The notes beneath the pieces are model-generated. The model had not been told where the DNA came from and searched no databases. It saw nothing but the letters and a program-made list of their open reading frames with translations. From assembly GCA_034638255.1 (NCBI GenBank), contig JAWPGT010000009.1, positions 930,001 through 994,000 on the forward strand: a DNA stretch of 64,000 bases, read 5' to 3'. Positions 1-64,000 of the stretch are shown here, in pieces (positions within the stretch are counted from its first letter, which is position 1; the number at the start of each line of letters is the position of its first letter). The position numbers and the translations under genes were made by a program. The DNA is from Coprinus comatus (Eukaryota > Basidiomycota > Agaricomycetes > Agaricales > Agaricaceae).

Positions 1-1279
1 ATGTCTATTTCAAACATGGGCGGAAGTTTCTTTTGGTGTTTTCTCCAAGTGGAAATGAACATACTCAAACTCCCGCAGGATCCAGCTCAACACTCAATGC
101 TCAAGCCCATACTTGATGGTTGTAGCGTGTGGTGGGACCAGGGGCCATGGATGGAAATTTAAATAAGTTAATAAGTTGCTACTGCTATAGTTCGAAGAAG
201 TGATTGTGTCATCATGCAATCATACAACTAACAGCAGTATACAATTTGAACAATATTCAAACACTGACTTGTAGACGAAGAAAACTAAGGCGTAGCGCCC
301 AAAATCTATGATGTCTACTGGGTTCTAATGAAGTCAACAGTACAATTAATTTTTTTCTTGATGCCAGGCAGTATCATCCATTGAATGATCCATGGGAGAT
401 GTCCCTCTTTCATTATGACGCCTTACACAGATTTCAAGATACAAAAGGAGGCTGTTCAAGAGTGAAGAGTGTTCGTCAACCGAATTTCGACCCACACACT
501 GTGTTATTTGACTTTTTTGGCCCCCATAAATATTTTCAAAAAAACAATTCAGACATCTCCCTCTTCTATCCCAGCTTATTTGCGACGTGAAGTTTGAGGA
601 CTTCGTTGTTTTCTTTATAATAAAACCAGTGATGAGGGACAAGGTTATGTATTCGTCGATGTGAAACCCGCTTGGTAAAGTAACAAAGGTAAATCATCAG
701 AGTATGTAGGTCTCAATGGAGAGATGTCGTCGGAATTCTGTCGGAATATAAAATGGGAGCTTCAAAAAATATAGCTCTCCCGTTATGATACTTGCTTACA
801 CAACTTGGCGTTGAAAGAATTCATCCCTCACACTCTGTTGCAATCAGGAAAATTCGCTTGGAGGCATTTTCATATATGTGAGAACATCCTTGGGCCGCAG
901 ATGCTGCGGCCCAAGGATCTTTACAAAATCCTACATGTGAAGACATCTAGCGATCTTATAGGTACAGAAAAGTTCAATAATCCACTATGTCTCTAACTAA
1001 CCCTTTTTTCACGTAGATCTCTTAAATTCCATCAGGAATGCGATGGCAAATCCAGGAAGTACACAGATAACTGGAAGTGCCTGTAGTGCTGCTGCCCGCC
1101 ATGTATTCCGTCATGATCAATGGAAATGGGTTACAATACTAATGTATGTACTGTACGTAATGAAAACCATCTTTCGATTCCACTGGCGCCAAAGTCTGAT
1201 GGTGCACGTCTTACCCCTGCAACATGATTTATTATTTGCATTGGGATATGACATTAACCACTGCCCAGCCCAACTCGAA
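1..1279. other. Intergenic, no gene recognised
   Basis: Only short ORFs are present, without recognisable domains or a convincing exon chain. The one structure seen is a perfect 15-bp inverted repeat at 886-918 (listed separately). The 106-codon plus-strand ORF starting at 1043 overlaps the 3' end of the minus-strand gene at 1280-2870 and is probably its shadow. Confidence 0.5.
886..918. repeat. Perfect 15-bp inverted repeat with 3-nt loop
   Basis: Arms 886-900 and 904-918 are exact reverse complements (ATCCTTGGGCCGCAG and its complement) around the loop ATG. The stem is GC-rich and would form a stable hairpin. Its role is unknown; it lies in apparently non-coding sequence about 360 bp beyond the 3' end of the nearest gene. 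Confidence 0.8.
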
Positions 1280-2870
1280 CTATTCTACCGTTACATGGTT
1301 ACCATTTCCAGAGATGTGAAGAGAACGTCCGAGGTTAGTATAATTAAAATGTCCTCCATGTGATATGATTTGTGGTCTGTCTATTGAGTAGTAATGGTAA
1401 TAATAATTTCCAGTTAGACTTCGTTCTCATTCATGATACTCAATGTTATCGGTGTACTCACTTGGTGAAAAAGTAAAGCCATTCGATCCAGGGAAGGATC
1501 CTGGCCCTGCTCCTCGTCTTCGATGATTGGGAAATCGGGGACCATGATGATATGGATCATTATTATGATTTAAACCAGGTGAGGGATTCGGACTTGCGGT
1601 AAATGGTTCGGGAGAGCGTGTTGCTTGTGAAAGCGGACCCGGCGAACTATTCAATGGTGCTTGGGGGGCGTTGGTGCATGGCGCTTCGGGAATATTTGTG
1701 GATTGTGTTTGGGTATATTCGCGGGTGCATTAGTAGCACTCGCAGTAGATGGGGTTTGGCTGGTAGAATTCGTTTGAGTTGGCACACTAATGGATGGTAT
1801 TTCGGGAATAGGAATGTTGGTGAGTGGAACATCGGAACTGGGTTGAGAAGGTGATTTTGAGGTGGCTCTGGCGAACTCGTCACTGAATTCGGGAGCCAAA
1901 TAAATTGAGTTGATGGGGGAGCGGATGGTTGTGGGAGCGGGCTAAGCAATATAAACTGAGTTGATAATGGAGAGGATTCTTGCGAGGGCGGTGAGCTAGT
2001 CGATGGTGCTTGGGAAACATTGACACCAGTGGATACTGGAGGGGGAACAGAGTCAGTCGAAGGTACTGGGAGAATATCAGTCGATGATAGAGTATTAGTC
2101 GATGGTATTCGGGGTTTGGAAACATTAGTCGATAGTGTGGGCGGAGATGGCTCATCGACATCGTGAATGGGCGTGGTCTTCAAAATGTCACTCTTCTTTG
2201 GCGTCTTGGACAACTCGATATCAGATTGTAGCTATAATACCGACACTTAGTGAGCTGAAGTGCTACAGACATTTGCATGTGGTAGACATACCCCGAAGAG
2301 ATTCCTAGCATGTTGTAATAAAACATTACAATCGGCAATAATATTTTTGTCTGCATTGTAGTAGAAACCTCGCTTGTACAACGGACGCTTCACATATTTC
2401 TTGACTCCCCGTTTAATCTTCTTCAAACAGCTACGAGGAAGGTATACAATCAAACTCAAAGTGAATGATGTTTTGATGAGAAGACGCACTCTAATAGCTC
2501 CTTAGCACTCTCCAATGAAAAGGCTTCAGTGGTATTGTTTGGATCCCTCTCCTTATCCTTCTCTACGACAGCCGCTACAATGATAGAAATATCCGTTCCA
2601 ATACCAACCAGAGCCTTTTTATTGCGTTTTGTGGTCTATGAAAAGGTGAGAACCACATGAATACAAATCCAATAAGCTTACATCAATAATTTCAACGATT
2701 TTGCAAGCCACACCTACTGCCAAAGAAAGCCAGGCAGCAGATGGGCTGATGATTTTCCCATATCCTTTCAAATTATCCAAAGGTTGCATTGTTGCAGTAC
2801 CTATGAAACTTTCTTGAGTATGGCTCGTGCTTGAGGATCTGTGTTGATGCTGGCCTGCATCAGCTTTCAT
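1280..2870 (-). CDS. MLKL-NTD/HeLo-like helical protein with C-terminal RHIM-like motif (paralogue A)
   Basis: Five exons: 2870-2682, 2635-2490, 2430-2292, 2231-1462 and 1380-1280. Exons 1-3 encode a helical domain: a hydrophobic helix (AAWLSLAVGVACKIVEII), a segment starting TTKRNKKALVGIG, then a Lys-rich helix starting CLKKIKRGVKKY and ending HARNLFG. Exon 4 is a long Pro/Ser/Thr-rich linker. Exon 5 ends the protein with SLHISGNGNHVTVE, the RHIM-like motif shared with other loci here. The linker is open in three successive frames, switching at about 1900 and 1720. Each switch needs one missing base, and total exon length becomes a multiple of three only if two bases are restored, so these are probably sequence errors. 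Domain assignment is by pattern resemblance to the fungal MLKL_NTD-like (cd21037-type) domain. Predicted role: amyloid-triggered membrane or cell-death effector (inference). Confidence 0.7.
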
Positions 2871-3838
2871 GGCAGAGAGATTGATATACTAATGTCAAAG
2901 AAATAGTATCCGTTGGAGGCTGGGGTTGTTTGTGGTCTGTAGCAACAGGCTTGGCCCCGTGTCTTTGTCTTTTGTGTTAAATCATTGGGTATTCCCGATG
3001 ACATGGGCGTCTGAGCATTGCCTTGTTCCTCTGATGGCGAACGGTTAGCATGCGTGGGAAGCTGCAGTGCCAACTGTCGCAAGGTATGGATCATAGAGAA
3101 AGCTAGCCCGAAGCTGGCGCCTTGTTCGATGCGGTTCGAGCAAATCCTACATTGCACAGAGCTGGCACGGGGTCTGGTCGAAAGATATCAGACCAATGGA
3201 TAAGGATGCGTGGTACCCAATAAATTGATCGACTAATTATGGGAGGGTGTTCTAATTTTATTGCGGGCTGTGCTTCCGGTTTAGTGTACATAGCAGAGTC
3301 ACAGCACTGGAGTATAACACTACGAAGACCCAGCCAGGACCCTGCGTAGACCATGAGTCATAGGACCTCAAGTGGGAACTAGTAAGGGCAACAGTGAGAT
3401 TTGTTTTGTTAAGGGTCTCATCATTTGCATACATACTTACATACTTACAGGTGGAACGAAAAGGACCCAGATCAGAAAAAAGTTCATATCGGCGAAATTG
3501 AACCTACACCAAGCTTCGATTTTTATTTACCACGCAACCAACAAATATCGATATCGACACTTACTGGAAAGTCTCTTGCTCGGCTTTTTTATTACAATGA
3601 ACTTGTGCCATTTGTTAAATGTTTATTGTCTCTCTTTTTCGCCCTTTTTGTTTTATATATCAACTTTTATTTGTCAAATGGTCATACTCCGCATGTTCTC
3701 CTTCCGTTTCTATGAAGATTAATAATAATTAGTAGATCATCCTTAATCTAACTTATCAATTGTCTCTCTATCTCTTACTGACAACAGTTATTATCCCGCA
3801 GCAGTAAACATATATAACACCCCCCTTCGTAAAAGCCA
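2871..3838. other. Intergenic, no gene recognised
   Basis: Several 60-116 codon ORFs exist on both strands but none shows a domain, a plausible splice chain or conservation that I recognise. The right end holds a TATA-like element just upstream of the ORF at 3893. Confidence 0.5.
3811..3817 (+). promoter_or_regulatory. TATA-like element TATATAA
   Basis: TATATAA lies 28 bp upstream of the ATG at 3839 and 82 bp upstream of the ATG at 3893. If used, transcription would begin around 3840, which favours the second ATG (3893) as the translation start. Confidence 0.4.
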
Positions 3839-3892
3839 ATGTCACTCACTCACTCACTCACACACACACTCTCTGCAAGCACCACAAGCATT

Positions 3893-4390
3893 ATGTCAAC
3901 CATTCAACAGGGAGTTGAAGACTCAGATAGAATTATGCTTGATGATAAAATCCACTATGCCTCTTTGGCGTCTTTGATACATCAACTCAATCTCAATTCT
4001 ATCGCTTCGGAATCAATGCCATGGCACTCACTCAATATTATTCCTGAGCAATCCATACCCATCTCGACAAAATCTGCAGAGCCTTCAAAAGAAACATACG
4101 AGAAGGAAACAGACCCAACAAGGATAGAGAAACTCCGCACTGTTTATGAGAAACATGCACGTATTCTGACCAGGGAACTGAAGATAAAGTTCTGTGAGGC
4201 TGAAATAAAACTACGTCAGGGTAACTTGGGCGATAGAGAGATGGAGTGGGAGATGGCATGCTTGAAAAGGGGATTCATAAGGCTAAATGATGTTGCGCTG
4301 GAAACTTTTAAGAAGAAATGCGTAGTTATGTACAACTCGGAACCTGGGCCTTACAACTCGGAACCTGGGCCTTGCACTTGTTCTCCGTGA
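3893..4390 (+). CDS. Hypothetical protein, charged C-terminal half
   Basis: Single-exon ORF of 165 codons from ATG 3893; an upstream in-frame ATG at 3839 would add 18 residues encoded by a TCAC/CA microsatellite, so I prefer 3893. The first half is unremarkable. Residues from about 70 (KETYEKETDPTRIEKLRTVY) are rich in Glu, Lys and Arg and look helical. The tail carries the heptapeptide YNSEPGP twice, from an exact 21-nt tandem duplication at 4331-4372. No known domain is recognised. It lies between helical-domain paralogues A and B, but I see neither their domain nor the RHIM-like motif in it. It may be a lineage-specific gene or a chance ORF. Confidence 0.4.
   Translation: MSTIQQGVEDSDRIMLDDKIHYASLASLIHQLNLNSIASESMPWHSLNIIPEQSIPISTKSAEPSKETYEKETDPTRIEKLRTVYEKHARILTRELKIKFCEAEIKLRQGNLGDREMEWEMACLKRGFIRLNDVALETFKKKCVVMYNSEPGPYNSEPGPCTCSP
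4331..4372 (+). repeat. 21-nt tandem duplication inside an ORF
   Basis: The 21-nt unit beginning TACAACTCGG and ending CTGGGCCT occurs twice without gaps at 4331-4351 and 4352-4372. It is in frame and encodes YNSEPGP twice. Confidence 0.9.
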
Positions 4391-5035
4391 AAAGGTTAAT
4401 TCTGCGAAGTACAAAAATTCTTTTTTTCAAATCGAATGTCAATGTCTTTGTAACTTTTGTAGAAACATCATCATCCACATTTACTGCACACGACCTTGTC
4501 CTCATTGGTATCACATGTATATAAAGACGCGTTTCAACCTACAGATACGTAGTGATTATTTCCTGAGACGTTAAGCAAGCGACGCTTGCGGAAGGTCACT
4601 TCTTAAGATTTAAATGCATGTAAAGATACTCGTAGAGTTAATGACCACATAGCATGATCTCAAAAATTATGCAGCAAGAGCACTTGGTAAATCAATACTA
4701 GTACTCAGTGGAAGTCATTATCCTTAGGGGACAATTCTGAGGTGAAAAAAAAGGAATAGCATTTACTGAACCAATCTACACCCTTTGAGTGTCACAAAAA
4801 GCATCCATTCCGACGTCCGTGACCCCTGAGTGACTATTGCGTAACGTTAACCCCCTAACAACCGCCCAGACCGTGTGACGGCAAGCGTCACGCCGAAGGG
4901 GCGTGAGTTCACGTTACGATGATGACTAATCGTTGAGCCAAAGTTTTACCAAAACTTCATCAACTCATTCCTCGTAACAGTTGACTTTCAAAGGAGGATG
5001 AATGTACATCAGATACTAAGAAAAAGTTTGAAAAA
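4391..5035. other. Intergenic, no gene recognised
   Basis: No supported gene. A weak 6-bp stem (GTGACG/CGTCAC) lies at 4875-4891 in a locally GC-rich patch. Confidence 0.5.
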
Positions 5036-5123
5036 TCCGACCTGCCTGGCTCGAACAGGCGACATTGAGATATAACAGGTATCCAATTACAGTCTCACGC
5101 TCTTCCAACTGAGCTAAGGTCGG
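5036..5123 (-). tRNA. tRNA-Tyr (GUA) with short intron
   Basis: Read on the minus strand, the 88-nt unit folds as a cloverleaf: acceptor CCGACCT pairs with AGGTCGG plus discriminator A; D-arm GCTC/GAGC; anticodon stem TGAGA/TCTCA; T-arm GCCTG-TTCGAGC-CAGGC. The anticodon GTA maps to 5090-5088. An insert of about 15 nt immediately 3' of position 37 is in the canonical tRNA intron position; removing it leaves a 73-nt mature tRNA. Eukaryotic tRNA-Tyr genes are commonly intron-containing. Confidence 0.9.
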
Positions 5124-6012
5124 ATGATATATTATTCCTCTAATTAAATTTATCTGGGCAACTATTATGCATCACAAACAATGAATATATGTTACATCCC
5201 TCAAGCCCTCAAGCAATACTCATGCATATCACCACGAACTGTTAGAACAAACTCACTAGTACTAGTATCATATTTAGGATATTTTCCTCAAAAATCACGC
5301 TTATATAAATAAATGCATCATACCTCCTACTTCGATCAGGAGAAGCTTACACTCCTGTGCCACGCTTGGGGAATACAAAAAAAAAAAAAGACACTTACTG
5401 GTTAATAAGTAAAAAATGCTTTGTACTTTCAGAATGTTTCCTAAGTACAATAATATGTGGACACCATGATCAAATCTGGATCAAAGCAATGACAGAAACT
5501 CAGGGACACTGACATCTGCTGCCACTCAGTACCTTACCACCTCCACGTTTTCAATCATGCACATACTTGTCACAAAAAGTGTCCAGTGTTGCACCGCTAA
5601 ACTCATTACACAGCCAACGTATTAAAATTAGAACAGCCATTAGATCATTCGACGATCAATCTCTTGGCATCTAACAACATGCTTCCTTCCCGATCCTCAA
5701 AGTGCGAAATCCCTTAAACAAACAATTGCAAAAATTTCATGATATTCTTGTTAGGGTAACGTAAGACTTGGGGTGGAAACAAGGTATATGTTTTTATTCT
5801 TATCTCGTAACAGTCGTTAACCTACGCTTACCCATATTAATTGTTTGCCATCAGAAAGAACAAAAGCAATGTTCAGACGCCCGTACATCAAAGAACTACA
5901 AAGAGCAATGCCACGAGGTATACAGCCCCCTCTTGTTTTTTTCCCTTTAACTATCACACACCGCCTATTCTCCCACATATATTCCCTCCTGCAAACACTC
6001 TAACGCACTTTC
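5124..6012. other. Intergenic, promoter side of paralogue B
   Basis: No gene supported. Contains a poly-A tract near 5380. The sequence CCCACATATA at about 5972-5981, some 30-40 bp before the ATG at 6013, recurs just upstream of paralogue D (about 28995-29004), suggesting a shared core promoter. Confidence 0.4.
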
Positions 6013-7134
6013 ATGGCTAAATCAAGTCAGTATCAACATGACCTTGAGGTTGGCCTTGAGCATGCAATGTCCGGGTACTCAAGAGAACTTTCATAGATAC
6101 AGCTTTTGAGGCAACCACAAAATCTTTTGAAGTTTTGAAAGATTGCGGAGATGCTCTTGGAGGCGTTGTTCCTGGGCTTTCCGCAGCTGCTGGTCTAGCA
6201 CTTAAGATTATGGAATGCATCGAGGTGAGTTTGGATAGTAAATTTGTAACTCGAACTGGTTCTCATGTACCTCTGATTATAGACCACAAAGAATAACAAA
6301 GCCGAGTTCATTGCTATTGGGAAAAAATCCTGCGAAATTGTGGAGGATGTGATAGAACGAGTGAGAGATCCGAATGGTGCCTATGAATCCACCTCATTGC
6401 AAGAGGATGCTTTGGAACTACAAAGGTGCATTTCAAAATCACTGTGTTATTCTATTTTGAGTCTAATTGCACCCTTACAGATGTCTAAAAAATATCAAAG
6501 CTAGAGTGAAGAAGTACGCAAAACGCCCATGGTACAAAAGATTCATCCACTCTTCGGCAGACAAAATTGTCATTACAGAATGTAATGAAGAGTTAGACCA
6601 TGCTATGAAAATTTTTGGAGTACGTCTCATCGATCAAGTCTCTTTGTCTGTATAACGTATTCATGATACATACACAGTTACGTTCTCATATTGAGCAGCG
6701 CAAGGATATACGTCAAATCAAAGATCTCTTAAAACAATTTTCTAATCTGACACTCTTCCCATCACAACCACCTATCGCGTTCCCAACACCATCAACAACT
6801 CCGATCGTACCAACACCAGCACCAGCACCAGTACCAGTACCAGCACCAACTCCAATACCCCCACCATCACACCAATCCGGTAACCATAATGCTGCTATTG
6901 GCAGTGTCGGAAGTTATGCACCAACCACATCTAACTGTGAGTTGACAAAACGTTTACTCTTTTACGAGAAATGAATGAATGATTCTAACTGGAATTCTTA
7001 TTCTAGATCATGCGGATGTGATAGCATTGGACAACGCGCGGGTTATCAGCCATAATAACTCACAGAATATTGCTGCATCAGGAAACAATTCACACTTCGA
7101 TTTCTCAAATATGAGACAAAACCGTGGGTATTAG
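6013..7134 (+). CDS. MLKL-NTD/HeLo-like helical protein with RHIM-like motif (paralogue B)
   Basis: Six exons: 6013-6025, 6097-6224, 6283-6425, 6481-6619, 6678-6936 and 7007-7134, giving a continuous frame of 269 aa. Domains in order: a hydrophobic helix around GVVPGLSAAAGLALKIMECI (about residues 30-50); a segment beginning TTKNNKAEFIAIG; the Lys-rich helix CLKNIKARVKKYAKRP; an amphipathic end SHIEQRKDIRQIKDLLKQF; a Pro/Thr linker with PAPAPVPVPAP repeats; and a C-terminal bipartite motif, RVISHNNSQNIAASGNNSHF. Exon 1 is a 13-nt micro-exon whose surroundings closely match those of paralogue D. Exon 4 is exactly 139 nt, as is the equivalent exon in the other three paralogues. The helical region resembles fungal MLKL_NTD-like domains. 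Predicted role: cell-death or membrane effector gated by amyloid templating (inference). Confidence 0.75.
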
Positions 7135-8798
7135 TTCTTGTATACCTTGGGAATTTGGTTGGACTAGTAGTTTGTGGCTTGTATTTGAAGGACTCTACTA
7201 TGCATAACGTTACTTGGTTCCGGTGGTAATTGAACTCCTTTTGGATTTTCCATTCTGTAATAGTGATTGATGTTTCTCAATTTATGACTCTTACCCATTC
7301 ATAATCACTGTGATATTTCCGAACTAAATATACTAAAAATGAAAAAGTACTTGAACGTTGGGCGGGTCTACCCGCGTTGTTGAGGACCATATACACACAC
7401 CGTCCGATTGCCAATAATATTCCCCATAACAAACAAAAGTCGTTTCTCTAAGCGCATGGAAAATGTTGAGAAAGTTTAGCTTGTGATCCAAGTTTCAAGT
7501 GGAAGTGACTCTTAGACCTTAAAAAACTCGATCCAAACCTGCCACACAAGTTAAAGAAGAGGAAGCTGCAGGCAAAACACTGGTCTAACATCCTCGCAGT
7601 TGAACTTGTCGTCATCATGCTAAATTACCTATCCTATAGACGAATCAATGATTAGCGACTCCTCAGACCTCCTTCGGTCGGTCAATTCAGTCAATCAACA
7701 GAAGAAAAATCAAGGTCTCCTACGCCAAGAAAGAAAAAACAAAGTAAAAAGCCAAGAACAATGACTTCCTAATATGCTAGGACTGGGTTCTTGAGAAAAT
7801 GTCAGTTGTAACTTGTCGTTGAGGTTAGGTGACAGTGAAATGAAAGGGAAATCAATTTTATTGTCGCGTCGCGATGGTGATTAACTCGATACATAATGCA
7901 TGATGTTTTGGTGTTACTTAGAAATAAGTTAGTTGAAAATGGTTTTTGTTGTCTGAACAGAGTTGATCACTTGATCCGAATCAAATCTATACATTAAAAG
8001 ATATACCAATGCTTTCGTATATCTTCTGAACCTCTGAGACCCTAATATGTTGTTTTTTCTTCCTTGCTTTGTTGTTTGATGCTGCAGAGGGGAGACAAAT
8101 CGGATATCTGACTAGGATCTCACCTACATCTCACCACACGATATTGGTCAGAAAGGAGTACGAGGCCGCGCATATGATACTTTACAATGTATTTCTGGTC
8201 TATGGTTCATAGCGTTAGCACGTTCCAATAATTTTACCTTCCGTCGGGTACTTCTTCGCTTACCGCTTCCGATAAGTACCTGACACCAACCCTCTCATTG
8301 TAGTTGATCCTGACATATTAGAGAACAGAAGTATCTGGTGGCAGAGTCTTGTATTTTGAACCTAGACATCCAGGCGGAAGGAAAAAAAAACAAACAGGTT
8401 TCGATTGATCCGGTTGCCGTTCGAAAAATAGAATGCCTGCCAATCCATCACGTACATTATTGATTGGTATGTTGTATCTGACGTTCACGATCCCGAAACA
8501 CAATTCTCCTCTCTGACTCAGGATTTAGCAACAGAAATTGAAACATGAACACAAACGCGGTTGTTTTCTCCATCCGGAAAAAAAGAATCAACAACAAGGG
8601 GGTGCTATTCACAACCACTTCGCCACTGAATTGTGACGAAATGTATTGCACGAAAATACAAAGACCACTGGTAAGTAGACCGCTAACCTCTCGTAATACA
8701 TAAATATCACAAAAAATCTGTCCTCAGGATTCAGAACACACCACCACATTAACACAATCCACTGAGTAAAATCCAAAATAACAAACACTGCTATTCTC
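7135..8798. other. Intergenic, no gene recognised
   Basis: About 1.66 kb between two helical-domain paralogues. ORFs of 60-100 codons on the minus strand overlap the 5' part of paralogue C and carry no recognisable domain. No repeats or mobile element were recognised. Confidence 0.5.
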
Positions 8799-10142
8799 AT
8801 GCATTCTGATTCCGATGTTACCGAGGAGGACTCGAGCGGATATCTCCTTGGTTCATTTACCTTTAATATCGCTGGAGTTGCAAAAGTTGCAGTCAAGACC
8901 ATGAAAATCATTCAGGTGAGTGGCTTGGTGTTGTGTCGTGTTGGTTCTCATTTTTTCATAGGGTATGAAAAATAAGAGAAAGAGTTTCACGGCTATTGGT
9001 ATCTCTGCGGGCGCGGTTGTGGCAGCTGTAATAAAGCGCGTTGAGGAAAGGGATCCGAATAATAAGGATCACACCCTTTTCTTGGAGCGCTGTGTTGAAG
9101 ATTTACAAATGTGTGTTTTTCCCCTTCAAAGTATTATCTGATTTGAGTCTCTAACTGTAGATGTGTAGTTTTTTCAAGAAGATTAAACGTCGAGTCAAGA
9201 AATGTGCGGAGCGTCCATTATCTTTGAAGAAAACCATCTACTGGCATGCGGAAGAAAAGGTCATTACCAAATGTAACGATGAAATCAAACAAGCTAGGAA
9301 GGTCTTGGTAAAGATATCTAGTAAATATCATTACCCAAATTTTCTGAGCTTCAGTTGTAGGCACGAGATGAACATATAAAGGAGTGGAAGGACTTGGAAG
9401 AAATCAAACTCTACCTCGAAAGTTTTACTAAACCAGTCGTCTTAACACCTTTGGATCGTAGTAAGAAAGTCGGACCCCCACCGGATCTTGGACTTACAAC
9501 CCCACCGCCAATGAATACACCCACAACATCATCGGCTACTAGTATCAGTTCACCCGCAACTACGACTAGCAATATTACACCCACAACAACCAATACCCCC
9601 GAAACGCCCCCGCTCGATACACACGCAGAACCACAGATCGATGGTGAAAAGATTAACAAAGCCCTGACTGGAGTGGATAAGACCCCGAACCAATCTACTA
9701 ATTCCAGTCAACCGTCAACGTCACAGGAACATCAACGAGTTAGGTCTGCGAATGTCGTGGCATCGGGGCATGGAACGGTTCACATACACGACAACTCAGA
9801 AAACGTTCATATGACTGGTAGTTCCAATCGGATTCGGTTCAGAAATCGTAATACGGAAACTAGTACACCGACAACCAGTACCACAGCCACTGTCAATGAG
9901 CCTTCACCGACACCCGGGCCATCAACGGAACAACATCCGCCTTTATATCAACCCCCTGTGAATCTGAATCACCCCGGAACGGCCCAACAGACCAGTGAGT
10001 ATCCCTCAGTTAATGAATATAGAAACGAGAATCAATCTCTCTTTTTTTAGTAATGGCATATGAGTATGGTACGATAGTTAGTGTTGACGATTCAAGCAAC
10101 TGCCAGGTATCGGGGAGTAACAATGTCATTGAACACATGTAA
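8799..10142 (+). CDS. MLKL-NTD/HeLo-like helical protein with two RHIM-like motifs (paralogue C)
   Basis: Five exons: 8799-8915, 8962-9110, 9169-9307, 9361-9994 and 10051-10142; frame intact, 376 aa. The N-terminus has a hydrophobic helix (FNIAGVAKVAVKTMKIIQ), then a segment beginning GMKNKRKSFTAIG, the Lys-rich helix FFKKIKRRVKKCAERP (encoded by the family's 139-nt exon), and DEHIKEWKDLEEIKLYLESF closing the helical domain. A long Thr/Pro/Ser linker follows. There are two motif copies: an internal one, VHIHDNSENVHMTGSSNRI, and one ending the protein, VSVDDSSNCQVSGSNNVI plus three or four residues. Two motif copies in one molecule could favour self-assembly. The MLKL_NTD-like assignment is from pattern; the cell-death role is inferred. 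Confidence 0.75.
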
Positions 10143-10638
10143 GAACAAGTCTTGAAGGTACAATTTTTTTTATTACATTTGGGGTGGTACTAGTACGGAA
10201 CAAGTATATGCGGTTTCTGGCTTCAGGTAGACTCACAGCCTACTAGCTGTATTATTCCGATTTGGACGATGATTCTGTTCCTGCTTAGTACCAATTCTCA
10301 TTACAATATGTATCATGGTTAATTGTGCCTTTTTTATTATTTTGCATTATCTTGTACCGGACTTCTATAAAGTACATGCCTCTAAACTACATTGTACGTA
10401 TAATCTACTACCACCCATGTATCGAGTTCTTCAATTTATCTGTTTCCCCATTTTCTATAAAATACATCATGTTATGAGTTTCGTCGGGACAGATGAAGAA
10501 CTCCATACCAGAGCCTATCATCGTTGGAGTTACTGCTCCACTTGACGCAATATGTAAGTCATTGTGGATTAGCTGAAACAGGGATCCTCTTGGTATATAT
10601 AACAGTATGCCAGCCACCATTTGTACACATAACCTAAC
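10143..10638. other. Intergenic, no gene recognised
   Basis: AT-rich spacer between paralogue C and a small gene. A TATATAA-like string near 10598 lies about 40 bp before the ATG at 10639. Confidence 0.5.
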
Positions 10639-11033
10639 ATGGATTTCCTTCGCGGAGAAAACAAAGATCAAAGTAACATGAAGGCTGACGCTAACACTGG
10701 GGGCGGCTTCATGGGTAGTATCAATAATGCTATGGGAGGTGGGCAACAGGGCGAGAAGAATGAAGGTATGTACTGTCATCAAAACATCATATTTCATGCA
10801 CTAATTCATTTTCGCAGACTCTCTCGACAAAGGTATGACGGCGAGATGAGTATTATATATTATTTTCTGATGAATTTACAGGGGTAGACTATGTTCAGGA
10901 GCACGTCTTAGGACAAGGTCAACAATCCAATGAGTCTGCAGTTGAACAGGCAAAAGACGAGCAGATTAGTGATGCTCTTCGACGTGGATATAAGGGAACT
11001 ATGGGCAAAGATTTCCCAGTAGCGGACAAGTAA
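10639..11033 (+). CDS. Small conserved basidiomycete protein (stress or DNA-damage-responsive type)
   Basis: Three exons: 10639-10765, 10818-10832 and 10882-11033, 97 aa. Gly/Gln-rich start (GGGFMGSINNAMGGGQQGEKNE) followed by a conserved tail: LDKG-VDYVQEHVLGQG, then SNESAVEQAKDEQISDALRR, ending DFPVADK. I recognise this as a widespread small fungal protein, often annotated only as hypothetical or DNA-damage/stress-responsive; its biochemical function is not established. It lies 88 bp upstream of the iPGM gene on the same strand, so the two could be transcribed close together, though fungal genes are normally monocistronic. Confidence 0.75.
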
Positions 11034-11121
11034 AGTCTAAAAATCAAAGTTGAACATAAATGTACATTAGTGATGACATCATTGATATCTGATTGCACTA
11101 TCTTCTCCCTTGTACCACATC

Positions 11122-13324
11122 ATGCCCGAAGTAAAGAACAAAGTCTGTCTTATGTAGGTCCAACGCATACACGCATAAGCCATTGTTGAATGTGTCCAAC
11201 AGTGTCCACGACGGCTGGGGTGTCGCCGCCACGCCTGGCCTCGACGGAAATGCTATTGAGGCTGGAGATACCACTAATATGGACACTATTGCGAAGAATC
11301 ACTCTCATCGCACTCTCGCAGCTTCTGGTCTTGCGGTTGGTCTAAGCGATGGGCTTATGGGTAACTCTGAAGTCGGGTACGTTAGCCTTCCGATCTGATT
11401 TTAAAAAACATTGCTTGTTGATCGCTGTTTAATTCCAGCCATCTTAACATCGGCGCAGGGCGTATCGTCTGGCAAGATATTGTCCGTATTAACCAAGACA
11501 TCAAGAAGAAACATTTCCACAAAAACCCGAATATTTTGGAGACGTTTGAAAGGGCGAAGAATGGTAATGGGCGTCTGCATCTCATAGGTTTGGTCAGTAT
11601 AACTCGGATCCCCCGTATCTTTCCGATGATGTCATAGGCTTATATTTCCATTTCTTTCTCTCTCCTTAGGGTTCGGATGGTGGTGTGCATTCTCATAATA
11701 CCCATTTATATGCGCTTTTGGAGACTGCAAAAGAAGTTGGTGTGACGAATACTTATATTCATTTCTTGGGTGATGGTAGAGATACTGCCCCCCGTTCGGC
11801 AACAAAGTACCTTCAGGAGTTACTGGATTTCATCAAGGAACTCAAGTATGGTGAAATTGCTACTGTAATTGGAAGGTATTATGCTATGGATCGTGATAAG
11901 CGATGGGATCGAGTTAAGATTGCTGTTGAGGGTCTTGTAAACGGCGTTGGTGAAGATGGAAAAGGTCAAGAGGGTGTTGTTGGCGTTGTGGAGGAGAATT
12001 ACAAAAAGGATGTTACTGATGAGTTCCTCAAACCAATCATTGTTAATGGAGAGGATGGTCGTATCAAAGGTAAGAGACATGTTTCAAATGTTTCCGGTTT
12101 GTTTTGACTGATGGTTTTTGTTTATTTTTAGATGGAGATACTCTATTCTTCTTCAATTACCGTTCTGATCGTATGCGAGAAATCACTACTGTGTTCGGAA
12201 AATTAGATGATGTAGTTGACACCAAGATACCCGAAGATCTTGTGAGAAGGACACGTTTTCAATGGAACGACTGGTGTTAACACATATATTTCGATAGCTG
12301 ATCGCAACAATGTCAACGTACAAAGCAGATTTCCCCTTCAAGGTTGCTTTCCCTCCTCAAAAGATGGACAATGTCCTCGCAGAATGGCTTGCGAAACAAG
12401 GTCTCACTCAATGCCACATCGCAGGTGAGAGAATATCCATGTCGTATAATTTTGACCAAGAGTCTGATTATCCGTCTAGAAACCGAAAAATATGCACACG
12501 TTACGTTCTTCTTTAATGGTGGTGTTGAACGTCAATTCGAAAACGAAGAAAGAAGCATGATCCCGTCACCAAAGGTTGCTACTTACGATAAACAACCTCA
12601 AATGAGCGTTATCGAAGTGGCTGAAAAGGTGGCTGAAACACTTAAGAAAGGAAACTTTGATTTTGTTATGTGTAATTTTGCTCCTCCTGACATGGTACGT
12701 ATCGCTTTCCTTGATATATGCGTGTATTCTGATTGTGAATACGACTATATGAATAGGTGGGACACACTGGCGTATACGAAGCTGCAGTAGAAGCAATCAC
12801 AGCAACAGATAAAGCCGTTGGTATTGTTTACGAAGCAGCACAGGAAGCGGGTTATATTTTAATGATCACTGCTGATCATGGAAATGCAGAACAAATGAAG
12901 GATCCTATTAAAGGAATACCATTTACAGCACATACTACAAATGTTGTTCCATTTATCATGACTGGGGATCCTCAAGTTTTGAAGTTCAAGGAAGAGATTA
13001 AGAAGATGGAAGGTGGTGTTGGAGAGGCGGAGAAGAAGGATAGTGAGGCTAAAGATGATGGGTCTGAGGAGGAAGGTGCTTTGTGTGATGTTGCTCCTAC
13101 GATTTTGGATGTTATGGTATGTTGAAGTCCTTTTTATGAGCTATATTTCTGATACGATTCTCTTCGGTTTCTTTTCCAGGGAATTTCAAAGCCTGAAGGT
13201 GAGGTTTTGTGTGTAGTGTGCTGTTTAAGATATTGACTGATTTGGTTCTACTTTTAAAGATATGACAGGTCGTTCGCTGTTGGCTCATGAGGAAAAAGAA
13301 GAAAAGGAGAAAGAGGAGAAATAA
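11122..13324 (+). CDS. gpmI: 2,3-bisphosphoglycerate-independent phosphoglycerate mutase
   Basis: Ten exons: 11122-11153, 11203-11376, 11439-11592, 11670-12069, 12132-12241, 12298-12424, 12480-12694, 12757-13116, 13180-13198 and 13260-13324; intact, 551 aa, the usual length. It interconverts 3- and 2-phosphoglycerate in glycolysis and gluconeogenesis in the cytosol. It belongs to the alkaline-phosphatase superfamily: [18 protein letters not shown] holds the first metal-binding Asp, [16 protein letters not shown] holds the catalytic Ser (NSEVG), [13 protein letters not shown] is in the mutase domain, and [10 protein letters not shown] is the C-terminal metal site. The acidic and Lys-rich tail after LLAHEEK is unusual but short. 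Exon 9 is only 19 nt. Filamentous fungi often use iPGM, whereas baker's yeast uses the dependent enzyme. Confidence 0.97.
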
Positions 13325-13550
13325 ATGTGTTTTAATCGAGAGAAATAGATGTGTTATTGCCATGTATTTTGCTAGTTGTCAGTTATCTTAATAGAAATAG
13401 ATGTGATGTCAAATATTTCTGAGGGTTGTTTGGTGCCCTTTCAACTCCATAGGCTTAGTAGATGTAACAATATGAAAGTACAAGTACTTCAGCTTCGTTC
13501 AACGTTCAACACAGTACACGTTAGTACTAGTGTACTACCATTACAATTAC

Positions 13551-14648
13551 TTAAGGAGGGGGGACAAATACAACAGTAGCGCCGTTGTTATCTTTCGTTG
13601 TAAGCTCCTGATTGATGTAACCACGGTATGCCCACTGAAAGTGAGGTGGTAAGTGTAAGTGAGAGATTGTAATGCTTAAATATATGTATGAGATGGGGAT
13701 GAGAGGGAGAGACTTACGTTGAGGTATCCTCCATCTCCTGTTTTGGTGAATTTACCACTCTTGGCCCAGTAAACTTCGTATCTGGGAAATGAAAATGAAA
13801 ATAAATTAGTACCTTATATTTTTTTTTTGTGAAAACTAAGATGATAACTCACCCAATTGTACCACCCAATTTGATATCGAATTCAACATGTTGATGACCC
13901 CATTGAACACCTTTATCACCATCGAAGAAAGTTTCATGTTTTGTATGACACATTATCCAGTTGAATTGAGGATATTTGGTTTGGAAGTTTGCGATTGTTT
14001 CTTGTGTGAATTTACTTCTTGCCTTTTTTTTAATTATGATCATTAGTACAAGGAAGAAAGAAAAAAAAAAAAGAAGGAAAGGAAAAAGTGGGACGGGGAG
14101 GGAGGACTTACCAATTTATCAGCTTCAATAGCAGATTTAATAGCATCAACTATAAACATTATAACTTCTGCAATATCACCTCCTGCACCTCCACGTCTAG
14201 CTTCTAAATCCGAATTACGATTATGTAAAACCTGTAAACCTTTCTCCGTAACCTCATTACTGTAATCTCGTGCTAATACTAAATCACGTCGATATTGTTG
14301 AATAGCTTCATCACGGACACGGACTTTGGGTTGATAGGATTTAGGTACTCGTCCATCTTTTATTGGGGTACCAGATCCAGATTTTGCTGTAGGAGGAGGA
14401 GGTGAACCTTGTTTTTGTTTTTTGTTGTCTGGTTTAGGTTTTGTTGGAGGTTTGGGTTGAGATTTTGGTGGGTTTGTAGGAGGTTTTTTGGTGGGTTTAG
14501 GAGGTGCACGAACTTGAAGTAATTCTGTAGAACCTGAAGAGGAATCGTTGTTGGGATCTAATCTTGAAGTTGGTAATGCGTAGGAAAGGGTTAGGAAGGT
14601 GAAGAGGAGGAGGGTTGTTGTACGAAGTGTTGGAGAGAAGAAGTACAT
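13551..14648 (-). CDS. Secreted Pro-rich protein with DUF7888-like domain
   Basis: Four exons: 14648-14112, 14022-13853, 13781-13718 and 13634-13551, 284 aa. Residues 1-25 form a signal peptide (TTTLLLFTFLTLSYALPTSR). A basic Pro/Lys-rich stretch follows (KPTKKPPTNPPKSQPKPPTK). The C-terminal globular part begins near GDIAEVIMFIVDAIKSAIEA and contains FQTKYPQFNWIMCHTKHE, WGHQHVEFDIKLGGTIGYE and GDGGYLNWAYRGYI. This resembles a small secreted fungal family I know as DUF7888, often seen as extracellular stress- or interaction-associated proteins; the name is from memory of the pattern. No catalytic residues are apparent. It converges tail-to-tail with the iPGM gene. Confidence 0.75.
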
Positions 14649-15836
14649 TTCTTTGTTTGTTTGTTTTTTTATACAGGAAAGTTGAAGGTTGAGTATGGAC
14701 CGGCCGATACTATGTTGATTCCTCGTCAGAACCAGCTGAGAGGTGAGGAACTAGGAAAGAAATGGTCGACTGTGTGGGTTTTATATAGTGTTTTAGGATT
14801 CTTTTGAAATTGGAAATTGGAATGTTGGTCATGATTGTCAATTGATACCAGTAACTGGTTACAACTATTTGAACTGACAACCGGAATCCGAAGAAAGGTC
14901 TATTAAAAGGGGGTAAGTTGAAGAAAATCATTCAAGTTGTGTGAAATGGAAATGCTGATGTTGGTTTCATGTCGTTGTTTCGGGTTTGGTTTTAGCGGTA
15001 CACCCACCCGCAGTAATGTGTAACAGTAACGGTGAAAGAACTGTTACAATACATATGTTTTCTTCTCTTCCGGAATGATATTTTTGTATTTTATTTATTG
15101 CTCGTGTGAGGTTAAGAATGAAGGATTTGCATTGTTATTATCTTAACGTATCTGTTAATTATGAGAGGATCATTGTTACACCGTCGTTTGGAAGTTCTAT
15201 TGATGCTGTGTGGTAAGAGTGTTTCAGAATCGCCGCATCATCATTAAGAGATTGATTTTATAGATTATCTCATCCAACACATCATATACAAGTAAGTAAA
15301 TGTTGGAGATGGTTTCTGTTAGACGTTATTTTTAGAATGGGAAGGAGGTTGTTGAGTCAAAGTCTCTGGTGCGCTGGACTCGGAGAATGCGTGGTTACTA
15401 ACGCGATGGTAAAGAAAAGCATTGGATGTGAGCTTGGCATACTGTTTTTTAACAGCACCATAAGGTATATGTTTTAACATGTCGGAAATGTACTCCTTGA
15501 GATGTGATGAAAGACAACATTGTTATCATCCCTCGGCAGTCGCGTGGGCAAGTGCCTTAGTAATTTTGTGAAATGATTTTTTGTTTGTTTTCGGGTATGT
15601 ATACTTGGAGTGTTTTCCAGAAAATTGTTGTTTGAGATAGATATAGTTCGTCTGTTTAGCTTGAACCTGTGTTAAATTGTGAGAAAAGAAATCAAGTCAC
15701 ACGACGCGTTACGTCACACGTCACGAACCTCCCTTCCTCCAAACATCCATTATGAGTGTAAGCCCGTGTTTTCTTCATATGTTCTCAGTCGTCGTTACTC
15801 AACAACTATGAACAATAGACCTTTACAATCAGTGAA
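14649..15836. other. Divergent intergenic region between the secreted protein and ISWI
   Basis: No gene supported. Immediately before ISWI there is an ACGCGT box overlapping a TTACGTCA box (15704-15716, listed separately). Confidence 0.5.
15704..15716 (+). promoter_or_regulatory. ACGCGT (MCB-like) and TTACGTCA (CRE/ATF-like) boxes
   Basis: ACGCGT at 15704-15709 matches the MluI cell-cycle box bound by MBF-type factors, and TTACGTCA at 15709-15716 matches an ATF/CREB site. Both lie about 125 bp upstream of the ISWI start codon. A matching ACGCGT lies directly before the cohesin loader at 44705. Function is inferred from known fungal motifs only. Confidence 0.35.
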
Positions 15837-18800
15837 ATGAAGGACGAAGACATTCTCAGTGATGTTGTTCCTAGTAACATTGTATCACGCCAAGTAAATG
15901 GGTTTTGTCTGCCAGTGTGTTAATAATCTGACGTATTGACTTAGGTTAGTCAAGGAGCGGATGGTGAAAGTGAATTTGCAGATGATGCTATGGAAGAAGA
16001 TGAGCTGTTGAGTGAAGAGGAGGAAGATGAAGTGAGTGTGGGTTGATGTACCAGATGGAGATACTAATGTGTGCCAAAGGCAGTTAAACCTCGAGAATCC
16101 AAAAAGGCTGCCAGGAGAAGACTGAACTTTAGAAGAAAGGCAGATGAGCAGGAGCTGCATAAAAAGCGCGAGGTGATGGACAAAGCAAAGGTGAGGCTTT
16201 GGTTTGCTTGAGTATATGTGTTGTTGGGCTGATGGAATGGGCGCTCAGATTGCGGATGCTGTGAAGCGTTACTCGTACCTTCTGGGCCAGACTGAGCTGT
16301 TCAAATACTTTGTAGATATCAAGGTGGGTTTGCTGTGCGTTTTACAAGCTATCATTAATCCTATTTGCAGAGAGCACGAGACCCAGAGTATGCTGCGTTG
16401 ATGGATGCCCAGCCAAAGCCCAAAGGCCGTGGTCGCAAAAAGCTAATGTATGTTTTTTTATTATTGTGTGTGCTGAGTCTCACTCTCCGTTAGTGATACC
16501 AATGCGCGACACCGCAAGTCTGAAAAGGAAGAGGACGAGGAGCTTCTGAAGGATGGGGAGCTGGAGATGGATGGGAATGACCAACCCTATGTCTTCGAGG
16601 AATCACCCAGCTGTGCGTCCACTTGAGACTTGATTATCACTCTACTCACTCAACAGCCAGTTATCCATGGGACTATGCGTGGATACCAGTTGCAAGGTCT
16701 GAACTGGATGATCTCACTGCACCACAATGGTCTTAATGGAATTCTTGCTGACGAGATGGTATGTGTATGAACCACAGCTTGGAGGCTGTTGATGTTGATG
16801 TATTCCAGGGTCTCGGCAAAACCTTGCAAACAATCTCCTTCCTCGCCTACCTTAAACACTACCGCGACATCACAGGCCCTCATCTCATCGTTGTCCCCAA
16901 GTCTACCCTCCAGAATTGGAATCGCGAGTTTGAAAGGTGGACACCAGACTTCAATGTCGTCGTTCTTGCAGGAACAAAGGATGAACGTGCAGAGATAATT
17001 AACAACCGTCTTTTACCCCAGGACTTTGAAGTCTGCATCACCACTTACGAAATGTGTCTCATCGAAACCTCGTTGAAAAAGTTCTCCTTCCAGTATATCG
17101 TCATTGACGAAGCCCATCGCATTAAAAACGTAGACTCTATTCTATCCCAGATCGTTCGCGCATATACCTCAAGAGGTCGTCTGCTGATTACTGGAACGCC
17201 GTTGCAGAACAATCTTAAAGAACTCTTCTCGTTGCTCAACTTCATCTGTCCTGAAATCTTTGTCAAATATGAAGACTTGGATGCTTTCCTCCACAAGGAT
17301 GCATCGGGTGCTGACGAAGAAGAAGAGAGGAGTAAGAAAGTTGTTGAAGCATTACACAAAATTCTTCGGCCCTTCCTACTTCGTCGTGTAAAGTCGGATG
17401 TTGAGAAGAATCTGTTACCCAGTATGTTGTCCCCTCTTGATACTTCCACATGTGTTAAAACGGTACATAGAAAAGGAAATCAACATCTATGTTGGCCTTA
17501 CCGACATGCAACGTAAATGGTACAGGTCTGTGCTGCAGAAGGATATCGACGCAGTCAATGGTATGTTCCAACCATTTCATTTATCCAGGCATGAACCTCA
17601 CATGCTTGTCAGGTTTGACTGGAAAAAAAGAGGGAAAGACTCGCTTGATGAATATGGTCATGCAGGTATAGTATATTCCTCTACTCATATACACATCGTC
17701 CTCATTATTTATCACAGCTGCGTAAAGTGACATGTCATCCATACCTATTTGACGGTGCAGTAAGTGCATTTACCATCATACCTTTACATGCACCTTATGT
17801 CCGTATAGGAACCTGGTCCACCATATACCACTGATGAACACATTATTCAAAACTCCGGAAAGATGATCATCCTCGATAAACTATTAGCCGCAATGAACGC
17901 AAAGGGTTCTCGAGTTCTCATATTCAGTCAGATGAGCCGTGTATTGGATATTCTAGAGGATTATTGTTTGTTCAGATCATACAGTGCGTAACCAGTATCT
18001 CCTTGATTGATAATATTTCGTCTCATCTGCTTTGCAGAGTACTGCAGAATTGATGGTAGTACGGCGCATGATGACCGTATTACAGCTATTGATGACTATA
18101 ACAAACCGGGTAGTGAGAAATTTATTTTCTTGTTGACTACTCGTGCAGGTGGATTGGGTATCAACTTGACTACCGCTGATATTGTGGTGCTGTATGATAG
18201 TGATTGGTACGTGTGGCGTTCTGTAGTTGGGACGTGGGTTGTTGAATCTCGTTGTTATAGGAATCCACAAGCTGATCTCCAAGCTATGGATCGTGCTCAT
18301 CGTATTGGACAAACAAAACAGGTGTATGTGTTTAGGTTTATTACGGAAGGTAGCGTGGAAGAGAGAATGTTAGAAAGAGCGGCACAGAAGTTGAGGTTGG
18401 ATCAGTTGGTTATTCAACAGGGTAGGGCACAACAAGCTGCAAAAGGTATGATTGGTTTAATATTATAGGAGGGGAAGAAGGATTACTAATGAATCGTGAA
18501 TTAGCTGCTGCTAATAAGGAGGAGTTGTTGGATATGATTACACATGGAGCTGAGAAGATTATCAATGCTACAGAAGAGTAAGCATCTATTCTTTTTGTCT
18601 AACTCGGAACCCGGCTCACATTTTTTGCTAGTCTTCTTGTTAATGAAGATATTGAAGAGATTATTCAACGTGGAGAGGAAAGAACTGCGGAATTGAATAG
18701 TAAATATGAAGGATTGAATTTGGAAGATTTAAGTAATTTTAAATCGGATGCTTCGGTACAGCAGTGGGAAGGAGAGGATTTTAGAGCTGGAGTGAGTATT

Positions 18801-20182
18801 TTTTGTTTATTTTTCCATTTTTCCATTTTTCAGGTATACTGAAACGCTTTTTTGTTTGTAGAAGAAGCAATTGAGTTTGAATTTGCTTTCGTTATCGAAA
18901 AGAGAAAGGAAATCGAATTATTCGGTGGATAATTACTTCAAAGATACATTGAGAGCTGGATCTTCAAAAATAGAGAAAGCACCAAAGTTGCCTAGGGCTC
19001 CTAAACAAATTGCTATTCAAGATTTCCAGTTTTTCCCGCCTCAGCTTGCGGCTTTGCAAGAACGTGAACTTGCTGTTTATAAGGTAAATCGCGTTTTTAT
19101 TTTTATTTAGGTAGTCTTGGATTCTGATATCTTTGTTCGACAGAGATTGAATGGGATTTTTGCTACTGTACGTGAAACTCAATCGGAGGAAGATTCGCCT
19201 GAGAAGTTGGAAGAGGAACGATTGGCTGCTCAAGAGTTTATTGATACAGGTAAGAATACTACGCATATTTTTTGATTTCTCATGGTTTTGATTGTATTTT
19301 TTTTTTATAGCGGAACCACTTAATGATGAAGAGATGGCGCAGAAAGAGGAATTTGCTCAACAAGGATTTGGGGATTGGAGTAGGAGAGATTTCCAACAGT
19401 TTGTTAGAGGTTTGGAAACGCATGGTTGGTGAGTAACTCTCTTGTTATAATGAAATCTTGAGAAATAAAATGCTAAACTTGGTTTATAGGAATCAACCTA
19501 TGGAGATATATGCTGCTGAAATTCAAGATAAAACGGCGGAAGAAGTAGAAGCATACTATAAAGTGTTCGAAAAGAAATGGAAAACATTACCAGAACATCA
19601 AAGAATTTTACAACGTATCTCGGAAGGAGAAGCAAAACGAAGTAAACGTGATACACTTGAATACCTCCTAGGCAAAAAAATCAATTCAGTTCATTATCCA
19701 ATGCAAGAATTAGAATTAAACTATCCTACGACGAAAGGAAAGGTTTATAGTGAAGAGGAAGATAGGTATTTGTTGTGTAGGCTGTTTCATTATGGAATGC
19801 AGACGGATGATGTTTATGAGAGGATTAAGAAGGATATTACGGAGTTTCCGGTGTTTAGGTTTGATTGGTTTTTTAAGAGTAGGAGTCCGATGGAGTTGCA
19901 GAGGAGGTGTAATACGTTACTTAGTTTGATTGAGAAAGAGGCGGAGGTGGAGGCGTTGGAGGAGGCTGCTAGGAAGGGACCGACAAAGGGAAGGTATGTT
20001 ATTTTTTTCAAGTTTTGGTTTTTTTTTTGGTTTGAGATTGACGTATTTTTTATTTATTTAAGAAACGTGGGATTGATGAAGTTACAAAGGGAGATAAAAA
20101 GGATAAGGAATCGAGACCTTCAACTCCTACTGTTAATTCTACTACGTCGAATAAGAGGACAACGAAGAAGAAGAAGACGTAA
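15837..20182 (+). CDS. ISWI: ISWI-type chromatin remodelling ATPase
   Basis: Multi-exon SNF2-family gene from ATG 15837 ([11 protein letters not shown]). Acidic N-terminus, then [20 protein letters not shown]. The helicase core has Walker A ADEMGLGKT (split by the intron ending at 16809), Walker [59 protein letters not shown] and [13 protein letters not shown]-terminal HAND-SANT-SLIDE modules follow: [31 protein letters not shown], then [18 protein letters not shown]. It slides and spaces nucleosomes in the nucleus. The last intron (from 19995) joins correctly to the basic tail beginning KRGIDEV and ending TTKKKKT-stop only if one base is missing at the GGG near 19988; as written, the frame runs into a low-complexity read-through. 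Everything upstream is intact. Confidence 0.93.
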
Positions 20183-21255
20183 ATTTGAGAGGGATTTTTT
20201 TGTGGTTTTTGTTTGTGGTTTTTCGTTTTTTTTTTTTTTCCCTTTGTTTTTTGTATTTTATATCTCTAGGTTCGATAGTCATAATCTGGTTTGTCCCTTT
20301 TCCCATCTTGTTTTTTGTTAGGTTTTTATTATTTAGTTTAGGGATTGAGTATAGAAGTAGAGGGCAGAGGTTAATTGAGTTGTTTTGAATGGGGTTAGAT
20401 ATCCGTGATTCTGGATGAGTTTTTGTGATGATACATTTTAAAAATGACCTTGGAGTTTGAAGCAAGTTGCGTTTTTATACCTTCACCCCTGACCCATATC
20501 TTTAAAAAGAAATTCTGAAGGGACAACGCAAAGAAGTGTAAAAGATCTTAAGGAATCCTTGAAGATGTTAAAGCTAACTAGCGCTAAAAACTGTCAGGAT
20601 AAAAGCACTTCCTTAGAGACTCTTAGAAAGTAGGGTTGAGGAAAGAAATGTCCATTTTTGCTAATGTATCGAAAGCTTATCAGGAGATTGTAGGTGAGAA
20701 AAACATGAAGTTGTGAACACTATTAACCACAATTTGAGCTGTGGCAGATTGATTTTATTTTATTCGGATGAAAGGGTAAAAGGTAGTTGGGTAGAGTAAG
20801 GGTAAGTAAGAGTAACGGAGTAACAGACAAGGGTAAAAGGAGTGTAAGTACAAAAAGAGTGGAAGTTACAACAAAAACAAGAGATTTGTGATTAGTTATT
20901 TTTGGAGTGGTTTATTAGGATATAAATGGGTAGGTAGGTAGGTAGGTATGAAGAACAGAAGGCGATTAACTTTGGTAGAGATGAAGTTGAAAGGATTGAG
21001 TTCCCACATAAACGATTATGACGAACTTGTACTCTCGTGTATATTTGTATATATTTCGAAAATAGAAGTCGTTTTTTTGAAAGTAGGAAGAAAGGAGAGT
21101 CAAGAAAGAGGGGTAAAGGTGGGAAGGTTAGAAGTGTTGGAAGGGCTGGATATTGGAATCATGATTCAAAGTCGAAAGCAAAAACAAAAGTATCTCGAAA
21201 ACAAGACAAGGTACGAAAATTGGAAGTTTTTTTTTTCAAATTCAATGTTCATAGT
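20183..21255. other. Intergenic with (GGTA)5 microsatellite
   Basis: No gene supported. T-rich just after the ISWI stop. Five copies of GGTA at 20929-20948. The ORF starting near 20948 has no recognisable domain. Confidence 0.5.
20929..20948 (+). repeat. (GGTA)5 microsatellite
   Basis: Five uninterrupted copies of GGTA, in non-coding sequence between ISWI and the DUF6534 gene. Confidence 0.9.
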
Positions 21256-23794
21256 TCAAGGGGATGAATTGGATAAACGACCTTGAAGAATTGATCCATT
21301 ATGAGGATATGACGGTGAAGTCGGAGTAGGAGGTAAAGATAAAGGTAAAAGTGAAGGTGAATTGGATTGTCGTTTAAGTTCTTTCAAAGTTTGACTAATG
21401 TGGGTTTGACCGTTAATACTGAGCTTGATGTTATGATTGTGGTTGGATACGGCGGTTTTGGAATCCGAGATGGATGTTACCGAAGAGGTATCTAAATCAA
21501 TAGCTGGACCGTCGTCGTGGTGGATTGAACGCTCCACGTTGATTGTTACCTGTTTTTATTATTATTCAAATTAAATTCAAATTCAAATTCAAATGCGATT
21601 GGGTGTACTGTACCTTGTTGGGATGAGGACGAAATGGGAAAGCTAGGGTTGTAGGTGATTCCTGTCATGAAAGGTTTAAGTTGGTATTAGTTACCCCGGA
21701 TTTAAAAAAAAAAACTTACGGGGAAACGACTGAAACGACGTGAATTTCCGTTACCGCCACCACCTGAACCTGTCGTCGTGGTGGATCGTGCCCTTCGAAG
21801 AGCAGTACGGGTGTTAAGCCTATTGGGTTTATTTCTTCGTGAGCATTCCGTGGTTGATTCGTTTATACCGCCGACTCCCGAGATAGGACTGGAACTTACG
21901 TTACTAAGATAGAGTTTGCGTAAACTGATGGGAAATGAGAATGTCAGTATTGAATTGCAAAAGGTTAGGATAATAAGTTGTGGAGGTGGGGCAATAGGGA
22001 ATTGATCTGATGACAAGTTCCCATGGAGAGGATATAAAGCGTGATTGCTAAGGTATGGTAACCAATACCAAGGAAGGGGTGGGACGGCGTGTGTGGAAGA
22101 TGGGAATGGTATTTGTAAAGGTGAAAAAGGGGGGCTTGACATACGTTTTGCAATAACAAAGTGAAGCGCCATAAATATTAGATTGTGAGGCATTACAACC
22201 CACTATGTATTCAAGACATTAAAGTTAGTACTCTTTCGTCCGGAAATAAAAGGAAAAATAAGTGACGCACGCAGACCATTGAAACGATTGCTCCAACTCT
22301 GATTGCTGATTAGTAGAAGCCGGAATTGGAATTTAAAATGATTAAGCTCACGTAGTGAGAGCACCAGTTTCGAAGGCGTATAGGATGAGCGTATCAATTA
22401 TGGCATTGAGACTAGAAAGAAGCAAGGGGTTAGTAAAGTCAAAAGCTTAAGATATGAAATAGTCGTACTTGAAATCTGTCGTCCGACTGGTCTTGAGGAG
22501 GACGAAGAGAAAACCAGTAATTAGAATATCGACTCCAATTGAAAGTGCAAGTCCTAGTGTAAATAGCCACTACAATTCCGGTGAAAATGAGTTTGGGAAT
22601 ACAACAAAAATAGAACATACGCTGTATTCATGTTTGAATTCATACAAACTCTTGAGCCGGATCCTAAAAATAGATGATCCCGTGAGTACCGGATAATGAT
22701 GAGATGCGGAGGACATGGGTAAAACGTACATTTGGGCGGTCGTGCCTGTGTAGTAGCAATCAAAGGCGTTAGTAAGTGGCTAAACGGGAAGAAATATTAG
22801 AGAAAGGAAGTACCAAGAGCGGATGCTGATTGATTATTGGTCAATTGCGGGTCAGTAACTGAATCATGTGCAAGAAAATTTCCCGAACCTAAACGGCAAA
22901 CGGCTAGCACCATCTATGTCCATATTTATTTTGTCAATGATGGGGTTTCTGATTGGGGAAACTTAGTAGACGTACAATGGGCAGGATCAAGAACCAGTTT
23001 TTACGACCGACTGGAGGTAGATAGGTGGCGTTAGAAGGTTCCACAACATGCAACATGCATTTTCGGGGATGGAGGGAAGAAAAGCTTACGCTTGAAAATT
23101 CTGTGCGAGAAGAAGCTGTAGTTGGTTAGCTTACGGTTACACACGGGCATGGTGGACTACGTACCAGTGAACCACGAAAGTCAGGACACCCTGTTCTAAG
23201 CGTGAATGGAACTGTTAAAAACTATCGGATGGAATACGAACCGTTACTGCGACAGAGCACTGGAAAGGGGATAAGCATAATGAAATGGATTCGGTAGGGT
23301 ATGGTACACGTACAGACACCGAACTGTGAGGCAAGCCGTGTCAGAGAAATTTCGGACCATGAGATGAATACATACACTGGGATAAAATCAATGTGCGTCT
23401 GTACACCAAAGAAACCAATCAAATAATTCCAAAGGCCCGCCCAGACAAGAGCGGAGTGGATGGTGTCCAGGAGCCTGACACGAGATGTTGAATATGTAAA
23501 GAGGAGACCAGACGCGACTTTGCCTACCATATCAAGAGTACCTATCATTCAAATGAGCTCGACTTCTAAGAGTAATGAAAATGCAGCTCACCAATGCTTT
23601 GACGGAGGGTTTATCTGAGGGATATGTCTTGAAGTATATAATAACTTGAATAACAACAACGCCAGTGAGCCTGAAAGGGTCGTTAGATATGCTAGCGACT
23701 AAGATGTGGGATGGACCTACAAGGCAGAGTATAGACCTCCGATTAGAAGAGCACCGAATGTGGAAGGGACGTCGATGCCAGCCTGAGGAGCCAT
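21256..23794 (-). CDS. DUF6534 seven-transmembrane protein
   Basis: Starts at ATG 23794 (MAPQAGIDVPSTFGALLIGG) and is split into many small exons, so exact boundaries in the middle are uncertain. Recognisable elements in order: GVVVIQVIIYFKTYPSDKPS; WLLDTIHSALVWAGLWNYLI, the WxLDTxH...YLI signature; GLALSIGVDILITGFLFVLL; LNAIIDTLILYAFETGALTT; MPHNLIFMALHFVIAK joined to LYANSILVTLNTR, the family's AK-x-YANS-x-L-x-TLN-x-R signature; and a cytosolic Ser/Pro-rich tail ending at 21256. DUF6534 proteins are greatly expanded in Agaricomycetes; the function is unknown and they are probably receptor-like membrane proteins. It is transcribed divergently from CCT3 across about 280 bp. Confidence 0.8.
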
Positions 23795-24074
23795 TTTGTT
23801 GGTGGGATGAAAAAGGGGGGGTGAAGGGAAAGATTGTAAACAACCCAAACCGCCTACTTATCTATAAGAAGAATAACCCTTACATATGGATGGACCATTT
23901 TACGACACTGATGGCGACCTCGGTCGTGGAGAACCCAGCGTCAAGGTAAGTATATTTATAGAGATCGAATCGGCCCAGTTTGCCGGAAGTCACCGCCGAC
24001 CCGTGATTACGTCAGCAGATCAATGTAGGTCCATCGCGTTCAGTATTTCGCAGATATTGTCCACAACGTCCATC

Positions 24075-26116
24075 ATGGCTTCACAAACACCTGTATTCGT
24101 GATGAGTGAGTATATGCGCCATGGATTACCTACCAGAGCTCACAACATCCTTAGACACAGCCCCGGAGCGTCAATCAGGGCGCAAAGCACAGATCTCTAA
24201 CATCACTGCTGCAAAGGTCAGATCTACTTTTTAATCTCTGTTTCTGCGATGTTGACGACGGGCAGACTGTTGCAGACGTTATTCGCACCTGTCTCGGGCC
24301 TAAAGCAATGCTGAAGATGATCCTGGATCCCATGGGCGGCATTTTGTGAGCCCTATTAACCACTAAACTTATTATATCGTAACACTCATGATGCGCCCAG
24401 ACTCACTAACGATGGGAATGCCATCCTAAGAGAAATAGATGTCGCTCATCCAGCAGCAAAGAATATGATTGAACTGTCGCGTACCCAGGATGAGAATGTG
24501 GCGACGGAACAACAAGTGTTATTATTCTTGGTACGTCTTGATTCTACTGCAACTGTGTATTTCATTGATGCGGTGCTTAGCCGGAGAGATTCTGGCACAA
24601 TCATTGTCACAGCTGGAGCGCGATATTCACCCTGTAGTCATCATTTCCGCTTACAACAAAGCCCTGAAAGAAGCACTCGAGATTGTGAAACGGGTTTCGA
24701 TCCCCATCGATGTTAACGATGACGAGCAAATGTTGAAGCTGATCAAAACTTCTATCGGTACCAAGTTTGTCGTTCGGTGGTCAGATCTCATGTGCAAACT
24801 TGCCCTGCAAGCTGTACGAACTGTTGCACAAGAGAGGGCTCTTTAAAGACCGTAGATATCAAGCGTTATGCACGAGTGGAAAAAGTTCCTGGAGGAGAGA
24901 TTGAACAGAGCAGAGTGTTGGATGGTATCATGTTGAACAAGGATATCACACATCCCAATATGAGGAGACGCATCAAGAATCCCCGCATCATTTTGCTTGA
25001 TTGTCCTCTCGAATATAAGAAGGGAGAATCCCAGACAAACATGGAATTCTCGAAGGAGACGGATTGGGAGAGAGCACAAGCGATTGAGGAGGAGCAAGTT
25101 AAGGCGCAAGTTGAAAAAATCCTCGAGTTCAAGCCTGATATCGTCTTCACGAAAAGGGAGTATCAGGTATGTTTCGATGCTATTGGCCATAAATCAGTAT
25201 TCACAGGCACTTCCAGATCTTGCACAACACGTTTTCGTGCAACACAACGTCACCGCCCTCCGACGTGTTCGAAAATCAGATAACAATCGCATTGCCCTCG
25301 CTGTTGGAGCTACCATTGTTAATCGGGTAGAAGACCTCCGTGAATCTGACGTCGGTACTAAATGTGGCCTCTTCAACATTGAAAAGATTGGCGACGAGTA
25401 TGTATTCTTTAGTGGATTCCAAGTCGCATTTTGCTAATCAACTTTAGATACTTCACATTCCTCACTGAATGCAAAACACCAAAAGCCTGCACAATTCTCC
25501 TTCGCGGGCCATCAAAAGACATTCTCAACGAGATTGACCGCAATCTTGCTGATGCCATGTCCGTTGCTCGCAACGTTGTATTTGATCCCTCACTGGTACC
25601 AGGTGGTGGGGCAACTGAGATGGCCATCAGCGTCGGTCTACATGCGAAAGCCAGATCAGTCATTGGCGTCGAGGGATGGCCATACAGGGCTGTTGCAGAT
25701 GCCATGGAAGTTATTCCCAGAACACTTGTACAAAATAGTGGTGGCAATGCTATCAGGGTTTTGACTGAACTGAGGGTATGTTCCCGTAATTTATTCAAGT
25801 CAACAAGGATCTCACGAAGGATAGGCCAAACACGCCAATGGCGAGCATTCGTGGGGAGTTAATGGCGACACTGGCAAGATCGTGGATATGAAGGAGTATG
25901 GGCTATACGAATCTGCGAGTGTAAGGATCCAGACGCTCAAGACCGCCATTGAGGTACGTTATTCTCTATCGAAATTATAATACGTGTAAAGCAACAATTT
26001 ATTTATTACAGGCCGCACGGATGTTACTTCGTGTTGATGATGTCGTGCAAGCTGTCAGGAAAGAGCGCGATCAAGGTGCTGCGCAAGGGCCTGGGCCTGA
26101 GGAAATGGAGCAGTAA
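24075..26116 (+). CDS. CCT3: T-complex protein 1 subunit gamma, with three apparent frameshifts
   Basis: Nine exons: 24075-24105, 24155-24216, 24266-24345, 24401-24530, 24581-25166, 25217-25397, 25448-25775, 25825-25953 and 26012-26116. CCT/TRiC is the cytosolic ring chaperonin that folds actin and tubulin; gamma is one of eight essential subunits. Clear family blocks: TCLGPKAMLKMILDPMGG, NDGNAILREIDVAHPAAKNM, IKRYARVEKVPGGEIE, DLAQHVFVQHNVTALRRVRK, VPGGGATEMAISVGLH and WGVNGDTGKIVDMKE. The frame breaks at 24500 (inside the GDGTT nucleotide-binding loop), at about 24832 and at about 25155. Each break is one base short, and restoring three bases makes the coding length exactly 545 codons. An essential single-copy gene is unlikely to be dead, so assembly error is the favoured reading; a relict copy is the alternative. 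Confidence 0.93.
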
Positions 26117-27534
26117 CTTGTTTTGATAGACTAGATTTGCGCGTATTCCATTCTAACATTTGCGTGGCTTGGGGCGGTTATTAAGAAATGCATTACAAAT
26201 ACTAATACCCTTGCCTACTTCCGACAAGTCGTCTTTGCAAACACTAGGATCATTATATGTACTGACGCATGCACAGGTGATACAACTTACAGGACAGACC
26301 CGCCATTAATGAAGATCGGTGAATAATTTTCGTGTGTACGCTGGGTTCAAAAGATCATACAACATCGACTCCGGCTTCCATAACAATATTTAGCACCGGA
26401 CGAACTAACGCGCCTAGCCGATTACAACTTGCATAAGTGTTTCAGCCTCACCTTCATAAGTATTCCTTCACGTTCCCGGCTCTTGACCCACAATCTTTCT
26501 AATAGTCTTAACGATCAAGGAATAAAGCTATGATAAGACTTGGTCTCAAAATAGACTTTTTACGGGTTTTCGGAATCGGGCAGCTCCGATGATGATTAAC
26601 CAATTGACGGGTAAAAGGAAGAAAGCACTTTCGGAAAGTATTGGTATTAGCCAACAGCCCAACAACAGCCACCAACTTATTTTTATTATTTGAGTCTTCC
26701 GATATTTTCTCGCACCTTTGTGACCCTGAAAAAGAAGTTAAACGCAAGTACACAGTGATATAAGTATTATGACGCATCGGTGCCGTATCATTTGATTGTG
26801 AGGCTTCGCCCATTGTTCATAATCTGACTAACAAATCCCGCCGAAAGCTTAGATCTTGCTAGTATTTGCAGTGGTGCTATTATATGGGTTCTCGGCGAAT
26901 TAAACCAGTTGTATCTGAGATTGTAACGATGTTCAAGTTCTTCTTTCTTAGTCAACCGGTGTATATACATACCTACTAGTCACCTTTCGCGGATTTTATT
27001 GTCAAAATCCGAGACAGTAGTCCACAAAGGGTCCGAACAGATCGCGTATAGGGTTCCAACGCGGTATGTATCATTTGAAACATGTTATACATTGGCGCCA
27101 CTAACGAGCATCTTACTGATCACACGTCTGGATATTTGAAGGTGGATACTTTCCATCCGGAGGCCCAATAATTTTCTTACATATTCCCCAACGTTCTCCC
27201 TCTCATTGTAGCACTACTGTTTGATAGACCGGATCTCTTGGCTGTTTACTCTTACGTTCTTTATTAACGTTCTTGTTTAGTGTTGCCCTCCGGGCTTAGT
27301 AGGAAGAGTCGTGGGATTATCCGAGGTGTTGAGAATCATGGATTCTGGAATATTCGAAAATGCCAAGTTGCAATCATGTTTAGTATTGTTAATTGCTGGA
27401 GCTGGCAGGTAAGTTTATCGATTAATGTAGCTTACGGTTGTTGAATAGAGCTTTATGGGTGTTGATTTCTAGCCTTGAACGTGTTGTTGGGAGTAAGTGG
27501 TATCTGTTGTACAGATATTTAATTTTGACATCTG
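26117..27534. other. Intergenic, no gene recognised
   Basis: AT-rich. Short minus-strand ORFs near 26508-26970 show no domain and no splice chain. No repeat or mobile element recognised. Confidence 0.5.
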
Positions 27535-27995
27535 TGGAGTAATGAATTAACCAATCTGCTGATTTTCGCGAGTCTCATTGTTTTTCGTAATGTCGATAAA
27601 TTAACCACAATTTCAATTTCATGCTCAAAGCTTCTTTACTCTCTGCTATCTTAGCAGCGTTCATGGTTGAAGCTGCGAAAGCGATTGAAATTAATCCTAT
27701 GGAGAAGCCCGCATACCTCCTGGAAATGCTAGTTATGCTTCAACTCAGCGCGTCAACTACCAAAGCCAACGCTCAAGTTAACTTTCAGTCAGGAAAACTT
27801 GAACTTCCTGGCTTTCTCCTTATCCTCACCAAACGAGCTGTTACATCCAGTAATCTGCCCGTATCGATCTTCATAAGCGTTGGTGGCTATTTCTTCGATT
27901 CATTATCTCCTGCGATTCATACAGTATATGTTGTACTAGAAGTGCAGATGGTCCAGGAAACTTTCTCTGCCGCTTCACGGTTGGACTATTTATGA
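27535..27995 (+). pseudogene. Degenerate DUF6535 fragment
   Basis: WSNELTNLLIF at 27535 and then ASLLSAILAAFMVEAAKAIE (from about 27630) match the start of the DUF6535 domain in the gene at 47847-50098, which reads NWSSELSNLLIF and ASLFSAIVTAFTVEAAKATE at the same two positions with an intron between them. Here the expected donor reads GCGAGT instead of GTGAGT and the joining phase does not fit. Farther on, GGYFFDSLSPAIHTVYVVLE resembles the family's second membrane segment. The ORF then stops at 27995, far short of the usual length, and no downstream domain remnants were recognised. I read it as a truncated, decayed paralogue; a very short functional derivative is less likely. Confidence 0.6.
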
Positions 27996-29026
27996 CAGAG
28001 GGTGGATGCGCACGCATACGATATGAATGTCTGTTTACTTAGCTTTGGATTAGGTAGCCACGGTTCAATATTCAATAGCAGCAATGAAACAATCGAAATG
28101 GTTTATAAGTGTATAATATATGGACTTGTTGATATACTCTGCGATCGTGATTTAACACGGTTAGACTATCAGAATATACAAATTCATACATTGGCAGTGT
28201 GTACTAACGAAATCGAAATCGTTCAATCTTTAACATTGTTTTGGTGAGTGCTCCCTGCGTTGAACGTTAACTTCGTTGATCATTTTACACACGATGACGT
28301 CATTTAAAGTGACACTTGAGTGACACTCCTGATTTGTGTTTTTCTCATGAACAGTCGTGCTTCTTATTCCGCATTACAAAGTCAAGCAGCATGAATTTGC
28401 TACTAATACTGGCCTCCAGGGTGATGCGTCGGTGGGCACCTAACTCATAAGGTTTAGACCAAATGTTATGTTCACTTGGATACAGACGATGGGTAAAAAA
28501 CAATAATGTTGTTGTAATTCTAATTTCTTGTTTTCTTCTCAACGTTACTACCAGGGTCACCCATTAGTCACCCACCTCGTTTCCGGCGCGCATAACACTT
28601 GACGTCCGCCCTGTCAACCTGTAGTGCTGCACCGCCAAAGGGCTGGGCAAGAAGCAGCAACCACTTTAAGATAACACCTTCCCACATCGGTAGATCAATT
28701 CATTCGGTGTGGCAACGTGCCTTCTTATTCATAAACAAATCATTTTACAAAAAGTGACAACCTGATTTTTCTGACACAAACTGGGTACAATGTACTATGA
28801 AGGAGTTGGATAAAACCCATAAACATAATGGCGTTAGTATTCTTGATGCTTCTTATCGCGAGATCGACACATGTTAACCATTCGCCATCAAAAATAGTAC
28901 AAGGCGATGACAGATGTCCTAGCCGCCAGTGTAATAAATACAAAAGACCACGAGGCAGACACCTTGACTTGCTTAAATATCACAAATGACTTAGCCCACA
29001 TATACATACCTCTTTCTCATATTGCA
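27996..29026. other. Intergenic, promoter side of paralogue D
   Basis: No gene supported. Just before the ATG at 29027 the sequence CCCACATATA (about 28995-29004) matches the equivalent position upstream of paralogue B. Confidence 0.45.
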
Positions 29027-30107
29027 ATGGCGGAATCAAGTCAGTATCGACAATCCTCACATATATGCACTCAAAATGAATATCATCTATCTAGGTTTTA
29101 ATGCGCGTAGTCCATTCGCTAGTCATATTGCTCAGGCGTCTGTTACGGCGCTTAAAATCATTAAGATCACAGAGGTGAGTTTATGTCGAAAAGGCTGTAT
29201 TAGGTTTGCCCTCATCCTTGTTGTAGAATGTAAATCACAATAAAGAGGTGTTCAATGCCCTTGGAGAGAAAGTCGGCTCTCTAATGGAGGTTGTCCTAAG
29301 TCGGATTAATGAGAAAGATCCGAACAATGCCACAGAGATATCTTTATTCTATACTGGTGTTAAGGAGCTGCCGGGGTGGGTTTTTGCCTTCAAATCATTT
29401 GAGTATGATTTATAAACCAGCATTACCAATAGTTTTCTAGAGAAGATCAAAAGGCAAATCAAGAAACATGCAAATCGTCCAAAATACATCAGAGCATTCT
29501 TCTTGATAGCAGGCAAAAGTGTTTTGGCAGATTGCAGCGATCAGTTGCGAAAGGCTGAGAATCGTTTCCGGGTATGTTCTCGAAATCTTAACGTCTTTAT
29601 CTTTCGAGTTCTCTGAACATCAGTACTGTAATAGGCCGACTATATTGTCGATAAGTTGACGATCAAGGAGAATAAAGTTTTCACGACAGAAGTCAAGCCA
29701 TCCCAATCAACACCGTCAGTTAATATAATCCCAACAATTAGCGCGGTACCACCATCACCTTCAATAAATGCGGTTCCGGTTCTTTCGGGTAATGTATCCC
29801 CAACGCCATCGAATGAATTAATCCTACCACCGTCGACAAATATCACTCGACCACCGTCAATGAGAGGCTCGTTTGGGGCAGGTTCTTCCCAATCATCTCA
29901 ACTTGTTCAGACACCACCAGAGGCAGCTGATATTTTTGCATTGATGCAAAGGGGTAAGTGAATACCACACGTACGGGGAGCAAAGTCTAACATTAAATTC
30001 CGTTTGTAGCGAAGACACAGTTCATCATAGGCAATGGAACAGCTACGATCATCAATGAGGGAACATCTCATAGCATCACAGGCGATGGCAACACATATTA
30101 CGCATAA
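29027..30107 (+). CDS. MLKL-NTD/HeLo-like helical protein with RHIM-like motif (paralogue D)
   Basis: Six exons: 29027-29039 (micro-exon), 29095-29174, 29227-29375, 29433-29571 (the family's 139-nt exon), 29635-29953 and 30010-30107; frame intact, 265 aa. Order: short helix FASHIAQASVTALKIIKITE; NVNHNKEVFNALGEKVG; FLEKIKRQIKKHANRPKYIR; a Pro/Ser/Thr linker (TPSVNIIPTISAVPPSPSIN); and a C-terminal segment with IIGNGTATIINEG followed by SHSITGDGNTYYA ending the protein. The domain plan and intron positions match paralogues A-C, although overall sequence identity is low. A predicted amyloid-gated effector of the same type (inference). Lengths are shorter than typical HET-S or MLKL proteins because there is no middle domain. 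Confidence 0.75.
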
Positions 30108-33031
30108 GAGAGTAGTTTGAGTTCTGTCCTAGTTGGATTATTCCTTAGTGATAATAGGTGGCAGTGTTTTTCATTTGATTGAGGGGTTGGTATCGATATT
30201 TTTATATAATTGTACTATTTTCGCTCTACATCTTTAAAAATGGATTTACAAAATTACAACAGTGGGGTTAAAAGGAATCAACTGAAAGATAAGAAATCTC
30301 AAGATCTCAATCGTAGAGTAACATGTCAGACTTTGAAGGTTCGAAGATGGGATCGTTTCTGTCGGAACAAACAATGACAAGGCATGATTGAATCTTCAAC
30401 AAGAATATGGTGACACAATTAAGTAGGTAAATAAAGGTCAAAGTTTTGGTATCAGGAGGCATAGGAAATGGGAAAACAGTGGTTATCATTTATGGGTTAT
30501 GTAAAGCGCTTGTAGAGCAAGAATGGGTTCACGGTGTTGTGATTTTATATAGTGATAAAGCGAAGAGTGATCGTAAACGTTTAAACTAGTTGATCGAAAT
30601 TAAGTTACAGTTGTTCTAAGGAAGAGGCTACGCAGGAACCGCGGAAGAGTCGGCGGCCTGAGGCAGCAGCAACTTGTTGGGGATGACTCGATAAGTGGCT
30701 GAAGGAGGTTCTACAGGAATTATGAACAATAGCGCTTTTCTTGTCATTTGAAGGGTAATTCTGCCTACTAATTACATGGTATTGGAGAGCCATGGTAGCC
30801 ACCAGTTTTATATTAGCGCCAGTCTTTTCTTCTCAATTTCCTTACAATTTTCCTTGCTTATTTTATTCTCTTACTAATCTTTGCCATAGTTCTCTTCTTT
30901 TTTTATTTTCTTCTTGTCTGTTTCTTCTTTTATTCTTTTATTTTATTCTTCCCTTTTTGGAAAAAGCGAGTGTGTGGTTGATGAAGGTTGTGAAATATAA
31001 ATATTGAGAGCATCGTACTAGTTCCACCAACATTTCCCATTCTTTCTCAATTTCTCCGGCTCTCTCAGAAAAGTATTTTCTTACCCAAGTATAAGTGATT
31101 TAAGTAGAACTATGTCTCTTGGACTGGGACGTTTCTCCATCCTTATTTAGGCCGTTAGCCTTGGCATTCAACATTTATTAATCATTTACGCTGTTAAAGG
31201 TATCCGAAGTTTTACAACAATTTATCTCCTCTTCGTCATGGAAGGTTCTGCATGTTCTTCAACTCCTCCAAACGTGCACAAGGAAAGGAGAAACAACATT
31301 TGGCAACCTCTACATCCCAGAAGGATTTACACTGGAGAATACGTAATGCAATCACCGAATTGAGTGTCTAGTAGCCTGTATCTCCTAAGGGTACGATTTG
31401 ATCCTTCAGGCCAAATATGTTTTGAATATATTAAATGTTCTATACTATCGCCATCTAACTTTGGGAGACGTCAAATTGACAATGAAGTTAGAAATAAATT
31501 TGCAAGGTATCGACCAAACAACTTGAAGGATTGCTTCCACTCATGAGCATTTTCAATATATTTTTTCTTGGATCAGAACCATCCACTTCCACTGTGCTAG
31601 GTCCTGTTGAAGTCCCTTCAGGGGAAAAGAAAACACTGATGAGTTCATAAGCAAACCTTAAAGTGTAGGAGAGATTCGGCACTGCAGAAGAATGACTCCG
31701 AGGCTAATCTTTGATTCGTTTCGCTCTGCTCTGAGAGCACAATTTGCGCCTCTGTCGTATGCTGGTCATCTCATATACCTTGCCGTGAGAACACAGGATT
31801 CCCTTGTTCTAGACATTAGTTAATCCTCGATCACTGGAAAGTAATCTGATAATCAATACATCAGAATAGTAGTGCCTTATTTGAGCTGCTTTGCAATTGC
31901 AAAATGTTTAGCATATACAGGTGATAAACACGAGGCCGTTCTTGAACAGCAGCCTCTAATGTTCGCTTCTTGAATACCATCAGAGTCATGCTGAGAGTTT
32001 GGCAAGATCATGTGAACATACCGTATCGTCATTTGATTTCAGCCTGCACAGTTTGAAGCATAACTCTCATATCCGAGGAATGATTGAGCATCCGCTTTCA
32101 GTGGAGATGAGAAATTAGAACCCTAGACAGTTTCGAAAAATCACTCTGACCTTGACCGTCACTCCAGCCTTTGGTCAAGGAAATTATGTTAATTATTAGG
32201 ATCATTCAAGTTTGTAATGAAATATGTACTTGTGGGTTATGGATCGTAGTTATAATCTATACTGCTGAGTGGCTGCCAGAATTTATCACTCACAAGCCGT
32301 CGTGATTCGTGAATATAATCGAAAATGGGTAAATTGAAAGACAGTGGTAAAACGTGGTAAGTTGATATGAATGTCAAATGCTATGTTTAATGTCGGAAAT
32401 GAAAACACATTTCGTGCATGTGTGATCCACGAGTTCCCTTCGGACTACCCCAGGAGGCTGCAGGAAAAAAATTGCTCAATCTTCTTCGAAGTTAACATTA
32501 TTCAAACTTCGTTGTCTCTTTCTCAAAGATTCAGTAGAATTTGGTATGGCAATGAATGCTGAACGGGTTGATCGAGCGCAATGAGATATATTTGCTCACG
32601 AGCTAGTGATACTTTGACATCCTAACATCCGCCATACGCTGTAACGATGAAACACATTCTCCCCACACTTCATTTCCCACTGACGGTCTCACACGGTAAA
32701 TGAGGCAAGGCGCTTTCACTCAAATTGGGTATTGCACAAACATATAGGGCCTTTCATCAATTTAGTTTTAGAGGAAACAAAAGCTCGGGATCACCTTTCC
32801 ATATTAGTCGCCTCTTTGGATGGTTCCACACACCGAAACATGACGGATTCATTGACTTATGTAGTATGTTTCGTTACGGCAACGTCGAAAACGAGGACTT
32901 CGTACTGACGGAATGCCCAAGTATTTGCCTCATGAAGTCACCAGGGGCGCTAAAATACACCTATATTATCCCAGACGATCGTTGCATTGAGTCAATTATC
33001 ATATTCCGCACCCCTTTATTACTCAACACAT
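30108..33031. other. Long intergenic region, no gene recognised
   Basis: About 2.9 kb with only short ORFs. A pyrimidine-rich tract lies at about 30830-30960. The ORF at 32725-33045 overlaps the next gene's start and has no recognisable domain. No transposon ends or repeats were identified. Confidence 0.5.
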
Positions 33032-33701
33032 ATGCAAGCTTTTGAAGGCGCTCACGACTTCAACCTTCAGGGCGTTTCTTATGTCACCATTGCGGGAGAT
33101 TGCAACTTGGAATCACATTCTTTTGATGTTAATGTATGTGGAAGTAATAATAACGTGTCAATGATGGGGGAGAACAAAGCAGATTGGAAACAATGGAGTA
33201 CGTTCATATTTTCCCATTGTCTTTCCTTGATAATAATATCCGTTGTTTTCCGTAGCGAGATCTTCATCCACTGAGAGTGATGGCCATAATTCATCATTTG
33301 ACGAACCTTATGCATGCTCAAACCTCTTTCAACTTCCACCATCCTCTATAACTTTTATGCCATCAACAGCCTATTCAAGGTCATCCAGCGAGTCCATGGT
33401 GGAATCCACCAGTCACATAATTTCATCAACGGGGCCATGGAGTACGAGCTATAATGACGATACCCTTCCTATTCCATCCGCATCTCCTCAGAGGCCTCAA
33501 GTCACCACAAATCCATCTCCGATTCCTACCACTATCACTATGCGGTCTGACAACTTTCCTGCAGTTACAACAATACCTCCGATATTGAAAGGAGAAGTGG
33601 TTGTGCCGCTAGGGATGGCGGTGAAGGAAAAGAAGCGGAAGTGGTACCACGCGATGCAATTCAGTATCAGAGTATCAATATCCATTCAGAGAAAGTGTTG
33701 A
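33032..33701 (+). CDS. Small protein with tandem N-terminal RHIM-like motifs
   Basis: Two exons: 33032-33197 and 33256-33701; 203 aa, frame intact. The N-terminus reads AFEGAHDFNLQGVSYVTIAG and continues DCNLESH, then FDVNVCGSNNNVSMMGE, so two copies of the G-x-x-N core sit within the first 50 residues. The F-x-GAxxFxIxG arrangement recalls the N-terminal segment found before NACHT domains in many mushroom-fungus NLRs. The remainder is Ser/Thr/Pro-rich and disordered, ending in a basic cluster (KEKKRKWYHAMQ). No enzymatic or helical effector domain is seen, so it may act as an adaptor, decoy or detached NLR N-terminus. An additional 5' exon cannot be excluded. Confidence 0.6.
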
Positions 33702-34126
33702 CGATAGTACTACGATCATTATCTAAGTGGCTGGACTACATTTGTACCCTACCCTCATAAATTTCTACTATGATACCCAATCGTGCAGCTTGTAATTCCT
33801 ATCATCCATGTATATTTTTTTGGAGATAAAATTAGGTTTAGAGTAAACTGGAAACAGCGCTTAGATAAGCAAGGAAATTAGTGTGACCCAGTGATCGGTC
33901 TGGCATGGGCCGAGCCTGTGTCTGAAAGTATTTATTTATTATGTTTGAATGGTGAGTGGCAGTGAGAAATCATAATTGCGGAGAACAAGCGACACGGTAT
34001 TGACTTGGTCCGAGCACTGCATTATATTTATTTTTCTGAAATACTTTAGTCACTTAGGCCTCATGGTACTGATTTGGAGGTGCCGAAGTGTTACTTGTGC
34101 CACGCTCCTTTCAAGCTTCAACCACC
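33702..34126. other. Intergenic, no gene recognised
   Basis: Spacer between the motif protein and the BTB pair; nothing recognised. Confidence 0.5.
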
Positions 34127-35312
34127 ATGTTACATTCATCCTTGGACAGTAGTCTTGACCACACACCGGAATCTACCATTTCTATGACCCACGCACCCGC
34201 TCCAAGTCCCAGTTTGCCAGATAGGAGTCCAAGTCCTGCTTTGTTTTTGCCACCTCCACCCACTTACTACTCTCCTCTTCCAAGCCAACCGATTTCAGAC
34301 TGGAAACTTATAGCGGTACAACATCCTGACTTTTGGTTCCATGATGGATCTATAGTCCTCTGCGTCGACAAGACTCTATTTCGGGTCCATCAAACCATCT
34401 TGGGAAAACATTCCGAGATTTTCGATGATCTATTCAACGTTCCACAACCAACCGCGACACAGGAGGATCTGGTAGAGGGCTGTCGTGTGGTTCTATTACA
34501 TGATGCGAAAGAGGACTTTGTAGATCTTTTGAATGCTATTTACCACCCTTCGTGCGTACATTCTACCCTCTAACCGTTTTCTAGAGGCCAAATAATCCTA
34601 TAGTTATTTCGACGACTTTCATCCTCAGTCAGCGCTTGACGATGTACTCACTTTTGTGGGTGGAATTCTCAGACTCAGCACCAAGTATCTCATTCGTTCG
34701 CTCCGTCAACGATGTATCGCTCTCCTCATTTCTAAATTCCCCATTACATTTTCCGACTACCAAGCGAAATCTGCAAGAACCTCGGCTGAAAAATACAAAA
34801 CAGATTCGATTATGCGCACCATTCGTCTAGCACAAGAAACCAACGTTCCCGAAATTCTCCCTTACGCATTCTACTGTGTCGCTCGTATGAATTCGAAACG
34901 ATTACTCAAGCCAAGAGACCACGATATCTCATGGAAAGACAAGACAATCTGTGTTATTGGGAAAGAGAGATTACGTTGGGCAGAAATGAGTCTCTCACAT
35001 TCATTCCTACTCGTCTTCCAACCTGCACCAACATGTACTTCATATATATGTTCCGAAGCAAGATCACCACATGCAGAATGGCATGTCATTGACGCTTCTA
35101 AATCCCCTAACCCTCTACGATTATATTCGGGCTGGAATCGGCTGAACGTGTGCAGTACGTGCATAGCGCATTGTCAGGGTCTTCATCAGAAAGGTCGTGA
35201 GGAAGTGTGGCAGAGGTTACCATCGTTTTTTGAGATGGGGACTTGGGAGAGTTTAAGGAAAACACAGAATATGGCGGATAGTGGAGCAGATGAAAGGAGG
35301 CGAAGCGGTTAA
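34127..35312 (+). CDS. BTB/POZ domain protein 1 of a tandem pair
   Basis: Two exons: 34127-34551 and 34604-35312, 377 aa; the start is the ATG in the ACCACC context. A Pro/Ser-rich leader of about 60 residues precedes a BTB domain with HPDFWFHDGSIVLCVDKTLF, then RVHQTILGKHSEIFDDLF and LLNAIYHPS. The C-terminal half continues GGILRLSTKYLIRSLRQRC and ends with a Cys-containing region (LNVCSTCIAHCQGLHQKGRE) and a FFEMGTWESL terminus. BTB domains mediate dimerisation and often bind Cullin-3; the role of this fungal subfamily is unknown. The intron lies at the same place as in the neighbour at 35501, supporting tandem duplication. Confidence 0.85.
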
Positions 35313-35500
35313 TTTGTTTCTTTTAAAAAACAATTTTCCAATTGTTTACTTTTAATAACCCATCAAATGCCCTGAGCGTCCTGATGGCGGACGGACCAGG
35401 GACAGGGTCGGACCGTGGAAATGTTACCTTAATGATATTCGCTTAGCCTAGCTTAGCCTCCTATGTATTTACACCCTTGTCGTTATACTTACCTACTACC

Positions 35501-36533
35501 ATGTCGTCTAACAATCTTAATGATGTGGACTCCCATCAAGAACGACTACTTATCAGACATTCACACTTTTACTTTGAAGATGGTTCTATAATTCTGATCG
35601 TTCAACAAACGCAATTCAAAATCCACAAGTCTGTGCTCGGTCGGCAATCTGACGTATTCAAGTCGATGTTTTCGTTACAACAACCAGAAGACACGGTGTC
35701 TTCTCTCACAGTTGATGGTTGCGACTATGTTATTCTGGAGGGTGATTCTTCTGCTGATATGGAGAGCGTCTTACAAACGCTTTATGACCCTTTGTGCGTC
35801 TTTTTCTCATATTTTTTTCCTCTCCATTCTAAATCAATTCACAACCACAACATTCATAATGTTATATAGTCACTTTGACAACATCAAAGGCGACAAAGAT
35901 CTTCAAACCGTACTTAACTTCCTATCAGGTATACTCCGAATCAGTACCAAATACGACATGCAACACATTCGTAAAAAATGTATCTCCATCCTCCTAGAAC
36001 GTTTCCCAACAACTCTCCAAGATTGTGATCGTGTTCTCGGTTCCCACTATCGTTATAAACCAGAATACATCTCACACGCAATTCAAATAGGTCACGAAAC
36101 AAACGTTCATTCAATATTACCTTGGGCATACTACATTTGTGCTCATGTTGGCATTGATGATCTTATGCAAGACTCAATATTAACTTGGAGAGATAAAGCA
36201 CTTTGTTTAGCTGGAAGAGAAAAGTTATGGGAAGCTCAAAAAACTATGACTCATTGTTTTTTGTTTAATATTCTACGTTCGGAAGGTTGTACGGGGTCAT
36301 GTTCGGCTAGATCTCCACAAACTATGACTTGGAAAGATGTGGAAGGGTTGAGGAAACCGCCTCATCCGTTGGACATTTATACGGCTTGGGCGAATTTGGG
36401 GCTTTGTTCGGTTTGTAGGGTTCATGTTGAAACTCATCATCGTGGTGGGAGAGAAAGGCTTTGGGAACAGTTACCTGCGATTTTTGGTTTGGGAACGTGG
36501 AAGGAACTATTATCTGAAGCGGAAGATGTGTAG
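35501..36533 (+). CDS. BTB/POZ domain protein 2 of a tandem pair
   Basis: Two exons: 35501-35793 and 35870-36533, 318 aa. Starts MSSNNLNDVDSHQERLL, lacking the Pro-rich leader of its neighbour. BTB core: HFYFEDGSIILIVQQTQF, KIHKSVLGRQSDVFKSMF, LQTLYDP. The C-terminal region has GILRISTKYDMQHIRKKC, then LGLCSVCRVHVETHHRGGRE and IFGLGTWKEL, matching the first BTB protein motif for motif. It begins only 188 bp after the first gene's stop. Function beyond BTB dimerisation is not known. Confidence 0.85.
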
Positions 36534-36732
36534 AGTGTGCATTGAAATTGTAAGGAAAAGCGGGGTTTATCAAATGATAAGTGTGTTATTAATTGCGAAA
36601 CACGTGCATGTAAACTTAAGCTACAAATTGAAGAAAATGCAGGTCCACGAAAAACGAAAAGTAAACGAAATAACGAAGATAAATGAACATCAACTCATTC
36701 AGCCGGAAAAAAAAAAAACAAGATTGTAAGGA

Positions 36733-38556
36733 TCATCGCAATTGCCGGAGCTTTTGGATTACATCTTGCATATTCCCCTGATTCCACTCCCCACTCCATC
36801 CCTGCCTACTACCTCCATCCTCTATAATTGGAACTGGGATTTCCGTGATATTTTCGACATGGATAACATTGCTTAAGAATGGTGTGGTTGTGGTGTTTAT
36901 GAGAGCGGAAAGCTCTAGAGGATCTCGATTGAATTTCTCTTTATCGTTACCATCAAGTACTTTGTTGATTCCATCGACCGCTAATTCCTCTTTAACCACC
37001 AATTCAAACTCAATATCTGGCAACCTTTGTCGAGAAGGCCCTTGGACATCGGTGATATGGTTGGACATGGTGAGGTTGGTAGGAAGTGATGGTGTAAGAT
37101 AATGCCGAGATGTTGGAGATTTCGAAAATGTGTTTATAGTGGATAATGCATTCTGTGAATGAGTCATTCCTAAAGCTCGTTTGCCTTCTTTAACCATTTG
37201 AGCTGCCGGACGAAGAATTGAAGTTGTCGATATTGATTCTCCAAATGTGGCCAATGACATACTTCTTCTTTTTCTACGACTATGCAACCGGCTTTGGTCA
37301 ACTGTATCATGAATCTCATTGTCAACATGGAAATTTGATTTTGGAAGTAAATCGGTGAGAGTGTTAACCACAATTGATACTTGATTCAACTGATTTTTCT
37401 CGAATGGGGGATCTAGTTCGATAGGTATGGGTTCTCCGAATGTACGCGTAAGTTTGGCTGCACGCCGTCGTCTTAATTCTTTTTCGGAAGGTGCTACAGG
37501 AGTTGTGGGGGTGATTGGTGATGGTAATGTTGGACTGAGTAGATCATTGAAGTCTTCTCTGTCTTCGATGATCTCATCGTCTTCAGCGGTTGTCGAATGA
37601 GAAAGTATGAGTGGGGAAGATGAAGTTGAAGCTGAAGAATGGATGGAAGTATCGGATGAATTGGACAGAGGAAAGGTTATAGGGGTTATATTTATGGTCT
37701 CCGTGTCAAATTTGAGAGGTGGAAGTAGCTGCAATCCTTTCGCTTTCGATTTGTTTGACGATGAGTGCGGTTGAAGCGTAGGAGTTCTGCTTCTACTTGT
37801 GAGTTTTGTATCAACATATGCAATAGATTTTTCAGGGAATGTGGGCTTATTGGCTGATGGTGTTGGTGTTGTTCGACCATGGCAGTCTAGGGTTGAATAT
37901 GGAAGGGGGGAGGGTTTTCGGGTAAGCAGAAGATCATGTCGACGAAACGGTTTTGGGGTTTCGAAATTTGACTCCTCTCTTGTGGCATTTTGAGAGTGAG
38001 TGGAACGATGTACTGGTCGATTGATGAAGGGAAGAGTGGGATGAGGAGATGATGTCCTGTCTGTTGAAAATAATGAGGTCTCGTGGGACTTCCCTAAGAT
38101 CACCCTTCGCCGTTCCGTAGAGTCAAACGCGGGTAGAAGAGCAGGAATTTCGGATGTGTTGGAAAGTTGAGTCAAGGAATTGTCAGGCTCGATATAACTC
38201 AACCTCCCAGAGGTTGCTTGCTGCAAAGGTGTTCTTGAGCGAGGGGTACGAGTAACTGGGGAATGCTGGTGTTGAGGTATAAGTAAAGGGTCGGGAGGAA
38301 ATAGCTTTAAATTTCGATTGAAGGAATGTCTGCGTGTGTCTTCTGGAGAATGCAATTGTGATGTAGCTCGCTGATGGGGCTGAGAAGACTTGTATTTATT
38401 CGACGGACCAGGTTGCGAAGGGCCTAGATTGGCATTGAGCGAGAGAAGGATCTTGACCGTGTCTGCAGGTGGCCGAATATTACTAGTAGTACTTGAAACA
38501 GAAGGATTGGGAGCATGGTTGTGACGAAGATGTGCTGATTTTCCGAGATAGCTCAT
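36733..38556 (-). CDS. Disordered Ser/Pro/Thr-rich conserved fungal protein
   Basis: Single exon of 607 aa from ATG 38556 (MSYLGKSAHL); further 5' exons are possible. Most of it is low-complexity Ser/Pro/Thr sequence with basic patches. Conserved-looking islands: KELRRRRAAKLTRTFGEPIP (about residue 360-380), RRKRRSMSLATFGES (about 420-440) and the C-terminus GWSGEWNQGNMQDVIQKLR. I have seen this RRRRxAKLxRTxGE...P plus GEWN arrangement in uncharacterised basidiomycete proteins, but no function is known. It converges on the BTB pair and lies divergent from DSK2. Confidence 0.7.
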   Translation of the reverse strand: MSYLGKSAHLRHNHAPNPSVSSTTSNIRPPADTVKILLSLNANLGPSQPGPSNKYKSSQPHQRATSQLHSPEDTRRHSFNRNLKLFPPDPLLIPQHQHSPVTRTPRSRTPLQQATSGRLSYIEPDNSLTQLSNTSEIPALLPAFDSTERRRVILGKSHETSLFSTDRTSSPHPTLPFINRPVHRSTHSQNATREESNFETPKPFRRHDLLLTRKPSPLPYSTLDCHGRTTPTPSANKPTFPEKSIAYVDTKLTSRSRTPTLQPHSSSNKSKAKGLQLLPPLKFDTETINITPITFPLSNSSDTSIHSSASTSSSPLILSHSTTAEDDEIIEDREDFNDLLSPTLPSPITPTTPVAPSEKELRRRRAAKLTRTFGEPIPIELDPPFEKNQLNQVSIVVNTLTDLLPKSNFHVDNEIHDTVDQSRLHSRRKRRSMSLATFGESISTTSILRPAAQMVKEGKRALGMTHSQNALSTINTFSKSPTSRHYLTPSLPTNLTMSNHITDVQGPSRQRLPDIEFELVVKEELAVDGINKVLDGNDKEKFNRDPLELSALINTTTTPFLSNVIHVENITEIPVPIIEDGGSRQGWSGEWNQGNMQDVIQKLRQLR

Positions 38557-38939
38557 GGGGGAGAGAAGTAAAGAAAGCAAGCGGAAATACAGAGGGGACC
38601 TGGTTACTGAAAGAGGTCAGAGGCGGCTGTTGAAATTGACTGCTTGGCTCATGAATGTTTGAACTTTGATGCAACAGATCACCATCATCTATGCCCTGAC
38701 ACATTTGTAATTTTGAGATGTTGTAGTTCAAGGTGTGTGTACATGGCTCTTGTGTTTTTGTAATGTAGCTCAGATACACTGATCTCTTCAGCCCTGCTGC
38801 ATGTGCTGAGATGTCGTTGAACACACGACTGCAATGAGACCTCCCCGGTTTTTAATTAAGAAATCACATGATGCCTTATGTAATATGTTATCATCGCCAA
38901 GGTTCAGTGGAGGAACACACACACGGAATCTCCATCGCC
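38557..38939. other. Divergent intergenic region before DSK2
   Basis: Short spacer between divergent genes; contains a CA-rich run near 38914. A further 5' exon of the disordered protein could lie here but was not resolved. Confidence 0.45.
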
Positions 38940-40341
38940 ATGTCCGACAACCCTCAGCCAGAAATTCAGATCAACGTCAAAGGTATATACTACCATAATA
39001 CCTCTGTACATCACTTATGTTGTTATGGGTAGGTCCCAGTGAGCTCAAGCTCCAGATAACAATCTCTCCGGACAAGTCTGTCATCGACCTCAAGCATGCT
39101 ATCGCTGCAAAGTCAGATGTTGAGGCCGAGCGTCAGCGTCTGATATTCTCTGGTGTGTTAGACTACTAATGCAGCGTACAACACCTAACTCTTTCTAGGT
39201 CGTGTGCTCAAGGCAAGACAGGTCTTTCACTTCAGATATACTGATATTCATATAATGAGTAGGATGACGATAATCTTGCCGTCTACAAAATCCAGTCAGG
39301 CCACACAGTACACATGGTTAAAGGTCAAGCTCGCTCAGGTGGCTCGGCATCTGCACCAGTTTCCCCCCAACAGATACCAACGATGCAGACCGGCCAAAAC
39401 ATTCATGATCCCCTAACCCAGCTCAACTCACACCTCGGATTTGGCGCAATGGCTGGTATCAATCCTTTTGCTGATATGGGCGTCAATCCAAATGACCCGA
39501 ACATGGTGATTTCCTTACTTATGTTTCTGTTCTTTGTACTGACATACTACACAGCTGACTTCCATGTTCAACGACCCACGAATAATGCAACAGATGGCTG
39601 CTGCCATGTCAAATCCTGCCATCATTGACCAAATGATCGCTATGAACCCGCAACTCGCCGCACAAGCACCCATGGTCCGGCAGGTATTTCAAAGTGAAGA
39701 GTTCAGACGCATACTGTGAGATCATCATTGTCTGTCTTCCTACTAGCAACTCACATCAATTTCAGCTCCAATCCCGAACAACTTCAAGGATTCATGCGTA
39801 TGGCTTCTCTAATGCGTGATGCCCAGGGTGGTGGTCCTAGTGGTCCTGGTGGATTTGCTAATCCTTTTGCCTCTCCCCCCTCTTTCCCTGCCCCTGGCGT
39901 TCCAGGGCAATCACCTTCTTCACCTCAATTATCTACTCAGCAGTCCCAACAGACTTCCGCAAGTCCCACTACAGGTTCCATACCACCATTTTCTCCTTTT
40001 GGGCTATTTGGCCTCCCTCCTCCATCTACCGGGGGCGCTACTGGTACCAGCCCTGGCCCTGGTGGTTTCGGTGGATTTCCTTTCGGTGGATTTGGGAATA
40101 TGGCACCACCTGCACCTACTGATACACGACCACCTGAAGAAAGATACGAGGTTCAGCTTCAAGTTAGGCCTTCTCCTATTATGTCCGGCTATTATGCACT
40201 AATTGACCTATTTATATTTATATTCAGCAATTGCAAAATATGGGATTCCATAATGCGTCTCAAAATGTACGAGCTTTATTGGCAACGGGCGGAAATGTGG
40301 ACGCTGCCATTGATTATATTTTCAGTGGTGGTGGATTGTAA
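38940..40341 (+). CDS. DSK2: Ubiquilin/Dsk2-type ubiquitin receptor
   Basis: Seven exons: 38940-38982, 39033-39152, 39199-39212, 39263-39505, 39555-39715, 39766-40162 and 40228-40341; 363 aa, intact. N-terminal ubiquitin-like domain (LKLQITISPDKSVIDLKHAI, FSGRVLKDDDNLAVYKIQ, HTVHMVKG), central STI1-like repeats with Met-rich helices (NPAIIDQMIAMNPQLA), a Gly/Pro/Ser-rich linker, and a C-terminal UBA domain with the MGF signature (QLQNMGFHNASQNVRALLAT). The UBL binds the proteasome and the UBA binds ubiquitin, delivering substrates for degradation. The intron at 39213-39262 appears to be GC-AG: using it restores the exact UBL sequence RVLKDDD. Confidence 0.95.
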
Positions 40342-41262
40342 GGGTGAGTTGGATGGGGGATGAGAGAGATTAAGATTCATTCGTTGTTATGTTCGTAATA
40401 TCGTATCATCTATGTGAGTGTGTAGCTAGCAAATTTAGTGTAAATCATTAAAAAGTCTAAGTTGAATGTCGATTGAAATGTTTTGCGTACACTACATCAC
40501 CGGTACCTGCCACCGACTACATTATGCGAGGAGGCATTGGCAGGGTTTTATGCAAATTTAGATTGTCTCTACTTAGTGTGTATACTTAACACAAGCATGA
40601 CATTTATCTCTAACCATATAGGGAGATACCTACCATCCATGGTAAAGGGACCACGATATTAATTACTTAATACGCGTTGCTTAAGTACGCTTAAATACTC
40701 CATTTTCATCCTCGAATAATTAATTGTTGAATTTCTCGGCATATTCCGTCGCTGAGGGCTAGTATGCGTGACACACCTTTCTTGACACCCACGGTCATTG
40801 CATGCCAAGTACTGTATCCCGTGTAACCCGAATGTATATAATGCATCGCTCTTCTGGCAAATGCCGATATCAAAGATTAGGTGTCCGAATTGTCGTTCGA
40901 AAGCAAGCACCTGCGCAAGATGCCAATTTTCCCTTTGCAACTTTTGTCTGGCAATCGTGGAGGTAAGGCTAGGAATAAGGCCAATGGTAAGTATTAAGGG
41001 TTACTACAGTTGCTAGTGACTAGTCTGCTTTATTGATTACTTGGCTAGCCTTACTCCAGATTTCAAAGGTCGTTCAGGAACCGGACAAGGAGGCGCGCGA
41101 CGGTGATATCAAAGACACTATCTTCGGAAGAGGTCAGTGTTTGTATACATATCTTTATATAATGACTGACCTGCAACCTCAACTACGGACACAAGTCTCC
41201 TGCTCTAGTGAAGGCAATGGACGGCATGGCCAGGGCTGGGATACACAATCCCCTCGTGCGTC
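40342..41262. other. Intergenic with a possible CxxC exon at 40798-40966
   Basis: Upstream of the NACHT gene. The open stretch 40798-40966 encodes YCIPC, RCPNCRSKASTCARC and LCNFC, eight cysteines in four CxxC pairs that would suit a zinc-binding module, followed by a good donor (GTAAGG). No ATG starts it and no clean splice to the NACHT gene was found, so it may be an exon of an unresolved 5' end or a remnant. Confidence 0.35.
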
Positions 41263-43910
41263 ATGCTTCTCATGTTATCTAACATACGGATTGGAAATAA
41301 ACAACCTGGAACTGTACTTGTAGGACCGACGGCTCCACTATCTCCCCAGCGACACAGTCAATTTTCAAGGCCTTTGATAGCACCCAACAGTCCCGACGAT
41401 GACTCGAACAATGTCACGTTGCAACACATATACTTTTCCCCAGGGTCAACTTCAAATACTACAGTCGCCAATGTTACGACTAAGATAGAAGGAAACCATA
41501 ATCAAGTCCATATTGTACGCGCCAATCCAATAGACATTGACCAGAGAAGTAAGTCCATACCTGCTCTTTGTATGTTGCAAGTAGAAGATTGACATTAGCG
41601 CAGCACTCGAACTCTTTTCTCGACATGCTAATCCAGAGGCGGAACTTCATTCAGGAACTCGATACCCTCCTCCTAGATGTCATCCAAAAACTCGTGAAAC
41701 GATAATAACGAAAGTGAAGAATTGGATGATTGATAGTGAAAGAGAGAAACAGGTGTTTTGGTTGTATGGTCCAGCTGGTGTTGGAAAGTCTGCCATTGCA
41801 CAAACACTTTCGGAAGAGGCTAAGAATATGAAGATTCTTGGTGGTGTTTTCTTCTTCTCAAGGCCTAATAATCGGAATGATCCGAATACGGTATTTCCAA
41901 CAATTGCACGACAGTTGGCGGTAGAGTGGGAAGGATATCAAAGGGAGGTTGGAAAGATTTTGAGTAAGAATCCTTTTCTCCTTGCGTCCCATTTCAAGGT
42001 GCAGCTTGAGAAAATTATTATTGAACCGCTTCGCCGATCTTCGATGAAGAAACAGGTTGTTATTGTACTGGATGGGCTAGATGAATGCAACGGAGAGGAA
42101 AATCAAGTGGATATGCTGGAACACATTGTTCAACTAATCAAAGGCGCTGAAGGTCAAGCTCCTCTTCCATTACTATGGATGATATTCAGTAGACCCGAGG
42201 ATCATTTGAAGTATCTTATTGAAAGGGAGGATGTCATGGATATCTGTTGGACTGAAATGTTATCGGTTGATTCAAAGGAAGCTGAAGATGACTCGGCCCG
42301 CTATATTCGTGCAGAGTTTCAGAGGATACAAAGAAAATATTCAAAAGCCGTGGATAACGATTGGCCTGGAGAGGAGAGACTTGAGAAAGTTATTAAAGCA
42401 TCGTCGGGGCTCTTTGCGTGCTCTTCTGCAATTTTCAGGTTCATTGACGATACGAAGCGATGTAATCCTGAAGCCCAGTTGGAGATTGTTCTGGACGTTC
42501 TCGATGGTTCGAGCGGCTGTCACCAAGCCAGAAATCCACTAGAATTGCTCGATGATCTTTACATCAGGATTCTTGAAGAGGTCCCTGAAGATATTCTGGA
42601 CGTTTCTCTGATGATACTACACTCCTGGTTATGGTTTCAAAGTCATGGAAGGGTAGTTCACGTACAACATCTTGCAAATCTCCTAGGTTTGAGTCGAGCA
42701 AGTTTCTATGGAGCTATGGGAAAACTTCACTCTGTGCTTGATATTCCTATTCCACAAAAAGCCCACTATCGTAGCCTCTCCACTTTTCATACTTCATTCT
42801 CTGATTTTCTCATTGATCCTGCACGTTCAAAACAATTCACAATTGATTTTGAACAGACGGTGATACCTACACTTCGCAAGAGGTCGATTCGTATCTGGAA
42901 CTCTGATATATATGCCTGGGCGACCTCGTATAACAAAGACCACTGTTTCACCTCACCATCTCTGAATTACGTGCCTTGGCCATATCCTAATCCAGGAAGT
43001 GAGTAATTTTGATGGTTGTTTCTTTCGTGATACTGACCAAAGTGTTGTGTGGTCACAAAGGTTTTCCTTATAATCATTTATTTCTTCTCCATATTGCTCT
43101 CCATGCCTTCGTTCACCTTGCCATTGATGAAGACTTGCGAGAATTAAATTGCAATAATCTTGCATTGCGTGAAGGATTCTTGTCTCCAAATATATATTGT
43201 TCGGTGCGTTGATTGAGATTCGTTGGACATTTCCAATGCTCATTAATGAGATGCAACAGATAACAAGATTTCTAGAACTAGTTCGCGTATTTGATCCAGA
43301 GTGTCAATATGATCGAAAGCTCCTTCGATTGATAGAAGTACATTTTGCAATGAAATGTCACAAGGTCTCAGTTACAGTAGCTGAATCTCCGAAAAGTAAT
43401 ACTATCCTTATATACATGTGTCGATTAAAGCTTATTATGACAATAAGGAGAATCCAGAGAAGAATGGGAAAAAAGGGTATCTTTTCCTCAAACACTTCCT
43501 ATGGTAAAGCCAACTTTTCTTCGTTCCAGTTGCATACCTATGAAGGCTTACTCCAAATATTAATAGGATCCCGAACATATCGGAGTACAGGGGTAGGTCC
43601 TTACTCTTTCAACAAACATTATTCGGTTTCTCACTTAACTTGTAGCGCATATGTATTCATGGGGTATGGACCCAATGCGATACTTGCTATCCTTAAACCA
43701 TACGAAGATGCAAGAAGTTGCTATCCTCTACATGTTATTACCCAAAACTCAGTTTTAGATTCATCTTGGGACATTCATCCGGTATGTAATTTTGAATTGA
43801 ATAACATGTTGACTCGTGTATTAATAAAAGCTGGTATCTGTAGCGTGTTAACTTTTACATTCGACAACCTGAAATTGAGTCATGATCGGATCCATGATTA
43901 TTACTGGTGA
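41263..43910 (+). CDS. NACHT NLR-like NTPase with RHIM-like motif before the NTPase
   Basis: Four exons: 41263-41548, 41604-42998, 43061-43203 and 43260-43910, 824 aa, frame intact. Residues 1-95 are Ser/Thr/Asn-rich with TTKIEGNHNQVHIV, the G-x-x-N motif also found in the helical-domain genes. Then the linker RYPPPRCHPKTRE typical of mushroom-fungus NACHT proteins; Walker A GPAGVGKSAIAQ (about residue 145); Walker B VVIVLDGLDEC; sensor LLWMIFSRPED; and a winged-helix region with STFHTSFSDFLID. The last roughly 260 residues contain no WD40, ankyrin or TPR repeats that I can recognise, unlike most fungal NLRs. Such proteins sense non-self and activate effectors. The 5' end is uncertain, since an upstream CxxC exon is possible. 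Confidence 0.8.
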
Positions 43911-44714
43911 GTACTGATACTATAAAGTAGCGCAAATGTCATGACTTGGGTTCAGGCTCCTTCTCGGCACTACACGACAGAAGGAACCAAGGAAAAGGAA
44001 TTAAAATATCGGTGAGCGACTAGGATCCCGCTATTGTTACAATGTACATGCATACGTTGTGACTAATGCCTAGCAAATACTGACATCAACGCTTACGATT
44101 TGTAAAAAAGACATTAGGTGTCAGTGCCAGTGCTCGGTACCAAATGAGCACCTAGTAGGCATGGCATGACAGAATAGCGTCGGGAACATCCTAACTTCTT
44201 CCACACACACCCTTTTTCCATCCACCGCAATGCATTTGAAATATGAAGATGTTCTTACGTATAGATTGGGGCTCATGGAAGCACTTTATTCCATGTATTA
44301 CGATGGGGAAAGCGTTGTTAGTATAGTCACCCGAAGGGCTCGTGTTATAATTTATTTTTTCAAATATTTCTGTTACGATGTTGAAAGTATAGGAATAAAT
44401 GGGGGGTCTCCCAATATATCAGGTGTGGTTGCGAGAATTCAGCAAAAATGTCACTAGTGTATCGACATCTATGATCTATATCCAATTTCAATGACACAAG
44501 GGGAGACGATGTGGTGCTATGCTTCCGGTATCGAAATGCAACCTTAAGTGTTTGAATTTTAATCATCTCGGCTGAAGTAGTTTATTTGGGTATTGCCCAA
44601 CGTTTAACGTTTAACAATGTAGAACTATAAACACATCAAGACAAGGTGATTAAATGAATGTGTGATTTATGCGGGGGTGACAGACGCGAAGTGTCACGGG
44701 TGTAACGCGTGTTA
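43911..44714. other. Intergenic, no gene recognised
   Basis: Short ORFs only. The region ends with an ACGCGT box immediately before the MAU2 start. Confidence 0.5.
44705..44710 (+). promoter_or_regulatory. ACGCGT (MCB-like) box
   Basis: ACGCGT within the partial palindrome TAACGCGTGTTA, 5 bp upstream of the MAU2 ATG. MBF-type factors use this box for G1/S genes in yeasts, and cohesion genes are classic targets. The position so close to the ATG is unusual, so function is uncertain. Confidence 0.3.
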
Positions 44715-47229
44715 ATGACTGACCACAACGGTTCGCTACTGACAGTCCTTCCGTCGCTGCTGCTTCATCCACCAACACATCTCTGCCACGAACTCTCTCT
44801 TGCTCTTTCCTATAATGCTCTTGCAAAGGTAGCCACCCTAGACAGGCCTCTCCTCTGCAGAGCATACACTGGCCTTGCTGAACTGGGCCTGCACTTCGAC
44901 TCGCCGGCGGTTAAAGATGAGGCCCAGCAAGCTATCACAAAAGCTGTAAGGCGTCTATCTCGTCAACATAACACGTCCTTACTCTTCATATTCAGTCTCT
45001 CATTGCCCAAAATGTGTGTTCCCACCACATGCGCAAACCATACATACTTACAGCAGTTACATTTAGTTACCTTCACTTTCCTTATACAAATCACATCTGC
45101 CACATCTATCTGCCAGGCTATCCCTGGCCTCTGGAAATGCTAAAGCTGCCCAAAATACTCTCAAACGTTCTCTCTCCTCATTGGCCTCAAATGATCCTCC
45201 ACACGTCCTTTACACCACTCATCTCGCACTCATCGCAAGCATCAACTCTCAAAGTTTAGACCAAACCACAAATACATTACGATCTCTTGGTGCCATCCAT
45301 GATTTACATGAACTAGCAGCCAGTCGAGGTCATCGAAACATCGTTCAACTGGCATCCGTGTTAAGACTCCGGGCTCTTATTCGTTCTGGATTATGGACTG
45401 AGGTTGGCGAAAGTCTGGATGCCACTGAGGCTGTTCTGGATATGGTCGAAACTCTACAGAAATACGCTGATGAGAAGGGAAAGGCACCTGTATCTACTGA
45501 AGGTTCCACTTCTCTTCCTTCTCCGCCACCTTCTACATCGGAAAAGACCAAGCCATCTCTCTTTGAATATGCGCTTATTGTGCATACATTGATCCTAGGA
45601 ATCGTATTTCGTACTCATGTTGGAGATGCTACCTCTGTCACGCCACGTTTGAAATGGTTGCACGAAGTTCTCGACTTGCAGCTGCCACATTTCCCAAAGA
45701 CTGGAATATTCGAAGTAAGATGACTCTGAATCTGTCAGGATCTTTGCTGAATTTTGTGCATAGATTCCTTTCACAAATGCTCCACCACTCCACTTCCAAC
45801 TGACACACCCTCGGATTATATACGTTATTGGCTTCCTTGTCTCTAGTCTCGCAAAACGTGATCTTGTTGGGAGAAAACCGAAGAAAAAGGTTTTTGCAGC
45901 TGAAGGTATATCAGCAGTTGACAAGGAACTGCACAAAGAACTTGTTGGTGAGTTTTGCTTTTCTAATCGTGGGTATATATAGTATAACTGCCTCTCTCTT
46001 AGTTCCCAAGTGGGCCTCTATACACGATGTACAAGAGGCAACATGTACTCTAAAACGAATACGAGCAGATCTCATGTGTGAACTTGTATCCGTAAGTTTC
46101 TTCCCACGTAATCAAATTGAACATCTGTTGACATTGAATGTGTAGGCTTGTATTATGAGGAGCGAGTTTGACGATGCCGAGCGCGTATGTTTCACTCAAT
46201 CCCTCGAGAACAAATTCAAAAGATACTGATTTTTAATTATATTAGTCAATAGATGAACTCATAGCATATACACGCACACATGACATCTTTTCTTCATACG
46301 TATCTCGTATATCTCTATATGAAGCTCAACTCGCTCACGCACTCAATAAACCAAAACGTGCGCTACAATGTTATCAAGTTGCTGCATGGCTTTCACGCAA
46401 ACGAGACATTACATCTGATAATCGACAATCAAAATCATTTCTAAAACCTATACAACAACAATCTAAAGAAACAGATGGTGAAGATGATCCATGGGTAAAT
46501 GCAGCTTCACGTGCTGGTGAGCTATGGCTTCGAATAGGTTTAACTCGACAACTTTCGAATATCGCTTCGGAGGATGAGAAAGAAAAGGAAATGGAGGAAT
46601 TGAGAAGGGTTGGTGTTGGTATTGTAAATGACTGTAGAGCTCTTGGTGGAACTTTGGAAGCTGCTGCTGAGGTATTACAAAGTTGTCTGACGAAAGAATT
46701 CGTCCAAGCAAAGTATGTTTATTTTTGCACAATCATTTTTTTGCGTTCCAACGATTCTTTACTTCTTCAAGGACGAATTTAAGAAAAGCGCTGAACTTGT
46801 CTACGGCAGCACAAGATAACCATTTGAGGGCATTGGTGCTTTCGTTGATTGCTTCTCATTATTTACATACTTCTGGACAGCATGCTGAAAAAATGTTGGA
46901 GACTGCGGAATCCCTAGCTGCTGGTTTAGGTGCTCAAAAAACGAAAACGAAACAAGAACAAGCACAAGGACCAAATAAAATTGAAAATCGTGTTTTGGAA
47001 GGAGTAGGAAATGCACATTTACGACTATGGATTGGAGAACGATTTTTGGGTATGTTAATTTTGACATATTCTTAATCAATCGCATACTCATTTTATTTGA
47101 TTCATAATACTAGAACTATACAATAGGACCGGGAATAAGGAAGCAATTAAAGGACAAAGTGGGAAGAATACGTGGTTGGCGCTTGCGGTTGAGGAGATTG
47201 AAAAAAGGCCATCGAAAAGATGGAGTTGA
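44715..47229 (+). CDS. MAU2: Cohesin loading factor, MAU2/Scc4/Ssl3 family
   Basis: Nine exons: 44715-44945, 44996-45013, 45067-45714, 45764-45947, 46003-46091, 46146-46184, 46246-46712, 46772-47049 and 47114-47229; 689 aa, intact. An all-helical TPR-like protein: AKAAQNTLKRSLSSLASNDP, HDLHELAASRGHRNIVQLAS, KTGIFEIPFTNAPPLHFQLT, CIMRSEFDDAERSIDELIAY, NLRKALNLSTAAQDNHLRAL and HAEKMLETAESLAAGLGAQ. Scc4/MAU2 pairs with Scc2/NIPBL and loads cohesin onto chromatin for sister-chromatid cohesion. The 18-nt exon 2 and the intron ending at 45066 were chosen because only they keep the frame into the SARLSLASGNAK helix. Confidence 0.88.
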
Positions 47230-47846
47230 AGCTGCCTAGTTTTGTTGTGTTCGTTTTTAGTTGTGGATTTTCTTCGTTCTTTTTCTTTTCTTTTCTTTTT
47301 GTCTTGTTCTAATTGCAAACACTACTCGTTAGTCATTCCAATCTTCACCTTTTTAACGGTTTCGAAACATTCATACTCATAAATACATCTCTTGAAAAAG
47401 AGATAAAGATTACATAATTTCAGTTTTGTGGCTACAATATCATTCATAAACTCCGCATTGAATATTGAACCCCACAAGCTAAATACGTTGGCGGAAGCCT
47501 GAAGGACCAACGATGGTTCCAAAGTCTTGGTAAAGAACAAGTCTAACATCAGAGAATATTTATCACGAATCAGTTCTTACTACCTAGGCCAACTCGCACT
47601 ACTCTTATTTCATTCCACTCTACCTGATCAACTATGCAACCACCTCCGCAAGACTTAAAAACACACTCATTTACATTGAACTGTTCGAAATTTTCAGTCT
47701 CTGTTAATAACCTGTGCTACTTGAAGGCCCTTTTCTTCACTTCCCCCTTATTCTGTTGAAGATCTAGGTTTGTCAATAAATATTCAGTGGAATCATAGAA
47801 ATTATAGTACTTACAAAAACGCAACATCATTTTTATCCATTGACCC
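47230..47846. other. Convergent intergenic region
   Basis: Between the tail ends of MAU2 and the DUF6535 gene. TTTTCTTTTC-type tracts near 47280 probably belong to the MAU2 3' end. Confidence 0.5.
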
Positions 47847-50098
47847 CTAGCTACCAGCACCTACTAAACACTCTCGCCTTTCCCATATTTCTTTCAATTT
47901 GATGTTGAATTTATCAGCCACATCCCATACTAATTTCAAATCGTCGTGAAGATAATCAGAATGAGGTTCGGTATGTGGGATAAAGAATTGACTTGGATGT
48001 AATACAGAATTTGTTGACGTTGAGAGTAGTACATGTTCTTCAGCTGCAGAGAGTAAGGCAATCAATGTGGTTTCGATAGAAGGAAGTATACGATGTAACC
48101 CCGAAGAACGTTGGATGATATATGTGGTGTGAGAAAGAACGTCATCTAGTGCGTGATCTTTTGCTATGAGACGTTCGGAGGCAAGGTGGGTAATAATTTT
48201 GAGGTATTCTTCAGCCCGCCCTGTATAATGGGTAAAAGGGATACTTTAAAATTAGATTCAGGCGTATGATATTTGAGGGGAATACGAACAATGAGAAACA
48301 AAACATGTGGGACATCGGAAAAGTAATGAACGAAGCGCATTTCCAAGATTTCTTGAGTTTATTGAGCCTCGTCCAGCGCGAAATACTCCATTGAATATAA
48401 TAAGTAATTCCTTACATCGATGTTCCGAAGTGAGTTTTGCGCGGAGTTGGGTGCAAAGGCTTCGTATGTGAGAGTAAATCAGGCGATCACTCTGATAACG
48501 TTTGCACATTTCTTTCAAAATAGGAACTGTCCCATTACAATTCCATGAATCTTGCTGAATAACATGGCCAGCAGCAGCGACTGCAATTCCTTCTGTTATC
48601 CACGTATTCTCTGGACGAGATAACGCGTTCCCGATGGACTGAAACAAATCTGGTAGATAAATGGAATGTAAGTCAGAGCTGAGAGAAACGGTACAGTGGT
48701 GATTGCACAATTACCTGCACGATCAGCCTCTGATGCTTTTTGCACACGCAAAATCTGGTAGATATCATTAGAAGCTTCAGCTTCAACTCTCAACCCTTTG
48801 TCCGTTACAACACCCCATATACTCGCAAATGCACCTAAATATGCGTTCCAGACCAACATGGCTTATTGGATATAAATTCGTTCTCAAACCGAGAGAGAGT
48901 AGAAAATCCAAATACACTCCACGCGGTCGATTCTGGAACGGTTTCACCATGTGGAAGTGTCTTGAGATATTTACAGTATGTATCTGCAATTGAGGATATA
49001 AGGCATTGATATACCAGTAGGACTGCATCTTTGCTTTGGTTGAATTCGGAAGCAACCCAAAATAATGCCGGATAGATCGATTTTTCAGTGCTGTGCTTTT
49101 CTATCCACCACTTGTCATATGCAGTCCAGCCGTCATTTTGTTAAACGGCATCAAACGAACAGGATTGAATTTGTTGGATGAAATGTATTGTATGATGCGA
49201 AGGAGATAATGAAGAAATGAAAGAGCAAGCCAGGCCTGTGGAGATCTGTACGGGCAAAGAACTGGGTGTGGGGGAGAATCAGAGCTGGGTTCACGGGTTT
49301 CGTAGTTCGTAAGCCAGATAACTTGTAATGCTGGTAGGAAGGAAGTAACCAAGATAAAAAGAACCGCCATTCCCACGAGAAGTGATACAGGTTTTGCAGC
49401 CAGAGCTCCAGATTGCCATTGAGACGTCAGAAACCCAGCAAAGAAGAGGAATAGGGAAATAAGGAGAAGGATTGGCAATGTGTTGAGGAGCGTAAGGACT
49501 CTCCAATGTTTCAGGCTTTCGTGTCGTTGATACTGAACATATATGTCAGTACTATATGATACTCCAGTGATGTTTTGGTTGAACTCTCGAAGCCATTGTA
49601 ATGAAGTAATCCCTCCAAGGACCGAGATGAGGCTGAGTGCAAGGCTAACTGAGTAGAGGAGATAAATTTCTTGAGCATGTGAGGGGATTGTCACAGAATT
49701 ATTATAGGTGAGATTATCATGGAAGTTAGCCTGGGGATTTGATATGTTGTTGACCTGGAGTATCAAAGTTCGGAGTAACAGTACAGTCTCTGCCGCAGGA
49801 TCGGCCTCAGTAGCTTTTGCAGCTTCAACAGTGAACGCTGTGACAATGGCAGAGAATAAGGAAGCCTAAGGGTTCAAGAACAAAATTATTCAATATCTTG
49901 TCAAGGACGAAACAGACCAAACCTACAAAAATAAGCAAATTGCTCAACTCGCTGCTCCAATTTCCACATACACTGTTCGTAGTTTCTCCACTCTATTATT
50001 AACAGTTTCCCAAGGCTCGCATTTGTCCGGAGAGCCCTAGTTATCATTCAGGTTTGCTGCCGCTCAAAGAAATTGAAGATATGTACCAGAGCTGCCAT
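47847..50098 (-). CDS. DUF6535 membrane protein with several apparent frameshifts
   Basis: Likely exons: 50098-50087 (tentative), 50036-49927, 49865-48715, 48649-48286 and 48220-47847. Family blocks in order: CEPWETVNNRVEKL; NWSSELSNLLIFASLFSAIV; the AFTVEAAKA block; membrane segments YLLYSVSLALSLISVLGGIT, LNTLPILLLISLFLFFAGFL and PVSLLVGMAVLFILVTSFLP; YRSPQAWLALSF; AYDKWWIEKHSTEKSIYPAL; then a helical C-terminal half. The frame breaks near 49971, 49132, 48859 and 48356. The first three need one added base each and the last needs two added (or one removed); with those corrections the length is a multiple of three. It belongs to an Agaricomycete-specific family of unknown function. Either a recent pseudogene or assembly indels; similar lesions in housekeeping genes favour the latter. 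Confidence 0.75.
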
Positions 50099-52128
50099 AT
50101 GTGTTATTCAGGCCTTCAGGGTTTATTTAATCGTTTGAAAATGAAGCTTGCAGTGGCGGATAGTAGTTTATATCCACTTCTTTAAGGTTCCAAGTCTAAA
50201 GAGGGATACTGTTGGTCGGAAGATGGTGAGAAAAGCGGAGACGTGTCGAACGAGATGGATTTTCGTGTCACACCATCTTTGCTATATATAGCTACAAGTC
50301 GAGCGCCTACTTATAATACCTATCAGAGTTGTATGTTTAGATGCATATAATGTCATAGTATGTCATATGTAACAACTCAGATGTGACATAACACCCGCCC
50401 GGACCCGAGATCAGGGTGATCTCGGGTACATAACAACGATTTATTATTGAAAGTTGGATACATCAGACATCCCGTAGGATTTAGAAATGCAAATATTGTC
50501 CTCAAACGATTGTTCTGTATTCCATATATAGTTACTTTGATTTTACATAACAAAATATACTTACCCATTTCTAAACTCTAATCTAGAAGAGGCCTCGTCG
50601 CCCCATTTCTAAATGTTTTTTGTGTCAAAAGCCATCCTCAAACTTTAAATCACCGAGCGATCAGCGAGGTTTCCCTCGGATTTCCACTAGCAAAATCTCT
50701 GCTCTATCATGGGATTTTCTCACGATTCCTAGCGCTTAGAATGCGCAAAACCTATCACGTTTCTTGCTATATTAGTATATTTGTATAACATTTTGTGCCA
50801 ATCATATACACGAACAACATAACCTAGCAGAAGGATACTCAGTTGATGAAAGCGAATAACAACTGAGTATCCTTCTGCTAGGTCAATATCTTCTTACCAT
50901 GTGCATTTTCGTCATCTTTACCTTTCCTCCCGAACGACTCAACATTTGGGTTGCGCGTGTGTTCTCTGTACAACTATAACAAACTATGTGTTTAAGGCGT
51001 CACACTAGAAACTTTCCTTAGTTCGTTGTTACAAAACTACACAGTGTCAGTACTATTTGTGACAATGGGTTGATAAAGTACCTAAATTTGTCATAGAGTT
51101 GATAAAGCTATATTATCTCTTTTATTCATGGGTTATTTCCCTTGAAATCCGGGACAGTAATAGAGGAAAAGGTAGACAGTATATCTGCAAATTTTTGTAG
51201 AGTTTGGATTAGTATGAGCTTTTCAATACCATGATTGTTGGACAAGATTTGCATCAAAATCACAATTTTCACCTAATATAGTCGATTTATCACAGGTACT
51301 CACCACATTTTACAGATAAAATTATGGTATTCTGATAGTACCTCCATTCAGCTATGTAAACCTTCCTTTATTCATTGACCGGTAGGTGTCTACAGGTAAC
51401 CATTAGGCGAATTCCATGAACGTGACATGAGCTGAGGAAGGACTCACCAATGAATTCAAACTCCGATGATCTCTTGCCATTACCATCATTTGTGTTCCTT
51501 GTTGGAGTTCAGAATTTTCGTGACTGTTTCACGTCACAGGTTTATCACTCCTTGATTTTGGCACTTTTTGCACCAGTAGGTCTGTGGCAGTATTGTGCTA
51601 ATTACGAACTTGAAGACTTTTAGAGGGTTGTCTAGTATACGGATACGACTACTCGTAAGCAAGTTCCGAACCTCTAATACACAAAAATGATAGAGAAATC
51701 CTTCTTTTACAAAACCTTTATCAACTCTATGACAACAATAGTATATGTCTACGTTATATTCTCACTACTCACTCTCATTTTACATCTTGGAGCTAAAAGA
51801 GTTTGTTCTACGGAGGCCGTAGGAGCTTGGGTGTAGGGAGAAGAATTTCGGAAGTCATTTCGGCATCGCGGATTCGAGCGTGAATTCAATCTTAGAGCCG
51901 AATAGGTGTGTAGGTAGAATACAAGTACACAAGAAAGGGTGTTAAGCACACAAATGAACACTGAGCAACCAAATAGAAGTACATGTACATGATGAATGGT
52001 AATACTGGGACAAGTGTTCAAGAGAAAAAGAAGAAGAATCAGAGCACAGTTCAGGATTCAAGAGTCCAGTTCGTCGCCCCTCACCACCTAACACGCTACC
52101 CCGATGATGTCCAACAATTCCTACAGGT
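50099..52128. other. Long intergenic region with a 24-bp inverted repeat
   Basis: About 2 kb without a supported gene. Contains the perfect hairpin at 50822-50883 (listed separately). ORFs near 51749-52157 overlap the 3' side of the next gene and show no domain. Confidence 0.5.
50822..50883. repeat. Perfect 24-bp inverted repeat, 14-nt loop
   Basis: Arms 50822-50845 and 50860-50883 are exact reverse complements, separated by ATGAAAGCGAATAA. No flanking target-site duplication or transposase is evident. It could be a MITE remnant, a small-RNA hairpin or a recombination scar; nothing in the sequence decides between them. Confidence 0.9.
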
Positions 52129-53058
52129 TTAGTCCTTAGAAAAGGCATGTTTACCATCCTTCAACTCATTCTTCGAACGTTTGCCTTGTGTCTTCGATTT
52201 ACTAAACCACCTCCTTATACTTGATCGTTTAGAAAAAGTCGTGGAAGAATCCGAAGAAGAACTTGAGGACGATGATGAAAGTGAAAGTGTTGAACTAGAA
52301 GGATGCCCTTTTCCCTTTGAAACTGGAGTCAAATATGCAGATGTCGAACCAGAACTTTCGGAGATGGAATATGCAGGAGGAGCTTCCTCATCGGCGCATG
52401 GGATAACATTGACATCAGGTACAGTAGAATCTAAGATCAATTAGTGTTGAATAGTACTCATGAGAACGCTGAGGTTGAGAGAAATAATTCATACGCGTTT
52501 GTTGACTTGGCTGGGTAATCGTATGAGCTATGATGCGACCAGTTGCTGCATCATAAGGATGTATGGCGTTGCTCTTTACAATGGTACAAATTCCGGGTCC
52601 GGATGTGATAACGTTATGGTCTAAAAAGAACAAAAATAAGTCAGAAAAAAATTCGTTAGAACTATGTTACAGTTAAGAGAAAGTTACATACTGTGATCAA
52701 CGACTCCACTTCCGGTAGCTATGATAGAAACATTATTAAATCAGCTTCTACGTTGTGACTTGCTAGCTACCGCCAAAGACGTTTGATAGACTCCCTTCAT
52801 AGCTATGATAGACCCATTATAAATCGAGCGAATAGAACTAAGTTGTGACTTACCACCAGTACCACTACTAATTGATATATTGTTAAAGACATTTCGTCGA
52901 ATGGTAACATTTCCTTCGCCACTAATGTTAACGGTATTTCTCGTGGTTGTAATCTTCATTTTTCCTTTCCTCTTCCGACCTTTTTCTTTTTTACCTAGGG
53001 GTTCATAGAAAGCTTCAAAAGGATCCATAGATGAATAATTGACGTCTGTCCCATGCAT
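52129..53058 (-). CDS. Small protein with repeated RHIM-like motifs and a basic Ser-rich tail
   Basis: Four exons: 53058-52854, 52719-52693 (27 nt), 52620-52495 and 52430-52129; 219 aa, frame intact. The N-terminus has a basic patch (KKEKGRKRKGKMKITTTR) leading into NTVNISGEGNVTI, the clearest copy of the motif, then NVFNNISISSGTG and NVITSGPGICTIV, so three motif-like units lie in tandem. A PPxY sequence (APPAYSI) follows, then Ser-rich sequence and a basic tail (SSIRRWFSKSKTQGKRSKNE). No helical effector or NTPase domain is present. The 134-nt first intron contains sequence similar to the exons on either side, suggesting internal duplication. Possible scaffold, regulator or decoy for the motif network (inference). 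Confidence 0.6.
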
Positions 53059-54260
53059 GTTAAACCCTATGAACTGTTAATAGGTGGTAAATACGTAATC
53101 CTCATGTAACATAAAGAGAAACGAGAAAAAGGATTCAATATCACCAACATAATCCACTCACCTGTGCAAAGGAAGAAATCAAAAAATTATAGACTGTCCA
53201 GAGAAAGAGAGAGAAAGAGAAGAATGGGGAATAAATAGTCGCAAATGTCTCGATCTTTTATATCCTGCACCCTTTATCCAGTGTCCACCACACTGTTCAC
53301 TTTTGCTAAAACGAATGTTAGGAATAGAAACAAAGCAGAATGTTTAGTAAAGATCATTGTCAATCGTGCTTCGTTTGCGCAGGTTTGGGGGTTCATATTT
53401 TTGTTTCGTACATTCGTGCGCAGAAGCGTCTAGGTGAACAAAACAACGAACACGTTGTTACATGTGGAAAGATCCTCAAGATAACACATACTTTAAAGTA
53501 AGATCGTTATCTCTATCCAGAGCCTGATTCCAATGGAATATGTATATGTGTTATCTTGGAACTTGTTGGAATAAAATGCAAACAATAAAATAATATATTG
53601 AAGGGAATAATCGAAGGAATTTTCCAAGTCTTCAGAAGGATACCAATGATTAGTTGACGTTAGTGGAACAACAATGCAAGGTAAGAGCTCGGAACGTGTG
53701 ATCATGGTATTCTGATGCTTTGTGGCAAATGGCAAGTAGTGGCCACAGACGGCGTGTTTGTCCCTGAGAGAAGACCGGTTAGTAGAAGTTGATTGGTCTG
53801 AAGGTAGTGCTTCTATATTATGACAACACACACACAGATCATATGTTTCAGAAGCAAACAGAATAATAACGTACCACACAACTGTGAGAAAAGTTCGTCG
53901 TGCAGGTTATGTATGATTCAGTTGAGTAGAGGAATTCGCTTTAACAAAGAGATAAACAACGTAGCTTCAGCACAAAAGATGCTCTTGATGTACATTGTAC
54001 GCTGCTGGTTTCCGTACAGTTACAACTCGTTATTGTATAATTGTATCCTGTTATACAATCAGAGTTGAAAGCTGAACAACAAACATCTATTACCCCCATT
54101 CAAAATTATGTCTACTGAAAGTGTTACTTATTTACGACAAAGCGAACTCTTCCGAAAAGTTGATCTACAATTGATTTCTACAATTGATTTCTACAAATAC
54201 ATTGCTACTATGTTCTTCTTTGTCTTCGAACGACTAATACTCAAACGTACAAAAAAAAAC
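53059..54260. other. Intergenic, no gene recognised
   Basis: Short ORFs only. A GAGAAAGAGA tract near 53200 and a duplicated ACAATTGATTTCT unit near 54168-54195 are simple repeats. Confidence 0.5.
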
Positions 54261-56198
54261 CTAATGATACAAATGCTGAAACAACCTATCCAAAGCATTC
54301 ATATCCTCCCTAATCACCTCGTCCTCCGATTTACCTTGTACAGTCTTATACGGACCTCTCTGACTTCTCAAATCCATCAAATCTTTACTTCTCCCAAAAT
54401 CAATCAACCTATAACTATACTTCGAATCCAATCCTGAATTACCACCTTTTTTACCACGTTTAGAAGGATGTTTCCATAAAGGACCTGGTTGTTGAACTAT
54501 ATTTCTTTGATAGACTGATCTGTGACTCCATCCCGCTTCGTGCATACGGTATACCAAAGAAGCGCACTCGTTCCTGATTGGGCAAATATATTTCATTAGT
54601 ATGCTTGTACGAGAGGATGAATCCCAAAACTTACTTATCATCAGCGTTGATATTATCAAGATCAATTTGGCTACCACAGTGTTCCATCAACAATATAGGA
54701 CTTTTCCATTCCGAGTCATCGCCACCAACAGGAACATAATACCCATAGAATTGAGGAACAACCGCACCGACAGGTGTAGGATCATGTAACGGTGGTATGA
54801 TATTATACCCACTCCAATGTTCGAAGAGATGTTCAGGAAACTGTTGATAATTCTCAGCTTCTGTTTTAAGATGAGGGTCATTTGGTTTGGATAATTTTGC
54901 AATCATTGTTACGCGTGTAATCGGTGGGTGTTTACTGAAATCCATAGGGCTAATATGTTGACAATAAGGTTTTCCTCTATACGGATTCTGGGATTCGATG
55001 TCAACTTTGACGTTACGCAATGGACCTTTGTAGTCATAGACCCATTCTCCCGTTTCCTCACTACCTTCGTTGACAGTGTTAATGATAGTGTCTGGGTTGT
55101 CCTGTTTGTAAATTTCATATTGACGTTCCGTCCCGGCAGTACGCCATTCCTTTTCCCAGATGCCCTTCTCATTCCCGATCGGTATCTCCTCAGCTTTCCG
55201 TTTCGCTTCCTCGACAGCACATTTCGAACATAGAAGGTCTGGTACGAGAGTATCGCGAGGTAGCTCGAGCTCAACTTTGTAGACTTGGGAATGACTCCCA
55301 TCTTCAAGATGATATTTTTGCGATATGTAAAGGTGCGCCAGTTCTGGGGACTGAAATAGCTCTGGAGGGGGAGGATGTATAACGTTTATAACGGGGTCAA
55401 TTGGACCTAGTGGTGTAGTTTCGGTATCGGGTAGAATTTTGAAACTGTGTTGAGTTTGTTCGTTTTTCTTTTGATGCCTCTTATGTTTTTCATGGTGGGC
55501 TTGCATCCTTTCTTTTCCGGCGGTGGAGAGTTTGAGTTTGTATTCATACATACGATATACCTCTTCGGCTGTATCATTGGATAGATCTGTTTGGAGGATT
55601 TTTTGGGTGGTATGAACAAGTAGTTTCTTTGGGAGTCGGTAGTAGGGGATTTCCTGGCGTAGGATTGGACAGGGATAACTGAATGGTTCGAGAGGCCACG
55701 GATCGGGGTATTTCTCTGGATCAAAGTCTGTATTTTTGAAATTCTTCACGATCGTTAAGATTAACATGGATATATGGGTACATACAACGGACTTACTGGG
55801 TCGTCAAAAGCCCACATGGCTTTATCCATGTTCTTCCCAAGGTCTCCTTTACGAATAGCATCTTCGCTCTCCAGGATTAATTTTGCATGATCGTAAACAG
55901 GAAGCAATTGAGGAGAATCTTCCGCCTCTGCGCACTTGATCTCATCGGCACAAGTATCTGTTTCGCCATGATGTTTCATCCATTGCATAAGCTTACTTCC
56001 AGTACTAATGGTGACTAGATTGGTGATGTGGCAAAACCTCCGAGTGCAGTAGAAGTCGAGAAGAGTAGAACCCCAGAATTCAATGGCCATTGGGCGTTTG
56101 TTTTCCGATAAAAGTGTGCTGTGGCGTGATGGGTTTACCAGTTGGAGCGCGAGGCTAGAAACGGAAGACGACGCGAAGTTTTGTATTTTGAGAACCAT
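54261..56198 (-). CDS. Kinase-like fold protein lacking the canonical catalytic Asp
   Basis: Three exons: 56198-55797, 55727-54635 and 54573-54261, about 600 aa. N-terminal region with RPMAIEFWGSTLLDFYCTRR; middle FDPEKYPDPWPLEPFSYPC; kinase-like part from HLYISQKYHLEDGSHSQVYK (glycine-loop-like), then VTMIAKL, PILLMEHCG, the catalytic-loop equivalent HRSVYQRNIV and a DFG-like RLIDFGRS. The usual HxD Asp is Ser here, although the Asn and the DFG are kept. This matches a basidiomycete family of kinase-like proteins of unknown substrate. Joining exon 1 to exon 2 needs either one missing G at the donor (about 55797) or a later, less usual acceptor. An ATG farther upstream (about 56283) is an alternative start in another frame. 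Confidence 0.7.
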
Positions 56199-56966
56199 CG
56201 GACTCGTCAGCCAAGAGCTGGTCGAGTACAGCTTGTGGCAAGCGTTTTGGATTGTAATCTATCTGGTGTGGCAGAATAAGCATAGCTGTGGGTTAACTAC
56301 CATTTCAGGGGTTTATCAAGCGTCGATGACTAATAGCGATAGGAAGTCCTATTTGGGAGGAAGTGCGATAAGTAGCACGGGGGTATAAAAGGATGAGTTA
56401 TGGGGAGTAAGGATGATTGTAGAGCCTTAAATAATTGAATTATACAAGAGATGATTTTATGTCTACGTGAATCAAGTTTAAAATAATATTTGGTGTCGTA
56501 TGCAGGGGATGGATTGGTACTTTGATTGATTTGTATCATGTGGCGTGATGAGAGAATGGACGAGAAGCATATTGTAGTATTGAGTTTGTTTTAAAGAGCT
56601 GACAATTGGCTGACAAGGGCCATGGATTGTTATCTAGCTGGAGAATTAGGCTTATTCTGGTGATCAGATGGCCAAAGCGCAGAGTACTAATGGGGATAGC
56701 TTGTTGTTTCTAGGAGAGAAAGATGTGCATGTGAATGGAGTGTTCTCTGCCAGCAAGACATGCAACGGGTGTGGTCTACGTATCTGGATCCCAGTGGGCA
56801 GCGAGTGCAGCGGAGTGTTGAGGGAGATGTGAGTTGATTTTGTGCTGGATGACTGTGGGAAAACCCTGTGCTTACATATCCTGCCCGGTAACGCCATAAC
56901 CACCACCCACCACTGTCTGCCAGATGGATTCGTCGCCGTAAGTCGTCTCTCTCTCTTATCGTCTGA
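56199..56966. other. Divergent intergenic region
   Basis: Between the kinase-like gene and the tetraspanin. No supported gene; minus-strand ORFs overlap the tetraspanin start. Confidence 0.5.
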
Positions 56967-58367
56967 ATGTACTCACTGCTCAACAGCCTTTCCTCTCGCA
57001 GGGCCTCAGTTATCTCCCATGCAAACTCTGCCTACTCCCAGGCTGGCTCTACAAGGCACATTCTCTCTGACAGCGGTCCCTCAGACAACCCAAGAGGCCA
57101 TTTCGCACCCCTCACAAACCCCTTTGCTGGCGGTCTCTCCCCACACCTACGCGCAGACACAGATGCCAGCAGTGTATCGCTCTCTGTAAACTACCTTCCA
57201 CACAAATTTTCAGACTCCCTGCTATCCCCAGGCCCTCGCAGGCGAAACATCATCCCAAAGAATGGAGGAGGTATCGATGCTTTCAGATCTGGAGAGGCCC
57301 GCATGGCAACAGCGGGCGATGAGGACTATGACGGTGTTCAGTTTGGGGCAAAGGCTGGACGCAGACTCAAATGGAACAGATTCAAATGGATCCTCTTCAT
57401 TTGCAACTCCATCGTACGTATCACATCTTTTTCTCTATCCAAATCACTCAATACCCTCCATAGTTCTCTATCTGTTCCTTGGCAGGCCTCATTTTCTGCC
57501 TCGTCACATGGTTCAATGTATGGACAAACGCCGACATCGTACGTGTTGGCAACCGTGCAGAACTTGTCCTTTCCACTATCGCTGCTTCCCTCGGCATATT
57601 CACCTCCCTTCTCGGCTGGGCGGGTATTCTCCTTAACAACAGAGCCTTCTTGGCATGGTATACCTTCCTCCTTTGGATCACTTTCGCTTTCCTCGTCGCT
57701 CCAGGATACATCACCTACAAAAAGCGCACCTTCAACCTCGAAGGAAAAATAAATGCACAGTGGTCAAGAAATCTCGGCTCCCTCGGTAGACAGCGTATCC
57801 AGAACGAACTCCAATGTTGCGGTTACTTCAGTCCCTTTATAGAGGCAACCGTCTCCCAGACTTGTTATGCTAGGAGTGTTTTGCCAGGTTGCAAGCTTCC
57901 CTATATGGTATTTGAGAGACACATTCTTCAAAAGTGGTACATTATCATCTTTTCTCTCGTACCTTTTAATATTCTCGCCATCGTCGTCGGTCTCTTGTGT
58001 TCAAACCACGTCACCTATCGCTTCGGAAAGGGAATGACTCCAAAGGAATATCGTCTCACTGCCAGTGATATGAATCTCATCATGGAGCAATATGCACAGT
58101 ATGTTATCCATTTTCCCTGTCTACTTTCTTTGAAACTCATTTTTGCTTTAGACAACTTGCCGAGCAGTATGGAAGTGACGTGGCTTCGGAAATCATGCAA
58201 CGTTCGCGCTCCAATCTCAATCTATCTGGCGCAAGTACGCCCATGACCACCACTTTGGGTCATGCAAAGTACGAGTCTATTAATCACTAATATCCACCCT
58301 CTCTTTTTTGTGTGTATACGCTTTCTCTTCCCGTAGACGTCGACGTCCAATGGTAGTCATTCCTTAG
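56967..58367 (+). CDS. Tetraspanin-like membrane protein
   Basis: Four exons: 56967-57413, 57464-58098, 58152-58268 and 58337-58367; 409 aa, intact. A cytosolic Ser/Pro-rich N-terminus of about 140 residues, then four membrane segments: FSICSLAGLIFCLVTWF, LSTIAASLGIFTSLLGWAGI, WYTFLLWITFAFLVAPGYI and IIIFSLVPFNILAIVVGLLC. The large extracellular loop between segments 3 and 4 carries LQCCGYFSPF, the CCG signature of tetraspanins, with further Cys residues in CYARSVLPGC. The tail ends with a basic RRRPMVV. Tetraspanins organise membrane microdomains; fungal ones are linked to appressorium function and hyphal growth. The long N-terminus is typical of the basidiomycete Tsp2-like group. Confidence 0.85.
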
Positions 58368-60119
58368 GGTTTATTCTCATTCAAGAACTTTTTTACTTTT
58401 AATTTTTTACTTTTAGTTTTAGTGTATCTACTACATCTTTTTGTTTGTTTGTTGCTTCATCTATTTTTCTAACGTGAAGGTTGTAGTGGATGTTATGCTT
58501 ACTAAAAGAACATTGATTGAAAAATGGATTATTATTTATTATTTCTTACTTATATACGTACCCCATTTAGATGGAGATAATCATCTTGCTTTCATCATTT
58601 TCTTTGTGTTATGTTTTTCTAGCTAGTGGTTGGGAAACATGAACAGGTGGGATGGAATGCAAAAAGTGCTTCTCGTAGATTCCTAGTCTCTGGGATTATT
58701 CCTGATGGGTCAAAGATCTTGACAGTGGCAAGTACGTTCAAGGCGAAGAATACTGCTCTTTCAACGTGAGGAATTCAAAATTCAAAATCTTAGTACTGAG
58801 CAGTGGGAAACCTTACGATCTCATGGTGGAAGTGGAAGTGGAGGTGGAAACATTTATTTGATACGGGTTCGTCTTTCTCTCTTTTTTTCACATGTAGTAT
58901 TTGAATTTTGATGTTGATATTAGTCCAAAAATAATACGAAGCGATGCTGGACCTGCAGTAGAACTGGTACTTAGTGTGTGGAGGTCTTCTCCTTTCCTTC
59001 CCTTCAGAGTGTGGACTCGAAGAAGGGAGATGAAAGAAGAGAGAAATGGGTTATCTTTTTAATTATTATTCCATTTTGACCTTTGTTATACTAGACCAAT
59101 GCTATCTTAAATTCTGATAAGAAGAAACGGAAACGCGTTGAAAAATTGGTTTGTAGTTAAAGGTACAGCGTTCTTCATATATCTAGTTCAGACCTTAATC
59201 CAGAGCATGCCAGAACCTTTCTTTCGGAGGGCTGTTTTTTTTTCTATCATTTCATAGAATTTGAAGAATTCTCTACCAACTTGAAATATGTATACAAATT
59301 GAATACCACTTGATCGGGGATTCGGGACCGCTGTACTAGTGTCGTACCTGGTACCCTTTTTAATGATAACTATACCATGTAGAAATATTTATATTTATGT
59401 AGTCTACATAGAGTTAGATTCGAGTAGAGAGCACGGAGAACCTCTTGATAAATGTTGATATGTCATTTTTATGTATATCATTTTAACATGTGTTGTTGGA
59501 GCGATAAGTAAATATGTATATATTTCATTTGTCAGTGGTGATGCGATCCAAAATTGATTACCGCAGGTTGATATTTGTATTATAAAACATGATCAAGACT
59601 GTGCGATTATATCACCTGTTGATACATTGTGATTACCTCTTGAGCTTCACAAGTATACCACCACTATACCTTTTACAAAAAGAACGCCAATTCTGTATTC
59701 CAATTATGACTGATGAGTAAGCGAAATCCCTCTGAACGTCATATATCCGGAAACAGGGAGGGAAGATCACAAGGTTCGAAACTTGATGCCCACGTATGTA
59801 ACCTGAAGGGTTATGGAACACGCCGAATGATTCAAAGGTCTAAGTTTTCGGTGCTTTTTTGTTGTACAATGTTACACAGAACTGGTATTTTTTTTCTCGA
59901 AGACTTGATCTGTACGATAATTCCCCAGCGTAAACGACTCAGACTCACCGAAAATGGAATATTCGATCGACATCAAATGTCGTAACCCTTAGAACACCTG
60001 GAAAACGGCACTAACATCAAGTGTAAAAAGTACTTCCTTTAGGCTGGTTTTGAGCCATACGTTTCCCACGACACATCTTCTCTCACCACGTACTCCCTTC
60101 AACATTGCTGCGGTATGAT
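58368..60119. other. Intergenic, no gene recognised
   Basis: About 1.75 kb with short ORFs only, AT-rich; no recognisable repeat or domain. Confidence 0.5.
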
Positions 60120-61552
60120 ATGACAACTCCAGTTTTACCTGTTGAACTTGTTCATGAAATCCTACTGAAACTCAAAGACGATTATGCCACTTTGAAGAGG
60201 TGTACTCTTGCTTCGCGTACTTTGCATTATATCGCTCAAGAATACCTGTTTACTTCTGTGACTATTGAACGATTCAAGGTGTCGCGCAAGGAGGATGGTG
60301 ATGGAAAAGAGATCGATAGTGGTGCTACTGGAGATGAAACTGTATGCGAATGGTTATTGAAACCTCAAAATATTCATGTACTTCCCCATATTCGACATCT
60401 TAAAATTCAATGTTATCCACAATCATCATCATCGATTCAAGATCCAGCATTCGAGAAGACGTTGGGACTGGTACGAGCGGAGAAGATAACCAAGATTACG
60501 ATTTTACGACGGCATAGAGATAATCCGTTGAGAGATACGGAGGATGTGATTAAAGGGTTGTTAAGGAGATGTGAAGGATTAGTGGAACTCGATATCGAGG
60601 AAAGAAGAGTTCCAGCTTCGTATTTGAATGCTTGTGGTCCACTTCTTAAAGTTTTGAAGATGGATGGTTCACAATTTGTGGAAGACGAAGAAGCTAGTCA
60701 TCCTTGGACAAAGTTGGATACATTGGTATTTCCGACCAAGGTTATGCCTCAGTTTTTGTCTTGGTTGATATTAGGATCACTTACTAGCAATGTTATTATG
60801 GAGGATGGGGATGAGAATAAGGGCGTTGCGAAGGGGGTGTTCCCGAGATTGAAACATTTGTTTATTGGAGAAGCGATTAAAGAAGTGGAGGTTGTGAATG
60901 AGGTTTTGGAGATTTGTGCGAGATCTATGGAGTCTTTTGTTTACATGCCATACGGGTACAGTGAGTTGCTTTTTCGGTGTTGTGTGGGGAAAGTGTCTGA
61001 CAGAAGATAGATTTCTCTTCGTACCCGACTTTGTGCCGCAACGGACACGGGAACGTGATTGAGTTCAACGTACCGCCTTCATTGCGGATGTTGGCGCTCA
61101 ACTGTCCGATAATGCTGAAACCAGCGTCAAATACGTCGTCGAGTCCGTTTGGGTGGCTGAGCCATACGTTCAGAAAAATGGGGCATTCAGCTCTGCGGAT
61201 AGTGCACATCAAATTTTTGACGACAATTGATATTGAGAAGCTGGGAGCAATATTTCCTGGGGGATTTCCTATTGACAGGTGTTTCGGGGAATTCGATGAG
61301 GTTTTGTCGGACCGGAGCCGGTTTCCGTATTTGGAGAAGGTTTATCTGACATTTGGACGACATTATCTGAGTCTATTTGATTCTGATATATTTCCAAAGC
61401 TGAGGGAAATGGGGATACTTGGGGTGGTGTATGAGGAGATGTCCTATGGAGAGGAGGTGCATTACTGGGAGTGGAAGGACGGATGTTTCGGGGAGGTGGG
61501 GAATATCCCATGGAACGGAAAAACATGTAAATTCGTAAACGTAAACACGTGA
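60120..61552 (+). CDS. F-box-like protein
   Basis: Two exons: 60120-60960 and 61011-61552; 460 aa, intact. The N-terminus LPVELVHEILLKLKDDYATL, followed by a Cys/Leu-rich stretch (KRCTLASRTLHYIAQEYLF), is the F-box pattern that binds Skp1 in SCF ubiquitin ligases. The rest has weak leucine-rich spacing (HIRHLKIQCYPQ, LVELDIEERR, LKVLKMDGS, FPRLKHLFIGEA), consistent with divergent LRRs that select a substrate. Such genes are numerous and variable in Agaricomycetes; the substrate is unknown. The intron was set at 60961-61010 because only this choice keeps the frame into FSSYPTLCRNGHGNVIE. Confidence 0.75.
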
Positions 61553-61617
61553 CTGTGACCTGGCCTGTAGTTAATATTTGTTTGTTTTTTCTTTTTGCGT
61601 TGAGAGATTGAGGTGCT

Positions 61618-63196
61618 ATGGGGAGATACCTGAACGAGAGGTCGCTGGAGAGTCTGAAGAAGTATGGCTACAAGGGTGCAGACAAGTGAGTGTTGTGGAT
61701 CCTTGGTGGATGGCTGCTAATGACTCCAGGTCCATTGTGTCGCGCTACGTGCTCAATCCCTTCTGGACCTGGTTCGTCACTCTCTGGCCCCTCAACGTTG
61801 CACCAAACACCGTACGTTCTCTCGCCCAGTCCCTGCTCAGCGCCATCTTGAATTCCCTTAGATCACCCTTACCGGTCTGAGCATCGTCCTCTTCAACTTT
61901 CTGACGCTCCTCTACTACGACCCGCTCTACCTCACTGAACACCAGCTTCCCGACGCTGGCCCACCTCAATGGGTCTACTTTACGTATGTCATTTTTCCAA
62001 CACACCGCCTGTCTATCTATTGACGTATTAATAGGTGGGCTGCGGGCTTATTCTTGTATCAGACTTTGGATGCGATTGATGGGTGAGTCGCAAACTTCTA
62101 CCAGCGATCCAGTGCTGATAATACGTCCGTGCAGTAAACAGGCACGTAGAACTGGAATGTCTGGTCCCCTAGGCGAAATGTTCGACCATGGTGTGTTTTT
62201 TTTTACATATTTCTACCCTCCTCTGTTAACTTGTCATCAGGTTGTGACGCTCTCAACACAACCCTCGAGGTCATCCTGGCATCCCGTGCACTCGGTCTCG
62301 GTCGTTCATGGTGGACAGTCGCCTCCCAGATCTTCACCCTCGCCAACTTCTACTTGACCACCTGGGAGGAATATCACACGGCGTCCTCTTTCTCGGCTAC
62401 TTCTCTGGTCCAGTAGAGGGTATCCTCATCATCGTTGCCATCTACGCCATCACCGGCCTCAAGGGTGTCTTGTTCTGGGATCATAAAATCTGGACAATCC
62501 TCAATGTCGACCACATATATCCATTCGACCGTATCCCCAACCTCCCCTTGAATGAAGCCTTCATGGTCTTTGCTGCCCTTGGTCTTGGTATCAATATCAT
62601 CCACAGCTACATGAACGTTCATTCCTTACGATCCAACCCTTCTGCTATCCGACCACACACAAAAAATACGAACCCACTTACCCTCCTTCTTCCCTTCCTA
62701 CTCCCTACTGCTATCCAAATCGCCTGGCTCTCCCATCCCGAACTGAACCATTCTGCTATCATCCAATCTGCAGTGTTCATTCCGTTCTTGTGCGCGTGGG
62801 GATTGCAATTTGCACATCAGGTTGGGAGGATGATTTTGGCCCATGTTAGCTTGGGAAATGAACCTTTTCCATTGTGGGATTGGGCCTGGGGATGTAGTGT
62901 CGTTGGAGCTCTTGATGCCAACTTGCCCAGGCTCTTGGGCAGGTAAGTTTCTTTGTCTTTCCATTCATTCAGTCTTAATACTGATTATTTAATCTTACAG
63001 GCCTCCCATTATCCAGTCGAACACATTTGGAACCGCAGCCTTCGTTTGGGCAACTCTCGCCATCGCACTTGTCAACTATGGTCGATTCGTTTACCTCGTC
63101 ATTGGAGACATCACCGAATTCATGGGAATTGCTTGCTTGACCGTCAGGAAGAAGGACGAGGCTGGTCATTGGGTTCATCCCGAAAAATCATCGTAA
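61618..63196 (+). CDS. CPT1: CDP-alcohol phosphotransferase (choline/ethanolamine phosphotransferase), one frameshift
   Basis: Seven exons: 61618-61685, 61730-61811, 61862-61983, 62035-62082, 62135-62190, 62241-62942 and 63001-63196; 424 aa after allowing one missing base. The catalytic motif is complete: DGKQAR, then SGPLGEMFDHGCDAL, matching DGxxARx8Gx3Dx3D. Multiple hydrophobic helices follow (ILIIVAIYAITGLKGVLF, LGRPPIIQSNTFGTAAFV). The enzyme makes phosphatidylcholine or phosphatidylethanolamine from diacylglycerol in the ER (Kennedy pathway); CPT1 versus EPT1 cannot be decided here. The frame shifts at 62380, where the conserved EEYHTGVLFLGYFSGP needs GGGC but the sequence has GGC. Restoring one G makes the length divisible by three. 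Confidence 0.92.
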
Positions 63197-63719
63197 ATCT
63201 AGTACTATTTTAACTACTTGGTGATAGTCTCTTACCACATCCTATGTTCTAACAGCTGGATCCCAATCGACCAGAGTTGTCAGAAGGAGCGTAGAGGATA
63301 GTACTTGATACCAATTACGATACTTAATGATCTTTTATAATAATAATGCTTTTTTGGTGGCTGTGTTGCCAACCTCTCCTTTGAACCACCACCATCTTCA
63401 AGCGATGGATATACGTTGTACGTGTAACGTGTATATTCTCCGGTATTTTGCTGACACGTCGATAGGCTGCTATCATAGCATGAACGCCGATGTCATATCC
63501 ACAACCTTTACTTGTTGAACTCTTGTCGAATACAATCAACCACAATCTTCGGCACTAATTTCAATATTGCCTATGAATTTTGGTCCGATAGATGGTATGT
63601 TGTTTCTTCGGAGCATAACCGTAGAGCAACGGCCCAAGGATAATCGATCAAATATCCCTTCCTGCTGTTTCTGTTTACTCATCTGCCGGTCACTTCTTGG
63701 TACTCTTGGAAGTCCTAGG
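63197..63719. other. Intergenic, no gene recognised
   Basis: Spacer after the phosphotransferase; an open frame from 63573 could extend the last gene upstream. Confidence 0.45.
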
Positions 63720-64000
63720 ATGGGCTCGCCTCCAGGAGCTATCAGTCGTACACCATCCAACTCGACTGTGGACAATACGATGGAACTGTATCGGAGGGAC
63801 CACGTTGTTGTAAGGGACTGGGAGAGTAGAAAAACGATGAGTTTCTATCACCATTCCAACGATGTCTACAATATCGAGTACGTTCTTTTCTTCTTTTTTT
63901 ATGGTGTAATCTAACATATTATTTGGTTGGTTAGCACAAGCTTAACTCTCGAGTTGTTCCAAACCTATTTCATTCTCTCCGGCAATATCATTTCGACATT
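63720..64000 (+). CDS. Partial gene running off the window end, function unknown
   Basis: ATG 63720 opens MGSPPGAISRTPSNSTVDNT, then HVVVRDWESRKTMSFYHHSN. A GT donor at about 63879 and an acceptor at about 63937 join in frame to DTSLTLELFQTYFILSGNII, which continues past 64000. An in-frame upstream ATG at 63573 is possible. No family recognised from the fragment. Confidence 0.45.

Follow-up and report, generated by a model that had tools for sequence, protein, structure and literature searches.

Genes at the locus

The window, the whole stretch of 64,000 nucleotides of Coprinus comatus DNA that was analysed, spans C9:930001-994000, on a contig that ends at position 997,528. It carries four MLKL_N-like genes (A to D), a gene encoding a NACHT-type NLR (F), and genes for two further proteins (E and G), along with the GxxN motifs, one of them diverged, that directed attention to this locus. 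The models of A to D were obtained with a purpose-written gene finder and manual splicing. The features, in window positions, are listed below.

1280..2789, minus strand: MLKL_N-like gene A, from gene finder and frame reading (helical-domain exons 2292-2789, linker frames 2231-1462, last exon 1380-1280)
1292-1318, minus strand: motif HISGNGNHV in the last exon of A
6013..7134, plus strand: MLKL_N-like gene B, gene model of 267 aa in 6 exons (last exon 7007-7134)
7069-7098, plus strand: motif IAASGNNSHF, diverged, in the last exon of B
8799..10142, plus strand: MLKL_N-like gene C, gene model of 376 aa in 5 exons (last exon 10051-10142)
10104-10130, plus strand: motif QVSGSNNVI in the last exon of C
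29076..30107, plus strand: MLKL_N-like gene D, gene model of 267 aa in 5 exons (last exon 30010-30107)
30072-30098, plus strand: motif SITGDGNTY in the last exon of D
33032..33659, plus strand: protein E, splicing read by eye (short N-terminal stretch with two GxxN-like copies, then a Ser/Thr-rich region)
33086-33109 and 33131-33157, plus strand: motifs TIAGDCNL and NVCGSNNNV in protein E
40920..43212, plus strand: NACHT NLR F (motif exon 41350-41548, NACHT 41753-42199; 3' end of the model uncertain)
41482-41508, plus strand: motif KIEGNHNQV in NLR F
52129..53058, minus strand: protein G, low-score gene model (N-terminal motif, Asn/Ser/Gly-rich beta-like stretch, disordered tail)
52903-52929, minus strand: motif NISGEGNVT in protein G

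A to D are paralogs with homologous helical domains and one architecture, in which an MLKL_N-like helical domain and a linker rich in Pro, Ser and Thr precede a last exon that is separate and ends in the motif. They belong by sequence to the MLKL N-terminal family. In a Pfam search B matched PF22215 (MLKL_N) past the cut-off of 27 (41.1 bits, E=1.6e-10), D (E=0.0044) and A (E=0.0097) matched under the cut-off, and C, with no PF22215 match of its own, aligned with A, B and D. When the PDB was searched with a sequence profile of A to D, the matches were to designed coiled coils and casein-like chains (E of at least 0.24), and neither MLKL nor HeLo chains were among them. No relatives of A to D were found in the protein collection, a weak negative result since the candidates were picked by shared words. 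In a word-limited genome search with the B domain, all eight matches at E<=0.05 were exons of A to D, and PF22215 gave one match over the whole genome, exon splitting limiting this search. The best reading of these searches is that the closest effectors for the motif-sharing NLRs described below are detected at this locus only.

The gene models of B, C and D are open in frame from the helical domain through the last exon, and the stop follows the motif string after 11, 3 and 2 residues, respectively (3 in A). In A both the exons of the helical domain and the last exon could be recognised clearly, but gene modelling gave no continuous linker frame; A is possibly a pseudogene, or contains introns missed by the model. 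The broken linker frame of A would fit a scenario in which A to D descend from fused MLKL-motif-NACHT receptors and are now in decay, their tail being an inherited linker, and a BaMLKL-motif-NACHT fusion has been published for Fibularhizoctonia (PMC9815663, available text). However, the frames of B, C and D are unbroken and reach a stop soon after the motif, the NACHT matches to F include no exon downstream of these three genes, and a fused MLKL_N was present in none of the NACHT gene models on the C9 stretch. We regard such an origin as highly improbable.

Several other genes were noted. Two more distant MLKL-like paralogs (C9:895241-896262 and 897396-898199, both on the minus strand) lie 32-35 kb ahead of the window; the word-limited search had missed this pair, which was recovered through gene modelling. 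The first is 28% identical to B over 116 aa (E=2e-12) and ends in FHAASIADGAKVQITHIKGNQHITN, which matches neither NLR motif class; a genome search with it returned the pair and one weak place on another contig. Within the window we observed a gene with a signal-peptide-like start and a DUF7888 match slightly under the cut-off (13551-14648, minus strand), a tandem pair of BTB/POZ genes (34073-36533, plus strand), a DUF6535 open frame (49104-49865, minus strand) with a short open frame of similar look (27600-27992, plus strand), and a kinase-like gene with a weak Kdo/WaaP match (54261-55988, minus strand).

Receptors with two classes of N-terminal motif

NLR F gave Pfam matches to NPHP3_N/NACHT with E-values of 6.6e-24 and 8e-9, and the motif exon precedes this domain, confirming the preliminary description of a NACHT NTPase with the motif ahead of the NTPase. 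The genome (35.7 Mb, 134 contigs) contains 53 matches to NACHT (PF05729) in a Pfam search. The named NLR relatives are from Agaricaceae such as Leucocoprinus, Macrolepiota and Agaricus, with 33-43% identity among the 120 listed of 575 matches.

We surveyed the stretches upstream of 34 NLRs, 33 of them outside the window, comprising 738 open pieces. Two motif classes were distinguished, class 1 (GxxN) at a threshold of at least 25 bits and class 2 (F..AhdF.h.NPtMvSNN) at one of at least 50 bits. Among the 33 outside stretches, class 1 was found in 13, eight of which were seeds of the profile, and class 2 in 16. Four (C42, C20, C9:853 and C9:757) had neither, and none had both. Three further class-1 profile matches lie directly upstream of NACHTs, two on C55 and one on C109. 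In gene models of other NLRs the sequence before the NACHT follows approximately T-x-x-h-x-D-x-S-x-H-x-x-[IV]-x-G-x-x-N-x-h, and in four outside NLRs as well as in F the motif G stands 62-70 residues ahead of the NACHT match. The class-1 NLRs are mostly the nearest NACHT relatives of F: the NACHTs of 14 are 45-55% identical to that of F, with two exceptions at 38% and 34%, against 35-41% for class 2. The second NACHT gene on the contig (C9:838729-841216, plus strand) carries an N-terminal NVSGNNNTVV, yet its NACHT is 34% identical to that of F.

Among Agaricaceae NLRs class 2 is common, 20 of the 120 listed scoring at least 10 bits; no class-1 motif was detected in these 120 (best score 1.5 bits). 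Class 2 is more likely than class 1 to be a member of the published NLR05/08/22/29/44 motif family. A weak class-2 match with no listed NACHT nearby (C52:117421-117510, plus strand, E=0.06) is a candidate class-2 effector.

The GxxN motif as a pattern

The preliminary description had placed a RHIM-like motif with the core [IVM]-x-G-x-x-N-x-hydrophobic at seven loci. All eight strings that it quoted are present, but that of B reads G-N-N-S and falls outside this core. Gene C contains in addition an internal copy, HMTGSSNRI, in exon 4 (9361-9994), which had not been described. Whether the motif is commoner than in shuffled sequence depends on the form taken. The bare core occurs 15 times in the window against a mean of 11.2 and a maximum of 18 in 50 shuffles, and is thus not enriched, whereas a stricter form occurs 9 times against 2.8 (maximum 6). 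Near a stop, the stricter form was found 4 times against 0.82 (maximum 4); three of these copies belong to A, C and D, in the last exon of each. Over the 120 kb upstream of the window the counts were 12 against 19.7 for the bare core and 3 against 5.2 for the stricter one.

The relation to RHIM was not supported. RHIM and PP motifs have a common core, G-(I,V)-Q-(I,V)-G (PMC7885112, available text). This G-phi-Q-phi-G core was present in none of the 14 motif copies, and a hydrophobic residue immediately ahead of GxxN in only one. The exact RHIM pattern was absent from the window and from the ORFs of the 120 kb upstream, Pfam gave no RHIM or HET-s family match, and the PDB search returned no such chains. 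On account of the absent core and the lack of Pfam or PDB matches, membership of the GxxN motif in the RHIM/PP family was rejected.

A motif common to receptor N-termini and MLKL_N-like C-termini

The tails of the MLKL_N-like proteins were compared with the NLR motif by means of profiles whose seeds were aligned by eye on GxxN. With a profile from four outside NLRs, the last exon of C ranked first of 2,099 window ORFs at 12.3 bits (maximum of 20 shuffles, 9.5). It again ranked first with a profile from eight outside NLRs (14.0 bits; maximum of 50 shuffles, 12.1), ahead of A (9.1 bits, rank 2) and F (8.4, rank 3), with E at 5.3 and D at 5.1 (rank 8). C alone exceeded the shuffle maxima, A, D, E and F being within their range. 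When pairwise scores against the N-termini of outside NLRs were examined, the score was reached by 0 (C), 1 (D), 2 (A) and 62 (B) of 1000 shuffles. For the internal copy of C against the NLR motif, as for the motif of F against other class-1 NLRs, none of 1000 shuffles reached the score.

As the MLKL copies had first been chosen by the GxxN pattern, the test was also made with G and N masked. The numbers became 0 for C, 22 for A, 30 for D and 361 for B per 1000; the tail of B alone is thus not significant. We also ranked 56 gene C-termini against the class-1 motif. The controls came from the purpose-written gene finder, with models scoring below 2 omitted, and the four last exons were placed by hand. 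The last exons of A to D took ranks 1-4, and with G and N masked ranks 1, 2, 4 and 5. In a control with the class-2 motif they still held ranks 2, 3, 6 and 13, indicating that composition contributes to this ranking.

The reverse comparison was made with a profile of the MLKL copies. The best 11 of the 738 pieces were all class-1 motif exons, the top three scoring above 50 shuffles (maximum 11.7). A piece at C109:19 stood at rank 15, and those of C130 and of NLR F itself were outside the best 20.

These data bear on a sceptical explanation, namely that the tails are convergent, Asn/Ser/Gly-rich and disordered, have no functional pairing with receptors, and are neighbours of F by accident in an NLR-rich region. 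Such an accident is favoured by the unenriched bare core, the non-significance of B and the non-random class-2 control ranks; with 53 NACHT matches in the genome, moreover, one NLR nearby is only mildly unlikely. On the other hand, convergence is rejected by composition-preserving shuffles in three of the four genes (A, C and D), and in C this holds after masking of G and N as well; the reciprocal MLKL profile picks class-1 NLR exons only. We judge convergence to be improbable. As far as can be told from sequence, the pairing of receptor N-termini with effector C-termini exceeds chance, strongly so for C and fairly for A and D, and not significantly for B. The reciprocal profiles and shuffles thereby support the original proposal that MLKL/HeLo-type helical proteins and NACHT receptors have a terminal motif in common.

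The exon structure on the two sides was also compared. The intron before the last exon is in phase 1 in B, C and D, as given by exon lengths, and by reading in A. Among seven NLRs tried, one had no model and one had a model skipping part of the motif; in each of the five models with a complete motif, a phase-1 intron separated it from the NACHT. The intron ahead of the motif was in phase 1 in three of these five, in phase 0 in one and absent in one. It is possible that the motif has been shared by way of a movable phase-1 exon.

Proteins E and G

The genes for E and G occur once each in the genome, and Pfam recognises no domain in either protein. They had been proposed to be motif-only adaptors or decoys. 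Support for this role is weak: E matches the class-1 NLR motif (0 of 1000 shuffles reached the score), G does so marginally (23 of 1000), and it is doubtful that G belongs to the motif set. The start of E (AFEGAHDFNLQG) also resembles the class-2 motif, for which it is the best of the 2,099 window ORFs. Its score of 7.6 bits is within the range of the shuffles, which reach 13.6, and a class-2 motif in E was not accepted.

Discussion

Our results suggest that the locus groups four MLKL-like proteins, candidate agents of cell death, with one NACHT receptor carrying the same motif, a motif of its own kind that may work like known amyloid switches. The architecture first proposed for this DNA was largely correct; the motif family to which it was assigned was not.

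Known systems provide a framework. In the HET-S/NWD2, HELLF/FNT1 and HELLP/PNT1 signalosomes of Podospora anserina, the receptor and effector genes are linked, and, as here, a receptor with an N-terminal motif and a NACHT or NB-ARC domain is accompanied by a separate HeLo/HELL effector, related to the MLKL four-helix bundle, with the same motif at its C-terminus (PMC7885112 and PMC7889193, available text). The present locus differs in that its motif has no PP/RHIM core, the host is a basidiomycete, and several effectors accompany one linked NLR without being its immediate neighbours. In the mammalian necrosome (RIPK1/RIPK3 RHIM, MLKL) an amyloid motif likewise acts upstream of an MLKL four-helix executioner; here there is neither a RHIM core nor a kinase step, and the motif is fused to the executioner itself.

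In agaricomycetes, Wojciechowski et al. (2022) described amyloid-like motifs in NLRs and C-terminal BaMLKL partners in two species, the motif pairs of BaMLKL C-terminus and NLR N-terminus coming from Moniliophthora roreri and Fibularhizoctonia (PMC9815663, available text). As in our case, the BaMLKL-type effectors described in the available text share their motif with many NLRs per genome and are fewer than the receptors. The GxxN motif may be identical with one of the motifs in PMC9815663 (NLR05/08/22/29/44 and NLR20), for example NLR20. The same text states that 'virtually none' of the NLR-effector pairs co-localised, the shortest NLR-HeLo distance being 95 kb, in Sphaerobolus. By contrast, the gap here between the end of D (30107) and the start of the NLR F model (40920) is approximately 10.8 kb. 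The D-F pair thus falls within the 20 kb neighbour criterion of PMC9815663, as given in its available text, whereas A to C are farther than 20 kb from F, which lies at least 31 kb from C with other genes in between. By simple arithmetic with 17 class-1 NLRs and 35.7 Mb, the chance of one class-1 NLR this near is about 2%, so that linkage by itself is weak support. The earlier suggestion that no equivalent cluster was known in Basidiomycota needs qualification, since NLR motifs and BaMLKL partners had been published in 2022, but holds in so far as those, in the available text of PMC9815663, were not co-localised. In the open-access literature searched, no further account of a comparable basidiomycete cluster came up.

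We consider it probable that the locus represents the effector side, together with one receptor, of an NLR-controlled, amyloid-type MLKL death pathway with a beta-arch-like GxxN motif. By analogy with NWD2/HET-S and PNT1/HELLP, a NACHT receptor, either F or one of the receptors with the same motif elsewhere in the genome, would be activated by a biological trigger and oligomerise. Oligomerisation would bring the N-terminal motifs together into a beta-arch, amyloid-like template, onto which the matching C-terminal motif of A to D would be converted. The freed four-helix domain would then insert into membranes, and the resulting damage would lead to cell death.

The motif could instead be a true homologous module with a conventional or beta-helical fold, at which NLR and MLKL dock with no amyloid templating. 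The observed motif sharing is compatible with docking, and the absence of a RHIM/PP core and of RHIM or HET-s matches in Pfam and the PDB is in its favour. However, stretches of approximately 25 residues, rich in N, G, S and T and of strand-turn-strand-like appearance, at the N-terminus of the NLR and the C-terminus of the effector resemble known fungal amyloid motifs (PMC9815663, available text), and we find plain docking unlikely.

Within the preferred amyloid-type pathway, a more far-reaching version can be put forward tentatively, with the odds somewhat against it. The GxxN motif would constitute a new amyloid family, neither RHIM/PP nor the common agaricomycete NLR motif, that links clustered MLKL-type executioners to a dispersed NACHT clade. 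The cluster would then act as a hub on which 17 or more receptors converge; another receptor clade would be kept apart by a motif of its own, and a dual-motif E could connect the two channels. Among NLR-effector amyloid clusters of basidiomycetes, it would be the first to have a pair within 20 kb.

Amyloid signalling from receptor to executioner is well studied in ascomycetes; its inference in basidiomycetes has so far lacked linked gene pairs. The present locus combines, in a small space, several MLKL-type proteins with a linked NLR and with a motif common to many NLRs. It supplies short peptides for fibril and cross-seeding work, and the two motif classes within one genome offer a natural case for how signalling specificity is maintained.
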